Source of the DNA: an uncultured Bacteroides sp.
GTDB lineage: Bacteria > Bacteroidota > Bacteroidia > Bacteroidales > Bacteroidaceae
Length of the DNA: 64,000 bases
NCBI GenBank assembly: GCA_947646015.1
Contig: CANSEY010000017.1
Coordinates: 19,295-83,294, forward strand
Direction of reading: 5' to 3'
Numbering within the stretch: the stretch's first letter is position 1; each line of letters begins with the position of its first letter. The position numbers and the translations under genes were made by a program. The notes beneath the pieces were generated by a model. That model saw only the letters and a program-made list of their open reading frames with translations. It made no database searches and was not told where the DNA came from. Positions 1 to 64,000 of this stretch are shown piece after piece.

Positions 1-2198
1 TCATAGCAAACGTTCATTGCAGCACCCGACAACACATAAGACGGGCGAACCAGCACCGGATAACCTACTTTCTCCACAAATCCCTTCACATCTTCCAGAC
101 TGGTCAGCTCCTGCCATGCCGGTTGGTCTATCCCCAGTTGATCGAGCATTGCAGAGAACTTATTACGATTCTCGGCGCGGTCGATAGAAATAGGAGAAGT
201 ACCCAATACCGGAACAGACTGACGATAGAGTTTCATAGCCAGGTTATTCGGAATTTGTCCACCTACAGATACAATCACACCACGAGGTTGCTCCAGGTCA
301 ATGACATCGAGTACACGTTCGAACGAAAGTTCATCAAAGTACAGACGGTCACACATATCATAGTCAGTAGACACCGTTTCGGGGTTATAATTAATCATAA
401 TCGATTTATATCCCAGCTTGCGGGCAGTCTGCACAGCATTTACCGAACACCAGTCGAACTCAACCGAACTACCTATACGATAAGCGCCTGAACCCAGAAC
501 AACTACTGATTTTTCATTCTTATAATAGTTCACATCATAGCCCTGAACCGCATAAGTCATATACAGATAGTTTGTCAATTCAGGATGTTCGGAAGCGATT
601 GTATTAATGCGTTTCACTGCCGGAAGAATACCCAGTTCTTTACGGCGTGCACGTACCATCAGATTCTCTTTCTCCATATTTCCCACCGGATTCAGCACAA
701 ATCGTGCAATCTGGAAGTCGGAGAAGCCCAGAACTTTAGCCTCACGCAACACATCGGCCGGGATATCCTCTACTTTATCATAGGCAGACAGCTTAGCCTT
801 ATAGTCAACAATATTTTTAAGTTTACCCAAGAACCACGGATCAATCTTTGTCAGTTCGTGAATACGCTCTATGGTATAACCTTCCTCCATAGCCTGAGCC
901 AATGCGAAGATACGCAGATCTGTCGGATGAGAAAGTTCCTTGTCCAGATCCTCAAAATGTACGTCATCGTTACCGACAAACCCATGCATGCCTTGTCCGA
1001 TCATACGAAGCCCTTTCTGGATAATCTCTTCAAACGAACGTCCGATTGACATAATCTCACCTACCGACTTCATGCTCGATCCGATCTCACGGGATACACC
1101 GGCAAACTTGGTCAGGTCCCAACGAGGAATCTTGCAAATATAATAATCAAGCTGTGGAGCCACATAAGCGGAATTCGGAGTTCCCATCTCACCGATCTGG
1201 TCGAGTGTGTAACCCAATGCCACTTTTGCAGCCACAAATGCCAACGGATAACCGGTAGCCTTCGAAGCCAATGCCGACGAACGGCTCAAACGTGCATTCA
1301 CCTCGATCACACGATAATCATCCGTATCCGAATTGAACGCATACTGAATGTTACACTCACCGACAATACCCAAGTGACGGATACATTTGGTTGACAGTTC
1401 CTGCAACATTTTCAACTCTTTGTCGTCCAATGAACAAGTCGGAGCTACTACGATCGATTCACCGGTATGAATGCCCAGCGGATCAAAATTCTCCATGCTT
1501 GCCACTGTAAAGCAGTGATCGTTCGCATCGCGGATCACCTCAAACTCAATCTCTTTCCAGCCCTTCAGCGACTCTTCTACCAAAATCTGTTTAGAGAAAG
1601 CAAACGAACTTTCGGCCAGTTTCAGGAACTCTTCTTCATTGGCACAAATACCGCTGCCGAGTCCTCCCAATGCATAAGCCGAACGAACCATCACCGGATA
1701 GCCAATGCGTCGCGCAGCAGCGATAGCATCTTCCATGCTCTCCACCGCCTGGCTGATCGGAGTTTTCATCTCGATTTCATCGAGTTTCTTCACAAACAAG
1801 TCACGGTCTTCCGTATACATAATAGCCTCAACCGAAGTACCTAATACTTTCACGCCATATTTATCCAGAATCCCCTTTGTATAAAGTTCCGCACCACAAT
1901 TCAGGGCAGTCTGTCCGCCGAATGCGAGCAGAATACCGTCGGGGCGTTCTTTCTTAATAATCTCTTCTACGAAATAAGTAGTCACGGGCAGGAAATACAC
2001 CTTATCAGCAATTCCCTCGGAAGTCTGAATGGTTGCGATATTCGGGTTAACCAATACCGAATTGATACCTTCTTCTTTCAAGGCCTTCAATGCCTGTGAA
2101 CCGGAATAATCAAACTCTCCGGCTTGTCCGATTTTGAGTGCGCCTGAACCCAAAACAAGAACTTTTTTCATTTCCTTTTCCATTTCTTTTATTGTCAT
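1..2198 (-). CDS. carB: Carbamoyl-phosphate synthase large subunit, 3' end outside the window
   Basis: Makes carbamoyl phosphate from bicarbonate, ATP and glutamine-derived ammonia for pyrimidine and arginine synthesis, in the cytoplasm with CarA. About 732 N-terminal codons are present of a protein that is usually near 1070 residues. Translation of the minus strand gives the first ATP-grasp half, opening [20 protein letters not shown], and the start of the second half near residue 566 with [21 protein letters not shown] at 2198 is the first in-frame start; 2183 and 2171 are also possible, the last giving [10 protein letters not shown]. carA is not directly upstream, because divergent trpS lies there. 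The leader carries a putative attenuator. The family assignment is firm; the exact start is not. Confidence 0.95.
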
Positions 2199-2227
2199 TA
2201 TAAGTTGTTATTTCTAAGTGTCCGCAT

Positions 2228-2266
2228 AAAAAAAATGCGTTGCCCTCAATAAAGGACTAACGCATT
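2228..2266 (-). terminator. Intrinsic terminator inside the carB leader (candidate attenuator)
   Basis: On the minus strand AATGCGTT and AACGCATT (plus-strand 2234-2241 and 2259-2266) form a perfect 8-bp stem with further CCT/AGG pairing inside, followed at once by eight T residues (2228-2235). It lies between the predicted promoter (2395-2425) and the carB start (2198), so it would stop transcription before the gene unless antiterminated. That position is what suggests attenuation. Confidence 0.7.
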
Positions 2267-2375
2267 ACCAAAGAACTAAATATCGTTTTTGGAGAAAAGA
2301 GAAGAAGTAGACCGATTCCGGGTGAAATACACTCGAATGGAGATAATACTTACTTCTGATTTCCTGTTGATTCAT
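2265..2375 (-). CDS. Putative 36-residue leader peptide of carB
   Basis: An ATG at 2375, about 13 nt after the predicted transcription start, opens 36 codons ending TGG-TAA. The stop at 2265-2267 overlaps the 5' arm of the leader terminator. The middle reads VYFFSFLQKRY from a pyrimidine-rich run (TACTTCTTCTCTTTTCTC). This layout resembles the E. coli pyrBI leader, where a UTP-sensitive pause in a U-rich stretch couples leader translation to terminator readthrough. Whether it is translated is inference; the peptide matches no family I recognise. Confidence 0.4.
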   Translation of the reverse strand: MNQQEIRSKYYLHSSVFHPESVYFFSFLQKRYLVLW

Positions 2376-2394
2376 TGTTGTTTCAAAGTTTGTG

Positions 2395-2425
2395 CAAAGT
2401 AACGACTTATTTCTATAATTACAAA
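2395..2425 (-). promoter_or_regulatory. Predicted carB promoter
   Basis: Minus strand TTTG (plus 2422-2425), a 19-bp spacer, then TTACTTTG (plus 2395-2402), one base from the Bacteroides -7 consensus TAnnTTTG. Predicted start near 2388 gives a leader of about 190 nt. Confidence 0.55.
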
Positions 2426-2451
2426 GGAATCTGGTAAGAATATTCGTTTTA

Positions 2452-2483
2452 TTTGTTACTTCTGCCGATTCTGACTATCTTTG
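2452..2483 (+). promoter_or_regulatory. Predicted trpS promoter
   Basis: TTTG at 2452-2455, a 20-bp spacer, then a perfect -7 element TATCTTTG at 2476-2483. The predicted transcription start near 2490 lies downstream of the first in-frame ATG (2453), so translation should begin at ATG 2507. Confidence 0.75.
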
Positions 2484-2506
2484 CCCTTCGATTAAAAACA
2501 AAAGTA

Positions 2507-3598
2507 ATGGGAAAAGAAAAAATCATATTAACAGGCGACCGTCCTACCGGAAAGCTCCACATCGGACACTACGTAGGCTCGCTGAAACGGAGAGTCGAAC
2601 TGCAAAACTCCGGCTCGTTTGACAAAACTTTCATCTTCATTGCCGACGCACAGGCACTGACCGATAATATCGACAACCCCGAAAAAGTACGTCAGAACGT
2701 AATTGAAGTAGCTCTCGATTATCTGGCTTGCGGACTCGACCCGGAAAAATCAACCATCTTCATCCAGTCCCAGATTCCGGAACTGTGCGAACTGACTTTC
2801 TATTATATGGATCTCGTCACCGTATCGCGCCTGCAACGTAATCCCACTGTGAAAACAGAAATCCAGATGCGTAACTTTGAAACCAGTATTCCGGTAGGTT
2901 TCTTCACTTACCCCATCAGTCAGGCTGCCGACATCACTGCCTTCCGTGCCACAACCGTACCGGTTGGTGAAGACCAGGAGCCCATGATCGAGCAAGCCAG
3001 AGAGATTGTCCGCCGTTTCAATTATATCTATGGAGAAACCCTGGTAGAACCGGAGATCCTTTTACCGGATAATGCAGCCTGCCTGCGCCTGCCCGGTACC
3101 GATGGAAAAGCCAAGATGAGTAAATCGTTAGGCAACTGCATTTATCTGGCCGAAGAAGCTGATGAAATCCAAAAGAAAGTGATGAGCATGTTCACCGACC
3201 CCGATCATCTGCGCGTGCAAGATCCGGGTAAAATCGAGGGTAACACCGTATTTACATACCTGGATGCATTCTGCCGTCCCGAACACTTCGAACGTTACCT
3301 GCCCGACTATCCGAATCTGAACGAGTTGAAAGCCCACTATCAGCGCGGCGGTTTGGGTGATGTAAAGGTAAAACGTTTCCTCAACTCCATTATGCAAGAA
3401 GAGTTGGAGCCTATCCGCAACCGTCGGAAAGAATTCGAAAAAGATATTCCCGCCATCTATGAAATGCTGAGAAAAGGCTGTGAAGTAGCAAGAGCTGCCG
3501 CTGCCGATACCTTGTCGGATGTTCGCAAAGCCATGAAGATAAACTACTTCGATGATGCCGAACTGATCAACGAACAAGTGAAGCGATTCAACAAATAG
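2507..3598 (+). CDS. trpS: Tryptophan--tRNA ligase
   Basis: Class I aminoacyl-tRNA synthetase that charges tRNA-Trp in the cytoplasm. From the ATG at 2507 the protein has 363 residues. The HIGH motif is at residues 18-21 within [15 protein letters not shown], and KMSKS is at about 203-207 within [11 protein letters not shown]. The open frame extends to an ATG at 2453, but the promoter -7 element lies inside that extension and family members begin close to the [15 protein letters not shown] block, so 2507 is preferred. It stands alone, divergent from carB, and is followed by a strong bidirectional terminator. Confidence 0.95.
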
Positions 3599-3646
3599 AA
3601 GTTAGATACATAAGTAAGCCCAGATTACTTATCTATAAAAAAAGAA

Positions 3647-3684
3647 CGCCCTGTTACCGGATCGATAACAGGGCGATTTCTTTT
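3647..3684. terminator. Bidirectional terminator between trpS and the OmpA gene
   Basis: CGCCCTGTTA (3647-3656) pairs perfectly with TAACAGGGCG (3666-3675) over a 9-nt loop. T-rich on the plus side (ATTTCTTTT), A-rich on the minus side (3637-3646). It serves the converging trpS and OmpA genes. Confidence 0.85.
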
Positions 3685-3704
3685 AAAGAAAGTCAAGTCC
3701 GAAC

Positions 3705-4892
3705 TTATTTAACAGACTCTACTAATACAACTCGGTTTAGGTAAATAGGTTTACCGAATTTATCCACACCACCACCGGCATCAACCTTCAAGCGGCTGGA
3801 ATCTACTCCGTATTTCTTAACCAATGCATTGACAACAGCCTGAGCACGTTTCTGGCTCAACTCCTTATTGAATGCAGGAGTACCGGTTGCTGAGTCAGCA
3901 TATCCGTATACGGTATATTGTGTATCCGGGAATTCTTTCATCTTGGCAGCAAGATAAGACAAGTTCATCTCTTCACGTGGTGACAGTTCAGAAGATCCGA
4001 TTGTGAAGAATACGGTACGCGGAGCAATGTTAGCATCCGTAACGACTACCTGTTCGGCAACTTCTGCCACCGGCTGATTCTGTGCGTCAACCAACTGCTG
4101 TTGCAGTGACTGGTTAGCAGCAGCCATGTCATTCATTTGACGACGCATATTAGCCAGTTCGATTTCAGAAATAATCTGTGGCATCGGACGGGCAAATCCG
4201 CGAGCCGGGAAACGATAAGTCAAACCGGCAGTCAGGCTGGCAACACCGTCATATCCATGTTTTCCGCCAATTTCTCCGTCAAACTTATCTTCGGCCAGCA
4301 TACCACCGATTTCGATATTGATATCTACCGCACTCGAAACGCGGAAACGGTTGATAATACCTGCGTTCATAGCAAACGCCTCACGATGAGGTTTCGAATA
4401 TGAATGAGTAAAACCGGCTCCCAAATAAGGGATAATTTCATATACACGGTGAGAGTTGTATCCGCCAAACAGTGCATTCAAGTTGAACATCACGTCCCCG
4501 TGAAGATTCATATAGTTGAATTTCTGTTTATAATACCCATTAGCCAGTTTACCACTCTTCACAAAATCAGCTGTTTCCGAACCGGCAAAGCCGCGTCCCT
4601 GTAAGCCACTGTACTGCAATCGCAACCCCAATCCCGGAGTAAACCATTTACCGACAGCCACATTCAATGTCGGACTGATACGGTCCCTGAATTTCCCGAC
4701 ATGGTCATTATCGCCGAACAGTGCTTCAGCACCTCCGCCGATAGAGAAAAACCAATTATCCCAGAAAGGGTTAGTGATCACTTGATATTTGTCTTGTACC
4801 TGGATAACTTCGTATCCCGTAATTGTAGTCTGCTGCGCAGAAGCAACAGATGTAACGCCGGCTAAGGCCAGCAGCATTAGAATCTTTTTCAT
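3705..4892 (-). CDS. OmpA family outer membrane protein
   Basis: 395-residue envelope protein. A cleavable signal peptide (ending VTSVASA-QQ, about residue 19) leads into an N-terminal beta-barrel-like region (about 20-230). A short linker with Gln-rich heptads follows (about 240-275), then a C-terminal OmpA peptidoglycan-binding domain (about 285-395) with VFFTIGSSELSPREEMNL, YTVYGYADSATGTPAFN and LSQKRAQAVVNAL. Such proteins tie the outer membrane to peptidoglycan and are abundant porin-like antigens in Bacteroides. It is monocistronic, sitting between a terminator and the export genes, and probably has nothing to do with the adjacent RiPP system. Confidence 0.92.
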   Translation of the reverse strand: MKKILMLLALAGVTSVASAQQTTITGYEVIQVQDKYQVITNPFWDNWFFSIGGGAEALFGDNDHVGKFRDRISPTLNVAVGKWFTPGLGLRLQYSGLQGRGFAGSETADFVKSGKLANGYYKQKFNYMNLHGDVMFNLNALFGGYNSHRVYEIIPYLGAGFTHSYSKPHREAFAMNAGIINRFRVSSAVDINIEIGGMLAEDKFDGEIGGKHGYDGVASLTAGLTYRFPARGFARPMPQIISEIELANMRRQMNDMAAANQSLQQQLVDAQNQPVAEVAEQVVVTDANIAPRTVFFTIGSSELSPREEMNLSYLAAKMKEFPDTQYTVYGYADSATGTPAFNKELSQKRAQAVVNALVKKYGVDSSRLKVDAGGGVDKFGKPIYLNRVVLVESVK

Positions 4893-5061
4893 ATACCTTA
4901 ATAGTTAAAGTGGTTATTACAAATCTTCCTATTTATTATTGAAACTATTTAAATAACACCAACGAAACTAAAAGGTTTTGGATAAATAGAAATTTCCGAG
5001 GCATTTTCTACAAAGTTCGGGGGATACACCTTATTATATATAGTCCTAAAGCTACTTTGAC

Positions 5062-6381
5062 CTATTTTTGTTCCATGAAAATTTTTCGTAACGGCATAAT
5101 CAATCTTTCCAGCAGGCGAAGATCATCCGTGATAATTTCCGCACTTCCCTTCATCTCACGAGTCAACGGCAAGGTCTTCCCATAATTGGTTGTCAGTCCG
5201 TCCGGTAAGGCAATATCGACCACATACATGCCTTCCGCCGTCGGCAGGGGCGATACACTTTTCACCTTCCCCTTTACATAGCCGAACTCCTGATCCGGAT
5301 AGTTGTTCAAACGCAGATTTACCCGCTGTCCGGCTTTCACTTTACCCGACCCCTGCAAAGGCAGCAACGCCGTCCCCACAGGCAAAGATTCTTCTTCGGG
5401 AGCAACCACAAACACTGTAGCCCCCGATTCCACGTACTGATTCACACTCCATACATTCAGGAAAGTAACCTTTCCCCCAACCGGACTTCGAAGCAGATAA
5501 CGCTGCTCCCAGGCGGTGAGCTGACTCTGCAACTGATCCGTAGCATTTCTCAGATTCACGGCCTGTGTCTGCTTCTCCTCAAACGCCTGTTTCTCCAGAT
5601 CGAGCAATGTCTCTTCCGATTGTTCTATCTGCATATCCACCTGAGTTAACTGCATGCGGGCCGACTCCCTTGACTGAAGACTTTGCAGGTAGCGACTCCC
5701 AGACTGTTCAAACTCCGTAATAATCATCGCCTGGCGATGATAGAGAATTGAATCTCGCGTATACGAAGCATGAGCCAGGGCATACTCTTTCTCTATCAGA
5801 AAATACTGGCTCCGAACCTGACCATAATATTTCTTCTGAGTCTCCAAAAGTTCCCTCTGCGACTGTAACTTCTTTGCATAATACCCCAATTCATTCATAC
5901 GCACCATTTCGGAGAGAGTACTCACAAACGCCGCATAGGCCGACTGTATCTCTCCCAGCCGCCAGCGATCTGTTTCCGAATGTAGAAAAAGCCCTTTACC
6001 CGACTCAGGCGTATATCCTTCCTGTTTCCACTTCCGCATCCGCTCTTGCAAGGAGAATACATCCGACACACAAGCTGTATTCTCTATTGTCCCCAGATTC
6101 GTGTCGGGTCCCACCTCCTGCCCGTTTTGTACATACAGATTCTCCAGTCTTCCGGCTGCTTTGGCCACTACGTAAGCCGGAGGATCTTGTGTGCTTACCG
6201 TCACCTCCGCAGCAATCACATCCGGATATTTAAACCAATAGCTTCCGGCAACCAATGCCACCACTATGACAAACAGCACCGTAATGCCACTGCGAAGAAT
6301 CCATGCCGGAACACGATTCATCACTTCCTGCACCTCTTCGCTACGAAGCTCGATCTCTTTATGTGTGTGCTCCTTTTCCAT
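5062..6381 (-). CDS. HlyD-family membrane fusion protein (secretion adaptor)
   Basis: 439-residue periplasmic adaptor that would link the neighbouring ABC exporter to an outer-membrane channel. One N-terminal membrane segment (about 31-50, GITVLFVIVVALVAGSYWF) is followed by a biotinyl-lipoyl-like half motif (AAGRLENLYVQNGQEV). Next comes a long alpha-helical hairpin (about 130-300, rich in Gln/Glu/Arg), then the returning lipoyl/beta-barrel part (LLRSPVGGKVTFLNVWSVNQ). It starts 2 nt after the ABC transporter stop, so the two are surely co-transcribed. This pairing is standard for export of double-glycine-leader peptides in Bacteroidetes. No outer-membrane partner is encoded nearby. Confidence 0.93.
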   Translation of the reverse strand: MEKEHTHKEIELRSEEVQEVMNRVPAWILRSGITVLFVIVVALVAGSYWFKYPDVIAAEVTVSTQDPPAYVVAKAAGRLENLYVQNGQEVGPDTNLGTIENTACVSDVFSLQERMRKWKQEGYTPESGKGLFLHSETDRWRLGEIQSAYAAFVSTLSEMVRMNELGYYAKKLQSQRELLETQKKYYGQVRSQYFLIEKEYALAHASYTRDSILYHRQAMIITEFEQSGSRYLQSLQSRESARMQLTQVDMQIEQSEETLLDLEKQAFEEKQTQAVNLRNATDQLQSQLTAWEQRYLLRSPVGGKVTFLNVWSVNQYVESGATVFVVAPEEESLPVGTALLPLQGSGKVKAGQRVNLRLNNYPDQEFGYVKGKVKSVSPLPTAEGMYVVDIALPDGLTTNYGKTLPLTREMKGSAEIITDDLRLLERLIMPLRKIFMEQK

Positions 6382-6383
6382 AT

Positions 6384-8594
6384 CTAACTTCCTAATTCCA
6401 ACTGATTCTTCACCAACTGATAATACAATCCTTTCTTTTCCGTCAGTTCCCGGTGGGTTCCCTCTTCGGCTACAGCACCCCTATCCAGCACCACGATCTT
6501 ATCCGCATCACGAACCGTACTCAAACGGTGTGCCACTACCACAACCGTCTTACCACGATAGAACGTGTGCAGATGCTCCATAATCTCGCGTTCATTGTTG
6601 GCATCCAATGCATTCGTCGCCTCATCGAAAAACAGGAACTCAGGATTTTTATAAACAGCGCGGGCTATCAGCAGGCGTTGACGCTGTCCCTGGCTGATGC
6701 CGTTTCCCTCCATGCCGATCTTCGTATTATACCCCAAAGGAAGAGAATCGATGAAGTCACGAATGTTGGCCACTGTCACCGCATGGCGAAGGCGCTCCAC
6801 ATCCACCTGTTCCTCCCCCACGGCAATATTATTTGCAATCGTGTCAGAGAAGATAAAGCCATCCTGCATCACCGAACCGCTCTTCGCACGCCAGAGGTGC
6901 GGATTTACCACATCCAGAGGGGTCTCACCTATCTTGATATCCCCCTTATTCGGAGTATAAAAGCCAAGCATCAGCTTGATCAGCGTAGTCTTACCGCTAC
7001 CGCTCGCACCCACAATCGCCGTCACCTTGTGTTCGGGTATGTTCAGGTTCACATCATTCAGCACATAGTCACGATCCGCACCGTCATAACTGAACGAGAG
7101 ATTCTCGATACGTATATCACGCCGTTCCGGAAGAACCGTCAGCTTAGAGGCAATATCCTGCTCTTCATCCTTCTGTCCATGAATCTCGTTCAGGCGCTCC
7201 AGACTGATCTTCGCATCCTGCAACTGCTGTGCAAAACCGATAAAAGAACCGATCGGACCGCTTAACTGACCGATAATATACGTCAGTGACATCATCATAC
7301 CCAACGTCATATTTCCCTCCACAACCGATTTAGCAGCAATAAAAGAGATGACAATATTCGTAGTCTGATTAAAAAAGACAGAACCCACCTGTTGCACCTG
7401 TCCCAGTGCCAGACCTTTTACGCTGATCTTGAAAAGTTTCACCTGAATACGTTCCCACTGCCAGCGTTTTTGTTTTTCACAGTTGTTCAGTTTGATCTCC
7501 TGCATGGCAGTCACCAACTGTATCAAACTACTCTGTTCGCCCGCCGCCTGGGCAAAACGGCGGATATCCAATTCGCGCCGGTACTTCATAAACACAAGAA
7601 TCCAGCAGATATAGAGTGAATTGCCCACCAGAAAGATAGCAAGAATACCCAGATTGTAATAAGCCAGCACAAAAGCAAAGATAAAGAAGTTCACAAAAGA
7701 GAAAAGCGTACTGATGGACGATCCCGTCAGAAAACTCTCGATACGTCCGTGATCGCCTATACGTTGCATAATGTCACCGATCATCTTCGTATCGAAATAA
7801 TGGAGCGGAAGCTTCATCAACTTCGCCAGGAAGTCAGAGATCAACGAAATATTGATACGCGTATTCATGTGAAGCATAATCCAGCTACGGATAAACTCGA
7901 CCGAAAGTTGTGAAACGGAAATCACCAGTTGTGAAATCAGGATCAGAGTGATAAAGTTCAGGTTACCGTCGCGAATACCCACATCCACCAATGACTGTGT
8001 CAGAAAAGGGAAAATAAGCTGCAACAAGCTCGCTGTCAGCATTCCCAGAATCAGTTGAATCAGTTGTTTACGATAAGGAGACAAATATTTAAGAAAGAAA
8101 CGAAGACTGCGACTGCCGGATTCTTCTTCGTCGCCCTGCCCTTGGAATTCCGGACCCGGTTCAAGCGCAAGTGCAGCCCCTTTCTCCTCTCCATTCACCT
8201 TAGTAGACAACCAGCATTTCTTAAACTCCTCCTCACTGTACGAAATCAACTGACGGGCGGGGTCGGCGATATAGAAACGGTAGCCGCTACGTTTCTTCTT
8301 TATATCATAACAGACCACGAAGTGATTCTGGTTCCAATGCAGAATGCAAGGCAACGGTACATCCTTCTTCAGTTGCTCCAAAGAGATGCGCACCCCCGAA
8401 GTACGGAAACCGATCGATTCCGCCGCATCGCTGATGCCCAGCATGGAAACTCCTTCACGGGTAATAAAAGAGCGTGCACGGAGAGTTTGCAGGGAGTAGC
8501 TCTTACCATAATACTTCGCAATCATGCGAAGGCAGGAAGGACCGCAATCCATAGCATCCAACTGGAGATAGTGAGGAAAAGAATTTAATTTCAT
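6384..8594 (-). CDS. Peptidase-containing ABC transporter (C39 peptidase, bacteriocin/RiPP exporter)
   Basis: 736-residue inner-membrane exporter that removes double-glycine leaders while transporting the peptide. The N-terminal C39 peptidase domain (about 1-135) has the catalytic Cys in MDCGPSCLRM, the His in QNHFVVCYDI and the Asp in YIADPARQLISY. A six-helix transmembrane domain follows (about 165-460), then the nucleotide-binding domain (about 495-736) with Walker A GASGSGKTT, signature ISQGQRQRLLIARAV (ISQGQ in place of LSGGQ) and Walker B FLFFDEATNALD. It is the only C39 transporter in the window, so it should process the GGG-ended leaders of the two precursors at 20.3 and 22.1 kb. Confidence 0.95.
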   Translation of the reverse strand: MKLNSFPHYLQLDAMDCGPSCLRMIAKYYGKSYSLQTLRARSFITREGVSMLGISDAAESIGFRTSGVRISLEQLKKDVPLPCILHWNQNHFVVCYDIKKKRSGYRFYIADPARQLISYSEEEFKKCWLSTKVNGEEKGAALALEPGPEFQGQGDEEESGSRSLRFFLKYLSPYRKQLIQLILGMLTASLLQLIFPFLTQSLVDVGIRDGNLNFITLILISQLVISVSQLSVEFIRSWIMLHMNTRINISLISDFLAKLMKLPLHYFDTKMIGDIMQRIGDHGRIESFLTGSSISTLFSFVNFFIFAFVLAYYNLGILAIFLVGNSLYICWILVFMKYRRELDIRRFAQAAGEQSSLIQLVTAMQEIKLNNCEKQKRWQWERIQVKLFKISVKGLALGQVQQVGSVFFNQTTNIVISFIAAKSVVEGNMTLGMMMSLTYIIGQLSGPIGSFIGFAQQLQDAKISLERLNEIHGQKDEEQDIASKLTVLPERRDIRIENLSFSYDGADRDYVLNDVNLNIPEHKVTAIVGASGSGKTTLIKLMLGFYTPNKGDIKIGETPLDVVNPHLWRAKSGSVMQDGFIFSDTIANNIAVGEEQVDVERLRHAVTVANIRDFIDSLPLGYNTKIGMEGNGISQGQRQRLLIARAVYKNPEFLFFDEATNALDANNEREIMEHLHTFYRGKTVVVVAHRLSTVRDADKIVVLDRGAVAEEGTHRELTEKKGLYYQLVKNQLELGS

Positions 8595-8629
8595 TGATTC
8601 ATAATATTAGTCTACGTAACAAAAATACA

Positions 8630-9229
8630 TCACATATCCGGAATATAATGCGCTTCTCCCGGAATTTGTGAAAAAAACTCCCCGAAAGGATAATTTGCCC
8701 TTTTCCCATTCAGAAAATCCAGTAACAGAAGTATCCCCTCATACCGCCCTTTTTTTAAAGCTTTCTCACAAGCACTTTTCAAATCAGACAGATAGTTTTT
8801 TTCCCCTATCCTTACACCTTTATCTCCCGAAGAGAGTCTAAGCAATACATACCATGAAATTCCTTCCAACCCTGTAGCTAAAGAGTAATCGCCCAAGCGC
8901 CTGACATCATACTCCATCACTTTCTCATCAATCTTATTGCGCCCTTCATTATCATCATCTTCCACAAATCCCTTCCGGACCAGATATTCCACCCCCCAAC
9001 CTATACCACACCATCCGAAAGACAGACCGACCGGCATCCCTAAGCAGACACTCTCCATCACTTCATCCAGCAATTCTCCGGCCAGTTCCTCAAACGCCCT
9101 CAATTCAGTGACACGTGAATAATCAAAAAAGAAAAGGCAACGTCCCATCTTTCCATAAAATAGCCCTATATCAAATTGTTCGCAAGAGAAGTAAAGCGAT
9201 TTTGCTATTTGTTCTATATGTGCATCCAT
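8630..9229 (-). CDS. Short LanC-like protein, copy 1
   Basis: 199 residues, one of three paralogues in this cluster. The shared pattern is GLxxGKxGxxLFxFxYxR near residue 22, then a Gly/Trp block (GLSFGWCGIGWGVEYLVRKG, about 68-87) with acidic residues after it, then GLEGISWYVLLRL. The spacing resembles the N-terminal alpha/alpha repeats of LanC-type lanthionine cyclases. At about 200 residues it is only half their size and has no visible Cys/Cys-His zinc site. It may therefore be a non-catalytic helper or peptide-binding protein. It lies between the sulfotransferase and the exporter, 35 nt upstream of the latter. Family assignment is moderate, function unknown. Confidence 0.6.
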   Translation of the reverse strand: MDAHIEQIAKSLYFSCEQFDIGLFYGKMGRCLFFFDYSRVTELRAFEELAGELLDEVMESVCLGMPVGLSFGWCGIGWGVEYLVRKGFVEDDDNEGRNKIDEKVMEYDVRRLGDYSLATGLEGISWYVLLRLSSGDKGVRIGEKNYLSDLKSACEKALKKGRYEGILLLLDFLNGKRANYPFGEFFSQIPGEAHYIPDM

Positions 9230-9241
9230 CTTATTCTTTTT

Positions 9242-9907
9242 TTAACAACCAACAGGTATTTCATAATCAAGACGATATAGTTCTTTTATCTTTGCTATCT
9301 GTTTTTCATCCTTCAGTTCAAACCGGACAGATGTGGCATTTGCCTTTTCTTCCGGCATATCCACTCCCCTCTCGGCTAAAAAACGGTTCAACTTGCTGAG
9401 AGGTACAATACAGTCCACATCAGCAGAAGTATAAAAATCAGATTGCCTGCGTATATGTTCATCCTGCCACAACGGATTTGCCTTCCCCAATTCAAACTCA
9501 ACGAACGAAAGAAAGCGTTCAAAAGAACAATCCTGATACAGATTACACATGTACATGTATTGATTGAAGGTACGTTCAAGTATAAAATATTTATAAGCAG
9601 AAACCAGCCTTTCTACCGGATCCCTCCAAACCGCTACCTTCAAATACGATTTATGCTCCCTTTCATAACCAGACATCTCAGAAACCGGTACCAAAAAACG
9701 TTCTGGTTTTACCCGGGCGATATAAAAATGAGTCTGATCTTCGGTATCAGGAATCATACCTGCTGACGCATAAATAGCTATGTTTTCCAAAAAAGTAAGT
9801 CCACATTTCGAAATAAGGACAAAAGCCATACGATGCTTCTCTACAAGACAAAAGTTGCATCCGAAGAAGTCTAATGGTGGTTTGTTTAGCATTGTAATAT
9901 CTTTCAT
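9242..9907 (-). CDS. Sulfotransferase family protein
   Basis: 221 residues. Two motifs fit PAPS-dependent carbohydrate sulfotransferases (sulfotransferase family 2): FVLISKCGLTFLENIA near residue 30 is a degenerate 5'-phosphosulfate loop, and VAVWRDPVERLVSAYKYF near residue 92 is a clear 3'-phosphate loop (RDPxxRxxSxY). It would move sulfate from PAPS to a sugar hydroxyl. It follows a GT2 and a fucosyltransferase and precedes a LanC-like gene by 12 nt, so the likely substrate is the glycan made by this module. The 5' loop has Cys-Gly-Leu where Gly-Cys/Thr-Ser is common, which lowers certainty about activity. Start could also be M6. Confidence 0.75.
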   Translation of the reverse strand: MKDITMLNKPPLDFFGCNFCLVEKHRMAFVLISKCGLTFLENIAIYASAGMIPDTEDQTHFYIARVKPERFLVPVSEMSGYEREHKSYLKVAVWRDPVERLVSAYKYFILERTFNQYMYMCNLYQDCSFERFLSFVEFELGKANPLWQDEHIRRQSDFYTSADVDCIVPLSKLNRFLAERGVDMPEEKANATSVRFELKDEKQIAKIKELYRLDYEIPVGC

Positions 9908-9974
9908 GACATACTACGATTTTCAAGGTCTAACATACATAAAATGAAGTTGTTCAGCTCCCTGCCATCCCCCC

Positions 9975-10970
9975 TCATCCTTCCATCGTTTGGAGCTGGT
10001 CATAATACAGTTTCATCCTGTTGAGGATTTCCTCACTATACCATCTCCCAAGAGACTCTTGCCGCCTGAGTTCCTCACAAACACGAAGCATCTCTCCCGC
10101 CCTATCGTACAAAGTTGTATAAGTTCCGTCCGGATGCAATGTACAGGCAGTAGAATATATCTGCAACAGCCTTACATAGAGTGCTTCCTTTGCCTCTCTA
10201 TATTTTTTCTCAAACAAGTGCTTACGGCTATATTCCAGTAACTTCTCAATAATCAATTGAATGGAAGCAATCCGCCTGCCCGCTGCCGTCGCCGTCATAA
10301 TCGATCCTTCCCGTTGCCGGTAATAATAAAAATCAATATCGGCAACCGTTATTTTTTGAGCGGTTGTCAGCACCTGAGGAGTCCATAATTCATCTTCATG
10401 AACCAACCCCGGTTCAAAGCGAAATCCATTCTGTTCAATAAAATCCCTCCTATATAAATAATTGTATACCATGGGGACATAACACCTGCAATCCATCACT
10501 CTTGAAAAATATGTACTACCGGACACTACGGTGCCTGTCGCAAACAACTCTCTGCCCCTTCTTTCCCAACTTTGCACCTGTCCATCGGCATGCACCGCCA
10601 GTGTGTTTCCCGAAACAATATCAGTACGGGTCTTCGCTGCAATAGCACATAACACCTGCAAAGCATTCTCTGCCAGCCAGTCATCACTGTCCAGAAATGC
10701 CAGATAATGCCCGGAAGCATGTTCCATTCCGGTATTTCGTGCAGCAGAGAGCCCTTGATTCTCCTGTTCCACATAAACGAAACGAGCATCCTTACCCGCA
10801 TACTCCCGCAGCAACCTCCCGGAATTATCCGTCGATCCGTCATTCACCAAAATGATCTCAATATCCGTTAAAGTCTGCTTCTCTAAAGAGTGCAGACATT
10901 CCGCCAGAAAAGGTTCCGTATTATAGACCGGAACCACCACCGAAACTACCGGTCTTTTTACCTCTTTCAT
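9975..10970 (-). CDS. Glycosyltransferase family 2
   Basis: 331 residues from the ATG at 10970, which overlaps the stop of the upstream fucosyltransferase as ATGA. The open frame runs upstream to 11081, but the GT-A fold begins only at VVSVVVPVYNTEPFLAECLH right after this ATG, so 10970 is preferred. Nucleotide-sugar binding motifs are ILVNDGSTDNSG and the DxD-like YLAFLDSDDWLAENAL, both in the first 110 residues. The C-terminal 120 residues are helical, as in capsule and LPS GT2 enzymes. Donor and acceptor cannot be told. The ATGA overlap indicates translational coupling with the fucosyltransferase. Confidence 0.9.
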   Translation of the reverse strand: MKEVKRPVVSVVVPVYNTEPFLAECLHSLEKQTLTDIEIILVNDGSTDNSGRLLREYAGKDARFVYVEQENQGLSAARNTGMEHASGHYLAFLDSDDWLAENALQVLCAIAAKTRTDIVSGNTLAVHADGQVQSWERRGRELFATGTVVSGSTYFSRVMDCRCYVPMVYNYLYRRDFIEQNGFRFEPGLVHEDELWTPQVLTTAQKITVADIDFYYYRQREGSIMTATAAGRRIASIQLIIEKLLEYSRKHLFEKKYREAKEALYVRLLQIYSTACTLHPDGTYTTLYDRAGEMLRVCEELRRQESLGRWYSEEILNRMKLYYDQLQTMEG

Positions 10971-11857
10971 ATCCCTCCCAATTTTAGTTCGTGTATTTTT
11001 TGGCAAAGCCTGATTAACGGATTGCTCCGGACTTGCTCTAACTTTTTTGTAAACGACAATAATAAAGGCCGTTTCCTCCATGCATAAAAACGTTCATACA
11101 ATGCCTCGTCATCATAGCATTGATTCATAAAAGCGGCTACTCCCTCGGGAGAATCGAAAGTACAAATATCCAGAAAACAATTTTCTCCCGGAGCAAATTC
11201 CCGAATATTGGGAGCTCCCAGATAGACCGGAACAGTACCGGCCAACAAAGGATTGAAAAACTTTTCTGTCACATAATCCTTCCCTATCGCATTCTCAAAA
11301 CTTATCACAAACTGATAATCCCCGATCACACTAAGAAGTGTATCCCGTCCCCGATCCTCAACAGGTAATTCACAATTACGGTATAGTTTCCCATACGAAT
11401 CGATGTCGGTATACTGCATCAATTCCTTAAGATACTCTTGTCGGTGACTCCGGTTCATATCACTCGAAATAAACATACATGCCTTCTTCTTATAAGGCTT
11501 TTCCCTCCGTGCCGTAACCAGCATCTTCCCATAATCCGGTCCATAATAAGGATACACAATATCATCCTCCTGATGATACCCCATCCATAAGTCAAAACTC
11601 TCTCTGAACTCGGGATCCTTCGTCCAACTATAATTCTCTTCACATTCCAGACTCCATCCCACCCAAAGCTGTCCTTCCCGCTTATCGATTTCATCCTCCA
11701 TCACCGAAGGCAAATCGGGCAAATGGAAAACCACGGCATCCGCCTTTGCAAGGAGGTTTCGATCAGTCGTTATCACACAGCCTCCAGGTAAATCTTCCTT
11801 TCGGAACTCGAGTGGAAATCCCCACATCGTATTATAAAAAAGAATCAATATATCCAT
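10967..11857 (-). CDS. GT10 family (alpha-1,3/1,4-) fucosyltransferase
   Basis: 296 residues. The C-terminal half has the GT10 donor-binding signature: FENAIGKDYVTEKFFNPLLA followed by GTVPVYLGAPNIREFAPG (about residues 186-223). The N-terminal acceptor half includes WVGWSLECEENYSW. GT10 enzymes transfer fucose from GDP-fucose to GlcNAc or Glc, as in Lewis-type epitopes. B. fragilis is known to fucosylate surface glycans and glycoproteins. Here the gene is embedded in a RiPP locus and coupled to a GT2 by an ATGA overlap. No GDP-fucose synthesis gene is in the window. The family is certain; the linkage and acceptor are unknown. Confidence 0.9.
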   Translation of the reverse strand: MDILILFYNTMWGFPLEFRKEDLPGGCVITTDRNLLAKADAVVFHLPDLPSVMEDEIDKREGQLWVGWSLECEENYSWTKDPEFRESFDLWMGYHQEDDIVYPYYGPDYGKMLVTARREKPYKKKACMFISSDMNRSHRQEYLKELMQYTDIDSYGKLYRNCELPVEDRGRDTLLSVIGDYQFVISFENAIGKDYVTEKFFNPLLAGTVPVYLGAPNIREFAPGENCFLDICTFDSPEGVAAFMNQCYDDEALYERFYAWRKRPLLLSFTKKLEQVRSNPLIRLCQKIHELKLGGI

Positions 11858-11906
11858 CTACCATCTATCTTTTATCAAGCTGCGAAACACATTTATCTGC
11901 CACTAT

Positions 11907-14381
11907 TCATTCTATCTCTTTCAACTTTTTCCACGGAATCCTCCCTTTACCCGTCATGAAGAAATAAGCGAATACCGGTTCCGCCCAACGTACGGCAACA
12001 AAAGGTTTATATCTCTGTTGTAAATTTCTATACGACAGCTTCACAAAGGTCCCTAAAGGTATAAACCTCTCCGGATATTTCCGGTAAGACTGCCGATAGC
12101 CCTCTTCATGCTCCTTCATCAGAGCACGCAAATGGAACCAACAAAAGCCGGCATCCAATATTTCATTCGGACAACGCATCACCTCCACCCCCCGATGACG
12201 GCCATCCGGCTTCGTTTCCGTCACATACCTGAATATCCGGTCCTCAGACACCTCAAAAAAGAAAGTATCACGCACGCCATTGAACGGAGGGAGTATCTCT
12301 TTGCTATCAGGCTCCGGATGTTCCTGCCCCAACCCTACCATCCACTCCCGGTCTTTCCGGAACAAGTTAATGCCCGACATCGAGACAGGCACTTTATACC
12401 GGATGATCATCTTCTCCAGATAAGAAGCATACGACGCATGTGTCCACAACGCAATTCGTTCCAGCCACCTGAACGGTCGCATCTCTATACGGTTGAAAGA
12501 GTCCACATAAGCCCGATACAGGTTGTAAGAGATACATTCCGCCACGTTGAACCGCACTTTTTTATCAGAACGGTAAGCATCACAGATATGTTTCAGCCGA
12601 TCCGTAAAATAAACCTGATCGGCATCGATCTTCACTGCGTACCGATAGCTTGCTTTCGACAATGCATAGTTGCAATAGCCTGCCAGCGTATGGATAGAGT
12701 CCGGCGGCAACAGCTTTGCCTTCTCCAACTCCTCCTCATCCAGATCGATCGGATATACAGACGGCTGATACTCAAAGACCCTGATTTTATCCGGATATTG
12801 TGCCGCCTTCTGCCTGAGAATCTCCGGCGTACGATCCGTACAATCATGATAGACAGCTATCAACTCATTTAATCCATCGATACACGAATCAATGGACATC
12901 TCCAAAAAATCCTCACAATTCTTACAGCGCAATAACCCCGACACCCCGACGGGCCGTTCGCGTGTCAACGTATCAGTATCAACCACATAAATCTCCTTCA
13001 ACGTAACAGGAGGCATTTTTTCTTTAATAAACCCTACCATATTCCGGAGAGTTTCTTCTCCTGTTGCCTGAAACCACAGAGGTTGTTCCTTCTCTATCCT
13101 CTGTTTAAAATCTTCATAATTCCCCAATATCCGGGACAAACCGCCGGTCAACTCCTCTTTCGTTTTCGCTATCATCCCCAGCCCCTCGGCTTCCACATCC
13201 GGAGAATACCGCGATCCCTCAGTCGGATCGTACACCAACGGGACAGCACCATGCGCCACTCCCTCCATCAAAGAAGAAGAATAGTGTGCCACCCCTACCC
13301 GTGTGCGGGCAAATACCTCTGCCAGCTTTTCATCCGTTACCATTTCTATATTGGGAATCTGCTCCCATTCCATGCGTACCTCCTCACCTATCCTGAACTC
13401 AGGATGTTCACGCACCAGAAACCGCCGGGCGGGAAATTCCGCGGCAACCGTCCCTATCAGGCGGATCATCTCTTGAAGATACCTTTTGTCACTCAGAAAA
13501 AAAGGTCCCTGCAAGAAAAAAGTAACACATTCCTTTTTCGTTTCATTACGTGGTTCCACCTGATACATATAGCCCGTCGGGACAAAGTCCGGCAACGGAT
13601 TATGCTTCTCCCACAAAGTCCGGAAACCTTCCCCCCACATCAGATAGTACCGGTAAGGCATCCTCCTGAAAGCTGTGTGCATCAATGACGGCCATCCCTG
13701 CTGAATACACAAGGTCGGTACTCCATAATCACGCCCTATGGTGGCAAGCAATAACTGCTGGTAATGGCAGCCTTCCAGAAAAATCAATCCTTTAGGTTGC
13801 AAGATACTCATCAATATATCAAATGTATTCGCATATTGAAAAATCAAAGGGAACCACTCTTTCAGGAATGGATTAACCAATGGAGCTGTTTTGGTAAATT
13901 CAAGAGTAATGGCCGTTACAAAGTCCGGCAACTCCGTTTCATCCGGAATCTCATATTCCGACAAGAGCAACACCGGTTCTTCCAGACGTTCAATCAACGG
14001 AGTCAGATAAGCCAATTGACGGGCATTATAAATATAGATCACCAACTGCCCGCCATAAGGTGCCAGTGCTTCATACCATTCATGGTCGTAGATTTTGTAT
14101 TCCTCTTCCTGTCGCTCCCATTCTTCCACCTGCTTATCTGCCAGTATCTCCTTTACGCTACCCAATGCTTCCCCACAGCTCTTTCCTTCTTTACGTAACC
14201 GGTCGTACTCCTCTCTATGCCAAGTGAACTGCCAGAATAGTAAATTGATCAAAGGCACGCCCACATCATGCCCCCCTATTTTCAGCCAATACTCTTTCTC
14301 CTCCCTCAAATGGTTCACGTAGTCAGACAGCACCCTATCCAGTACTTCATAATACTCCACATAATAGTCCCGTCTATCCAT
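11907..14381 (-). CDS. Two-domain protein: capsule-type GT-B domain fused to a GT2-like domain
   Basis: 824 residues. Residues about 150-450 look like the capsule-polysaccharide/CDP-glycerol transferase GT-B type: LIFLEGCHYQQLLLATIGRD, TLCIQQGWPSL, FLVREHPEFRIG and AHYSSSLMEGVAHGAVPLVY. Residues about 470-800 form a second, GT-A-like domain: GVSGLLRCKNCEDFLEMSID, IAVYHDCTDRTPEIL and a DxD-type YAVKIDADQVYF. Two transferases in one chain would add two successive sugars. It follows the CMP-sugar synthetase by 11 nt, so one domain could use a CMP-activated sugar; that is inference from neighbourhood only. Confidence 0.75.
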   Translation of the reverse strand: MDRRDYYVEYYEVLDRVLSDYVNHLREEKEYWLKIGGHDVGVPLINLLFWQFTWHREEYDRLRKEGKSCGEALGSVKEILADKQVEEWERQEEEYKIYDHEWYEALAPYGGQLVIYIYNARQLAYLTPLIERLEEPVLLLSEYEIPDETELPDFVTAITLEFTKTAPLVNPFLKEWFPLIFQYANTFDILMSILQPKGLIFLEGCHYQQLLLATIGRDYGVPTLCIQQGWPSLMHTAFRRMPYRYYLMWGEGFRTLWEKHNPLPDFVPTGYMYQVEPRNETKKECVTFFLQGPFFLSDKRYLQEMIRLIGTVAAEFPARRFLVREHPEFRIGEEVRMEWEQIPNIEMVTDEKLAEVFARTRVGVAHYSSSLMEGVAHGAVPLVYDPTEGSRYSPDVEAEGLGMIAKTKEELTGGLSRILGNYEDFKQRIEKEQPLWFQATGEETLRNMVGFIKEKMPPVTLKEIYVVDTDTLTRERPVGVSGLLRCKNCEDFLEMSIDSCIDGLNELIAVYHDCTDRTPEILRQKAAQYPDKIRVFEYQPSVYPIDLDEEELEKAKLLPPDSIHTLAGYCNYALSKASYRYAVKIDADQVYFTDRLKHICDAYRSDKKVRFNVAECISYNLYRAYVDSFNRIEMRPFRWLERIALWTHASYASYLEKMIIRYKVPVSMSGINLFRKDREWMVGLGQEHPEPDSKEILPPFNGVRDTFFFEVSEDRIFRYVTETKPDGRHRGVEVMRCPNEILDAGFCWFHLRALMKEHEEGYRQSYRKYPERFIPLGTFVKLSYRNLQQRYKPFVAVRWAEPVFAYFFMTGKGRIPWKKLKEIE

Positions 14382-14392
14382 ATCTTTTTTTA

Positions 14393-15064
14393 TTAAAGCC
14401 CGGTTTCAATATAATGTTCAGCCAGTCTCCAGTCCGCTTCTTCATCGACATCTATCATCCCTGCAGGACCAACCTCCACCACCTTCACAACTCCCGAAAG
14501 AAGCTGCCCGGAGTCCAGTATTCTTCCCACCGTAGAAGCATAGAAAGCTCCCGACTCTATCAGAAAACCTTTGTACTCCTGTCGGCGAGGTTTAGTTTCG
14601 AATGAATAGTCCAAAGGTCTCCCCTCATCACTCCAACGAAACTTCTTCAAACGGCAACAGGCAACATAGGAATCCGCCTCCCCCCTTTTCATCTCTTCTA
14701 CAAGCCCCCTTAGTTCTTGTGCAGTCGTAAAAGGAGAAGTAGCCTGTAACAAAATAAAATCATCATTCCGGTCCGGCTTACGATAATTAAGATATTCCTG
14801 TACAACTTCCAGGCTGGAAGCCTCATCCCTTGCACTCCACTCACTGCGCCTGAATATCTGTACAACTCCTTTGTAACGGCCTCGTATCAGACTCTCCATT
14901 TCATCACAATTGGTCGCTACACATACCTCGTCCGCTATGCCGGAAGCAAGGATGGTATCGATAATCCAACATACCAGAGGTTTATCCCCCAGCAGACGCA
15001 GGTTCTTACCGGGAATACCTCTACTCCCTTTGCGAACCGGAACAAAACAGAAAGTACGATTCAT
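14393..15064 (-). CDS. CMP-sugar synthetase (acylneuraminate cytidylyltransferase family)
   Basis: 223 residues. The N-terminal CTP-binding motif reads FVPVRKGSRGIPGKNLRLLG, typical of NeuA/PseF/LegF enzymes, with LLQATSPFTTAQEL near residue 105 and a conserved acidic C-terminal MIDVDEEADWRLAE that supplies a metal ligand. It would activate a nonulosonic acid (sialic-, pseudaminic- or legionaminic-type) or related acid sugar with CTP. No synthase for such a sugar is encoded in the window, so the sugar must come from elsewhere. It is the first gene of the sugar module, directly downstream of the three maturases, and marks the visible change from AT-rich to more GC-balanced sequence. Confidence 0.85.
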   Translation of the reverse strand: MNRTFCFVPVRKGSRGIPGKNLRLLGDKPLVCWIIDTILASGIADEVCVATNCDEMESLIRGRYKGVVQIFRRSEWSARDEASSLEVVQEYLNYRKPDRNDDFILLQATSPFTTAQELRGLVEEMKRGEADSYVACCRLKKFRWSDEGRPLDYSFETKPRRQEYKGFLIESGAFYASTVGRILDSGQLLSGVVKVVEVGPAGMIDVDEEADWRLAEHYIETGL

Positions 15065-15077
15065 AAGCTATTATCAT

Positions 15078-16319
15078 TTATGGTTTCACATGACAGAGGT
15101 TCGGTTTTCCAATAGCCAATTCATAATTAGAGGGCGAAGGACACAGCCATTGGTAAATGCAGTCACAACAAGGATAATCATTTCGTATTTTCCGCCATGC
15201 TGTATTATCAAGCATTTCTTTGTTAACAATATCAATCAAACTATCTTTATAGATATTTCCCAAAACTAAACTATTCAAATTAGCATATACGTCTCCATTA
15301 ACAGAGATTGATAACGAACCGAAAAAATGTGAATTCATTTTTTGATGAGCAAAAATTTGGCTCATTGAGTATTGAGATTGCAGGATATCCCCTTTATCCA
15401 TATAAACATATTTTTCAAAATAATCCAAATTACATCCTACATAGGTCGAATGTATTGAATAGTCATTAATAGCATATTTATGTACAATCTCCTCCGCCTT
15501 AGCATATTCATCTATTTGCGTAACATAAAAATGAATCTTTATTTGTAAATCTCCTAATAAAAAGATACAATTTCGCAGTAATTCTTCTTCCATGGGAAAA
15601 GGAACAATCACATCATAAAAAAAATCTGAATCTAAGATTTTATTACCCACAAAATCAGCATAATGACTCCAAATATGAATTTGACCTTTAAAACCTGATA
15701 ATAAAAAAGGAATATCATTATAATTAGGATACTTCCAAATATTTCCACCAAATAAATTCAACCGACCTACCACTCCATATCGAATTTGTGCTATAATAGA
15801 CTTCAAAGCAGAGATATCAAGAACTTGAGACGTCTCTGTTTCTGCTACGCGACAGCACAAATTTTGCTGTGAATATTTACTGCAATATAAACAATGATGA
15901 TCACAAACATTATAAAGAAAAACATTTATTTCTAACAAATTAAACAAAATATCTTCTCCTATACCCCTATCTTCTATTTGCTGTAATTTATCCACATCAC
16001 ATTGTAAATTAAGAATAGGCATCATTTGTATCGGTTTATCGGGAAAAGATGCCACATCTATAACACCTCCCATTTCCTTTAACACAAAATCAGATATAAA
16101 ATTTGAGTAACATAGCTCTGTCAACATTTTCCCTTCACAAAACACCGCACCAAGATTATCTCTTTTATGTAACTGTCGTAATAGCCCTATTACATTCTCA
16201 TTTTCCACCTCTAAATACTCCCAATTCTTAGTATTATATAATAGAGCCTTCTTACCCTTTATACAACAATATACATAAGGCGCAATTACCAGCCAATAAT
16301 TCTTATCTACTTGAAACAT
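15078..16319 (-). CDS. Radical-SAM-type protein of the GG-Bacteroidales system (third of three)
   Basis: 413 residues from ATG 16319; an in-frame TTG at 16340 would overlap the upstream gene. A CxxxCxxC-type cluster occurs unusually late, at about residue 152 (NVCDHHCLYCSKYSQQ), after a long N-terminal extension. The C-terminus ends CCDCIYQWLCPSPSNYELAI followed by GKPNLCHV. This tail is typical of the GG-Bacteroidales pseudo-rSAM family (TIGR04150, from memory). Many of those lack the iron-sulfur cysteines, but this one keeps three. It could be a partner that binds precursor or cluster rather than an independent enzyme. It lies 13 nt after the second maturase. Confidence 0.75.
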   Translation of the reverse strand: MFQVDKNYWLVIAPYVYCCIKGKKALLYNTKNWEYLEVENENVIGLLRQLHKRDNLGAVFCEGKMLTELCYSNFISDFVLKEMGGVIDVASFPDKPIQMMPILNLQCDVDKLQQIEDRGIGEDILFNLLEINVFLYNVCDHHCLYCSKYSQQNLCCRVAETETSQVLDISALKSIIAQIRYGVVGRLNLFGGNIWKYPNYNDIPFLLSGFKGQIHIWSHYADFVGNKILDSDFFYDVIVPFPMEEELLRNCIFLLGDLQIKIHFYVTQIDEYAKAEEIVHKYAINDYSIHSTYVGCNLDYFEKYVYMDKGDILQSQYSMSQIFAHQKMNSHFFGSLSISVNGDVYANLNSLVLGNIYKDSLIDIVNKEMLDNTAWRKIRNDYPCCDCIYQWLCPSPSNYELAIGKPNLCHVKP

Positions 16320-16332
16320 ATTATACCCTATT

Positions 16333-17580
16333 TTATTCAACCATCACATTTTCCATAATTCGATAATATTCTTCCGGATGCTTTCTTAGAAAATCTATTT
16401 GTTTTGCTTTATAGATTTCAAAAGCTTGTTTACTAGTAAATCCATAGCAAACAGGACAAGTATCCAAGTTATTAAGATTGAAAATACATTGTATACAAGA
16501 TTCTGCTTTGTAACATTTACTACATTGATTTTCCATTTTAGCATAATAAGTATTATACTTATCTGCAATTGCTTCTAAATCAAGTTCAACACCGCTATCT
16601 GCCGTTACCTTTCCCAATGCAAATTGTTGTCCTATGCGTTCGCAAGGTAAAATCTTACCAGTAACAGTGACAAACATTCTTTTACCAAAAGGAATACAAG
16701 TACCGGTAGGAATTGTTTTTTTAGGTTTACCATATTGCAAATCAACATAACTTCGAAAAACAAACCCACTATACTGATGGAGAAAATTGGTAAGAGTCTG
16801 ATAAGTAGCTGATTTTAGAAACATATCCTGCTCTATTTTTTCATAATTCTCTGCTTGGTGTAAACTTTCTTGTGAATTACGATACGTTTTTTGGAAAAGT
16901 TCTACCTTATCCGGTCGAATCCCCATATTATTCAACTCTCCAATACTGGGTACTTTATTGTAACGAGTTTTAAAGAAGTGATAAATAGAAGTAACCGAAT
17001 TACGATTATGTAATACAGCATTAAAATTTACTTTTCTTTCAAAGAACTCAGGGTATTTATTTCGTAAAACATCTATATTTCTGATAATATTGGGATATGC
17101 AGGATCACCCACCTTATTCACTCTATAGGAAGTGCCATATTCATCACCATCCAAACTGATAAGCAAATTGAAATCATGTGCCACCAAAAAATCCATATGA
17201 CGTTCAAGCAACAAAGCATTCGTTGTCATTGAAAAAGTAAAATTGCGATATTGGCAATGCAGTTTTTCAATATACGTCACCACCGATTCAATAAATGGCA
17301 TATTTAATAAAGGTTCTCCCCCATAGAAACTGATATATACGTTACGTTTAGCTGACGTATTATATTCTGAACCCCATAAATCAACTAAATAATCAATTAA
17401 TTTCAAAGAAGCGGACAAACTAATTGTGCTATTTTCACGCTTATCATAATCATTATAAAATTCACCATACGCACAATACTTACAACACAGATTACAAGCA
17501 TCTGTCACTTCAAAAGTCAGCTGACGCAGGTTAGCTAATTGATACTTAATATCATCAACTGTAATATATTTTTTTTTCAT
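16333..17580 (-). CDS. Radical SAM/SPASM peptide maturase, GG-Bacteroidales type (second of three)
   Basis: 415 residues. The radical SAM cluster is FEVTDACNLCCKYCAYGEFY near residue 24 (CxxxCxxC), followed by the glycine-rich SAM motif VYISFYGGEPLLNMPF near 85. C-terminal SPASM-like cysteines occur in GTCIPFGKRMFV, ILPCERIGQQFALG and a dense block CSKCYKAESCIQCIF plus CPVCYGF (about 350-385). Such enzymes install thioether, C-C or epimer modifications on double-glycine precursor peptides. The auxiliary cysteine set suggests two extra Fe-S clusters. It begins 3 nt after the first maturase stop, so the two are co-translated. Confidence 0.9.
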   Translation of the reverse strand: MKKKYITVDDIKYQLANLRQLTFEVTDACNLCCKYCAYGEFYNDYDKRENSTISLSASLKLIDYLVDLWGSEYNTSAKRNVYISFYGGEPLLNMPFIESVVTYIEKLHCQYRNFTFSMTTNALLLERHMDFLVAHDFNLLISLDGDEYGTSYRVNKVGDPAYPNIIRNIDVLRNKYPEFFERKVNFNAVLHNRNSVTSIYHFFKTRYNKVPSIGELNNMGIRPDKVELFQKTYRNSQESLHQAENYEKIEQDMFLKSATYQTLTNFLHQYSGFVFRSYVDLQYGKPKKTIPTGTCIPFGKRMFVTVTGKILPCERIGQQFALGKVTADSGVELDLEAIADKYNTYYAKMENQCSKCYKAESCIQCIFNLNNLDTCPVCYGFTSKQAFEIYKAKQIDFLRKHPEEYYRIMENVMVE

Positions 17581-17583
17581 CGA

Positions 17584-18903
17584 TTATATTAAATTTCTTT
17601 GTTTTGCCATTTCTATCACAAAAGAAGACAAACTGTATTCAACGTTATCATATACACAAGTAAGCTGTTTACAATTTATAAGTGCATCGTAATTTTTTTG
17701 TATACATGGTCCCATACACAAAGGTAAAACTCGACAATTTTCACAACGTTCATTCTCAAATGTAGCCTTTACAAACATCTTACTCAATATTCCATCGTTC
17801 CAATCAATCTCTCCAGATTTTAACAAATGGCCAAGAGTTAGTTCTTCCCCATAATCACGTGCTGTACATTTAAAAATTCTACCATCGTAATTGACAACAT
17901 AATGATTGATACTATCCGCATAACAACACTTATATCTAAATGGCCTATATGCCCAAAAACGCGAACGAAAACCAGCCTTCTCAAATTCAACTTTTGCCTT
18001 CTCTAATAACTTTCGCATTTCTTCTGTACATGAAATCTGCCACACTCTCTGAAAATCTACAGTAATGCACTTTATACTTTTTTCCGTAAAATCATTTATT
18101 ATATCTTTTATATTCTTCAAAGTTTGTTTATCATAATTTACACGCAAACAAATTGAAACATCTGGAATTACCTCAGAAAGCAAATTAATATTGTCAACCA
18201 CATCTCTATAAGTACCATGTTTATCAGAATAACGTTTAATCAGGTTCTGGCGGCACTCATTACCATCAATAGATATCTGAAAGAAATCAAAGTTCATGTC
18301 CTTCATATATCGAATTCTATCTTCACTCAATAAAGTAGCATTAGTAGTAATTTGTTGCCTAAATTTCACATTATTCTGTAATAAAATTGGGAATACTGAA
18401 TCTGATATCTTTTTGATTACTTCATCAAAATACATTAGGGGCTCTCCACCAAACCAATCCAATAAAATTGAATTTGCTTTTTTTTGTGTCACTAATAAAT
18501 TAATGTGCTTAATCAAATTATCAACTATTTCATCGCTCATTCGTTCTCTATCATATTTTGCCCCAGCATATGCAACAGAACAATACCAGCACTTTAAATT
18601 ACAATCTAAAGTCGGATTTATTGTAAGATGATAATCCCGATTCATAAATATACACCGCTTATTTTGTAATTTCAAATACGCCAACTCATCAAAATCTGGA
18701 CTTATAATAAATCCTGACCTCTGAAAAGCAGAATACAATTCAGGAAATTTCTGTCGAAATGTAGGCAAATGTTCCATCAAAGTCTCAATTATAGAATAAT
18801 CCTTAAGACTAATTGGTAGTATCCTGTTAGTAAGCGAATTATAGAGCAGGATTCCATTATAGTATTCTATTTCAATATTGTATCTACTAGCTTTATCATT
18901 CAT
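17584..18903 (-). CDS. Radical SAM/SPASM peptide maturase (first of three)
   Basis: 439 residues. An N-terminal segment of about 90 residues, probably a precursor-recognition region, precedes the cluster motif HLTINPTLDCNLKCWYCSVA at about 100 (CxxxCxxC) and the SAM motif LLDWFGGEPLMYFDEV near 146. SPASM cysteines appear as YKCCYADS, IFKCTARDYGEE and CENCRVLPLCMGPC close to the end. It is the first modification enzyme after the second precursor/protease cassette. Together with the next two genes it forms an uninterrupted maturase block. The peptide residue modified cannot be predicted from sequence alone. Confidence 0.9.
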   Translation of the reverse strand: MNDKASRYNIEIEYYNGILLYNSLTNRILPISLKDYSIIETLMEHLPTFRQKFPELYSAFQRSGFIISPDFDELAYLKLQNKRCIFMNRDYHLTINPTLDCNLKCWYCSVAYAGAKYDRERMSDEIVDNLIKHINLLVTQKKANSILLDWFGGEPLMYFDEVIKKISDSVFPILLQNNVKFRQQITTNATLLSEDRIRYMKDMNFDFFQISIDGNECRQNLIKRYSDKHGTYRDVVDNINLLSEVIPDVSICLRVNYDKQTLKNIKDIINDFTEKSIKCITVDFQRVWQISCTEEMRKLLEKAKVEFEKAGFRSRFWAYRPFRYKCCYADSINHYVVNYDGRIFKCTARDYGEELTLGHLLKSGEIDWNDGILSKMFVKATFENERCENCRVLPLCMGPCIQKNYDALINCKQLTCVYDNVEYSLSSFVIEMAKQRNLI

Positions 18904-18933
18904 ATCATTACCTATCTAATATTATTATTTCAT

Positions 18934-20190
18934 TCAATCACCTTGAACCTCTTTTTTATCAATAACCACCGGTATCTTATAAGATTTACCTTGACGGACA
19001 ATATCGTATATCAATGTGTCTTGCCGGCTTAGCTCCGCATCCTCTTCCAAAGAGATCATTTTAATAGGAATTTCATTTATAGCAATAATTTCATCACCTT
19101 CTAACAAACCGGCTTTTTTAATATAATTACTCTCATAATCGGCAATTTTAGTAATAATAATTTTTCCATGGCTATTCATACGGGATGACATGTGGAATCG
19201 TTTCTTCCGAGGGTTGACCACTCGTTCGTAATTCTTTATTGGCTGCAAACCTAATCTTTGTGATTTCATGTCGAAAAAAACATTAAATCTTTTAAGAAAA
19301 TTCAGACCAATAAGATAATCACAAGGTACTTGATTAGGTTGATCAAATATATAAATCCGCAAAGAATCAAGTTGTATGCCACTAAACAAAGTAACATTTA
19401 CATTATGATGACTATAATATCCAGATGGTGCCTGCGTCCAAACGGCATTCTTTTTCTTAGAAAAAAAGGACAATTCAGAAGCTTGAGCCATCAGAGCTAT
19501 GTCTTGTGGCATACCTGTATCTACAAGATAAGTATGAGTAAGCATCAGTGTGTCTCCATCAGCACATCTAATATTTAAAGGCAGATTAACATAAAAAAGT
19601 GAGCTTTTATCATTTCCTCTTACAAAAGGAATCAGAATACAATTCTTAGGCATAATAAAATCTTGAAATGAATGGATAACCATATAATTATGTTCAAAGT
19701 TAAACTCCCATATATTAACAGTATCATTTTGTGGAATATTAAACAAACCATCTGATTGAGTACCTCCCATGTAATCTCTCCAATTATAAACTAACATTTT
19801 ATCATATATCAAATTGGAATTCCCTACTTTTATAGTCGGAACAATTGTATACATAGATGCGGGCATACGTAATACAGACCATGCACACCCATATGGAGCA
19901 ATAGTGTCAGGAGACAAATTCGATAAGATAGAAGAGTGAGCTGAACAAAAAGTAGAGTCAACAATAAAAGCTCCCAAAGAAGCCCCACTATCAAATGCCA
20001 AATTTGAAACAATGCTATCATTAAATAACACGGGAAGCACTATCTTTCTATCTAAAGAATCAATTGTAAAGTAAGTTCTTGCATCTCTTTTATTCCCTTT
20101 GGATATTTTCGTACAACTACCTAAAACAGTAGCTTGCAAAAAAAGAAAAACAATACACTTTATCAGCCCATTGCCTATAATTAACTTCAT
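18934..20190 (-). CDS. Retropepsin-like aspartyl protease/PDZ lipoprotein, copy 1
   Basis: 418 residues from ATG 20190; the frame opens at a TTG at 20214. The signal peptide ends in a lipobox LGSC, so the protein should be a lipoprotein. Two aspartyl-protease-type half sites are visible, LAFDSGASLGAFIVDS near residue 65 and YLVDTGMPQDIALM near 220, as in pepsin/retropepsin-like repeats. A PDZ domain follows (about 325-410) with IADYESNYIKKAGLLEGDEI. It lies directly downstream of precursor 1 and may process the exported peptide or a target, or confer immunity. That pairing repeats in copy 2, which argues for a functional link. Its last 384 bp are duplicated at 28559-28942. Confidence 0.82.
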   Translation of the reverse strand: MKLIIGNGLIKCIVFLFLQATVLGSCTKISKGNKRDARTYFTIDSLDRKIVLPVLFNDSIVSNLAFDSGASLGAFIVDSTFCSAHSSILSNLSPDTIAPYGCAWSVLRMPASMYTIVPTIKVGNSNLIYDKMLVYNWRDYMGGTQSDGLFNIPQNDTVNIWEFNFEHNYMVIHSFQDFIMPKNCILIPFVRGNDKSSLFYVNLPLNIRCADGDTLMLTHTYLVDTGMPQDIALMAQASELSFFSKKKNAVWTQAPSGYYSHHNVNVTLFSGIQLDSLRIYIFDQPNQVPCDYLIGLNFLKRFNVFFDMKSQRLGLQPIKNYERVVNPRKKRFHMSSRMNSHGKIIITKIADYESNYIKKAGLLEGDEIIAINEIPIKMISLEEDAELSRQDTLIYDIVRQGKSYKIPVVIDKKEVQGD

Positions 20191-20312
20191 ATTCTTTAAT
20201 TTAGCTTTCCACAAGAGTAATACTGCTGAAAGTTAATTTCAGCAGTATTACAAAATAAAGGACTACGCTCAATTGTTCATACAAACAAATATAAACGCCC
20301 AATCAATTATTT

Positions 20313-20624
20313 TCATATACCACACGAGTGTCCTTGAGTCGCCCCACAAAGAGCATCTTGAGGCATAACAGGAAAATCCGGAAATTTCGGAAATTCCGGT
20401 TTGGGGTCAGTAGTAGAACAACATGGATGAGAACCATCTGATGTATACCCATGAGCATTATTGGCACTATCATTAGCACTAGTACTAGAGCCACCGGGTT
20501 TACCTTCATAATTGCAACCACATTGGCAGCACCCAGGAGTACCACCTCCCAAAACACGACACATCTCACGTTCATTCAATTCAGCTTTTGAAGCTTCATT
20601 CAGTTTCAGTTTTCTTAATTTCAT
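20313..20624 (-). CDS. RiPP precursor peptide 1, GG-Bacteroidales family
   Basis: 103 residues. The charged leader (about 1-28) is MKLRKLKLNEASKAELNERE followed by MCRVLGGG, the double-glycine type cut by C39 peptidases (TIGR04149-like, from memory). The core starts TPGCCQCGCNYEGKPGG. It continues with a Ser/Thr/Asn/Asp-rich stretch with HPCCSTTD, a Pro/Phe-rich part (PEFPKFPDFPVMPQ) and DALCGATQGHSCGI. There are nine cysteines in all, eight of them after the GGG. The Ser/Thr-rich middle is a plausible glycan acceptor. Residues 1-79 match precursor 2, and the upstream 80 bp are also near-identical. Confidence 0.88.
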   Translation of the reverse strand: MKLRKLKLNEASKAELNEREMCRVLGGGTPGCCQCGCNYEGKPGGSSTSANDSANNAHGYTSDGSHPCCSTTDPKPEFPKFPDFPVMPQDALCGATQGHSCGI

Positions 20625-20706
20625 ACTTTAATCATTTTAAAATCAATATTTAATGTTCTTCGTAAAAATCACATAGATTTCCAATGTTACAGGTATTTGT
20701 TAGAAC
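20391..20706. repeat. Direct repeat, copy A (precursor gene plus 5' region)
   Basis: About 316 bp almost identical to 22130-22445 (constant offset 1739). It covers the leader, most of the core and about 80 bp upstream of the start codon. I see only a few differences, for example C/T in the leader codons near 20608 and two in the untranslated region. The repeat stops inside the gene, so the C-termini differ. Confidence 0.9.
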
Positions 20707-20767
20707 AAAAAAGAAAGAAACTTAATAGTCCCATATATAACAAACAAGCCATATTCAACAATATATT

Positions 20768-22006
20768 TCAATCACCTTGTATTTCTTCTTTATTAACAGC
20801 TACAACTATTTTAAGAATCTTCTCTTTACGAATAACTTCATATAATAATGTATCTTGCTTTTCAAACAAACGATGATTTTTATAAAGATAATCTTCATAA
20901 TTTTTTCCATTCACAGTTTTAATTTCATCGCCTTCTCTTAACCCAGCAGCTTTATAATAATTGTCCTTAGAATCAGCGACCCTAGTAATGACCCACCTCC
21001 CATATCTATTTTTTTCAACCAAAATATGAAATCGCTGATGCAAAGGATTAACAACACGAGTAAAATTAGGTATTGGCTGAAAACCAATTCTTTGATGTTT
21101 CATATCAAAGAAAACATTAAATCTTTTAAGAAAATTCTGCCCAATCAAATAATTAGATGGCGCTCTATTAATAAAATCAAAAGTATAAACTCGTAATGAA
21201 TCCATTCTCAAAGTATCAGCTAAAATAGCATCTACAGGACAATAGCGATGATATCTATTTAGATATTTAGTCCAAACAACATCCTCCTGTTTATTAAAGA
21301 AAGAAAACTCATTAGCTTCTTGCATTAAGACGATATCCCAAGCCATTCCCGTATCTATCATGAACATACGATTTATCATTAATGTGTCACTACTAGCACA
21401 TTCCATCTTAATAGGTAATCTGACATAGAGTAAATTAGGATATTCTTTTTTTCTAACTAATGGAAATATCAAACTATTATCAGGCATTCGATAATTCTGC
21501 GCCAAATGAATCTCCATATAATTATGCTCAAAGTTCAGCTCCCACACATGCATAGTATCGTTAGGAGGGATATTAAACATTCCTTCTGAAGAACTATTCA
21601 TATACCATTTCCAATTCATAATTTGAGTAACATCATATTTCAAAGACACCTTTCCAACCCTAACAATTGGGGCATTAGAATAAATAGAACAAGTGACAAG
21701 AAAGTTAGCCCAACCAGAGCCATTTCGTAATTGCGCATCTGAAAACAAACGATGTTTAATACTAGAATGTGTTGCACAAAACATCGAGTCTAACACAAAT
21801 TGTCCTCCAGTATCAAATCCTAAGCGAGCCGTGATACTGTCATTCAATTGTACAGGTAAAACTATCTGCCTATCTTTTGGATTTATACAAAAATATACCT
21901 TTCCCCCACCATTTATAATCTCTGTATATTGTTGAGGATAACCACAACTCACACAAATTATGAAAAACAAAAATACAGAACACAATCCTTTATTCATTGG
22001 AAACAT
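20768..22006 (-). CDS. Retropepsin-like aspartyl protease/PDZ lipoprotein, copy 2
   Basis: 412 residues, clearly paralogous over its full length to copy 1 (same order of motifs, shared LKRFNVFFDMKHQRIGFQPI). The signal peptide carries a lipobox ICVSC; M4 (MNKGLCSVF) is an equally good start. Half sites are RLGFDTGGQFVLDSMFC and FMIDTGMAWDIVLMQEANEF. The PDZ part contains VADSKDNYYKAAGLREGDEI. It starts 63 nt after precursor 2. Divergence from copy 1 is much greater than between the two precursor genes, so the precursors have been homogenised or duplicated later than the proteases. Secreted, probably outer-membrane anchored. Confidence 0.82.
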   Translation of the reverse strand: MFPMNKGLCSVFLFFIICVSCGYPQQYTEIINGGGKVYFCINPKDRQIVLPVQLNDSITARLGFDTGGQFVLDSMFCATHSSIKHRLFSDAQLRNGSGWANFLVTCSIYSNAPIVRVGKVSLKYDVTQIMNWKWYMNSSSEGMFNIPPNDTMHVWELNFEHNYMEIHLAQNYRMPDNSLIFPLVRKKEYPNLLYVRLPIKMECASSDTLMINRMFMIDTGMAWDIVLMQEANEFSFFNKQEDVVWTKYLNRYHRYCPVDAILADTLRMDSLRVYTFDFINRAPSNYLIGQNFLKRFNVFFDMKHQRIGFQPIPNFTRVVNPLHQRFHILVEKNRYGRWVITRVADSKDNYYKAAGLREGDEIKTVNGKNYEDYLYKNHRLFEKQDTLLYEVIRKEKILKIVVAVNKEEIQGD

Positions 22007-22069
22007 ATAATTATTAAGAACAGTACTATTAAATATTTCATATAACAGTACCGTTCTATTTTACCCTAT

Positions 22070-22363
22070 TTAAAAATGTCCACAAAGAGCATCTTGGGGA
22101 TTCCAAAATGGCGGTGGTGTTATTTCAGGAAATTCCGGTTTGGGGTCAGTAGTAGAACAACATGGATGAGAACCATCTGATGTATACCCATGAGCATTAT
22201 TGGCACTATCATTAGCACTAGTACTAGAGCCACCGGGTTTACCTTCATAATTGCAACCACATTGGCAGCACCCAGGAGTACCACCTCCCAAAACACGACA
22301 CATCTCACGTTCATTCAATTCAGCTTTTGAAGCTTCATTCAGTTTTAGTTTTCTTAATTTCAT
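22070..22363 (-). CDS. RiPP precursor peptide 2, GG-Bacteroidales family
   Basis: 97 residues. Identical to precursor 1 through the leader, GGG cleavage site, CCQCGC cluster and Ser/Thr-rich region. It then diverges to PEITPPPFWNPQDALCGHF. Both peptides keep Pro-Gln-Asp-Ala-Leu-Cys-Gly near the end, so that element is probably recognised or modified. Precursor 1 has an extra tail after it (ATQGHSCGI). Likely fate: modification by the three maturases at 15-19 kb, cleavage by the C39 domain at 6.4-8.6 kb, export. Biological activity (antibacterial, signalling or other) is not evident. Confidence 0.88.
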   Translation of the reverse strand: MKLRKLKLNEASKAELNEREMCRVLGGGTPGCCQCGCNYEGKPGGSSTSANDSANNAHGYTSDGSHPCCSTTDPKPEFPEITPPPFWNPQDALCGHF

Positions 22364-22445
22364 ACTTTAATCATTTTAAAATCAACATTTAATATTCTTC
22401 GTAAAAATCACATAGATTTCCAATGTTACAGGTATTTGTTAGAAC
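22130..22445. repeat. Direct repeat, copy B (precursor gene plus 5' region)
   Basis: Partner of 20391-20706. The conserved upstream part probably carries the promoter or translation signals of both precursors. I could not place a canonical TAnnTTTG with confidence in it. The rest of the interval up to 22641 shows nothing recognisable. Confidence 0.9.
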
Positions 22446-22641
22446 GAAGAAAAAGAGCCAAACAAATACCTTAGTAACTCAAATTATTTTTCCCCAACAT
22501 CCAGATTGTGATGGAAAAAGTAAAGCGTAAAACATAAGTCAACTCTCTCATATACATTCTTTTTTAATTTCTATTTTGAATCGTCACAAGATCACCACAT
22601 AATAGTATTCAAAAAACTAAATCAAAGACAGCAATTTATTC

Positions 22642-23871
22642 TTAACTATAAAAAGACTCAAATGCCATCCTCATTTTTTCTAATGAAAAAGCATCTTTAT
22701 ATCGACACCTATTTAACTTACCAACCTCTCTCGCCCAACAATCATCCGTTACTATTTTCAATAAACATTTCGACAGTTCTTCAACTGATAACCTTAATTC
22801 ATTTTGATCTTCCTTTAATATCAATCTGCACTCTACATTTTGATGATGAATCATTTCACTCAATCCTGTGGTATTAGTGATAATTAATGGTAATCCATGC
22901 ATCATCATTTCTATGGCTACATAACTGCATTGCTCATGAAAAGACGGCATCACTCCAACATCTGCAATTTGATAAAATTCATATAATTTCTGTTTACTAA
23001 TTTTCCCTATAAAAGTAATCCTACTCCAAATGTCTGCAGACATCTGTAAATACCTACTATAATTCCCGTCTCCCACTATTAACAAACGAGTGTTCGAACT
23101 CTTTTTTATCACCTTTGCGAAAGCTTCTATCAAATAGTCAACCCCTTTTATATCATCCAAACGCCCTACAAATAGAATTAATTTCTCTCCTTCTCCAAAA
23201 AATAAATCTCTTTTTCTTTGCATTCTCTCCACTTCATCCAAGAAGATAGCCTGATCAATTAAACCATTGTATATCAACGTTAGTTTACATTCTTCAATTC
23301 CATAAAATTCATTCAGCAACATCTTAGTATATTGAGCCAAGCATATTATCCTATCTACTTTTCTGTAAAAAGATACTTCTTGCTTATATTCGTCATATAT
23401 GTATTTTTCTTCCTCAGTTCTATCGTTCTCAGCTTTATCCAAAACGGTTTGTAACCTCTTTATATTCCCTTTCAAAGTGAAGCACCAGTTCAAATAATGT
23501 AAAGTCAACACAAATTGGCTGGTAGGATATATTTTCTTCAACAAGTCAACCAATGGTTCATGATGTAAATAATTAAAATGAAATACATTATCTTCACTTG
23601 AATCTACATACAATGCCAACAAGAAAGCAACACTTCTATAATATCGTTGAATTTCTTTCTCACTCCTCCAATCATACACTTTAGGAAAAGTTAGATAACG
23701 AACATTATTATCTTTTTTTTCAGTCAGTATCCCATCCTCTGAGTTCATACTAACTACAGTCAAACGCAAAGAATCAATACTGCTAAGACAGTTTATAACT
23801 TGAATTATATATGTCCCAATACCATATTGTGCCGCACGACTATCACTATTTATCAAATATATATGCCTCAT
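22642..23871 (-). CDS. GT4-type glycosyltransferase of rSAM/RiPP clusters
   Basis: 409 residues with a GT-B fold. The N-terminal MRHIYLINSDSRAAQYGIGT is the acceptor-domain signature of a family that occurs beside GG-Bacteroidales systems (TIGR04157, from memory). The C-terminal glycosyl transferases group 1 domain shows LILFVGRLDDIKGVDYLIEA, LLIVGDGNYSRYL and the ExxxxxxE-like VGVMPSFHEQCSYVAIEMMM. It would use an NDP-sugar in the cytoplasm. Its ATG overlaps the stop of the upstream LanC-like gene (ATGA), and the precursor genes follow directly. This makes the peptide itself a candidate acceptor. Confidence 0.88.
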   Translation of the reverse strand: MRHIYLINSDSRAAQYGIGTYIIQVINCLSSIDSLRLTVVSMNSEDGILTEKKDNNVRYLTFPKVYDWRSEKEIQRYYRSVAFLLALYVDSSEDNVFHFNYLHHEPLVDLLKKIYPTSQFVLTLHYLNWCFTLKGNIKRLQTVLDKAENDRTEEEKYIYDEYKQEVSFYRKVDRIICLAQYTKMLLNEFYGIEECKLTLIYNGLIDQAIFLDEVERMQRKRDLFFGEGEKLILFVGRLDDIKGVDYLIEAFAKVIKKSSNTRLLIVGDGNYSRYLQMSADIWSRITFIGKISKQKLYEFYQIADVGVMPSFHEQCSYVAIEMMMHGLPLIITNTTGLSEMIHHQNVECRLILKEDQNELRLSVEELSKCLLKIVTDDCWAREVGKLNRCRYKDAFSLEKMRMAFESFYS

Positions 23872-24518
23872 CGCAATAAGTATTTTAATCCTTCAACCCA
23901 CAACAAAGCTTCTTTCTTCTCTCCGCCAGTTCTCTGTGACGTTATCTTTCCCAGAACAACGAGATACCAATCATCTATTTGTTTACCCACTAAATAGTCT
24001 AACAATAAAGAAATTCCAGGATGGCAGACTTTATTCGGAACATTCTCACAAACACCTCTTAAATCATCCAAATACATCTTATCGAATGGTTTCTGCAAAT
24101 ATCTCTCAGATGACAATAAGCGTATTAACACATACCACGCCAACCCTTCTATCCCCGTATCAAATGAATAGTCTTTTACACGTCGTAAGTCACGTTCCAT
24201 TATTTTATTATCAAGTTCTGTTAAGATATCATTAGAACCACATTCAACAAATCCTTTCTGCATAAAATACTCTAATCCCCATCCAATTCCTAATAAGCCA
24301 TTTCGAATCCCCCATGGAGTATCTATTCTAATATCATCATACACATCCCCAATCAGTTCATTTGCATAGTCACTATAAAGCGAATCTCCACAAAAATGAG
24401 CATAATGAAAAAAGAAAAGTGAAATGCCTATTTTGCCACGCAATAGCCCTAAATCCTTACAACAGGCACTATATAGTATCTGATAATTAGCTATTTGTCT
24501 CAATAATTGTCCATTCAT
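23868..24518 (-). CDS. Short LanC-like protein, copy 2
   Basis: 216 residues from ATG 24518, chosen because copies 1 and 3 have about 20 residues before the GLxxGKxG motif; the frame is open to an ATG at 24563 that would overlap the upstream gene by 32 nt. It shows GLLRGKIGISLFFFHYAHF, then GLLGIGWGLEYFMQKGFVEC, then GIEGLAWYVLIRLL. The C-terminal 60 residues are shared with copy 1 in layout (short helices, one LLLDYLVGK). It is joined to the following glycosyltransferase by ATGA. No zinc ligands are visible. Role unknown; possibly a scaffold for the glycosyltransferase it is coupled to. Confidence 0.62.
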   Translation of the reverse strand: MNGQLLRQIANYQILYSACCKDLGLLRGKIGISLFFFHYAHFCGDSLYSDYANELIGDVYDDIRIDTPWGIRNGLLGIGWGLEYFMQKGFVECGSNDILTELDNKIMERDLRRVKDYSFDTGIEGLAWYVLIRLLSSERYLQKPFDKMYLDDLRGVCENVPNKVCHPGISLLLDYLVGKQIDDWYLVVLGKITSQRTGGEKKEALLWVEGLKYLLR

Positions 24519-24531
24519 CTCAACTATATTT

Positions 24532-25299
24532 TTACCAGGATTTAACATATGCACGTAATTCATTCTGACCCATGCTACAAACTTTTATAAATTCCATTCG
24601 ATTAATAAAAGCTAACTTTTCTATAGAATATCTGGAGTTCTCTCCCCTAGGATGCCATAAGTGGTATAATGGTCCTCCATTTGTCCAATGTACAGATTCT
24701 CCCAATATTTCCATCCTTCGAATACGCTCAGCATCTTCAGGTCCCCAACTGATAAAACGTTCATTATCTCCCCCATATCTCAAATACTTTTCACGATCTA
24801 CAACAAAAACTCCCCCACAGGAAGGACGCCACATCAAACGAGCATACATATCATCATGCGAAACTAAATGATCATACCTTTGTCCAGAAAGTATATATGC
24901 TTCACTTTGTTTTTTTGAAAGCATTTTTACCACTCCATTATATGGTATACTCATCACATATTTTCGTTCTATAATTGCTTGTATTGAGGCCTCCAACTGC
25001 GACAAAGAAAATATAATATCAGCATCCCAAATAGCAACTATAGGAGTAGAAATTTCTCTTAATAATAAGTTAACATACCTCGTTTTGTGATAAACTAAAT
25101 TTTCATCACGTTCATAAGTATAAGTAATTTTACTACAGATATCATCAGGGAACTGACACTCTTCACTTCCTGCATCCCAAACATGTACCCTCATCCCAGA
25201 CGAGGATATATAGTGTAATAAGGCTAAAAGATTTCTCTTCCTCTCCCAACTGTCTATCCTCACAGGAATTCCAATAGTAATTTGCTCCAAATAACTCAT
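24532..25299 (-). CDS. Glycosyltransferase, GT-A fold (GT2/GT7-like)
   Basis: 255 residues. The N-terminal ITIGIPVRIDSWERKRNLLA matches GT2-like starts, and the metal-binding DxD is in TPIVAIWDADIIFS near residue 95. The C-terminal GGVFVVDREKYLRYGGDNER followed by FISWGPEDAERIRRMEILGE is the acceptor/metal motif of galactosyltransferase-C (GT7, chondroitin polymerase-like) domains. A retained WxxED-like element (SWGPEDAE) suggests it is active. Its ATG overlaps the stop of LanC-like copy 3 (ATGA), repeating the LanC-like/glycosyltransferase pairing seen at 23.87 kb. Confidence 0.85.
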   Translation of the reverse strand: MSYLEQITIGIPVRIDSWERKRNLLALLHYISSSGMRVHVWDAGSEECQFPDDICSKITYTYERDENLVYHKTRYVNLLLREISTPIVAIWDADIIFSLSQLEASIQAIIERKYVMSIPYNGVVKMLSKKQSEAYILSGQRYDHLVSHDDMYARLMWRPSCGGVFVVDREKYLRYGGDNERFISWGPEDAERIRRMEILGESVHWTNGGPLYHLWHPRGENSRYSIEKLAFINRMEFIKVCSMGQNELRAYVKSW

Positions 25300-25901
25300 A
25301 GATTGTACCTATTCATACATTTTTCAATTAAAACTGATACTTTTGTCCGATAAAAACCTGTAGGGTATAAGTCAAACAAAAAATCAAGTAAATCATCAAT
25401 AGATTCGTTTGTATATTCCAATCTTTCCTCCAACCAATCAATCAAATAAATAAGATACTCTTTCAGGAAAGCACTTGAAACCGTATCACCTTTCAAAAAT
25501 GTTGGAATAATCCTAATTAGAATATATCGTCCTAAACCTACAATTCCGTTATTTAATGAAAGTCCCGACATACCATAGGCATGTATACAGCGTGCAGCAC
25601 ATTGATCTATATCCTTTAAGACTTCATCAGCATCACCTTCCATATAACTATTTTGAATCAGATATTCAATCCCCCAACCAATCCCCCATAAACCACTACC
25701 AAAAGAAATAGGTATAGACGAATCAAGATGTTCATAAATCTCATCAAGGAGTTCACAACCAACATCTTCACATGTCAACTCACCGGAAAGGCGTGCATAG
25801 CGAAAAAGAGCAATGGCGATCCCCATTTTTCCGTTAATAAGTCCGAGGCAGGACGTTCTACGTCCTGCCTGAACTAACTCCCTAACCAAAGAGTTGTACA
25901 T
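25296..25901 (-). CDS. Short LanC-like protein, copy 3
   Basis: 201 residues. Motifs: GLINGKMGIAIALFRYARLS near residue 20, SFGSGLWGIGWGIEYLIQNS near 67, then GDADEVLKDIDQCAARCI, and GIVGLGRYILIRIIP near 118. GLxxGxxGxAxxLxxYA is close to the first repeat of LanC cyclases, which gives the best support for that relationship. It is the first biosynthetic gene after the DUF3244-like gene (14-nt gap) and is translationally coupled to a glycosyltransferase. Copies 1 to 3 share motifs but little else, so they are old duplicates. Confidence 0.62.
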   Translation of the reverse strand: MYNSLVRELVQAGRRTSCLGLINGKMGIAIALFRYARLSGELTCEDVGCELLDEIYEHLDSSIPISFGSGLWGIGWGIEYLIQNSYMEGDADEVLKDIDQCAARCIHAYGMSGLSLNNGIVGLGRYILIRIIPTFLKGDTVSSAFLKEYLIYLIDWLEERLEYTNESIDDLLDFLFDLYPTGFYRTKVSVLIEKCMNRYNL

Positions 25902-25915
25902 AATGAACTACTCTA

Positions 25916-26290
25916 TTATTCCAACCGGAAATCTCCATAAACATCAGTTCCACGCGGAGTAGTAAACTTTAAGGAATACTCACCCATGCCCCAAAGCGTC
26001 AGATCAAAAGTCTCTGTATCTCCAGAAGATACCGACAATGACTTCTGTATCACCATCACTCCATCTTTATAGAGTGTAATGGTCATATCCATTATAGGAG
26101 CTTCAAAACTAAGAACCAAGAATTCAGAGCCTGAAATTTCAGCTCTAATGGGAATATCTTCAACGATCGATTTCTGGAGCTTATCATTAAACAAACCTTT
26201 TAAATCAACTGGACTCGTGCTTCCGTTTGTCTTTGCCATCATTTGAAGCGACAAGACTACAAGTAATAATGTAAATAGCATACTTTTCAT
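25916..26290 (-). CDS. Small secreted DUF3244-like protein
   Basis: 124 residues from ATG 26290, chosen because a good promoter ends just upstream; the longer frame to 26392 would start before the promoter. The signal peptide is MKSMLFTLLLVVLSLQMMAK. The mature part is a single beta-sandwich-like domain with IPIRAEISGSEFLVLSFEAP, MTITLYKDGVMVIQKSL and a terminal GEYSLKFTTPRGTDVYGDF. That pattern is common in Bacteroides DUF3244 proteins, which form Ig-like folds. It appears to be the first gene of the long RiPP transcription unit. Role unknown; an envelope accessory is likely. Confidence 0.7.
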   Translation of the reverse strand: MKSMLFTLLLVVLSLQMMAKTNGSTSPVDLKGLFNDKLQKSIVEDIPIRAEISGSEFLVLSFEAPIMDMTITLYKDGVMVIQKSLSVSSGDTETFDLTLWGMGEYSLKFTTPRGTDVYGDFRLE

Positions 26291-26315
26291 AATCACTAGA
26301 GATTGGTTAATATCG

Positions 26316-26347
26316 CAAACATAAGTTTTTGTTTTCATAAAAACAAA
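26316..26347 (-). promoter_or_regulatory. Predicted promoter of the RiPP operon
   Basis: Minus strand TTTG (plus 26344-26347), 20-bp spacer, TATGTTTG (plus 26316-26323): both elements fit the Bacteroides consensus exactly. Predicted start near 26308, 18 nt before ATG 26290. It probably drives the DUF3244-like gene and the LanC-like/glycosyltransferase genes after it. Confidence 0.75.
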
Positions 26348-26483
26348 CAGTTCAGGACTTATTTTGGAGGTTACCAGACCACGATAAGACATATAAATCG
26401 CCTATATAATATGCCATAAAGCAGAAATACATCTTTCCACGAAGACGTATAATTAACATAAAAAAAGGTATTAATATTTTAAG

Positions 26484-28268
26484 TCAGAACTTCGTCCGCA
26501 AAAAATCTCCCAAAGAATTTATATTCTTTTTTAAATCCATTTTTGCGTCCAATTTCTCTCTTATTCGGAAAATTGCTTTATTTAGGGTATTCTTGCTTTT
26601 CCCTAATTTTTGTTCCATTTGTTGGGTGGAAAGATGTTCATAAGAGAGTACACAAAGAAGCGATTCATAAGGGGTAAGCTTCAAATGGGGATCACGCAGG
26701 AAAGCAACTAATGGAGCATTGTAAAGTTTATAGATAGTAACCACAGCTTTATAACAATCCTCCGAAATCACTCCCTCAGCATCAAAGTAACGGTAAACGT
26801 CCAATTCTGCCAATAGTTCTGAACGAGCGTCATCAACCTTCCGCAACTGTTTTTGTAAAACAAGTAAGTCTTGTTCCATTTTGTTATTAGTTTGACTCAC
26901 ATCATCAGCTCTTTGTTTAATTAGAGCGAATTGCTGCTCAATGCTCTTTTTTTCATCAGTCAAATCAATCAGACTTTTATTATAATCCTCTTTCATTGTA
27001 GATGCCTCTTTACGGATTCGTTCAATCTGATCATTCATCTCTTTTATAACCTGCTTCCCTTCATCCAACTCTGCTCTCTGAGTAATAAGTTCGCGCTCCT
27101 TCGCCCTTTTATAACGTTTGTATATATGAAAAACGTAAGCCAAAGATATCGCAAGTAAAAGTAAGCAGAGAATAAAGCAATATAATAACAATCGGCTAAT
27201 TTTATTTTTCTTAATTAATATCTCCTGATCGTATTTAGCCTGAACCTCTACGATGCGCTTTGCTTGTGAAAGTCGATAAACAGAATCCGCAGACTGGATA
27301 TAAAGAGGCACATAGTGTTCTATATCTTGAAGATTCTGTTTACTGACAGCTTCGTTCAGCAAGGAGGCATATACTGCCTTTCGGGTATAAATATTCTCTG
27401 AATTCAGGGCTTTATGCCATAAAGAATCAACTAAATCTCCACGATTTTGTCTTGTATAGATTGTAGCCAATACGGCATATGAACGGAGTTTGTCCTCCGG
27501 AGTACTTGGTAATTTCAAAGAAGCGTTCACTACTTGTTCCGCTTTACCAAATTGATTGGTGAGCATATAAAAGACACCCACATTATGATAAATATTAGCT
27601 TGCCAGGCAGCATCAATATCCGGCACATAAGACAAAACCTCACTAAAAAGAGAGTCTGCCCGATGCGTCTCTCCTAAATAGACAGATATCTTAGCCATAT
27701 CCTGTAATCCGGAAGCCGTCAAAGTTGGATTTTGTATGGTTCGATAGCAAGGCAAAGCCTTTTCATAATATAATAATGCCTTCTTATAATGCTCTTCATC
27801 CCTATTCAAATGTCCCAGATAGCTGTAAATCAATCCTACTAAATAATAATCAGTCAAATCCGGAATCATAGATTCCGCTTTTTTATACAGGAGTGTAGCA
27901 CCCTCTAAGTTCCCTTGTTGCTGAAACACCCTACCCTTATAAAATAAAGCTTTAGCTTTACACTCCGCATCACCTTTATTTGAATAATAGCCAACAGCTA
28001 TTTGTATCAACGAATCCGAGCTCAACGGTAAATCATTCTTATCCATTGCCTGGGTCAACAGTAGGCAATAATCAGCTTGGTTTTCTCCCGTCAACTTTTC
28101 AGGATCCGATATTTGATGAAGATACACTAAAGCACTATCGGGACATTCCTCCATACACATTTCGGCCTGACGTAACAAACGGACTACTTGCCCCTCAGAA
28201 CGCCCATCGGTACAACTTACCAAAAACAAAACAAATAACAATACGCAGCAGATATAAGATGATTTCAT
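26484..28268 (-). CDS. Membrane-anchored TPR regulator with C-terminal HTH
   Basis: 594 residues. The lipoprotein-type signal peptide (lipobox FLVSC near residue 19) is followed by tetratricopeptide-like helices (about 35-330; for example AKALFYKGRVFQQQGNLEGA). Next come one membrane helix (about 357-378, LLLYCFILCLLLLAISLAYV), a long coiled coil (about 385-490), and a LuxR/sigma-like helix-turn-helix near the end (LTPYESLLCVLSYEHLSTQQ then MEQKLGKSKNTLNKAIFRIREK). The topology puts the TPR part in the periplasm and the HTH in the cytoplasm, a one-component sensor. It sits immediately upstream of the RiPP promoter and is its best candidate regulator. Confidence 0.8.
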   Translation of the reverse strand: MKSSYICCVLLFVLFLVSCTDGRSEGQVVRLLRQAEMCMEECPDSALVYLHQISDPEKLTGENQADYCLLLTQAMDKNDLPLSSDSLIQIAVGYYSNKGDAECKAKALFYKGRVFQQQGNLEGATLLYKKAESMIPDLTDYYLVGLIYSYLGHLNRDEEHYKKALLYYEKALPCYRTIQNPTLTASGLQDMAKISVYLGETHRADSLFSEVLSYVPDIDAAWQANIYHNVGVFYMLTNQFGKAEQVVNASLKLPSTPEDKLRSYAVLATIYTRQNRGDLVDSLWHKALNSENIYTRKAVYASLLNEAVSKQNLQDIEHYVPLYIQSADSVYRLSQAKRIVEVQAKYDQEILIKKNKISRLLLYCFILCLLLLAISLAYVFHIYKRYKRAKERELITQRAELDEGKQVIKEMNDQIERIRKEASTMKEDYNKSLIDLTDEKKSIEQQFALIKQRADDVSQTNNKMEQDLLVLQKQLRKVDDARSELLAELDVYRYFDAEGVISEDCYKAVVTIYKLYNAPLVAFLRDPHLKLTPYESLLCVLSYEHLSTQQMEQKLGKSKNTLNKAIFRIREKLDAKMDLKKNINSLGDFLRTKF

Positions 28269-28311
28269 CTGTCTTCAAATATAATCCAAAATAAAGAATA
28301 AAATAAGTTCT

Positions 28312-28370
28312 ATGAACCCATTCCTCAAAAGTACAATTATATTTTTAAATATCAACAATAAGTAAAATAA
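28312..28370. repeat. 59-bp repeat upstream of the regulator, copy A
   Basis: Begins ATGAACCCATTCCTCAAAAG, runs through a poly-T/A block, and ends AGTAAAATAA. It is near-identical to 30450-30507. It lies 44-102 bp upstream of the regulator start, where regulatory sequence is expected. Confidence 0.75.
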
Positions 28371-28489
28371 AGAATAGAACAGACCTATTCTTTTTCCGGA
28401 AAAGTATATATCTATCCGGTGGATCATTTAATAATTTTATCGCAAATGCCTTGTCGGTTATTACAGCATATTGTTTCTTTAATAAGAAA

Positions 28490-28522
28490 CCCGCCATTGA
28501 TGTGGACTTTATCAATGACGGG
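28490..28522 (-). terminator. Terminator downstream of the first propeller gene and protease relic
   Basis: CCCGCCATTGAT (28490-28501) pairs with ATCAATGACGGG (28511-28522), one mismatch in 12, with a T-rich run following in minus-strand direction (TTTCTTATTAAAG). Confidence 0.65.
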
Positions 28523-28558
28523 CAGTTTAGATTATTCTAAGATTGTATCGAATCACGT

Positions 28559-28942
28559 TAATATTATTATTTCATTCAATCACCTTGAACCTCATTTCTA
28601 TCAATAACCACCGGTATTTTATAAGATTTACCTTGACGGACAATATCGTATACCAATGTGTCTTGTCGGCTTAGCTCCGCATCCTCTTCCATAGAGATCA
28701 TTTTAATAGGAATTTCATTTATAGCAATAATTTCATCACCTTCTAACAAACCGGCTTTTTTAATATAATTACTCTCATAATCGGCAATTTTAGTAATAAT
28801 AATTTTTCCATGGCTATTCATACGGGATGACATGTGGAATCGTTTCTTCCGAGGATTGACCACTCGTTTGTAGTTGTTTATTGGCTGCAAACCTAATCTT
28901 TGTGATTTCATATCAAAGAAAACATTAAATCTTTTAAGAAAA
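28559..28942 (-). pseudogene. Detached C-terminal copy of the aspartyl protease/PDZ gene
   Basis: 384 bp matching 18917-19300 at a constant offset of 9642 with only scattered substitutions. It encodes LKRFNVFFDMKSQRLGLQPI and the entire PDZ domain to the stop codon. The open frame runs on to 29034, but the first about 30 residues are unrelated sequence overlapping the end of the neighbouring propeller gene. There is no signal peptide and neither protease half site, so this is a fragment rather than a working protease. It ends with the same 3' flank as the parent, consistent with recent duplication or gene conversion. Confidence 0.85.
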
Positions 28943-28987
28943 AGCATTAGTTTTTCAGTGGTTCTACCAAAGGCTATACTATAAATA

Positions 28988-30208
28988 TTATTCCTTAAAT
29001 TTAGCGATAAGCAACACCGGATTATCTTCGTCATTCAATTTTGAAGCAATCTCTTTCAACTCTCCTTTCAACTTTCCTTGCCCGTTAAGTTCGATGAGCT
29101 CCTCGGCCGGATAATATTGTATGGCATAGTTTTCAGGCACTACATGATAATTGGCGGACAATCGCATTTGGAATGCCGGAATATTGGTAGCGGACACTAC
29201 ATCCCTGTTTACCAGATCGACCCAGCAATATTCATTAGTGAACCTGTCATACAAATAAGATACCGGATCAGAAACACGGTTGTTCTTCACATCTATATCC
29301 TTTACTATCGTGTACCAAAGCAAATAACGGCCGGTCATCACATCAACCGTCGCTAAAATCGGAATATTGTTTTCGCTTGTATGGTTCCGGCGGACAGTCA
29401 ATGGAATCAAATGGTCATCACGATATACATACGCCGTATCCAATGAATAATCGGCAATCAGAATATCCGAACCAAAACGGGCTACGGGAGACATTAATAA
29501 ACTTACATAACCAAACGCACCGTCTCCTACTGTATAAGACAGTCCATCCCTTATTCTCTCCTTGACCGTGATGGGAATCGACGTTAATTTCCCGTCTTTC
29601 TTGGAAATCTTGTAATAAGGCGTTTTATTAACAGGATACTTCCCAATCTGAGAGTCGACAAGGCGATAATCTTCGCCAAACAGGAAATTTTCATCATACT
29701 CAAATATCGAAGAAGCAAACATGCGGTTTTGCGGCAGTTTAAGCGTGCGCCTGTATGCGCCGCCATAACCATACACCTGAATTCTGCTTTGTAACCCGTC
29801 ATAGATGAATATCTCCCGGGCTTTTTCATCGATGCAATAACCGCTGACAATATCTCCATATTCTTCCCCGCTCATGCCTGTATGGTTAAAAGAATGAAGG
29901 TATTTTCCTGACTTGTCAAAGAAGATAACATCACTTTTCTTGTTTACGGTAACAAGAAAGCTGTCCGTCATAAGGATGGGACGGATACCGACCAATGAGC
30001 TGTCACCTGTTTCCAACACGACATATCTTACATCTGCGATATCCTGAAGAATGATTTCTTTCTCGGGGTATTGCTCCTGCAAATCAAAAACAGGCAATCC
30101 GGTGAACGGCTCGACAGGAGTATTTACACATGCCGGCTTCTCTTTTTGAGAACTACCGGTACAGGCCACCAACGCACTAAGCACTAAAATCAAATATAGG
30201 TTTTTCAT
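28988..30208 (-). CDS. Six-bladed beta-propeller lipoprotein 1
   Basis: 406 residues. A lipoprotein signal peptide (lipobox LVAC, residue 16) leads into a predicted six-bladed propeller of the Bacteroides type often found beside GG-Bacteroidales loci. Blade-like repeats include DIADVRYVVLETGDSSLVGI, SDVIFFDKSGKYLHSFNHTG and EEYGDIVSGYCIDEKAREIF. It ends with an acidic/hydrophobic tail, DDNPVLLIAKFKE, in the same style as the other copies. It is the most diverged of the five and lies downstream of the main array across a 700-bp gap. Ligand unknown; surface or periplasmic binding is likely. Confidence 0.82.
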   Translation of the reverse strand: MKNLYLILVLSALVACTGSSQKEKPACVNTPVEPFTGLPVFDLQEQYPEKEIILQDIADVRYVVLETGDSSLVGIRPILMTDSFLVTVNKKSDVIFFDKSGKYLHSFNHTGMSGEEYGDIVSGYCIDEKAREIFIYDGLQSRIQVYGYGGAYRRTLKLPQNRMFASSIFEYDENFLFGEDYRLVDSQIGKYPVNKTPYYKISKKDGKLTSIPITVKERIRDGLSYTVGDGAFGYVSLLMSPVARFGSDILIADYSLDTAYVYRDDHLIPLTVRRNHTSENNIPILATVDVMTGRYLLWYTIVKDIDVKNNRVSDPVSYLYDRFTNEYCWVDLVNRDVVSATNIPAFQMRLSANYHVVPENYAIQYYPAEELIELNGQGKLKGELKEIASKLNDEDNPVLLIAKFKE

Positions 30209-30449
30209 TATAAATCTGTTTAAAAATGTATAAAATATTTCTCAGATAGAATCTGCATGAACAGCTTTTTCCTCCTTCTCCACCTTCACTCCGACCTGCG
30301 GCAGATTTGTGCATAAAGCCCAAATATCCCAACAAATAGATGACTTACTTTCATTTATACTAATTTATGAGAATTAAATAGTATCACATGTCAGGCTCCC
30401 GTAAATTAAAAGCAGGCAATCTAACAAATGGTTTAACACTATCAACACC

Positions 30450-30507
30450 ATGAACCCATCCTCAAAAATACAATTATATTTTTAAAAATCAACAATAAGT
30501 CGAATAA
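30450..30507. repeat. 58-bp repeat, copy B
   Basis: Matches 28312-28370 (ATGAACCCATCCTCAAAAAT, then the T/A-rich block and CAACAATAAGT). Copy A precedes a regulator gene; no regulator follows here, suggesting that the gene once attached to this copy was deleted. Confidence 0.75.
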
Positions 30508-30603
30508 TTCCGGTTGGTGAAATTCAAAAAAGGTATCAAATTCTTTTATTCAAATTAACACTGTTAACAGTCATTCCAAAATATCTTTTTTGGAGGATGC
30601 AAA

Positions 30604-30635
30604 GAACAAGTCTTTTGCATTTAAAAGAGCTGTTC
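30604..30635 (-). terminator. Second, weaker hairpin after the propeller array
   Basis: GAACA/TGTTC and CTTTT/AAAAG pair around a short loop. It shares the word ACAAGTCTTTT with the hairpin next to it. Confidence 0.4.
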
Positions 30636-30644
30636 CTTATCACC

Positions 30645-30683
30645 AAAAGACTTGCTTTAACAGTGTGTTAAAACAAGTCTTTT
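30645..30683 (-). terminator. Long hairpin downstream of the propeller array
   Basis: An 18-bp stem with one mismatch: 30645-30662 against 30666-30683, loop GTG, both ends flanked by AAAA/TTTT. It most likely ends minus-strand transcripts leaving the propeller gene at 30908. Confidence 0.65.
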
Positions 30684-30907
30684 AATCGCCCAAAACAAAT
30701 AGAGAAAACTAACTGATTTTTAATAGAATAGAATTAAAAAAACTCTATATTCTAATAAATTCGCAAACAGGACATAAAAGAAATACTCGCCAATTTAACA
30801 AGTAAGAAAGGTGCCTAATCTGATGTATCTATTCGCAATACATGCCTATTTACTGCTATTTCACAATTAAGTAGTCTTTTACCAGATCAGCCCATCATAA
30901 CTCCCCT

Positions 30908-32182
30908 TCAATTTTTCAACTTGTAAATGGCAATAATAGGATTGTCATCTTCTCCCATTTCATCAAGAAGACGCATTAATTCGGCTTTCTTCTCCGGGAA
31001 TTTAACTTTGGCATCTTTTATCGTTGCCTTCAGTTTATCGGCCTGAACTACATCAATAATCGAATAAACATGTCGATCATCAATATAGCGGAATCCGCCT
31101 ATATTAACACCACCGTCTATGTCATTTGTTATCCCGGGAGTATCTAGTGCAAACCAACCACCTATCTTATCAGAAGATTGGCTCCAACTCTTCACACCTC
31201 CCGTTTGCTTATTGAAGAAACTATACCACCACCTTTTTCCATAAACATAAGTAAGCAACAAAAAATCTTTGGTCTCTGCGATAGCCATCATTAAGATATA
31301 GTTTTCTCGCCTGCTTTGCCGACTTATTTGATACTCGGAAACAGGTAACTTATACCGTCCCAGATTTAAATGATAACGAGGAAAGATAGAGTCCAAACTT
31401 ACTCCATAAATTGTATCGTTAATTACAGAATAAGCATTATAGGAGTTATCATAAAACCAATGGCGTGGTCTATCAATCATCACAAACTGAGGACAATTCG
31501 CATAAAAACTTGATCCGAGATAAGGGCTTTGATTTGTCACAACAGTACCATCAGTTCCTACAATACAAACAGTAGAAACATATTGAGGAAAGAATTGACC
31601 TTCCGGTATAAAACCAGGATAACAAACAATGTTGTTATTCAAAAGATCAAAATCAGCAGATGCACTCATCAATGCTTCAAAATCTTTGGACGGAACTATC
31701 TTTTGAATAAATTGATTATCATGTACCCGATATACAAAAAAACCACTACGATAAGCAGCTTTTACATATACAAGACTATCCGTAGCTGAAAAACCAAGTA
31801 TTGTATTTGTTTCTCCCGGCCCTTGTCCCAATTTTCCGAGTGAACGAATATAAGCTCCATCTCTACTAAACATTTTTATTAAAGAATTCTCTCCATCACT
31901 CTTGACAAAAAGGAAGTGAGGAGTTAATTGTATCTTAGAAATATAACCTATCAACGACTGATCGGTTGTTTCAGGTTTAATATATTCCACATCCTCTATA
32001 AACAGACTCATCAACAGTTCTTCACCACAGTCGGAAAGATGATCAGCTAAATTGATTTCACGAAAGGCCTCTACGTGGAACTGCGTATTACTGGCGACAG
32101 ATGATTGATCATTGTTCTTCCTGCTCTGGCAAGCAATAAAGATACAAAACAGACCTAATATACAACTCAAAGACTTATACAT
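30908..32182 (-). CDS. Six-bladed beta-propeller lipoprotein 2
   Basis: 424 residues. The lipobox (CIFIAC, Cys about 18) is followed by the family opening REINLADHLSDCGEELLMSL and VEYIKPETTDQSLIGYI. Blades have the typical RDGAYIRSLGKLGQGPGETN, where Gly-Gln-Gly-Pro-Gly-Glu is conserved in most copies. It ends EMGEDDNPIIAIYKLKN. It is closely related to propeller 3 (shared IFPRYHLNLGRYKLP, DTPGITNDIDGGVNIGGF), so the two are tandem duplicates. Probably co-transcribed with propeller 3 (113-nt gap). Confidence 0.85.
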   Translation of the reverse strand: MYKSLSCILGLFCIFIACQSRKNNDQSSVASNTQFHVEAFREINLADHLSDCGEELLMSLFIEDVEYIKPETTDQSLIGYISKIQLTPHFLFVKSDGENSLIKMFSRDGAYIRSLGKLGQGPGETNTILGFSATDSLVYVKAAYRSGFFVYRVHDNQFIQKIVPSKDFEALMSASADFDLLNNNIVCYPGFIPEGQFFPQYVSTVCIVGTDGTVVTNQSPYLGSSFYANCPQFVMIDRPRHWFYDNSYNAYSVINDTIYGVSLDSIFPRYHLNLGRYKLPVSEYQISRQSRRENYILMMAIAETKDFLLLTYVYGKRWWYSFFNKQTGGVKSWSQSSDKIGGWFALDTPGITNDIDGGVNIGGFRYIDDRHVYSIIDVVQADKLKATIKDAKVKFPEKKAELMRLLDEMGEDDNPIIAIYKLKN

Positions 32183-32295
32183 ATCATTAATTCATATCGT
32201 TTATGAAAAATCACTAATCAACATCGTAATCTAATCCTTCAAAACATAAACAGTACATTCAGTATTCTTATAAGAGTTTTTTCCCGTAAGTAACT

Positions 32296-33540
32296 TTAGT
32301 CTTTCAATTTATAGAAAGCAATAATCGGATTATCATCCTCGCCCATTTCATCAAGAAACTTCAGCAGTTCGGCCTGCTTCTCAGGGAACTTGACCTTAGC
32401 TTCAGTAATATTGCGCCTTACCTGATCCAAATTATCCGGAGTGATTGCGAAGTGAAAACAGTTTTCACCTACATTATAGAAGTCTTTGAACGATTGAGAG
32501 CCGTCAATATCATTCGTTATACCCGGTGCATCGAGTATCATCCAATAATGAGCTTTAAAAGGAGTTTGCTCCCAAGAGTCGATCTTCTCCGTTTTTTTAT
32601 CGTATCGGCTGAACCATAACTTTTTATCAAACCAAAATTTTAAAAAAAGAAACTCTTTAGTTTCATAAACACTTTGCATCAGAACAAAATCTCCCCAACC
32701 ATAATCATGAGTAGGATCATATCTTCCGGAAGGCAATTTATATTTTCCAAGAGAAAGATGGTAACGAGGAAAGATAGAATCACAAGTAATGCCGTAGATC
32801 GTATCATTAATAAACGAATAAACATTACTTCTTCCACGATAGAGCCAAGAAGGATCAGAAGATAATTGTAATATTTTCTTATCACTAGAGGATAAGTAAG
32901 GGATTTGCTCCATCAATGTCTCTCCTTCTCCATTCGCAACACAAGCGCTTATAAATGTCTTACTATTATCAGGCGAATAAACAGTACCGGGATAATAAAC
33001 CAAACAATCTCCCATCACATCGATGGCCCTACTAAAAAAAACAGGCCATTTTAAAGGAATTTCCTTGACGAAGCTGTTATCCCGCATATCATAGACTGTC
33101 AGGCTGCCATTACGGCTGAACGGATAAATAAATACCAAATTGTCACTGACTGTGAAAAAGTCAATATTAGCTATCTCTCCGGGTCCCTGACCTACACGAC
33201 CGATTTTACGGATAAACTTTCCCGAAGTATCAAACATCATGACATGGTTCTGATTTCTTGAATAAATAAAGACAAACTTCTCCGTCCGCTTTGGCTGCTT
33301 TATATCACCGACTAATATACTATCCTGCGTTTCCAGCTTCACATACTCCACATCTTTCACGATGTCACTCAGCAGTAAAGGCTTGCCGCAATCTTTCAGG
33401 TTGTTAGCAAGATCAATATCTTTAAAGGTTTCCTCGGTCGGTAAAGCGTTATCATCCACCATATCCGGAGAAGAAGACTTGCTGCCACAAGCAGCAAGAA
33501 AAAACAATACCAAAAACAATGCGATATAATCTAACTTCAT
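32296..33540 (-). CDS. Six-bladed beta-propeller lipoprotein 3
   Basis: 414 residues, lipoprotein signal (FFLAAC, Cys 18). Body: TFKDIDLANNLKDCGKPLLL, SDIVKDVEYVKLETQDSILV, then DTSGKFIRKIGRVGQGPGEI, an NHL-like blade. C-terminus EMGEDDNPIIAFYKLKD. The ordered blades and strongly conserved tail indicate an intact fold. It begins 24 nt after propeller 4 and is therefore in the same transcript. Tandem paralogues with conserved backbones and different surface residues suggest binding to varied partners, perhaps related peptides; that is speculation. Confidence 0.85.
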   Translation of the reverse strand: MKLDYIALFLVLFFLAACGSKSSSPDMVDDNALPTEETFKDIDLANNLKDCGKPLLLSDIVKDVEYVKLETQDSILVGDIKQPKRTEKFVFIYSRNQNHVMMFDTSGKFIRKIGRVGQGPGEIANIDFFTVSDNLVFIYPFSRNGSLTVYDMRDNSFVKEIPLKWPVFFSRAIDVMGDCLVYYPGTVYSPDNSKTFISACVANGEGETLMEQIPYLSSSDKKILQLSSDPSWLYRGRSNVYSFINDTIYGITCDSIFPRYHLSLGKYKLPSGRYDPTHDYGWGDFVLMQSVYETKEFLFLKFWFDKKLWFSRYDKKTEKIDSWEQTPFKAHYWMILDAPGITNDIDGSQSFKDFYNVGENCFHFAITPDNLDQVRRNITEAKVKFPEKQAELLKFLDEMGEDDNPIIAFYKLKD

Positions 33541-33564
33541 AGGACGATAATTTATAGGTTATTA

Positions 33565-34788
33565 CTAATAGTTGGATTTAAGTTTCCCAATCATAAGAAT
33601 GTCATTATCATTTTCGTGCAAACTATTTCTCAAACCAGTGGCTCGCTTACGTATTTCAGGCTTTAAATCAGTTTGGGCAAGAACTTTATCTAAAGCATCC
33701 ATCAGTTCAAGAGGATCGTAAGAGATACAGACATAACCGTTGCGCATAGTCAAGAAAGGATAAGAAAGTCCCAAAAAGTCATTTGTAAAACGATCAATAC
33801 GCTTCACACTACCATCTTTTTTAGAAACACGAACATTAAATACAGTCATACGAACGGGAGAACCATCTGATGGCATTTTAGCCGGTCCAATAGTTACTCT
33901 ACTCCAATAATATTCCGGAGTCTCATGCAATGACGTTACAATATATTTATCCTCCTGCATTACATTATCCAAAGTAAAACAAGGTTTCAATACATTATTA
34001 GCAATATCATAGTGATATAGAGTATCAGGGCGTGTACGCCCGACAACCTGACAAAGGGAAAAAGAATAGGCATCAACATTCCGGGGAGCCAATACTTCAT
34101 TGCTATAATCCGGCAAAATTGCATAATTTACAGCAAATATTTTTTGCAAGATATTCCCCTTAAAATCTTGTACCCAACATAGATTCTTACTGATCGGTGC
34201 TTTTGGATTTCCTATATCAGTAAAGGGAAGAACGACCACTACAGCTTTTTCATTTTCCAAATCTATCCAAATGGAACTCTTCGTTATCGTTTCCGGCAAT
34301 GAAATACTCTCTTTCGATAAAAATCGGCCTTTAAGATCAAAAAATAACATTTTTTGATTCTCGGCAATAGCTACACGTCCCTGCTTTTCATCAAGAAATC
34401 TATTCACAGCATATTTATACTCTCCGGGGCCTTGACCAACTCCACCTATATCAGCCACATATCGTCCTTTACGAGTAAATAATTTCAAAGCAGAAACGCC
34501 ATCCGGCTCTATTAAAATATAATTGCTTGAAACATCAATACCAGAAGGATAAGTGGCAACCAATGCCTCTTCTCTACCATCCAACTTAATAATTTCCAAT
34601 GATTCTATCAAATCAGAAAACAACATTTCCTCACCCTTTAATTTCTCTATTTCCAGTAAATCGACAGCGTAAAAGGCGGAACCTTCTTTTATATCCCTCT
34701 CTTGGGGTATAAACAAAGAACATGAGGAAGCAGACATTGCAACCGATAAAAGAAAGAGAAGCGGATATAAAAAGTGTCTTGTCTTCAT
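33565..34788 (-). CDS. Six-bladed beta-propeller lipoprotein 4
   Basis: 407 residues from ATG 34788, matching the start of propeller 5; the frame itself is open to 34830. Signal peptide MKTRHFLYPLLFLLSVAMSA with lipobox SASSC. It contains TRKGRYVADIGGVGQGPGEY and the tail SLHENDNDILMIGKLKSNY. It is nearly the twin of propeller 5, with about the same length and motif spacing. A palindrome 59-73 bp upstream is shared with that gene, so both should respond to the same regulator. First gene of a three-gene propeller transcript (4, 3, 2). Confidence 0.85.
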   Translation of the reverse strand: MKTRHFLYPLLFLLSVAMSASSCSLFIPQERDIKEGSAFYAVDLLEIEKLKGEEMLFSDLIESLEIIKLDGREEALVATYPSGIDVSSNYILIEPDGVSALKLFTRKGRYVADIGGVGQGPGEYKYAVNRFLDEKQGRVAIAENQKMLFFDLKGRFLSKESISLPETITKSSIWIDLENEKAVVVVLPFTDIGNPKAPISKNLCWVQDFKGNILQKIFAVNYAILPDYSNEVLAPRNVDAYSFSLCQVVGRTRPDTLYHYDIANNVLKPCFTLDNVMQEDKYIVTSLHETPEYYWSRVTIGPAKMPSDGSPVRMTVFNVRVSKKDGSVKRIDRFTNDFLGLSYPFLTMRNGYVCISYDPLELMDALDKVLAQTDLKPEIRKRATGLRNSLHENDNDILMIGKLKSNY

Positions 34789-34846
34789 ATAAAAATAGAT
34801 TTTGGCTGAAAGTAAAAAACTACTTTTCATAAAGCATACCGCAAGA

Positions 34847-34861
34847 TACGAATTATTCGTA
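34847..34861. promoter_or_regulatory. Palindromic operator upstream of propeller 4
   Basis: TACGAA-TTA-TTCGTA. In minus-strand direction its last TA starts a -7-like element (TATCTTGC). The same palindrome occurs at the same distance (59-73 bp) before propeller 5, within a longer conserved stretch. Confidence 0.65.
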
Positions 34862-34911
34862 GAATGTTATTCTTTTAGGGATATGTTAAAAAGCATCTCA
34901 CTCAAAATTCT

Positions 34912-34974
34912 TCAGTCTTTCAATTTGTAAATGGCAATAATTGGATTATCATCCTCGTGGACATTTTGCACGAT
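34912..34974 (-). pseudogene. C-terminal remnant of a propeller gene
   Basis: Twenty codons ending in a stop, reading VHEDDNPIIAIYKLKD. This is the family C-terminus as found in propellers 2 and 3, whereas the flanking genes end HENDNDILMIGKLK. An in-frame stop lies just upstream. It marks a propeller gene of the other subtype that was lost between copies 4 and 5. Confidence 0.75.
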
Positions 34975-35061
34975 CTATCAATATCACATATACTTGAGAA
35001 CCTTCAGTGATTCGCCTGATAGCATTTAGAGATACAACCGAAATTTATAGATTACTTATAG

Positions 35062-36285
35062 TTATTGTTTCAATTTCCCAATGATAAGAATGTCATTATC
35101 ATTCTCGTGCAGACTATTTCGTAAATCGGTGGCCCGTTTACGTACGTCAGGCTCCAAATCTGTTTGGGTAAGAACTTTATCTAAAGCATCCATCAGTTCA
35201 AGAGGATCATAAGAGATACAGACATAACCATTCTTCATAGCTAAAAAAAGATAAGATAAACCTAAAAGAGGATCAGTAAAACGATCAATGCGCCGTACAT
35301 TGCCATCCTTTTTCGAAACGCAAACATTAAAGGCTGGTAAACGAACAGAAGAAACACTTGAGGAAAGATCATTAGGATATAAAGTGACTTGCGCCCAATA
35401 ACTCCTTGAAGTTTCATATAAAACAGTACAAGCACTTTGATTTTCAGAAGCAACATGATCTATTGTAAAGCGTGGAGTTATTATATTCTTTACTGCATCA
35501 TAGTGATACAAAGTATCAGGGCGAGTACGCAACATGGGGTCTTCAAAAATAGAAAAAGAAATCGCATCCACATTCCGACATGCCACTAAGCCATTACTGT
35601 AATCTCCAATTAAACCGTAATGATTTGCAGAAATCCGATGCACGATATCACCCTCCCTATTTTGCACCCAGCACACATTGTTACTAATTTCAAAATTGGA
35701 GTTCTCATTCTCAGAAAATGGCAACCCCACTACAGTTACATGCTTTTTATCATGATCCATCCAAATACAAGGCTTATGTACTATTTCCTTGAAATGGATA
35801 GCTTCATCTGACAGATAATTCCCCTTCAGGTCATAAGTAAGTATTTTATTTGCTCTTCCCGGACCTAAGTAAATACGTTTTTGTTTTTCATCTATCATAC
35901 AGAAATGTATCGTTTTGTACTCTCCAGGGCCCTGTCCTATACCACCAATATCCGCCACGTATTGACCTTTACGCGTAAACAACTTAATAGGAGATATAGC
36001 GTCTGGATTCAGCAAGATATAATTATCTGATGCAAAGATCCCAAATGGATAGGTTTTAATAAGTGCCTCATCCCTATTCTCTAATTTAATGACTTCATAT
36101 GACTCCACTAAATCACTCAAAGACATCACTGTCCCTTCTGCTTTCTCTATTATACGCAAATCAACAGAACGAAAGGCGGAATCTTCTATTATATCCCCCT
36201 CTTTGGGTACAGATGAAGAACAGGAAGCAGACATCGCAACCGAAAAAAGAAAAAGAAACGAATAAAAAGAACGTCTTGTCTCCAT
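35062..36285 (-). CDS. Six-bladed beta-propeller lipoprotein 5
   Basis: 407 residues. Signal peptide METRRSFYSFLFLFSVAMSA with lipobox ASC. Family landmarks are SDLVESYEVIKLENRDEALI, TRKGQYVADIGGIGQGPGEY and the tail NSLHENDNDILIIGKLKQ. It aligns without gaps to propeller 4 over most of its length, including ALDKVLTQTDLEPDVRKRAT against ALDKVLAQTDLKPEIRKRAT. It is separated from copy 4 by about 270 bp that include the operator of copy 4 and a propeller remnant, so the two are transcribed independently. Lipoprotein location and the beta-propeller fold are well supported; ligand unknown. Confidence 0.85.
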   Translation of the reverse strand: METRRSFYSFLFLFSVAMSASCSSSVPKEGDIIEDSAFRSVDLRIIEKAEGTVMSLSDLVESYEVIKLENRDEALIKTYPFGIFASDNYILLNPDAISPIKLFTRKGQYVADIGGIGQGPGEYKTIHFCMIDEKQKRIYLGPGRANKILTYDLKGNYLSDEAIHFKEIVHKPCIWMDHDKKHVTVVGLPFSENENSNFEISNNVCWVQNREGDIVHRISANHYGLIGDYSNGLVACRNVDAISFSIFEDPMLRTRPDTLYHYDAVKNIITPRFTIDHVASENQSACTVLYETSRSYWAQVTLYPNDLSSSVSSVRLPAFNVCVSKKDGNVRRIDRFTDPLLGLSYLFLAMKNGYVCISYDPLELMDALDKVLTQTDLEPDVRKRATDLRNSLHENDNDILIIGKLKQ

Positions 36286-36647
36286 ATAAAATAGATTTTA
36301 GTTTAAAGCAAAATGCATACTGTTCAAAAAGTATATCGCAATGTACGAACAATTCGTAGAATATCATTTTTTCAGGGATATGTTTATTAGCACTATTAAC
36401 AAAATTACCAAAAAGCAAATGGTTCTTCAGAAGTATTAGTAATCAATTATAATGCTTACATTCAGGAATCTTTCCAATCAGCATTATCAAGAATATTTTA
36501 TTTCCATATATAAGAGATGCTATCTATCACCTATATTTATTGAAGATAGAAACACAATACTAAACTATTTCTCACTTTCATAAGAATCACTCAAAAGTAA
36601 TAAATATGTCCACGTTATAAATGTACGAGTCATCAATACAACGAAAT
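36286..36647. other. Interval upstream of propeller 5
   Basis: About 360 AT-rich bases with the operator-containing 5' region of propeller 5 (to about 36380), whose sequence parallels 34831-34900. Beyond that I see nothing recognisable. Confidence 0.5.
36344..36358. promoter_or_regulatory. Palindromic operator upstream of propeller 5
   Basis: TACGAA-CAA-TTCGTA, 59-73 bp from ATG 36285, followed in minus direction by TACATTGC as the -7-like element. Counterpart of 34847-34861. Confidence 0.65.
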
Positions 36648-36984
36648 CTACTTTTCTTGTTTCGTAATGATAATTGCCTCCTCATATGCGGTATCTATTT
36701 TTTTCTTTATATCATTAATTTTAGGTTCCACGGTATAATCTACACGCCCCCCTACTCGTTGGGTAAGAGTAAAATCAAGATAATAGATTCCTATTCCAGA
36801 ATAGATTGTCCTACCTTCTCCGGGAAATGTAAAAAGTGAAATATTCCCATCTGCTCCTGAAGTGGAATTACCCACAGTTACCGTTCGTGGATTCATCTGT
36901 AGGACCATAGTTGCATATTCAGAAAAACTTCGCGTCCATTCATTGACTAAAACTATGATTCTACCTTTAAAATGTTTTTTTCAT
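36648..36984 (-). pseudogene. S41 family peptidase with an internal deletion
   Basis: Translating from about 36975 to the stop gives GRIIVLVNEWTRSFSEYATM, then GNSTSGADGNISLFTFPGEG and FTLTQRVGGRVDYTVEP. This is the C-terminal part of an S41 (tail-specific, C-terminal processing) serine protease. The nucleophile region would normally be the Ser in the VNExTxSxxE segment. Just upstream, 9-11 nt after the propeller fragment stop, ATGAAAAAAACATTTT looks like an original start codon joined out of frame to this tail. An internal deletion that removed most of the gene explains the arrangement. Confidence 0.75.
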
Positions 36985-36992
36985 CACCAATA

Positions 36993-37274
36993 TTATTTTC
37001 TCAATTTAAGTAATACTAATATGGGATTATCTTCTTCATCAGCATTTACTACAATTGCTCTCAGCTTATCTTGCTTTTTTTTGTTCTGAATATCAGGGTG
37101 GGCAGCAAAATATTCTTCTGTCAGAATCTCTTTCATATCGGAAGGATTCACATATGCAAGCCAATAAGTTCCGCTACTACTCACAGATTGGGGATAAAAA
37201 GGAAGTCCCCCATCAATATCATTCTCAAAACCTTGGGCTAACGGAGTCCCTCTTTCATTCAAACAGATAGTCAT
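36993..37274 (-). pseudogene. C-terminal fragment of a propeller lipoprotein gene
   Basis: About 93 codons with the family hallmark FENDIDGGLPFYPQSVSSSG (compare NDIDGG in copies 2 and 3) and the tail EEDNPILVLLKLRK. No signal peptide and no N-terminal blades; an in-frame stop lies just upstream. The truncation point is within 200 bp of ubb, so whatever event brought in or rearranged that gene may have cut this one. Confidence 0.8.
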
Positions 37275-37424
37275 TGGTATTGAAATATCTCATAATTAAT
37301 ATTTAGCATCACATGTTTTGTCACACTTTTTCAACAGACCCTTCTTAAGGTAAAATAAACACAATTTTGCTAAATAAATCTCAAGGCTACTGTAATATAT
37401 AATAATAAAGAAAAACAGATAACT

Positions 37425-37432
37425 TATATTTG
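37425..37432 (+). promoter_or_regulatory. Predicted -7 element of ubb
   Basis: TATATTTG, a perfect match to TAnnTTTG, 30 bp before the ATG. A good TTTG at -33 is not visible, so the promoter is only half supported. Confidence 0.5.
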
Positions 37433-37461
37433 TCCCATATTATTTTTAAATATAAAAACAA

Positions 37462-37773
37462 ATGAGATTTATTAAACAAGTACTTTTGACTATAACATTA
37501 TGTAACATAATGTTATTTGCATTGCCATCTACTGTAAATGCAATGCAAGTTTTTATAAAAAACAGATATGGCTGGACCATAACATTAGAGGTATCACCTA
37601 CTGATACTGTAGAAAACGTAAAACAAAAAATTCAGGATAAAGAAGGTTTTCCACCTGATAAAATAAGGCTTATATATGGAGGAAAACAAATGGAAGATGG
37701 ACGAACTTTAGCAGATTATAATGTTCAAAAAGACTCAACTATATTAATTTGCATAAGAGATGTCGACTGTTAA
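37462..37773 (+). CDS. ubb: Secreted ubiquitin homologue BfUbb
   Basis: 103 residues: a 27-residue signal peptide (ending PSTVNA) and a 76-residue mature part exactly as long as eukaryotic ubiquitin. It keeps M1-Q2, [14 protein letters not shown] (Ile44), [18 protein letters not shown], and the lysines at 6, 27, 29, 33, 48 and 63. Changes: Lys11 to Trp, Leu8 to Arg, Val70 to Cys, and a C-terminus RDVDC in place of RLRGG, so it lacks the Gly-Gly needed for conjugation. B. fragilis is known to carry this gene, considered a transfer from a eukaryote. It has been reported as a secreted factor active in competition between strains. It is in plus orientation against its neighbours. Confidence 0.97.
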
Positions 37774-37879
37774 CACTAAGAAAGAAAATATAAAAAAGCA
37801 TGTCATTATTAACAACATTAATTTTTACAGACTATAAAAATTAACTTTAAGATATATGACACCGTTCTAAATTACGCAT

Positions 37880-37918
37880 AAATAGAAAACTACAATTTCG
37901 TCTTGTGGTTTTCTATTT
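37880..37918 (+). terminator. Hairpin about 105 bp downstream of ubb
   Basis: AAATAGAAAACTACAA (37880-37895) pairs with TTGTGGTTTTCTATTT (37903-37918): 16 bp, one G-T wobble, 7-nt loop. The 3' arm is T-rich, although no long T run follows. Probable ubb terminator. Confidence 0.6.
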
Positions 37919-38016
37919 GCTTTACAACTCCCATTTATAGTATCATACAGACACGGTATTAACAGGACATTCTGTCGATCATTAATATGAGACACAATTT
38001 TTCCAATAGCGTGTTT

Positions 38017-38043
38017 AACTGAAAACTTCGTTTTCGGTTTTTA
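38017..38043 (+). terminator. Intrinsic terminator downstream of ubb
   Basis: AACTGAAAAC-TTC-GTTTTCGGTT followed by further T residues; compact stem with one T-G wobble and a U-rich tail on the plus strand. It could be the distal terminator of ubb or that of a short RNA. Confidence 0.6.
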
Positions 38044-39250
38044 CATCACTTTTCTATAGAAACAAACTCACATTTTACAAACCGATAAATAGGCATATTA
38101 TAGGCTAAATGTTTTTTTCGTAAAACTCTAAGTTAATCTTATTATCAACATACTTTATTCTGACCTTTACCTAATATAATCAGAGAACTTTAGAAGTATA
38201 TTTATTTCGGTAAACACATAGGTATTTTCTTAGATTCTGTTTTTCAATACTCCATTTTACAGAGAAAAAAGTAGATATTTCATATCTAGTATAAAATTCA
38301 CAGTCCGCATTGTTAGCATTGATAAAATTTACCTTTAAAGTTCTTATTTTCCATCTATTTCTGCACAGGCAGACACTCTCTCTCAGAGGTGTTTTTATTG
38401 AAAAGTTTGAAATGGGAAACATTCAATAAAAAAATTGTATTTATTGACCTTAGCACAAAACTTCACTCTTTTACTTTTTTATAGAATGGATATAATACCT
38501 GTTCACACTTGCTATACGGTCACTTATCTTAAAGTCATTAAATAAGAGGTTTCTCTAAAATAGCTGGAGTTATTTTGTTTTCAGTATATTGATACATGAA
38601 AGCTTCTGCTTAATTTTTTTGCAATAAACCGGATAGACACGCTTCAACATTGTCATATCTGTTTAATATACAGCAGATATAGAGCACCACACTATTCAAA
38701 ATATAATGACGTAACTACTCCTGATAATTCTTACAGCAATTTATTGTCTACAAAGAAACACATACGATCTTATAGCAAATGACGATGGTCGTATATAACT
38801 TATTCGATAAATAGGGACACCAATGTATACCCCAAATATCTTAGAAAGACTATAATATCTATTTTATACGTCACAGAGAAAAACGCAAAGAAAAAATGAG
38901 AATGTCCCAATTTCATCATATTGAAAAATCTTTTATTTTTTCTCATTAAGTCGAACTCAGCAAGGTATAAACTAACTTTATTCCGAAAATATACTATATA
39001 TCTAATCTCTATCCTTTTAAAGTCTATTTCCATCGTTTTGCCATTCCCTTTTATTTAAGCAGAAATAAATTAGGAATACAAAAGCCAACTAATCCATAGT
39101 AGATTAATTGGCCTAATTCATTTTATTTTCGGGAATTATTAATTCATCAAAACAACAAAAAAGACAAAAAATAGAATAAACTCATCTATATAAAAGAAAC
39201 AGAATGCAGTCGACGTAATACTTATTCTGATAAGTACAGAAGAATGATAA

Positions 39251-41128
39251 TTACCGGAAAAGCTTATCGATCTCTTCTTCTTTTATGGTAGTCAACACCA
39301 CGCGTCCGTCCGGCGTATAGTTGGGTGAAGGACAGGCAAACAGATTATCGACCAAACTGACCATCTCTTCGTTGCTCAGCACCTGCCCATAGACAATGGC
39401 AGCCGCACGGGCAAGAGTCAACGCAAGGATATCCTGAATTTCTTCTTTGACATCATTGCCTTTCTCCATAGCGGTGTGCAGCATGCTACGTACCAAATCG
39501 ACCGGATTCAGCCCGTCGATGCCTGAAGGTACTCCGTTAATGGCATAGCTGCCGCCACCAAGATCACTGAGATCAAAGCCCACTGCGGATAAATCGTCCA
39601 TGATACTTTGCAACACAGCCGCCTCGGAAGCCGGAAGTTGCAGGATTTCCGGGAAAAGAACACCTTGTGAGAATCCCTGCTTCTGCTGAATCTGGGCACG
39701 ATAACGGTCAAAGAGCACACGGATATGTGCGCGATGCTGATCGATCAACATCAATCCGGACTTCACGGACGTAAGGATGAAGCGCCCTTTGAACTGCAAA
39801 TGCTGCGTACCTTTTTCAATCACGGCCGGCTCACCGGCATAAAGAGTTTCGGGAGCCGCTGTAGCAATGCTCTCTTCTTCGATCACCGCAAACTCTTCCG
39901 ATTCAGGATCGGAGTCGGAGAAAGGCTGATTCATCTTACTGGCTTTCTCAAGACCGCCATACAAATCTTCCCAGTCCACTTTCGGACGGGAGTAGTTGCC
40001 TCCACCGGAAGAAGAGGAGGGCTTGAACGGGTTGAAATCGGAATTGAAATGTACCTTAGGCGGCGCGGGAGGCAGATTCTGCTCAAAAGCAGGAATATCG
40101 GGCATGTCCTCCGTGTCGAAATCGATAGAAGGGACAGCATTGAACTTGCCCAATGACTCCTTGATCGAAGCAGAAAGAATCTGCCAGATAGCCTGCTCGT
40201 TTTCAAATTTGATCTCTGTTTTGGTAGGATGGATATTCACATCGATGTTGGCAGGATCGACTTCAAAGTAAATGAAATAAGAAATCTGTTCGCCTGCGGG
40301 AATCAACTGTTCGTAAGCATCCATCACTGCCTTATGGAAATAAGGATGACGCATATAGCGCCCGTTCACAAAGAAATACTGATGGGCGCCTTTCTTACGG
40401 GCTGTTTCGGGTTTGGCTACATAACCCGAAACTTTCACCATTGTAGTGTTGACTTCTACACTGAGCAGTTGTTGGTTAAGTTTCTTGCCAAAAACAGAAA
40501 GAATACGTTGCCGCAAATGGCAAGCGGGAAGATTGAACAGTTCGGAGTCATTGCTATACAGTGAAAAAGCAACCTCAGGATGTACCAGGGCAATACGTTC
40601 AAATTCGGCCAGAATATTACTGAGCTCGGTGGAGTTAGCCTTCAGAAACTTACGCCGGGCAGGAATATTGAAAAAGAGATTCTTAATAGAAAAATTGCTT
40701 CCTTTGGGACAAGACACCGCTTCCTGACTCTCCACTTTGGAACCCGCAATGATAATCTTGGTTCCCAGCTCTTCGGATTCGGGACGTGTCTTCAGCTCGA
40801 CCTGAGCAACGGCGGCAATGGAAGCCAATGCTTCACCGCGAAACCCCATCGTGCGAAGAGCAAACAGATCGGATGCTTCACGGATCTTTGAAGTGGCATG
40901 CCGCTCGAAAGAGAGGCGTGCATCGGTTTCGGACATTCCCTTACCGTCATCAATCACCTGTATACAGGTTTTACCTGCATCGGTGACCAACACATGAATA
41001 TTCTGCGCCTCAGCATCAATGGCATTTTCGACTAACTCTTTGATGACAGATGCCGGACGTTGTATCACCTCTCCGGCAGCTATCTGGTTGGCAACCGAAT
41101 CGGGTAATAAATGAATGATATCGCTCAT
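39251..41128 (-). CDS. mutL: DNA mismatch repair protein MutL
   Basis: 625 residues. The N-terminal GHKL ATPase (about 1-330) has [27 protein letters not shown] and [17 protein letters not shown] Ser/Pro-rich linker (about 340-430) joins the C-terminal dimerisation domain (about 440-625) with [18 protein letters not shown]. MutL couples MutS mismatch recognition to downstream repair. The metal motif DQHA(X)2E(X)4E of endonuclease-type MutL proteins is not kept here (DQHRAHIR...), and the CPHGRP element appears as [12 protein letters not shown]. It is the last gene of the PPIase/OstA transcript (36 nt after the small membrane protein). Confidence 0.96.
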
Positions 41129-41164
41129 AATAGATTTAGCTTTGACTGTTTTAGTTTATAGGAC

Positions 41165-41461
41165 TTAGAAAGACCAACTGCCGGTCTGCAAATAATGCCA
41201 CAGAAAAATAAGCAGGGCAATGATAGCCAGAATTACTCCCAAATGGGCGGGTTTACGTCCGCTCTCTTTACGACGCTTCAGGTGTGTGGTACCTTCGATA
41301 AACTTCCCGCGAATATCTTCGGGAGAAAATTCTTTCTCGGGCAATATTCCCAGATCACGCTTGGCATCTTCTTCCATTTTTGCCAGTTTTTCTTTCCTCT
41401 CGTCCACATAGATATATTGATGATTAAATCCACGCGGCTTTCGTACATTGAACATTCCCAT
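41165..41461 (-). CDS. Small conserved membrane protein
   Basis: 98 residues. The N-terminus is basic (MGMFNVRKPRGFNHQYIYVD) with a charged helical middle (DERKEKLAKMEEDAKRDLGI). One membrane helix closes the protein (about 73-90, LGVILAIIALLIFLWHYL). It is always expected between the OstA-like gene and mutL in Bacteroides, judging by the tight spacing here (2 nt after the upstream stop). No known domain is recognised. N-in topology with a cytoplasmic charged tail is predicted. Confidence 0.8.
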   Translation of the reverse strand: MGMFNVRKPRGFNHQYIYVDERKEKLAKMEEDAKRDLGILPEKEFSPEDIRGKFIEGTTHLKRRKESGRKPAHLGVILAIIALLIFLWHYLQTGSWSF

Positions 41462-41463
41462 AG

Positions 41464-43167
41464 CTATTTCATATTAATTATTTCACGTTTCGGACCACTA
41501 ATAGCTTTACGTTCGGTTTTACGCAAAGCCTCACCGGCCTTTTTCCCTCTCCAGTTGAAAATGTCTTCTTTACTTAAAGGACGGACATAATCAAACCAAC
41601 TAAAGGTGGGCAGTTTCATTTTGTCGGGCGGAATCTGATTCATCGGATAAAGTGTACCATTCGACTTTGGACTCATTACCATTCTCTCCATTTTCCGATC
41701 CTTAAGATACATATTTAGCAAACTGGTTTCGGATGTGTTCATGCCAATCATCGTACTATCTTGCTCCTGAGGATAATAAACTACCAGGACATTTCCTATC
41801 ACATCTACCTTGCGAGCTTCACCTTCGGCAAAGTAAGCCTTGATCTCTTTTCCCGAAATCTGATTAAAATGAATGGAGTCTTTCTGTTCTACCGTAAGTG
41901 CCTGATTGATGATATGGGCCCAATCAATCGTACTGTCATTCATATAGACCTTAATCTCTTCACCCAACAGTTGTTGCCCTTCGTTCCAAAGAATAGGATC
42001 GCGATACATAGTAAGGCAGGAATCTTTCGTATTGAAAACCAAAGAGTCGCAAACACCCTGCAAATCGATGCTGTACATACGCACTTTGTGGAAAGCACGC
42101 ATCTCACGGAAAAGAGAATCTGTGTCAAGATTATAGCTATTCATCAGTAATGTATCGGCATGCATGAAAAGACTGTCGCCACGCGAATAATCCACAGCCA
42201 CGGCACGCTTGGTGGCGAGGGCATTCTGCTTCAGCTCGTCATAATAACAATAATCGCCGGTAAGCATGTTCTTATTCACCGTATCATTCATCTGCACATT
42301 ATCGAACGCTTCGCCATAGCCGGCTTTACGGTCATAGAAAAGGCTGTCTCCGGTCAATCGCTTGCCATCATTGGTCAGTACTGAGCGATCCAGCAGCTCG
42401 GCTTGTCCGGAAACCGTATTGTAAATGCCACGTTCGGAGTAGATGTGATTTTGTTCACTGACAATATCAGAGGGTCCCAGGATGGTGGCAATCTTCGTAT
42501 CCGTGCTATACTTCAGGGTATCGGAAGTCAGTACAAAACGGGGATTAACAAGCTTGACGTCGTGATTGAAAACGGATAGTTTGGTGGCGGGACTGTATTC
42601 GCCCCAATCAGAAGTCAGCACGTTTTCTTCATCCATCAAGGTGCCTCCATCAAAATAATAGCCCAAATTGTACAAACGGTCATAATTCAGACTATCTGTC
42701 AACAGGGTAGTATTCCGGTTGATCATTTTTACATTCTCACGAAGCTGCGCTATCTGGGTCATGCCGTCATAAAACAGATAATCACCATAGATGAAAAGGG
42801 TATCCCCCTGCTCCATACGTACATTACTGAATGCTTCGAAAGAATTGGTTTTCTCGTAAATCAAGGCACTGTCACAATACATGTACATGCTGTCATGACG
42901 CAACTTGACCGAACCGATCAGCACCTGAACATCGGGGCGGGCCAACTTATCGGCCTGTCCCTGATCGGCATGAAGCAAGTCGACACGTGTTTTCTTTTTA
43001 CCCTGTGCCTTTTCCGGTTCAACTTTCTGCTCCGGCTGCGCTTTCTTGTCATGCTGAGGTTTCTTGTCCTGAGCCATCAGAAAACATACAGCAAGCAGGC
43101 ATAGAGTACCCGCTAAGAGAAATCTATGCCTGCCTTGGAATTTATTTTCTTTATTGAATCTAAACAT
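41464..43167 (-). CDS. OstA/LptA-like periplasmic protein
   Basis: 567 residues with a signal sequence or N-terminal anchor (FLLAGTLCLLAVCFLMA). A long run of OstA-type beta-jellyroll repeats follows, each built as (x)LxxDxLxYD or the like: LRHDSMYMYCDSALIYEKTN, DTLFIYGDYLFYDG, NTTLLTDSLNYDRLYNLGYY, GKRLTGDSLFYDRKAGYGEA. These bind lipid A in LptA/LptD and form a bridge across the periplasm. It probably carries LPS to the outer membrane. Here it is co-transcribed with envelope PPIases, in line with a role in outer-membrane assembly. Confidence 0.88.
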   Translation of the reverse strand: MFRFNKENKFQGRHRFLLAGTLCLLAVCFLMAQDKKPQHDKKAQPEQKVEPEKAQGKKKTRVDLLHADQGQADKLARPDVQVLIGSVKLRHDSMYMYCDSALIYEKTNSFEAFSNVRMEQGDTLFIYGDYLFYDGMTQIAQLRENVKMINRNTTLLTDSLNYDRLYNLGYYFDGGTLMDEENVLTSDWGEYSPATKLSVFNHDVKLVNPRFVLTSDTLKYSTDTKIATILGPSDIVSEQNHIYSERGIYNTVSGQAELLDRSVLTNDGKRLTGDSLFYDRKAGYGEAFDNVQMNDTVNKNMLTGDYCYYDELKQNALATKRAVAVDYSRGDSLFMHADTLLMNSYNLDTDSLFREMRAFHKVRMYSIDLQGVCDSLVFNTKDSCLTMYRDPILWNEGQQLLGEEIKVYMNDSTIDWAHIINQALTVEQKDSIHFNQISGKEIKAYFAEGEARKVDVIGNVLVVYYPQEQDSTMIGMNTSETSLLNMYLKDRKMERMVMSPKSNGTLYPMNQIPPDKMKLPTFSWFDYVRPLSKEDIFNWRGKKAGEALRKTERKAISGPKREIINMK

Positions 43168-43179
43168 ATCAAAATAGGA

Positions 43180-44550
43180 TCAGTCTTTTTTAATCCACCC
43201 CGGATATTTAAAATCGCAACGCTGCCATGCCGGATTAATACGTACGTATGTATGCTTCTGTTTTTCAACGATCCATTTCTGCAACGCTTCTTCGCGACGC
43301 TTGTCGAGCACGATTTCTTTCAGGTTCTGGTAGTCATCGGTGATCGTGGCTTTATGCCCGTTGATACGTGACTTCAGTTTAACAATGGCACAAACTTCCT
43401 TACCATCTTTAGGATTGACCATCGTAAAAGCTTTGGAAATCTCACCGATATTCATTTTATCCACCACTTTAGCAATCTCCTGCGGCAAATCCTGCATTTC
43501 GAATTTAGCGGTCTGGTTCTGCGGGTTCTGCATCAGACCGTGGTTATTGCGCGTATCTTTGTCCTGAGACAAAGCAGAAGCAGCCTGATCAAACGTAAAC
43601 TTATCGCTACGGATATCGTTGGCAATAGAGTCGAGACGCGCATTGGCTTCATCCAACTCCTTATCCGACACTTTGGGCTTCAACAGGATATGACGGGTGT
43701 TGATACGGTCGCCACGTTTTTCGATCAACTGGATGATATGGAAACCATACTCAGACTCTACGATTTTAGAGATCTTCTTGGTATCCTGCAAGTTGAAAGC
43801 GACATTGGCGTATTCGGGAACCATCTGCCCTTTACCCATAAAACCGGTTTCACCACCTTTGATAGCAGAGCCGCGATCTTCGGAATACAGCAGGGCAAGC
43901 GTAGAGAAATCACTTTCACCCTTATTGATACGGTCGGTGTATTCACGCAAGCGTCTTTTTACATCTTCAATTTCGGCAACAGGTATTTTAGGCTGCTGCG
44001 TAATAATCTGTACTTCTACCTGGGTGGGGACGTAAGGAATACTGTCCTGGGGAAGCTCCTTAAAGTAACGGCGTACTTCCGCCGGAGTCACTTTGATATC
44101 ACCTACCAGTTTCTGCTGCATCCTTTGTACAATCAATCCGTCACGGGCATTCTCGCGCATGGCTTCACGAATCTGTGTAGAGGTCTTATTAAACTCTGCT
44201 TCCATTCTTTCTCTGCTACCCAAAGCCTGAATATAATTACTGATCTGATAGTCGACACGCTGTATGACTTCTGCCTCGGGCACTTCAATACTGTCGAGCA
44301 CAGCCTGGTGCATATAAAGTTTCTGTACGGCCAACTCTTCGGGAATCACACAATAAGGATCACCATCAAACTTACGCCCTTCATACAAAGCGGCCAGTCG
44401 TGCTTCTTCCACATCGGACTTCAGGATAGCTTCGTCGCCAATGACCCAAACCACTTCGTCAATCACATTGTCCTGTGCATAGGATGCCACGTTAGCAACC
44501 AGTGCCAGGGCAAACATAACAACAAACTTAAAGTTCACAAACTTCTTCAT
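43180..44550 (-). CDS. SurA-like peptidylprolyl isomerase
   Basis: 456 residues, signal peptide ending VASYA. The N-terminal chaperone part (VIDEVVWVIGDEAILKSDVE) has the SurA pattern. Two parvulin domains follow: VEVQIITQQPKIPVAEIEDV with SDFSTLALLYSEDRGSAIKG and GETGFMGKGQM (about 175-275), and TRHILLKPKVSDKELDEANA with KFTFDQAASALSQDKDT (about 285-385). Such proteins fold outer-membrane proteins in the periplasm. It follows the lipoprotein PPIase by 9 nt and precedes the OstA-like gene by 12, giving an envelope-biogenesis operon. Confidence 0.92.
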   Translation of the reverse strand: MKKFVNFKFVVMFALALVANVASYAQDNVIDEVVWVIGDEAILKSDVEEARLAALYEGRKFDGDPYCVIPEELAVQKLYMHQAVLDSIEVPEAEVIQRVDYQISNYIQALGSRERMEAEFNKTSTQIREAMRENARDGLIVQRMQQKLVGDIKVTPAEVRRYFKELPQDSIPYVPTQVEVQIITQQPKIPVAEIEDVKRRLREYTDRINKGESDFSTLALLYSEDRGSAIKGGETGFMGKGQMVPEYANVAFNLQDTKKISKIVESEYGFHIIQLIEKRGDRINTRHILLKPKVSDKELDEANARLDSIANDIRSDKFTFDQAASALSQDKDTRNNHGLMQNPQNQTAKFEMQDLPQEIAKVVDKMNIGEISKAFTMVNPKDGKEVCAIVKLKSRINGHKATITDDYQNLKEIVLDKRREEALQKWIVEKQKHTYVRINPAWQRCDFKYPGWIKKD

Positions 44551-44559
44551 TCTGTGTAT

Positions 44560-45402
44560 TTAATAATTTATAATCTTCTTTCTTTTTACTGCACGCTCGT
44601 ACAGATCGTCTTTCACTTGTTTCATAAAGTCAACCCGCTTGATGTTGACAAGCATATCCTTGACTTTCGGCTGGGCAAATTCATAAGGTTCCTGTTCGCC
44701 CGCCACACGGAAATCACTGATATTCAGAAAATAGTAAAATGCCGTATCTTTCAGTTCAATATGGCGGTTTTTATCCATATAGGCTTCAGGGGATTCCGCT
44801 TTCAACGGGATCATATCCAGCACATCGGCCACCCGCACCCATTTATCATAAAAATACTCATACTTCACTGCGTTTTGCAAACTATACTTTTCCAAATGCT
44901 CAACGGCATCCTGAGTCTCCGTCTTGTACCACTTACGCACGTTGCCCAGTTGGGGAGCGGTCAGAGGAACTTTGATAAACAGACCTTTCATCAATGGACG
45001 GTCCAGCTTAAACAGTTCTTTGTTCTTTTCGTAATAGTCTGCTATTTCTTGTTCGGGGATCTCGCCCGACAATTTCTGGCTGATTAGTTCTTGCTGATAA
45101 GTATGCATGATCAATGCTTTCCGGTAATTCTCGACCAACTTATCGATTTCTCCGTTATCGGGAATATTGCTTTGCGCCTGATTGAACAACAAAACATCTT
45201 CTACCCAGCTACGGACGTAGTGCTCGGCGAAAAGAAGACTGTCATCTTTTGACAAACCGGCGGGGAGCACGGCCTGAAGGTCTTCTTTGTACAAAAAGTT
45301 TCCATCGACCTCTACCAAAGGAGTCTGTCCTTTGTGGTCATGCTTGTCGGCACACGACGCACAGAAAAGGAGAGAGATTAGCAGAAGGCCCGTTTTTCGC
45401 AT
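44560..45402 (-). CDS. PPIase-related lipoprotein (SurA-type helper)
   Basis: 280 residues from ATG 45402, which gives an ideal lipoprotein signal peptide (MRKTGLLLISLLFCASC). The frame is open to an ATG at 45459 that shares a base with the upstream stop (TGATG), so a longer form is possible. The sequence is SurA-N-like: LVEVDGNFLYKEDLQAVLPA, helical repeats, and IPEQEIADYYEKNKELFKLD. A complete parvulin domain with HxLL/GELG features is not visible, so it may be a chaperone without isomerase activity. Middle gene of the three PPIase-type genes. Confidence 0.8.
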   Translation of the reverse strand: MRKTGLLLISLLFCASCADKHDHKGQTPLVEVDGNFLYKEDLQAVLPAGLSKDDSLLFAEHYVRSWVEDVLLFNQAQSNIPDNGEIDKLVENYRKALIMHTYQQELISQKLSGEIPEQEIADYYEKNKELFKLDRPLMKGLFIKVPLTAPQLGNVRKWYKTETQDAVEHLEKYSLQNAVKYEYFYDKWVRVADVLDMIPLKAESPEAYMDKNRHIELKDTAFYYFLNISDFRVAGEQEPYEFAQPKVKDMLVNIKRVDFMKQVKDDLYERAVKRKKIINY

Positions 45403-45458
45403 TGTCAACTGAATTATACTTAATTTAAGGTACGAAGATAATACAATAATTCGTTGCA

Positions 45459-47012
45459 TCAGTGATTATTAACCGTTTTTAAAACCTCTTGGTTAATTTC
45501 AACCTTAGCAGAAGCTCTGAGACGTTCTGTCCAAAGTGCATCCAGATGATTCTGATAATCCCGGATCAATTGGGGAATGATCTCATGGTAGGACTCCGGC
45601 CCTTTCTTTTTCTCACCTAGAACAACAGTAAAAGGATAGGACTTTAAGGGTTCGAAATCTCCTTTTTTAAACACTAACTTATCAACAAAAACATTGTCAC
45701 CTTCGGCAAAAGTTCCTTGTTCTATCCGGATAGTGGCTGGCGAAGCAGGAGTATTAAACGTCAGGCGGATGGCGTCTTTCCACTCTTCCTCGGGAAGTTT
45801 CTTCAAGAATTTACGTGCACTTTTCAGAGTCTTTTTATGGGTTCCATGCAATACGGCACCCCTGTAACGGGGCGAATCCCAATTGTAATCGGTCCGGTGT
45901 TCCTTAAAAAAGGCTTTCAGCGCAACAGAATCGGACAGACTGACCTGACGCGATTCGCGACGGGTTATAGCGGCTAAAAGCAGATCGTCACGGCGCTGTT
46001 GCAAGGCCAGTCGGAAATCAGGATATTTCTGTTCAAGGCGATTGTTTTCGTAATCAAGAATTGATTTCACAACAAAGGCATTCAATTGTCGTTTTATCCC
46101 CATGGGATGGGCATCGGCAAACCGTTCAAAGTCTTTCCCGGTAAAGCTTTTTCCGTCCAGCGTAAAAAGAGTGCGGGAAGTCCTGCCCGAGGCAAGCAAC
46201 TCTTCCATCCCGGCCTTGTCCGGAGTATATTGACAGGTACTCTTCAACTTGTTCACCCATAACTCAATTTCTTTATCCGTACCCGGGCGACGGGAGAGTT
46301 TATGAATCAATTCTCCGCGTATCTGTTCGAATGGAGGAATTTCCCGCCTGCCTGTCACCTTGATAATCTGTATACCCTTGGGTGTAAAAAACGGCTTTGA
46401 ATACTCTCCATCTTTTAAAGAGAAGGCTACTTCTTCAAACTCCTGCGAAGTCTGCAACCAACCCATCCAAAACTCTTTCTTATCATCCGAGTACTTGTTT
46501 ACCAGAGTCTTAAAGTCAATATCGGGATGAGTCTCCAAGACATGATAGAGTGAATCCATCAAGATCTGTGCCTCCCGCAAATGATGGGGTAAGGCAGTCT
46601 GCGGAAGATAACGGAAAATACGCATAACCTTAACTTCGCCGGCAGCAGAGCGGGTTTTCATCTGATCGTAGAGTTTCTTTGCGTAGGCCTCATCGGTAGC
46701 AGAATCGGTAAGATAGGACCTGGATAAGGCTCGATGATAATTCTCCATCTCTGTACGAAAATCAGAAACAGTATCCAATCCGGCTTTTTGCGCTGCAGAC
46801 AACTTCAACTTCATATCGACAAAAAGATCGGCACAGCGTTTCAGAGTCTCCTTCCCGGCTATTCCCGAAGGTTTATTCCGGTGGCAGAAACGCTCAAACT
46901 CCGAACGGGTAATATCCTGCCCATTAATCCGCATCAATACCGGATCTTGCTGGGCATGGCCGGCAATCGCCCCAAACAAACAGGTCAGTGTTCCAACCAG
47001 AATCTTCTTCAT
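45459..47012 (-). CDS. Periplasmic parvulin-type peptidylprolyl isomerase
   Basis: 517 residues, signal peptide ending AIAGHA. An N-terminal SurA-type chaperone region (DPVLMRINGQDITRSEFERF) is followed by a parvulin domain (about 125-235: KVMRIFRYLPQTALPHHLRE, DIDFKTLVNKYSDDKKEFWM and GWLQTSQEFEEVAFSLKDGE). A second chaperone-like half follows (LFTLDGKSFTGKDFERFADA). It is the first gene of the operon running through mutL. Predicted role: folding and quality control of outer-membrane proteins. The domain content is clear, but the duplicated chaperone layout differs from E. coli SurA. Confidence 0.9.
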   Translation of the reverse strand: MKKILVGTLTCLFGAIAGHAQQDPVLMRINGQDITRSEFERFCHRNKPSGIAGKETLKRCADLFVDMKLKLSAAQKAGLDTVSDFRTEMENYHRALSRSYLTDSATDEAYAKKLYDQMKTRSAAGEVKVMRIFRYLPQTALPHHLREAQILMDSLYHVLETHPDIDFKTLVNKYSDDKKEFWMGWLQTSQEFEEVAFSLKDGEYSKPFFTPKGIQIIKVTGRREIPPFEQIRGELIHKLSRRPGTDKEIELWVNKLKSTCQYTPDKAGMEELLASGRTSRTLFTLDGKSFTGKDFERFADAHPMGIKRQLNAFVVKSILDYENNRLEQKYPDFRLALQQRRDDLLLAAITRRESRQVSLSDSVALKAFFKEHRTDYNWDSPRYRGAVLHGTHKKTLKSARKFLKKLPEEEWKDAIRLTFNTPASPATIRIEQGTFAEGDNVFVDKLVFKKGDFEPLKSYPFTVVLGEKKKGPESYHEIIPQLIRDYQNHLDALWTERLRASAKVEINQEVLKTVNNH

Positions 47013-47040
47013 ATCATTCTACATTCAGATGTTCATATCA

Positions 47041-47102
47041 AAACAAAAAAAATGAGCGGATGTTACGGAGCACCTCCAAAGGTGATCCGTTCAACCCGCT
47101 CA
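47041..47102 (-). terminator. guaB terminator
   Basis: A nested hairpin: TGAGCGG/CCGCTCA (47053-47059 and 47096-47102) encloses ACGGA/TCCGT and ACCT/AGGT. In minus direction it is followed by an almost pure T run (47041-47050). It separates guaB from the PPIase operon. Confidence 0.85.
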
Positions 47103-47156
47103 ATCGATATTTTCAAAGAATATCTGCCAATATTCCTTTTGTCTTTTTACTATCTA

Positions 47157-48644
<1,488 letters not shown>

Positions 48645-48653
48645 TTAAAAATT

Positions 48654-48704
48654 ATTGCGTGCAAATATACAGTTTTTATTCAAGACTGCATAAGTGCACG
48701 CAAT
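48654..48704 (-). promoter_or_regulatory. guaB promoter enclosed by an inverted repeat
   Basis: The perfect -7 element TATATTTG (minus; plus 48662-48669) lies beside a perfect 10-bp inverted repeat, ATTGCGTGCA (48654-48663) and TGCACGCAAT (48695-48704). The arms flank the -7/-33 spacer. It could be an operator, or a long-loop terminator for recQ with the T-rich AATTTTT after it. Confidence 0.6.
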
Positions 48705-48718
48705 TTTTTTCGCTTTTT

Positions 48719-50899
48719 TTAATTAGCCATTTCGGAGATAAACTTGATACGAACCAGACGAACTTCTTCTTCGGTAAATTCGTCACCGAGTTCGTCGAGC
48801 GCATCGTCAATCTTATCTGTTGTCGACTCCTTGAAATAATCATAGATGTCGAGCATGTGGTCTTCGTCCATAATCTCATCCAGGAAGTAATCAATATTCA
48901 ACTTAGTACCCGAATAAACGATTGCCTCCACTTCATCGAGCAATTCGCTGAACTCAATACCCTTGGAAAGCGCAATATCATCCAGGGCTACTTTACGGTC
49001 GATGGCTTGAATGATGGCCACTTTCATCTTCGATTTATTGGCCACCGTGCGTACCCGCAAATCTTCCGGACGTTCAATCTCGTTTTCTTCACAATGCCTC
49101 TTTATCAGCTTGCAGAACTCTTCGCCGTAACGTTTGGCTTTTCCGGCGCCTACACCGGGAATGTTCTGAAGCTCCTCCAGCGTCACCGGATAGATGGTAG
49201 CCATCGCTTCGAGAGACGGATCCTGGAAAATCACATAAGGAGGCACTTCCAGTTTTTTCGATAGTTTCTTCCGGAGATCCTTCAGCATGGAATAGAGAAC
49301 CGGATCGACCGCACAGGAACCTCCGCCTCTTGCCGGTGTTTCTTCTTCTACTTCCTCAAAGTCATTGTCTTCGGTTATCTTGAACGACTTAGGATGTTTA
49401 AGGAATTTCTTTCCGGCATCGGTCACTTTCAGTAATCCGTAATTTTCGACATCCTTGCTCAGATAACCGGCTATCAGTGCCTGACGGATCACGGCATTCC
49501 AGGTTTTGTCTTCTTCTCCCATTCCTGACCCGAACACTTCCAGATCTTCATGTAAGTGCGCCTGAACTTCGGACGTTTCGCGTCCCTGCAGGACATCAAT
49601 AATATAATCTGCCTTAAAGTTTTCTTTTACCGCTATGATTGTTTCGATCACAGCACACAATAATTCTTGAGCCTCCACTTGTTTTTTAGGGTTTAAACAG
49701 TTGTCACAATTTCCACAATTTTCTTCCGTGTACTCTTCGCCGAAGTAATGTAGTAATGTCTTACGGCGACAAACGGAAGATTCAGCATACGCAGCAGTTT
49801 CCAACAGAAGCTGCTTGCCAATTTCTTGTTCTGCCACAGGTTTGCCTTGCATAAACTTCTCGAGTTTCTGCAAGTCTTTGTTTGTATAAAAGGTAATGCA
49901 CTGGCCTTCTCCGCCGTCTCTGCCGGCGCGGCCCGTTTCCTGGTAATACCCTTCCAGGCTCTTTGGTATATCATAGTGGATGACGTATCGCACATCGGGT
50001 TTATCAATCCCCATTCCAAATGCGATAGTAGCTACAATTACGTCGATCTTTTCCATCAGGAAATCATCCTGATTCTGCGTTCGCGTTGCCGAATCCATAC
50101 CTGCATGGTAAGCACGGGCGTTAATCCCGTTGGCTTGAAGTATCTCAGCAAGCTCTTCTACCTTCTTCCGGCTCAGGCAATAAATGATGCCCGACTTTTC
50201 CGGATTGTTCTTGATGAACTTTATGATGTCCTTATCTACATTCTGAGTTTTAGGACGTACCTCGTAATACAGATTCGGACGGTTGAACGAAGACTTGAAG
50301 ACGTGTGCATCCACCATTCCCAAGTTCTTCTGAATATCGTGCTGCACCTTCGGCGTGGCCGTTGCGGTCAACGCAATAAGAGGCGCTTTTCCTATTTCAT
50401 TAATAATCGGACGTATCCTGCGATATTCCGGGCGGAAGTCGTGTCCCCATTCGGAAATACAATGCGCTTCGTCGACAGCATAGAACGAGATCTTTACTGA
50501 CCGCAGAAATTCTACGTTTTCTTCCTTCGTCAACGATTCGGGAGCAACGTATAGCAATTTTGTTTTTCCGGCAAGAATGTCAGACCGCACCTGATCAATC
50601 GCACCCTTATTCAAAGAAGAGTTAATGAAATGAGCCACACCATCTTCTTCACTGAAGTTGCGCATCGCATCGACCTGATTCTTCATCAGGGCAATCAACG
50701 GAGAAATAACAATGGCCGTACCTTCCATTAATAAAGAAGGCAACTGATAGCACAGAGATTTTCCACCGCCGGTAGGCATCAGCACAAAGGTATCATTACC
50801 ATCAAGCAAATTCTGGATGATCGGCTCCTGGTTCCCCTTGAAATTATCAAATCCGAAATACTTTTTCAGTTGGTCTGTCAAATTAATCTTCCCTGCCAT
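48719..50899 (-). CDS. recQ: ATP-dependent DNA helicase RecQ
   Basis: 726 residues. Helicase motifs in order: I MPTGGGKSLCYQLPSLL, II FYAVDEAHCISEWGHDFRPE, III ALTATATPKVQHDI, and the C-lobe IVATIAFGMGIDKPDVRYVI with YYQETGRAGRDGGEGQCITF. An RQC zinc site follows (SSVCRRKTLLHYFG and ENCGNCDNCLNP), then a winged helix, an HRDC domain (SMLKDLRKKLSKKLEVPPYV) and an acidic C-terminal extension typical of Bacteroides. It unwinds 3'-5' and acts in recombination and repair. Confidence 0.96.
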   Translation of the reverse strand: MAGKINLTDQLKKYFGFDNFKGNQEPIIQNLLDGNDTFVLMPTGGGKSLCYQLPSLLMEGTAIVISPLIALMKNQVDAMRNFSEEDGVAHFINSSLNKGAIDQVRSDILAGKTKLLYVAPESLTKEENVEFLRSVKISFYAVDEAHCISEWGHDFRPEYRRIRPIINEIGKAPLIALTATATPKVQHDIQKNLGMVDAHVFKSSFNRPNLYYEVRPKTQNVDKDIIKFIKNNPEKSGIIYCLSRKKVEELAEILQANGINARAYHAGMDSATRTQNQDDFLMEKIDVIVATIAFGMGIDKPDVRYVIHYDIPKSLEGYYQETGRAGRDGGEGQCITFYTNKDLQKLEKFMQGKPVAEQEIGKQLLLETAAYAESSVCRRKTLLHYFGEEYTEENCGNCDNCLNPKKQVEAQELLCAVIETIIAVKENFKADYIIDVLQGRETSEVQAHLHEDLEVFGSGMGEEDKTWNAVIRQALIAGYLSKDVENYGLLKVTDAGKKFLKHPKSFKITEDNDFEEVEEETPARGGGSCAVDPVLYSMLKDLRKKLSKKLEVPPYVIFQDPSLEAMATIYPVTLEELQNIPGVGAGKAKRYGEEFCKLIKRHCEENEIERPEDLRVRTVANKSKMKVAIIQAIDRKVALDDIALSKGIEFSELLDEVEAIVYSGTKLNIDYFLDEIMDEDHMLDIYDYFKESTTDKIDDALDELGDEFTEEEVRLVRIKFISEMAN

Positions 50900-51069
50900 C
50901 TTAATCTAGGTTGTTTTATTCAGTTCATGGTTTAACTTAAAACACTCGCTTTGCTTGGAAAGCGCTCTAACAAAGTTATAAACAACTTCTTAAATATCAA
51001 GCATAATCAGACTAATATTTTTCAAGAAAAAACGGTAACCGCCTCCATCATCGCCCTTACCTTTTGATT

Positions 51070-52317
51070 TTAAGCAGTTTGCAATCTCGCAAGATTTGCT
51101 TTTTCGAGTTGATGCTTCGCATAATCCAATGTCACTTCATATTCTTTCTGGTCTTCAGAAGGAATCTCGAACATGACATCCATCATTATGGTCTCTACAA
51201 TAGAGCGCAATCCACGGGCACCCAGCTTATATTCCACAGCCTTGTCGACGATATACTCGTAAACTTCGGGCTGGAAGGTCAGCTTGACGCCGTCCATCTC
51301 GAACAACTTGATGTATTGCTTGATAATGGAATTCTTAGGTTCGGTCAGAATGGCACGAAGCGCGTTCCGGTCGAGCGGATTCAGATAAGTCAGCACCGGC
51401 AGACGGCCGATAATCTCCGGAATCAGTCCGAACGACTTCAAATCTTGCGGTGCGATATATTGCATCATGTTGTTTTTGTCGATAGTAGCCGTCTTGCGGG
51501 AAGCATTGTATCCTACGACATGGGTGTTGAGACGCTGGGCGATCTTCTTCTCGATGCCATCGAATGCACCACCACAAATGAAAAGGATGTTTTTCGTGTT
51601 TACGGGAATCATCTTCTGGTCGGGGTGCTTGCGTCCTCCCTGAGGCGGAACGTTGACCACAGAACCTTCAAGCAGTTTGAGCAATCCCTGCTGCACCCCT
51701 TCACCGCTGACATCGCGGGTAATGGAAGGGTTGTCTCCTTTACGGGCAATCTTGTCTATCTCGTCGATAAAGACAATGCCCTGCTCTGCTTCGGGTACAT
51801 TGTAATCGGCCACTTGAAGCAGACGGGTCAGAATGCTTTCGATATCTTCGCCTACATATCCTGCCTCTGTCAGCACGGTTGCATCCACTATTGTAAATGG
51901 AACATGCAGCAGCTTGGCGATGGTACGTGCCAAAAGTGTTTTACCGGTTCCGGTGCTGCCCACCATGATAATGTTCGACTTCTCGATTTCCACATCATCG
52001 CCACTGTCTTTCTGCAACAGGCGTTTATAGTGGTTATACACCGATACGGCAAGAAAGCGTTTGGCATCGTCCTGGCCAATCACATATTGGTCGAGGAAAT
52101 TCTTTATTTCTACCGGTTTGGGTAGTTCCTTTAAGTTGAGTCGGGTAGCCCCCGCGCTCTGTTTGCCGGCTCCCATGGCTTCCTGAGTGATCTCATAAGC
52201 CTGGGTTGCACAGCTATCGCAGATGTAGCCGTTCATTCCCGTAATCAGGAATCCGACTTCATTCTCCGAACGACCGCAAAAGCTACACCTTTTTTTATTA
52301 TTCTTTGATTCAGCCAT
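51070..52317 (-). CDS. clpX: ATP-dependent Clp protease ATPase subunit ClpX
   Basis: 415 residues. N-terminal C4 zinc-binding domain ([20 protein letters not shown], then [13 protein letters not shown]), AAA+ module with Walker [20 protein letters not shown], Walker [21 protein letters not shown], sensor and arginine-finger region, and a C-terminal small domain ([20 protein letters not shown]). It unfolds tagged proteins and feeds them to ClpP. The ATG is 2 nt after the clpP stop, making clpP-clpX a single unit. Confidence 0.97.
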
Positions 52318-52319
52318 GT

Positions 52320-52982
52320 TTATTTCTTAATCAACACTTCGTCAATCATACCATATTCTTTTGCTTCCTGGGCAGTCATCCAGTAGTCACGGTCCGAATC
52401 GGCCCAAACCTTATCAAAAGAGGTACCCGAATGATCGGCAATAATGGTATAAAGTTCTTTCTTTAATTTCTGTATCTCGCGAGCCGTGATCTCAATATCC
52501 GAAGCCTGACCCTGTGCACCGCCCATCGGCTGATGAATCATCACACGTGAGTGAGGCAGCGCCGAGCGTTTGCCTTTGGCACCGGCCACCAACAGCACAG
52601 AAGCCATAGAAGCCGCCATACCGGTACAAATTGTTGCCACATCGCTCGAAATAAACTGCATCGTATCATAAATACCCAGTCCGGCATATACCGATCCGCC
52701 CGGCGAATTGATATAGATAGAGATATCTTTACCCGGATCTACCGAGTCAAGATATAGCAACTGTGCCTGCAGCGTATTGGCTGTATAATCGTCAATCTGT
52801 GTACCGAGGAAGATAATGCGGTCCATCATCAGGCGTGAGAACACGTCGAGCTGAGTGACATTCAGTTGTCTTTCTTCCAAAATATAGGGATTCAAATACC
52901 CGGCTTGCGATTTAATCACATCGTCCAGCACCATTGCATTCATACCTAAATGCTTGGTTGCGTATTTTCTAAAATCATCCAT
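52320..52982 (-). CDS. clpP: ATP-dependent Clp protease proteolytic subunit ClpP
   Basis: 220 residues from ATG 52982, where [20 protein letters not shown] begins as in other Bacteroides ClpP; the frame is open back to 53048 with a hydrophobic, low-complexity extension that I reject. Catalytic triad: Ser in [20 protein letters not shown], His in [20 protein letters not shown], and Asp in SDRDYW. Forms the tetradecameric chamber used with ClpX. Transcribed after tig, with a hairpin between them that may lower or process readthrough. Confidence 0.96.
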
Positions 52983-53050
52983 TGTTACGTTCCTTTCTAT
53001 TATTAATAATGTAACTGCAAAGAAACAAAAAAGAACACAGAGACACAAAA

Positions 53051-53087
53051 AAACACAGAGTTATAATTTTATAAAAACTCTGTGTTT
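53051..53087. terminator. Hairpin between tig and clpP
   Basis: AAACACAGAGTT (53051-53062) pairs perfectly with AACTCTGTGTTT (53076-53087), with a further partial CACAGA/TCTGTG outside. Loop AT-rich, A/T-rich flanks. Terminator, partial terminator or RNA processing site. Confidence 0.6.
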
Positions 53088-53119
53088 CTGTGACTTTATG
53101 TCCTGTTCAAAAGAAGAGT

Positions 53120-54475
53120 TTATTCAAACATCTTATTGAATTCTTCCATTGAAACGGTTTTGTTCTCCAATGTAACCTTGCCTTTCAGTGCAGTGGCCAA
53201 TTTGGTTTCTACTACGCGGTTTACCAGACCGTCGATGCTTTCTTTCTTTTTCAGCATCTCTTTTGCATAGTTCTCGAGGATATCATCGGGTATAGTCAGC
53301 ATACCGTATTGGGCAAACTGAGCTTTTGTAGCTTCTTTCGCCATGTTGATCACGTCGTCTTGCTCTACCTTGATATCGTTTTCTTTCACCAACTGTTCCT
53401 TGATCAGGTGCCATGTCAGCTCTTCGATGCTCTTATCGTAGTTTTCGTTTACGAATTCTTCGCCTTTATCTTTGTTGTTCACCAACATGACACGCTTCAG
53501 CAGTGCATCGGGGAATTCCAGTTTGCCTACTTTATCGGTCAATACCTTGCGAACGTCGATCAGGAATTTATAGTCGCTGTCGGCAACAAACTGAGCTGCG
53601 ATGCTTTCTTTTACTTTGGCACGGAATTCTTCTTCAGTCTTCACAACATCTTTGCCGAATACCTGGTCGAAAATCTCCTGGTTCAGTTCGCCGTTTACGA
53701 AACGGGTAACCTCTTCCACCTGGAAGCTGAAGTTGCCTTTTACTTCGGCAGCAGCTTCTTTATCGATTTTCAGCAGTGATGCCATTTCAACGGCATTGCC
53801 TTCGTATGCAGTGTTCGGGTTGAACACCAATACGTCATTTACCTTTGCATTTGCAAAGATAGCCTTCTGCTCGTCGTTCTTCATGTATGAAGGCATCATT
53901 ACAGCACCTTCTACCTGAATACCGCCTTCCTTGGTGTTACCTTCTTCATCGAGTTCGGCCAACAGACCTTTCAGCATATCGTTCTCTTCGTAAGCATCTA
54001 CCTTTTCGTATTTACCGTTACGTTGAGTATAAGCCTTAATCTGGTTTTCCACCATCTCGTCAGTTACCTCGATTGTATAGTAGTCTACCTTGTCCTGGTC
54101 GCTAACCTCAGCTTTGAATTCCGGAGCCAAAGCGATATCGAACACGAATTCGAATTCTTCCATTGTATCGAAATCGATATCCGGCTGCTTTTCTTCGTTA
54201 GGCATCGGTTCGCCAAGGATGTTGATGTTGTTATCCTTGATGTATGCGTATACTTTCTCAGAAAGCAATTTATTCACCTCGTCGGCAATAACTGACTTAC
54301 CATACATCTTCTTCACCAAGCTCATGGGAACCATACCCGGACGGAATCCCGGAACCTGAGCTTTCTGACGGATGTTCTTCAACGATTTGTCTACCTGAGG
54401 CTGGTAGTCAGCTTTTTCAAGCTTCACGGTAAGCAATGCGCTTACTTTGTCAATGTTTTGTAATGAAACGTTCAT
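53120..54475 (-). CDS. tig: Trigger factor (ribosome-associated chaperone)
   Basis: 451 residues. The N-terminal ribosome-binding domain has VPGFRPGMVPMSLVKKMYGK (GFRxGxxP signature). The middle region corresponds to the PPIase domain (about 150-245) but lacks clear FKBP catalytic residues, as is common in this phylum. The long helical C-terminal domain follows (about 250-430). It binds nascent chains at the ribosome exit. It has a canonical promoter of its own and lies upstream of clpP-clpX as in many bacteria. Confidence 0.94.
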   Translation of the reverse strand: MNVSLQNIDKVSALLTVKLEKADYQPQVDKSLKNIRQKAQVPGFRPGMVPMSLVKKMYGKSVIADEVNKLLSEKVYAYIKDNNINILGEPMPNEEKQPDIDFDTMEEFEFVFDIALAPEFKAEVSDQDKVDYYTIEVTDEMVENQIKAYTQRNGKYEKVDAYEENDMLKGLLAELDEEGNTKEGGIQVEGAVMMPSYMKNDEQKAIFANAKVNDVLVFNPNTAYEGNAVEMASLLKIDKEAAAEVKGNFSFQVEEVTRFVNGELNQEIFDQVFGKDVVKTEEEFRAKVKESIAAQFVADSDYKFLIDVRKVLTDKVGKLEFPDALLKRVMLVNNKDKGEEFVNENYDKSIEELTWHLIKEQLVKENDIKVEQDDVINMAKEATKAQFAQYGMLTIPDDILENYAKEMLKKKESIDGLVNRVVETKLATALKGKVTLENKTVSMEEFNKMFE

Positions 54476-54527
54476 TCTGACAATTATTTATTTGATTTAT
54501 ACTTTATTCTATACTCAAACGAGGGTG

Positions 54528-54558
54528 CAAAATTAGTGCTAATCTTTCAAATTTCAAA
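54528..54558 (-). promoter_or_regulatory. Predicted tig promoter
   Basis: Minus strand TTTG (plus 54555-54558), 19-bp spacer, TAATTTTG (plus 54528-54535), both perfect. Predicted start near 54520, about 45 nt before the ATG. Confidence 0.75.
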
Positions 54559-55713
54559 AAACATTGCAGAATTATTTCATTTGCAGAGAAGCGCCATTTT
54601 CGGCCGGAAGTAGCCAGACACACGCCTGAAAAGCCATTGGTCTGTTTCCGAAGGAGCCGGTTTTACTTTTTATTAACCAAAAAAGGAGAATGCGAATATT
54701 GAAAATTCCACAGAAGCCTCCCGAGCAAAGATCGGCAAACGGATGAAACTCAATCCATCTGTACATTAGAGAGATGCCGGGATATGAATGGATCGCCCCG
54801 TAGAGATTCGCAAATAAGCAATGATAACGATAATCGGGGTTTATGCTGACAAAAAGATGACAAATCGCCGTTTTCACCGACTCTCCTTTCCTTGATTTGG
54901 AACCAACGGGAAGAAAAGGATCAGGAAAAAGCTGTCTTTGACTCCCCAAAGAGAGGTTTCTGATGGAACAAAGCCCGCGTTCCGGGTAAAGACAAGCTCC
55001 TTCCCAGGAAAAAGACGGGTACATTCTGCCCGAAAGACGTAAGCATTTTCGGAAAACGCTTACGTCTTTTTCTAATTTCTCCGAATGTTTTGTCCGGTCG
55101 CACTTATTGTTGTGGAAAACGAAGCCTTCGGAAAACTTTTCCACTCTGGTTGCCTTCCGGAGAACCTTACCATCGGAATATCCTAAGAACAGACATCTAC
55201 CGTAAAAAAGCACAAAATGAATCAATGGAGCGGATTCATCTTATCAGAATGCTTCGAAATCAATCTGTCTGAAAGAAAAGAGATAATACCGGAATCGCCT
55301 GGAATGTGTTTTTTCCGGCCCCGGCAAATACTCCTCCGAAATAAACAAATATGAGAAGAAACAATTATCATTTTGACAAAATGCCATCCAAACACCGATA
55401 CCTTATCTATAAAGCCGGGAAGTTCGTATCTTCTTTACAATCCATATTTTCTATTTTCACCCCGAAAACGTTCCAAATCGCTAAAATTCATAGGTTTCGT
55501 ATACAAAAAAGAGAAAAAGTTATTGCAATTCCGGTTTTTATGCGTTTCTTTGCTGCGGAAAGATGATCGATTAGTTTCTCGATTTCAATTACAAGGTTTT
55601 TACTTCCGGCGCAAAGACGCTTTTGTAAACTCTCTGTTTCTTTAATCCTTTTATTATTAAATCATCTTCCGGAGAGTTTTATTTCATTTATTTCATTTTT
55701 TATCATTTTCACT
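54559..55713. other. 1.2-kb interval without a convincing protein gene
   Basis: A minus-strand open frame (54572-55225, 217 codons) has Cys/Trp/Phe-rich composition and no domain, and I do not accept it. A plus-strand terminator at 55033-55073 indicates a transcript coming from the left, perhaps a small RNA. The part from 55100 to 55713 would include the 5' region of the RRM gene, with T-rich sequence just before it. No tmRNA, RNase P RNA or tRNA hallmark was found. Confidence 0.5.
55033..55073 (+). terminator. Orphan intrinsic terminator
   Basis: AAAGACGTAAGC (55033-55044) pairs perfectly with GCTTACGTCTTT (55058-55069) and continues into TTCT. The U-rich side is on the plus strand only. 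There is no plus-strand gene upstream of it within the gap. Confidence 0.75.
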
Positions 55714-55959
55714 ATGAACATTTATGTTGGAAACCTTAGCTACCGTGTTAAGGAAGCAGATCTGCAACAAGTTATGGAAGACTACGGAACAGTAACTTCT
55801 TGCAAAGTAATCATGGATCGCGAAACAGGCAAATCAAAAGGTTTCGGTTTCGTAGAAATCGCTGACGATGCAGCCGGTGCAAAGGCTATCGCCGAATTGA
55901 ACGGAGCTGAATACGAAGGTCGTACCATGGTGGTTAAAGAAGCCAGACCAAGAGAGTAA
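55714..55959 (+). CDS. RRM-type RNA-binding protein
   Basis: 81 residues, a single RNA recognition motif. RNP2 is IYVGNLSYRV at residues 3-12 and RNP1 is KSKGFGFVEIADD near 44. The Phe/Tyr stacking positions are kept. Small RRM proteins of this kind are abundant in Bacteroides, which lack Hfq, and are thought to act as global post-transcriptional regulators. A long T-rich upstream region and a strong terminator mark it as an independent transcript. The C-terminus has only VKEARPRE, with no Gly/Arg-rich tail. Confidence 0.95.
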   Translation: MNIYVGNLSYRVKEADLQQVMEDYGTVTSCKVIMDRETGKSKGFGFVEIADDAAGAKAIAELNGAEYEGRTMVVKEARPRE

Positions 55960-55984
55960 CGACAGAAAAACGAAATTAAAAAGA

Positions 55985-56021
55985 AACCTTTTACCCAAAG
56001 AGCCGGTAAAAGGTTTTTTTT
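55985..56021 (+). terminator. Terminator of the RRM gene
   Basis: AACCTTTTACC (55985-55995) and GGTAAAAGGTT (56005-56015), perfect 11-bp stem, then an unbroken run of T. Only 25 nt after the stop codon. Confidence 0.9.
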
Positions 56022-56077
56022 ATGTATTCTATGTCCGGTGACTATTCTCCGGCAGAACGGAAAGCGGAAATGCTTGG

Positions 56078-56839
56078 CTAATCTTTCAGCTGGAAGTCCT
56101 TGCGACGCAACACAAAACTGTTACTCAGGTATTTCTCACGCACAATTTTATTTTCTGCCAACTCCTCGGGAGTGCCTTGGAACAGAATCTTTCCTTCGAA
56201 CAGCAGATAGGCGCGATCGGTAATACTCAACGTTTCCTGCACATTATGGTCCGTTATCAGGATACCTATATTCTTATCCTTCAATTTCCAGACAATCTGC
56301 TGAATATCTTCTACGGCAATCGGGTCTACACCGGCAAACGGTTCATCGAGCATGATAAATTTAGGGTCGATGGCCAGGCAACGTGCTATCTCCGTACGGC
56401 GACGTTCACCACCGGACAACTGGGTACCCTTGTTCTTACGCACTTTCTGTAAACGGAACTCGGCTATCAGACTCTCAAGCTTATCTTTCTGATAATCGAG
56501 AGGCTTATTAGTCATTTCAAGCACGGAGGCAATGTTGTCCTCCACCGTCATCTGCCGGAAAACCGAAGCTTCCTGGGCCAAATATCCGATACCGGTCTGG
56601 GCACGTTTGTAAACAGGATATTTTGTTATTTCAAGATCATCCAGGAAAATACGGCCTTCATTCGGAGTAATCAATCCTACGGTCATATAGAACGAAGTAG
56701 TTTTCCCGGCACCGTTCGGCCCGAGCAAACCAACAATCTCGCCCTGCTTCACATTGATGGAAACATGGCTCACCACCGTACGCTTACCGTACTTTTTCAC
56801 CAAGTCTTCAGTACGAAGCACCATCTTGCTTTCTTCCAT
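56078..56839 (-). CDS. lptB: LPS export ABC transporter ATP-binding protein
   Basis: 254 residues from ATG 56839, chosen because a perfect -7 element lies just upstream; the frame is open to 56899 across the promoter. Walker A is [20 protein letters not shown], the signature is [20 protein letters not shown] and Walker B is [20 protein letters not shown]. The long Q-loop part [20 protein letters not shown] is specific to LptB. It powers extraction of LPS from the inner membrane with LptFG, which are not in the window. Confidence 0.94.
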
Positions 56840-56858
56840 ATCCTTTGTTATTTTGCGG

Positions 56859-56866
56859 CAAATGTA
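56859..56866 (-). promoter_or_regulatory. -7 element of lptB
   Basis: Minus strand TACATTTG (plus CAAATGTA). Predicted start about 12 nt before ATG 56839. No TTTG at the usual -33 spacing. Confidence 0.55.
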
Positions 56867-56888
56867 GCAAAAATAAGCCGAAAAAACG

Positions 56889-56896
56889 TACATTTG
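56889..56896 (+). promoter_or_regulatory. -7 element of mlaE
   Basis: TACATTTG on the plus strand, the same octamer as the lptB element, 19 bp before ATG 56915. Only 22 bp separate the two divergent -7 elements, so they may compete or be co-regulated. Confidence 0.55.
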
Positions 56897-56914
56897 CAAA
56901 CAAATATACGAGTT

Positions 56915-57658
56915 ATGATTAAAGCATTAAGAACCGTCGGCAGATACATCATGCTTATGGGGCGGACTTTTTCACGTCCCGAGCGTATGCGTATGTTCTT
57001 CCGGCAATATATCAAAGAGATAGAGCAACTGGGAGTAAACTCTATCGGCATCGTGCTGTTGATTTCATTCTTCATCGGAGCGGTGATCACCATCCAGATA
57101 AAATTAAACATCGAAAGCCCATGGATGCCCCGCTGGACGGTGGGATACGTCACCCGAGAGATTCTTCTGCTTGAATTCTCCTCCTCCATCATGTGTCTGA
57201 TCCTGGCCGGTAAAGTAGGGTCGAACATAGCTTCCGAGCTGGGCACCATGCGCGTGACGCAACAGATTGACGCACTTGAAATCATGGGAGTCAACTCCGC
57301 CAACTATCTGATATTACCCAAAATTACGGCAATGGTCACCATGATTCCTATTTTAGTGACTTTCAGTATCTTTGCAGGTATCATCGGAGCGTTTGCAACC
57401 TGCTGGTTCGGTGGTATCATGACGGCTACCGACCTTGAGTACGGACTTCAATACATGTTTGTAGAATGGTTTGTGTGGTGCGGCATCATCAAATCCCTGT
57501 TTTTTGCCTTTATCATTGCCAGCGTCTCCTCTTTCTTCGGCTATACCGTAGAAGGCGGTTCGATAGAAGTGGGAAAGGCATCTACCGATTCGGTGGTTTC
57601 CAGCAGCGTACTGATTTTGTTTGCCGACCTGGTATTAACTAAACTTTTAATGGGATGA
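56915..57658 (+). CDS. mlaE: MlaE-type lipid transport permease
   Basis: 247 residues from ATG 56915; the open frame upstream to 56765 overlaps lptB and the promoter and is not accepted. An N-terminal amphipathic part is followed by about five membrane helices (for example [20 protein letters not shown]). The family motif [20 protein letters not shown] is the cytoplasmic coupling element that contacts MlaF. It is part of the retrograde phospholipid transport (Mla) system that keeps the outer membrane asymmetric. Its stop overlaps the mlaF start (ATGA). Confidence 0.93.
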
Positions 57659-58425
57659 TCGAAGTAAAAGGACTCTATAAATCATTCGAAGGCAAAACGG
57701 TATTGCATAATATCGACGCCACTTTCGAAAATGGAAAAACCAGCCTGATTATCGGACAGAGCGGTTCGGGAAAGACTGTACTGATGAAATGTATCGTCGG
57801 ATTGCTGACACCGGAAAAAGGAGAAGTGCTCTATGACGGACGCAACTTCCTGGCCATGGGGAAAAAAGAAAAGAAACACCTGCGACGCGAGATGGGAATG
57901 ATTTTTCAAAGCGCGGCGTTGTTCGACTCCATGTCTGTTTTGGATAATGTTATGTTTCCGCTCAACATGTTCGGCACCGACACCTTGCGCGAACAAACCA
58001 AACGGGCTATGTTCTGCCTCGACCGTGTCAACCTCACGGAAGCTAAAGATAAATTTCCCGGCGAAATCAGTGGAGGTATGCAGAAGCGTGTAGCCATTGC
58101 ACGGGCCATTGCACTGAACCCGCAGTATCTCTTTTGCGATGAACCGAACTCCGGACTCGACCCTAAAACTTCTTTAGTGATAGACGACCTGATTCATGAC
58201 ATCACACGGGAATACAACATGACTACCATCATCAACACCCACGACATGAACTCGGTAATGGGAATCGGTGAAAAGATTATCTACATTTATCAGGGAACCA
58301 AAGAATGGGAGGGCACAAAAGATGACATTTTCACATCCACCAACGAACAGTTGAATAACTTCATTTTCGCCTCCGACCTGCTGCGTAAAGTAAAGGATGT
58401 AGAAATACAAAACCTCGAAGGATAA
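57655..58425 (+). CDS. mlaF: MlaF-type ABC transporter ATP-binding protein
   Basis: 256 residues. Walker A SLIIGQSGSGKTVLMKCIVG, Q-loop MGMIFQSAALFDSMSVLDNV, signature FPGEISGGMQKRVAIARAIA, Walker B YLFCDEPNSGLDPKTSLVID and switch His in IINTHDMNSVMGIGEKI. The QSAALFDSMSV segment is typical for MlaF. Overlaps mlaE by four bases, so equal expression is expected. An MlaD-type substrate-binding gene does not follow; a terminator does, so that part must be elsewhere. Confidence 0.93.
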   Translation: MIEVKGLYKSFEGKTVLHNIDATFENGKTSLIIGQSGSGKTVLMKCIVGLLTPEKGEVLYDGRNFLAMGKKEKKHLRREMGMIFQSAALFDSMSVLDNVMFPLNMFGTDTLREQTKRAMFCLDRVNLTEAKDKFPGEISGGMQKRVAIARAIALNPQYLFCDEPNSGLDPKTSLVIDDLIHDITREYNMTTIINTHDMNSVMGIGEKIIYIYQGTKEWEGTKDDIFTSTNEQLNNFIFASDLLRKVKDVEIQNLEG

Positions 58426-58448
58426 TCCACTATCAGACTGAAATAGAA

Positions 58449-58487
58449 GGGCTCATGAATCATCACAATTCACGAGCCCACTTTTTG
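58449..58487 (+). terminator. Terminator of mlaEF
   Basis: GGGCTC (58449-58454) with GAGCCC (58474-58479), extended inside by TGAAT/ATTCA, followed by ACTTTTTG on the plus strand. Confidence 0.8.
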
Positions 58488-58656
58488 TTATAAAAAAACC
58501 AGTTAATAGAATCGACATATATCATCACGACATATTGACTGTCCTAAAGTTCTCAATAAAACTTAAAAAGAGAATAATTCCAATTACACTTCAGAGATAG
58601 CAAAAAAAATGCAGCAAAACATCACCGAAAACCGTGACAAATCAAAATAAATAGAA

Positions 58657-59304
58657 TCATTCGAGTTCTATCCATCCTTTTGACATTGCTTTCACTACCA
58701 TATCAATAGCATTCTTTGCACAGAACTTTTGAATCAGCCTCTTACGAAATGTCTCAACAGTATTCTCCGAGATTTTTAATTCGGCAGCCACTTCGTGCGT
58801 ATTACATCCCCTCGCAACAGCTTTCAGTACATCGAGCTCTCGCTTTGTAGGGATATCTTTCGAGTGAATTTGTACAGGACTGAGACTTAGCTTTTGACGA
58901 ATAGATTGAAACCGCGGACAAGTATAGGGATTTCCTTCAAGCACGCTTTTCACGGCATTTTCAAACTCTACCGCTTCGGATGATTTAAGGATCACAGCAT
59001 TCACTTTCTGGCGAATCAAACGATTGATAATCCAGATTTCCTCATGCATAGTACTAATAATAATACGCGCACTCTCGTTAATCTCACGAATCATATCAAC
59101 CAGATCGAATCCTGATATATCAGGAAGATTCACATCCAACACATAGATGTCATAATCCCGCTCTCCAATCAGCTCGGCAGCTTTTGCCCCCGAAGTCACC
59201 GCATCGGCAACTCTGACATCAGGGACCGACTCCAGCATACGCCGCATTCCTTCAAGAACCAGTGCATGATCGTCAACTAATAGTATTTCTGCCTTCGCTT
59301 CCAT
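58657..59304 (-). CDS. LuxR/NarL-type response regulator
   Basis: 215 residues. Receiver domain (1-120): acidic pair D11-D12, phosphoacceptor D57 in YDIYVLDVNLPDISGFDLVD, switch Ser/Thr in ARIIISTMHEE, and Lys in NAVILKSSEA. The C-terminal HTH (about 150-210) is IPTKRELDVLKAVARGCNTH followed by EVAAELKISENTVETFRKRL. No sensor kinase is adjacent, so it is an orphan. Transcribed after the der terminator and ended by the gap before mlaF. Target genes unknown. Confidence 0.9.
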   Translation of the reverse strand: MEAKAEILLVDDHALVLEGMRRMLESVPDVRVADAVTSGAKAAELIGERDYDIYVLDVNLPDISGFDLVDMIREINESARIIISTMHEEIWIINRLIRQKVNAVILKSSEAVEFENAVKSVLEGNPYTCPRFQSIRQKLSLSPVQIHSKDIPTKRELDVLKAVARGCNTHEVAAELKISENTVETFRKRLIQKFCAKNAIDMVVKAMSKGWIELE

Positions 59305-59407
59305 GTAGCCTTTGTCTGTATTTATGGTTTGCTTCTTTTTGCTCTGTACAAATATAAATAAAAAGCATTACATAAGAAACAAAAAGAATCAATTATTTCA
59401 ATTATTA

Positions 59408-59444
59408 CGGGCAAAAAGAAAGCCGGATTCTTCATCATCCGGCT
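59408..59444 (-). terminator. Terminator downstream of der
   Basis: AGCCGGAT (59421-59428) pairs with ATCCGGCT (59437-59444); in minus direction TTTCTTTTTGCCC follows. It separates der from the response regulator. Confidence 0.8.
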
Positions 59445-59480
59445 CTTATATTCATATATCAATTAAATTCGACACAAAAT

Positions 59481-60794
59481 TTACTTCTGTCTGATATAAA
59501 TATTAATGGGAGTTCCACTCAAATCCCACTTTTCACGCATCTTGTTTTCCAGGAACCTTCTATAAGGCTCTTTCACATACTGCGGCAGATTGGCGAAAAA
59601 GACAAACGAAGGTACTTGCGTATTAGGCAACTGAGTGACATATTTAATTTTGATGTATTTTCCCTTAGTTGCAGGAGGCGGATAAGCCTCGATCAACGGA
59701 AGCATCTCTTCATTCAAGCGGGCTGTAGGGATTTTAATCATTCGATTCTCATAAACCTTGCGTGCTTCTTCAAGCACTTTGAGGATTCTCTGCTTTGTCA
59801 ATGCCGACGCAAATACTATAGGAAAATCAACAAAAGGAGCAAAACGTGAACGAATGGCTTCTTCGAAAGTCTTCATGACTTTATCAGTCTTGTTTTCTAC
59901 AAGATCCCATTTGTTGACGACTACCACCAGGCCTTTCGAGTTTTTCTGAATCAACGAAAAGATATTTAAGTCTTGACTTTCTATACCACGGGTCGCATCC
60001 ACCATCAAAATACATACATCGGCTCCCTCGATAGCACGAATAGAACGAACTACAGAATAATACTCCAGATCCTCGTTCACTTTATTCTTTTTACGAATGC
60101 CGGCCGTATCTACCAAGTAGAAATCGAAACCGAACTTATTGTAACGAGTATAAATTGAGTCACGTGTTGTTCCGGCTATTTCCGTAACAATGTTACGTTC
60201 TTCACCGATAAAAGCATTCACGATAGATGACTTTCCGGCATTGGGACGTCCTACCACTGCAAAACGTGGGATATCTTCATCCAGAATCTCATCAGATTCT
60301 TTCTTGAATTTACTAACAATCAAATCCATCAGATCACCCGTACCACTACCACTAATCGCAGAAATACAATACGGATCGCCCAGTCCTAACCGATAAAACT
60401 CAGGAGCATTGTATCGTAGCTCATGGTTATCAGTCTTATTGGCTACCATAATAACCGGACTCTTGGCCCGACGCAATATAGCGGCTACCTGCATATCCAA
60501 ATCTGTCACTCCGTTTGTCACATCCACTACAAACAGAATTACGTCCGCCTCGTCCACTGCCATCAATACCTGCTTGCGTATTTCCTCTTCGAATATATCG
60601 TCAGAGTTCACCACCCATCCACCGGTATCAACAACAGAAAACTCCCGTCCTAACCATTCGGATTTACCATACTGCCTATCACGGGTAGTACCCGCTTCAT
60701 CGTTCACAATTGCCTGACGGGTCTTCGTCAAACGATTAAATAAGGTAGACTTGCCCACATTGGGTCGTCCTACGATTGCAACTAAATTTCCCAT
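59481..60794 (-). CDS. der: Ribosome-assembly GTPase Der (EngA)
   Basis: 437 residues with two consecutive G domains: G1 in [20 protein letters not shown] (about 5-24) and again in [20 protein letters not shown] (near 179). G3 elements are VVDTGGW and [12 protein letters not shown]4 elements NKTD and [11 protein letters not shown]-terminal KH-like domain ends with [13 protein letters not shown]. It is needed for maturation of the 50S subunit. It begins about 50 nt after era, in the same transcript. Confidence 0.96.
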
Positions 60795-60846
60795 AGTTTA
60801 CACACTTTATTTTTGCGACTATCACAGTCGTATGAATTTTCTTTTT

Positions 60847-61728
60847 TTAATCTAACTGATAGCCAAAATTCCGCAACTCCTTATCTGAACTGCGCCAATC
60901 TTTGTCTACTTTCACATACGTTTCCAGGAAAACAGTTTTTCCGAAAAAACGTTCCAGATCGCGTCGTGCCTCAGTAGCCACCTTCTTCAGGGCCTTACCC
61001 TGTTTTCCAATAATAATGCCTTTCTGAGAATCACGTTCTACATAAATCACAGCATGAATATGTATCTTCTTTGCATCTTCCTTAAATTCCTCCACTACTA
61101 CTTCTACCGAATAGGGAATCTCCTTATCATAATACAACAAGATCTTTTCACGGATTATCTCGTTAACAAAAAAACGGGCTGGCTTATCAGTCCATTGATC
61201 CTTATCAAAATAAGGGGGGGAATCAGGCAAGAGGTCTTTGATCCGCTTCATCACATAGTCTACATTAAACTTCGTAGCTGCCGAAATCGGAATAATTTCA
61301 GCTTGCGGAAGCAACTCTTTCCACTCTTCTACCAGTTTCACAAGCTTTTCCTGATCAGTCAGGTCTATTTTATTAATCAACAACAAAATAGGTGCCGACT
61401 GCTGACGTACTTTCTGAATAAATTCGTTATTCTTATCAGGAGTTTCAATCACGTCTGTCACATAAAGCAAGACATCTGCATCAGCCAATGCTGAAGTAGA
61501 GAAGTTCAGCATAGATTCCTGTAACTTATAATTAGGTTTCAATACCCCCGGAGTATCCGAAAAAACAATCTGCATATCATCCGTATTATAGATACCCATA
61601 ATCCGGTGACGAGTAGTCTGCGCCTTAAACGTAGCAATCGAGATACGTTCGCCTACCAACACATTCATCAGTGTCGATTTACCCACATTGGGATTTCCTA
61701 CTATATTTACAAAACCAGCTTTATGCAT
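60847..61728 (-). CDS. era: Ribosome-assembly GTPase Era
   Basis: 293 residues from ATG 61728 (MHKAGFVNIVGNPNVGKST); the frame is open to 61764, but the family begins with the G1 loop within about 12 residues. Motifs: G1 GNPNVGKST, G3 FSDTPGV, G4 LLINKIDLTDQEKL. The C-terminal KH RNA-binding domain has SQKGIIIGKQGKALKKVATE. It acts in 16S rRNA 3' end maturation and 30S assembly. Paired here with der, another GTPase of the same class. Confidence 0.95.
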   Translation of the reverse strand: MHKAGFVNIVGNPNVGKSTLMNVLVGERISIATFKAQTTRHRIMGIYNTDDMQIVFSDTPGVLKPNYKLQESMLNFSTSALADADVLLYVTDVIETPDKNNEFIQKVRQQSAPILLLINKIDLTDQEKLVKLVEEWKELLPQAEIIPISAATKFNVDYVMKRIKDLLPDSPPYFDKDQWTDKPARFFVNEIIREKILLYYDKEIPYSVEVVVEEFKEDAKKIHIHAVIYVERDSQKGIIIGKQGKALKKVATEARRDLERFFGKTVFLETYVKVDKDWRSSDKELRNFGYQLD

Positions 61729-61815
61729 CGTCTTCCATTTATTGATTGAGACAAAAAAACGCATCGAATCGAAATAGGATGCGTTTTATGTGATTTATAT
61801 TAGCAACTGTCGTCA

Positions 61816-62823
61816 CTATTCTTTTTTCCCGTCGTAACCCCATTTCACATACACGGCTCCCCAGGTAAACCCTGCACCAAACGCAGTGAAAATGATGTTA
61901 TCGCCTTTCTTAAGTTTCTCTTCAAAATCCCAGATACACAAAGGCAGAGTACCTGCACTCGTGTTACCGTAATGCTGAATATCTACCAGAACTTTCTCCA
62001 TCGGAACTTCCATGCGATGAGCTACCGCTTCGATGATGCGCATATTGGCTTGATGGGGAACAATCCAGTCGATGTTATCTTTCGTCAGACCATTCTTTTC
62101 TGCTATAGCTGCACTCACATCAGACATGTTTGAAACAGCATATTTAAATACTGTTCTACCTTCTTGGTGAATGTAATGCATCTTATTGTCAACAGTGAAA
62201 TAGGAAGGAGGACAAACCGAACCGCCCGCTTTCATATGGAGGAAAGGCAATCCCTTACCATCAGTTCTCAAGATAGCATCCATAATTCCCAGATCTTCTG
62301 TAGTCGGTTCAACCATAAAGGCTGCCGCTCCATCGCCAAAGATGGGACATGTTGCACGCTCTGTGTAATCTACCATTGATGACATCTTATCTGCACCAAC
62401 AATGATTATCTTTTTATATCGTCCCGAACGGATAAAATTGGCTGCTGTTTCCATCAAAAACAAGAATCCGCTACAAGCGGCTTGCAGATCGAAAGCAAAA
62501 GCATTTTTTAGTCCGAGTTTATCACAAAGAATAGAAGCTGTTGAGGGGAAATGATAGTCAGGAGTAGTAGTTGCAACGATAACCAAATCAATATCATCAG
62601 GATTCGAACCCGTTTTTTTCATCAACTGTTTAGCTGCCTTACGGGCCATGTACGAAGTACCTAATCCTTCTTCGTTCAGTATTCGTCTTTCTTTTACTCC
62701 AATACGAGTCATAATCCACTCGTCATTGGTATCCACCATCTTAGATATCTCGTCATTTGTCAAGACATAATCAGGTACATATCCTCCGACTCCTGTGATT
62801 ACTGCATTTATTTTTTCCATCAA
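61816..62823 (-). CDS. fabH: 3-oxoacyl-ACP synthase III
   Basis: 335 residues. It condenses acetyl-CoA or a branched primer with malonyl-ACP to start fatty-acid synthesis. Thiolase fold with catalytic Cys in [20 protein letters not shown], His in [20 protein letters not shown] and Asn in [21 protein letters not shown]-terminal [21 protein letters not shown]1 or M2 can be the start. It follows rpmF across a hairpin-bearing gap of 94 nt. The rpmF-fabH neighbourhood is ancient and widespread. Confidence 0.96.
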
Positions 62824-62860
62824 TTCTGTTTTAATTTAGCAATACATCTAATACTTAAAG

Positions 62861-62887
62861 CAGCCGGAGAGCAATGCCCTCTGGCTG
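62861..62887 (-). terminator. Hairpin between rpmF and fabH
   Basis: CAGCCGGAGAG (62861-62871) pairs with CTCTGGCTG (62879-62887) with small bulges; no long T run follows. Likely partial terminator or processing site that sets the ratio of ribosomal protein to FabH. Confidence 0.5.
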
Positions 62888-62917
62888 TTTGATAAGTATA
62901 AGCTTATTCAGACTGCA

Positions 62918-63103
62918 TTATACAGCAGCTTCTTTTTCAATTGCCAGCTTACCTCTATAGTATCCGCAAGCGCCGCATACTGTATGGTAAACATGCCATT
63001 CACCGCAGTTTGGGCAAATAGCCAATGTAGGAGCTACTGCTTTATCATGAGTTCTTCTCTTTGCAGTTCTTGTTTTTGATTGTCTTCTCTTAGGATGTGC
63101 CAT
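62918..63103 (-). CDS. rpmF: 50S ribosomal protein L32
   Basis: 61 residues. Basic N-terminus MAHPKRRQSKTRTAKRRTHD typical of L32 and a zinc-type C4 site, CPNCGEWHVYHTVCGACGYY. It starts 13 nt after the YceD-like gene, the usual order. Complete. Confidence 0.97.
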   Translation of the reverse strand: MAHPKRRQSKTRTAKRRTHDKAVAPTLAICPNCGEWHVYHTVCGACGYYRGKLAIEKEAAV

Positions 63104-63116
63104 TTTCTTTTAAACT

Positions 63117-63692
63117 TTAATTATTATCTAATATTTTTTTTAATTCATTCCAGCGCGGATCAATCTGTTCCTCCGCTTCATCTTCCACAACGATATCCTC
63201 ACCAGCGCCAAAAGATTCTTCAGCATCGTCATCACCACTTGTTCTCAGGTGTTTATTCAGCTTACTGGTCACAGCTTTATTACACTTGCCCGGGGCATGT
63301 ACATGCTTCATCGGGATAGCCAAAGCTATAAACTCATACATAAACCAAGCCACATTGATCTCCCCCTCTTCTTCAGGGATCACAATCAGGTTATCTCCCT
63401 CCTCAGCATATTCATGGCCAAATTTTACCATCAACTTATCAGAAGAAGTAACCGGTTGTTCCATTTCATCCAGACAACGGTCACATGGTACCCATACGAT
63501 ACCTTCAGTCTGGAAACTCAACTCAAAAGCACGAGAGGTCTTTTTAACGGTCAACTCTACATTGACTTTACCTTTCTGAACTTCAGGGCCATCAATATGA
63601 GCGAAAAAAAGATTGTCAAGTAGAAACTCATATTTGCATGAGTCTGCTTGCATTCCTTTCAAATCAATTTTGTATTTATCAAACTTTCCCAA
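63117..63692 (-). CDS. DUF177/YceD family protein
   Basis: 191 residues. An N-terminal beta-rich part precedes VPCDRCLDEMEQPVTSSDKL (the CxxCL motif shared by the family). An acidic C-terminal region leads into EEQIDPRWNELKKILDNN, where DPRWxxLxxL is the other family hallmark. YceD proteins are linked to 23S rRNA processing and always sit before rpmF. First gene of the yceD-rpmF-fabH-era-der block. Its ATG is 23 nt after a perfect -7 element. Confidence 0.92.
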   Translation of the reverse strand: MGKFDKYKIDLKGMQADSCKYEFLLDNLFFAHIDGPEVQKGKVNVELTVKKTSRAFELSFQTEGIVWVPCDRCLDEMEQPVTSSDKLMVKFGHEYAEEGDNLIVIPEEEGEINVAWFMYEFIALAIPMKHVHAPGKCNKAVTSKLNKHLRTSGDDDAEESFGAGEDIVVEDEAEEQIDPRWNELKKILDNN

Positions 63693-63714
63693 AGCTTCTC
63701 TTTTTTAATCGTTG

Positions 63715-63722
63715 CAAAGGTA
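63715..63722 (-). promoter_or_regulatory. -7 element of the yceD-rpmF transcript
   Basis: Minus strand TACCTTTG. A second perfect element, TATCTTTG (plus 63800-63807), with TTTG 23 bp further upstream (plus 63831-63834), could be a distal promoter. Confidence 0.6.
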
Positions 63723-64000
63723 CAAAAAAAGCCCAAACGTTATGTACTACTTAACTAATTTTCATCTGAATCTTAAGTTAGTAGACATAATTCGGGCGAC
63801 AAAGATACGAATAATAATCCTCATAACATACAAATTATCAGTAAATATTCGTATTTTAAATAGTATTTTATTTATAACCCGCTTTCCCTACTCCCAGGGT
63901 CAGAGTAGAAACAGGGCAGCCCGGCGCTCCCTTTCCTTCCCCCCCGTATAAAACAAGTCATCCCCTCCGATCTTTCGACCGAAGGGGATGAACCATCTGA
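63723..64000. other. Right-edge interval
   Basis: Contains the distal promoter-like element near 63800 and, at 63958-63991, a hairpin TCATCCCCT/AGGGGATGA that is probably the terminator of a gene beyond the edge. No gene seen. Confidence 0.5.

What the first reader, a model, noticed from the sequence alone, without database searches (positions are those of the whole stretch)
5062..26290. Large GG-Bacteroidales RiPP locus that combines radical SAM, LanC-like and glycan-building genes
Seen: two GGG-leader precursors, three rSAM-type proteins, three LanC-like half proteins, C39 ABC exporter and HlyD, together with five glycosyltransferase genes (one two-domain), a CMP-sugar synthetase and a sulfotransferase on one strand, mostly within a few bases of each other. 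Established: GG-leader/rSAM/C39 systems occur in Bacteroidales, sometimes with a glycosyltransferase. Inference: the product may be a radical-SAM-modified, glycosylated and possibly fucosylated, sialylated or sulfated peptide. I know of no characterised product with that set.
Basis: partly seen in the sequence, partly recalled or inferred. Interest (0 to 1): 0.85.

Follow-up and report, generated by a model that had tools for sequence, protein, structure and literature searches.

The report
Gut-bacterium gene cluster for sugar-coated peptides
A gut Bacteroides carries a gene cluster that probably makes a small cross-linked peptide, builds a custom sugar chain onto it inside the cell and then exports it; the cluster type has been drawn in print before, but the link between its LanC-like proteins and its sugar-adding enzymes looks new.

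Summary
In detail: 5062-26392 (- strand) encodes two GG-leader precursors, two radical SAM enzymes, a TIGR04150 'pseudo-rSAM' with intact CX3CX2C, three LanC-like proteins, five glycosyltransferase (GT) genes, a CMP-sugar synthetase, a sulfotransferase, C39 exporter and HlyD. The type is not new: NCBIfam names its core, and 'BGC5' (Fernandez-Cantos 2023, B. fragilis) very probably is this locus. New here: (1) The LanC-like proteins have a LanC fold without conserved zinc ligands, and 29 of 32 in related loci sit beside or are fused to a GT (like-for-like BLAST count of a GT as next gene: 22 of 32, against 12 of 635 other ORFs); they look like GT partners, not lanthionine cyclases. (2) The sugar block does not look like a capsule bystander: L074 has a fused GT/CMP-synthetase/methyltransferase in the same slot; GT10 genes cluster at such loci (3 of 9, expected 0.04); GT2 and sulfotransferase are under purifying selection; the fucosyltransferase is present/absent between strains. 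(3) Most precursors are followed by a secreted-type protein gene. Best model: a peptide cross-linked at CxC, glycosylated in the cytosol by LanC-GT pairs, extended, exported. No product has been observed; 'sialylated' is the weakest inference.

The parts
5062..6381 (-). HlyD membrane-fusion protein
   Evidence: PF13437 9e-13
6384..8594 (-). C39 peptidase ABC exporter (PCAT)
   Evidence: PF03412 2.2e-33, PF00005, PF00664
8630..9229 (-). LanC3, small LanC-like protein
   Evidence: 41% to LanC1 over 194 aa; LanM profile E 0.014; no Pfam hit
9242..9907 (-). sulfotransferase
   Evidence: PF03567 2.2e-13; dN/dS 0.07 against S82
9975..10970 (-). GT2 glycosyltransferase (mechanical ORF runs to 11081)
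   Evidence: PF00535 2.7e-38; start by S82 homologue and ATGA overlap
10967..11857 (-). GT10 fucosyltransferase, strain-variable
   Evidence: PF00852 4.8e-34; nearest PDB human-type FUT9, 9.9e-26; missing in S82
11907..14381 (-). two-domain glycosyltransferase (GT-B-like N part, GT2/CgtA-like C part)
   Evidence: weak profile hits; found in 2 of 393 genomes of the order, one of them this one
14393..15064 (-). CMP-sugar (nonulosonate-type) synthetase
   Evidence: PF02348 9.2e-19; nearest PDB CMP-Neu5Ac synthetase 1.8e-29
15078..16340 (-). TIGR04150 'pseudo-rSAM' with intact CX3CX2C and SPASM cysteines (TTG start at 16340; the S82 ORF corresponds to a start at 16319)
   Evidence: 510.6 bits; motif; S82 413 aa
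16333..17580 (-). TIGR04148 radical SAM peptide maturase
   Evidence: 621 bits, cut-off 300
17584..18903 (-). second radical SAM/SPASM enzyme (rSAM3)
   Evidence: PF04055 3.3e-18; all NCBIfam equivalog matches below cut-off; nearest PDB 5wgg, 6.7e-15 (the name CteB, thioether maturase, is recalled)
18934..20214 (-). lipoprotein-type protein with two D[S/T]G motifs and PDZ domain
   Evidence: PDZ 0.0038; motifs
20313..20624 (-). precursor peptide A1
   Evidence: first 78 aa identical to A2; identical protein in S82
20768..22006 (-). second D[S/T]G/PDZ-like lipoprotein-type protein
   Evidence: 45% to the first
22070..22363 (-). precursor peptide A2
   Evidence: TIGR04149 1.6e-15, 56.7 bits
22642..23871 (-). 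GT4 glycosyltransferase TIGR04157
   Evidence: 580 bits, cut-off 400
23868..24563 (-). LanC1, small LanC-like partner of the GT4 (4-bp overlap)
   Evidence: PF05147 2e-4, below cut-off; AlphaFold LanC fold
24532..25299 (-). GT7/GT2-like glycosyltransferase
   Evidence: PF02709 4.2e-7
25296..25901 (-). LanC2, small LanC-like partner of the GT7 (4-bp overlap)
   Evidence: PF05147 2e-4, below cut-off
25916..26392 (-). DUF3244 protein
   Evidence: PF11589 7.3e-11; also in 5 of 80 related loci
26484..28268 (-). TPR protein, possible membrane regulator
   Evidence: TPR hits; a two-component system lies in this stretch in S82
28988..36285 (-). array of five DUF5128 six-bladed beta-propeller proteins; possible extra peptide-partner genes

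Best explanation
A mosaic RiPP locus. A GG-leader precursor with a conserved CxCxC...NxxAN core is modified by two radical SAM enzymes plus the TIGR04150 protein, most likely by thioether or C-C links at the CxC cysteines. Glycosyltransferases, each working with a small zinc-less LanC-like protein that holds the peptide, put the first sugars on the core in the cytosol. The 9242-15064 enzymes lengthen and decorate the chain (CMP-activated sugar, hexose, fucose where the GT10 gene is present, sulfate). The C39 exporter then cuts at GGG and secretes the glycopeptide, which meets its cognate lipoprotein (D[S/T]G/PDZ) outside. Shown by sequence: gene content, order, LanC-GT pairing and fusions, recent exchange of the core and of part of the sugar block, purifying selection on GT2 and sulfotransferase. 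Inferred: link chemistry, sugar site, sugar identity, order of steps, roles of the lipoproteins.
Confidence: 0.52

Rival explanations
1. The 9242-15064 block is a hitch-hiking glycan cassette that decorates another acceptor (surface glycan or general O-glycan) and only sits in the RiPP island.
For: Higher GC (39-48% against 31-35% for most core genes); GT2 and sulfotransferase much older than the core in this place, and CMP synthetase/two-domain GT with four to seven times the core's dS; L074-like module rare.
Against: Same slot and fused module in L074; GT10 enrichment at such loci; no capsule genes among ten flanking proteins scanned and no flippase or ligase family hit in the locus; 13 bp between TIGR04150 gene and CMP synthetase.
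Confidence: 0.27
2. The sugars go onto the secreted partner (D[S/T]G/PDZ or propeller protein) or onto a host-directed coat, and the peptide is only cross-linked.
For: 37 of 47 precursors are followed by a gene for a mostly secreted-type protein; five beta-propeller genes next to the locus.
Against: GT-LanC pairs also occur where the partner is a beta-propeller (L045) or a Porph_ging-like protein (L025, L027, L078), so they do not track one partner type; no glycan-flipping gene in the locus.
Confidence: 0.1
3. The LanC-like proteins are catalysts, as lanthionine cyclases or as glycan-cutting enzymes (PMC10352776: likely 'more similar to endogluconases').
Against: No Cys or His among the columns conserved at 70% or more; no LanB/LanM dehydratase domain hit in the locus; fusion to GT4, GT2 and GT8 alike points to a binding role.
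Confidence: 0.1

Closest known systems
NCBIfam GG-leader rSAM cassette of Bacteroidetes (TIGR04149 target, TIGR04148 maturase, TIGR04150 pseudo-rSAM, TIGR04157 glycosyltransferase)
   Same: all four models over cut-off; one GT already tied to rSAM by its name (glyco_rSAM_CFB)
   Different: adds a second rSAM, three LanC-like proteins, four more GT genes, CMP-sugar synthetase, sulfotransferase
BGC5 of Fernandez-Cantos et al. 2023 (PMC10352776, B. fragilis)
   Same: two precursors each followed by a 'signaling protein', two rSAM, one pseudo-rSAM, three LanC-like, two sets of CAZymes, HK plus RR; S82 has the same locus with HK plus RR
   Different: authors report no transporter, whereas C39 and HlyD are here and in S82; neither strain matches BGC5 in full (this window lacks HK plus RR, S82 has one precursor). 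Authors set the LanCs aside; no LanC-GT link, mosaic or partner analysis in the text seen. I did not see their figure or supplement
TIGR04149/04148/04150 clusters of B. fragilis 3_1_12 and B. uniformis (PMC4573289, 2015)
   Same: precursor, lipoprotein, rSAM pair (3_1_12); precursor, rSAM pair, ABC exporter and HlyD-type protein (B. uniformis)
   Different: no sugar genes described in the passages seen; 'glycosyl' does not occur in the held text
Glycocins (peptide S/O-glycosylation, SunS)
   Same: peptide glycosylated in the cytosol before C39 export (recalled)
   Different: the GT2 here scores 23 bits on SunS TIGR04195 (cut-off 350); rSAM chemistry and a multi-enzyme sugar block added

Membership tests
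GG-leader rSAM RiPP cassette (TIGR04148/49/50) | precursor with TIGR04149 leader | tested here: met
   A2 56.7 bits, cut-off 25; A1 not scanned itself but its first 78 aa equal A2's
GG-leader rSAM RiPP cassette (TIGR04148/49/50) | TIGR04148 maturase and TIGR04150 partner adjacent | tested here: met
   621 and 511 bits; 8-bp overlap by the mechanical start, 13-bp gap by the start seen in S82
GG-leader rSAM RiPP cassette (TIGR04148/49/50) | C39 exporter with HlyD | tested here: met
GG-leader rSAM RiPP cassette (TIGR04148/49/50) | a cross-linked secreted product | not testable with these tools
   needs mass spectrometry
Lanthipeptide (class I-IV) | Ser/Thr dehydratase (LanB, LanM or kinase/lyase) | tested here: not met
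   no dehydratase hit among the 19 locus proteins scanned, only sub-threshold LanM/LanKC matches that fall on the LanC part of those models
Lanthipeptide (class I-IV) | LanC zinc ligands (Cys, Cys-His) | tested here: not met
   no Cys/His column conserved at 70% in 37 small LanC-like proteins; the same is reported for BGC3,4,5 in PMC10352776
LanC fold family | alpha/alpha toroid | tested here: met
Glycocin (SunS-type S-glycosyltransferase) | SunS-family GT | tested here: not met
   GT2 23 bits against cut-off 350
Capsule / O-antigen locus | flippase, polymerase, initiating sugar-phosphate transferase | tested here: not met
   none among Pfam hits (E up to 0.1) of the 19 true locus genes scanned; precursor A1 not scanned
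Sactipeptide / ranthipeptide | Cys thioether to alpha/beta/gamma carbon | not testable with these tools
   CxC in 48 of 49 cores is only suggestive

The most novel reading that the evidence does not exclude
Small zinc-less LanC toroids are a general peptide-docking partner of glycosyltransferases in Bacteroidota RiPP loci (serving GT4, GT2, GT7 and GT8 enzymes by pairing or fusion). Together with exchangeable sugar modules they let the cell build a strain-specific, possibly fucosylated and sulfated oligosaccharide directly on a radical-SAM-cross-linked peptide before C39 export, matched to a co-inherited secreted partner.
Probability: 0.4. Interest if true: 0.82.

Novelty: new variant of a known kind. 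Interest (0 to 1): 0.6.

Why it matters
If right, LanC-like proteins that have been set aside as false lantibiotic hits are glycosyltransferase partners, and gut bacteria of the B. fragilis group make glycopeptides whose sugar part differs between strains. That makes a testable set of new enzymes for sugar addition to peptides, and candidate signals or weapons in the human gut.

Tried and rejected
Lanthipeptide reading: rejected (no dehydratase hit, no conserved zinc ligands). Capsule reading: rejected as main reading (ten flanking proteins scanned). Plasmid carriage: megablast of 9242-23871 against plasmids gave no match. The Pfam/NCBIfam scans used 20303-20575, a wrong-frame ORF, for precursor A1; A1 was read in its true frame and was not scanned itself. 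AlphaFold of the D[S/T]G/PDZ protein failed outside the PDZ part (mean pLDDT 51), so 'aspartic protease' rests on motifs only and no fold search was run on it. PDB search for the two-domain GT gave nothing useful. Alignment A3 (LanC-GT fusion) was not used because GT rows were partly placed on the LanC part. Ser/Thr enrichment of cores: weak. Promoter pattern search upstream of precursors: nothing convincing; generic promoter and terminator scans near background (66 found, shuffles 53.7 sd 6.4; 14 found, shuffles 11.8 sd 4.0). Papers searched: (held open-access library only, no preprint server); no characterised product of this family was seen in those listings. Paper views: PMC10352776 outline, passages and section 3.2; PMC4573289 passages; PMC7268733 passages; all others only as listings. 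Pfam was run on chosen ORFs near LanC genes, not on all. One search kept the best 80 of at least 555 relatives, many on short contigs, so gene counts are lower bounds. One search listed 42 LanC matches outside this genome; 29 were fetched and counted.
Full report
WHAT IS THERE. The window is from a Bacteroides close to B. fragilis: 89 and 94% DNA identity to strain S82 in the two long pieces over 39251-50899. From 26392 down to 5062 on the - strand lie DUF3244, LanC2, GT7-like, LanC1, GT4 (TIGR04157), precursor A2, lipoprotein-type protein, precursor A1, lipoprotein-type protein, rSAM3, TIGR04148 rSAM, TIGR04150 protein, CMP-sugar synthetase, two-domain GT, GT10, GT2, sulfotransferase, LanC3, C39 exporter and HlyD. 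The flanks read or scanned are housekeeping genes (trpS and an OmpA-type gene, names from reading; mutL, OstA, SurA-type, IMPDH, recQ, clpX, trigger factor and two GTPases among ten proteins scanned; one of the ten had no hit). GC is 31-35% from 15078 to 24563 except the precursors (42-43%), 39-48% in the sugar block and 47-50% in the exporter, so the locus is a mosaic.

WHAT IS ALREADY KNOWN. NCBIfam names the core families. Fernandez-Cantos et al. 2023 describe BGC5, linked there to B. fragilis: two precursors each followed by a 'signaling protein', two rSAM, one pseudo-rSAM, three LanC-like proteins, two CAZyme sets, a histidine kinase and a response regulator. S82 carries our locus at the same chromosomal site with a histidine kinase and response regulator beside it. 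I infer that BGC5 is this locus; neither strain matches it in full, and I did not see the figure or the accession. They report no transporter and call the LanCs likely 'more similar to endogluconases'. A 2015 survey lists small forms in B. fragilis 3_1_12 and B. uniformis.

RELATED LOCI. A scan of the species-genome collection with the TIGR04148 alignment kept the best 80 loci of at least 555. By BLAST to window proteins (E 1e-4, best hit) they hold: TIGR04150 protein 77, C39 48, precursor 39, HlyD 27, beta-propeller 27, LanC-like 26, GT4 22, TPR 11, rSAM3-like 7, GT2 7, GT7 6, D[S/T]G/PDZ-like protein 5, DUF3244 5, GT10 3, two-domain GT 1, sulfotransferase 0. Many contigs are short, so these are lower bounds. 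Parabacteroides chinchillae (L018) and B. stercorirosoris (L020) share the precursor-lipoprotein-rSAM3-rSAM4148-TIGR04150 order; the two rSAMs are 69-75% identical to the window's, TIGR04150 62 and 49%.

SUGAR BLOCK. In 32 loci where C39 lies downstream of the TIGR04150 gene, no ORF is listed between them in 16 (gaps up to 1.4 kb among these), GT genes lie in the gap in L025, L041, L074, L075 and L076, and the other 11 have other or unscanned ORFs; in 5 more loci C39 lies upstream. L074 has one 1523-aa protein with two-domain-GT-like, CMP-sugar synthetase, methyltransferase and GT2 parts. L026 has GT7-GT2, GT10, GT2 and two GT32-type genes in a row upstream of its rSAM, the last four overlapping. 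In the 69 other genomes that hold these loci, 9 GT10 genes exist and 3 lie inside the loci (L026, L060, L069; places matched by contig arithmetic), expected 0.04, P about 8e-6 with rounded genome sizes. A CMP-synthetase is near the core only in L074 by BLAST; the family search of 47 genomes was not mapped place by place. The two-domain GT was found in 2 of 393 genomes of the order, one being this genome; the other match covers only the C-terminal domain.

STRAIN COMPARISON. Against S82 the DNA identity per 500 bp is 0.84-0.98 in 1-11000 and 0.96-1.00 in 12001-25877 where aligned. dS: trpS .66, ompA .31, HlyD .68, C39 .61, LanC3 .41, sulfotransferase .30, GT2 .40; two-domain GT .072, CMP synthetase .080; TIGR04150, rSAM4148, rSAM3, lipoprotein, precursor A1 .011-.022; GT4 .032, LanC1 .027, GT7 .012, LanC2 .064; first beta-propeller .089. 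So the core, the GT-LanC pairs and, perhaps in another event, the CMP synthetase and two-domain GT were exchanged recently between the two lineages, while exporter, LanC3, sulfotransferase and GT2 diverged like the chromosome. dN/dS is .07 for sulfotransferase and GT2 and .15 for the two-domain GT; few changes make the values for core genes uninformative, and LanC2 (.64), CMP synthetase (.38) and LanC3 (.22) are less constrained. S82 lacks the GT10 gene by a clean indel (11006/11856) and lacks the second precursor-lipoprotein unit.

PRECURSORS AND PARTNERS. In 49 precursors (47 plus two here, found by similarity to the window's, which favours likeness) C35 is 100%, C37 96%, C33 84%, N51 84% and N55 88% conserved, past the GG site. 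Cysteine-to-Asn or nearby links are a testable guess. Of 47 precursors, 37 are followed by a gene for neither rSAM nor exporter, 9 by rSAM4148, 1 by C39. The 37 are 17 beta-propellers, 15 Porph_ging/PNGase-F-II-N-like, 4 like the window's lipoprotein (two D[S/T]G motifs in L018 and L054, one in L020, none in L021) and 1 unknown (families beyond the scanned examples are by BLAST clustering; signal peptides were read by eye). They could be immunity, processing or receptor proteins; the data do not decide. TIGR04150 proteins keep CX3CX2C in 34 of 73 cases, the window's included, and SPASM cysteines in 97%, so 'pseudo' does not fit half of the family, though the GGE-like motif here reads GGN (by eye).

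SUBSTRATES. APS kinase is present. NeuB is not found in this 74.7%-complete genome or in L074's, but is in S82. The CMP-sugar could come from uptake or another pathway.

VERDICT. Real, probably one functional locus, a new variant of a printed cluster type, with a new and well supported LanC-GT association (not seen in print, which cover the held library only).

Noticed in passing
window 28576-36285: Array of five DUF5128 beta-propeller genes with a 152-aa C-terminal fragment of the D[S/T]G/PDZ protein against the first; propeller genes and the fragment are also in S82. In relatives such propellers follow precursors directly.
   Followed up: partly
L009 (own genome, C10:59000-78900): Second TIGR04148 locus with GT4, LanC-like proteins, GT7-like and beta-propellers; S82 (L088) has a similar layout whose flanks are 94-98% identical while the rSAM part does not align.
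   Followed up: partly
L111, L113, L114, L121, L122: Recurrent 650-740 aa GT2-LanC fusions next to rSAM3-like radical SAM genes: another possible RiPP-GT cassette.
   Followed up: no
L065:2355-3935, L109:18-1463, L115:1997-3433: C39-VKOR-thioredoxin fusion proteins directly upstream of LanC-GT pairs, suggesting disulfide chemistry in some relatives.
   Followed up: no
L036:11249-13891, L078:5962-8631, L026:5854-8544: 880-896 aa proteins with a carboxypeptidase-regulatory-type domain (weak hits), perhaps outer-membrane proteins, within RiPP loci.
   Followed up: no
window 25916-28268 against L128:13101-15174: Regulatory stretch differs between strains: DUF3244 and TPR protein here, histidine kinase plus response regulator in S82.
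   Followed up: partly
L083:5191-7209: 672-aa ORF next to a LanC-like gene with GT32-type and Mur-ligase domains in one frame.
   Followed up: no
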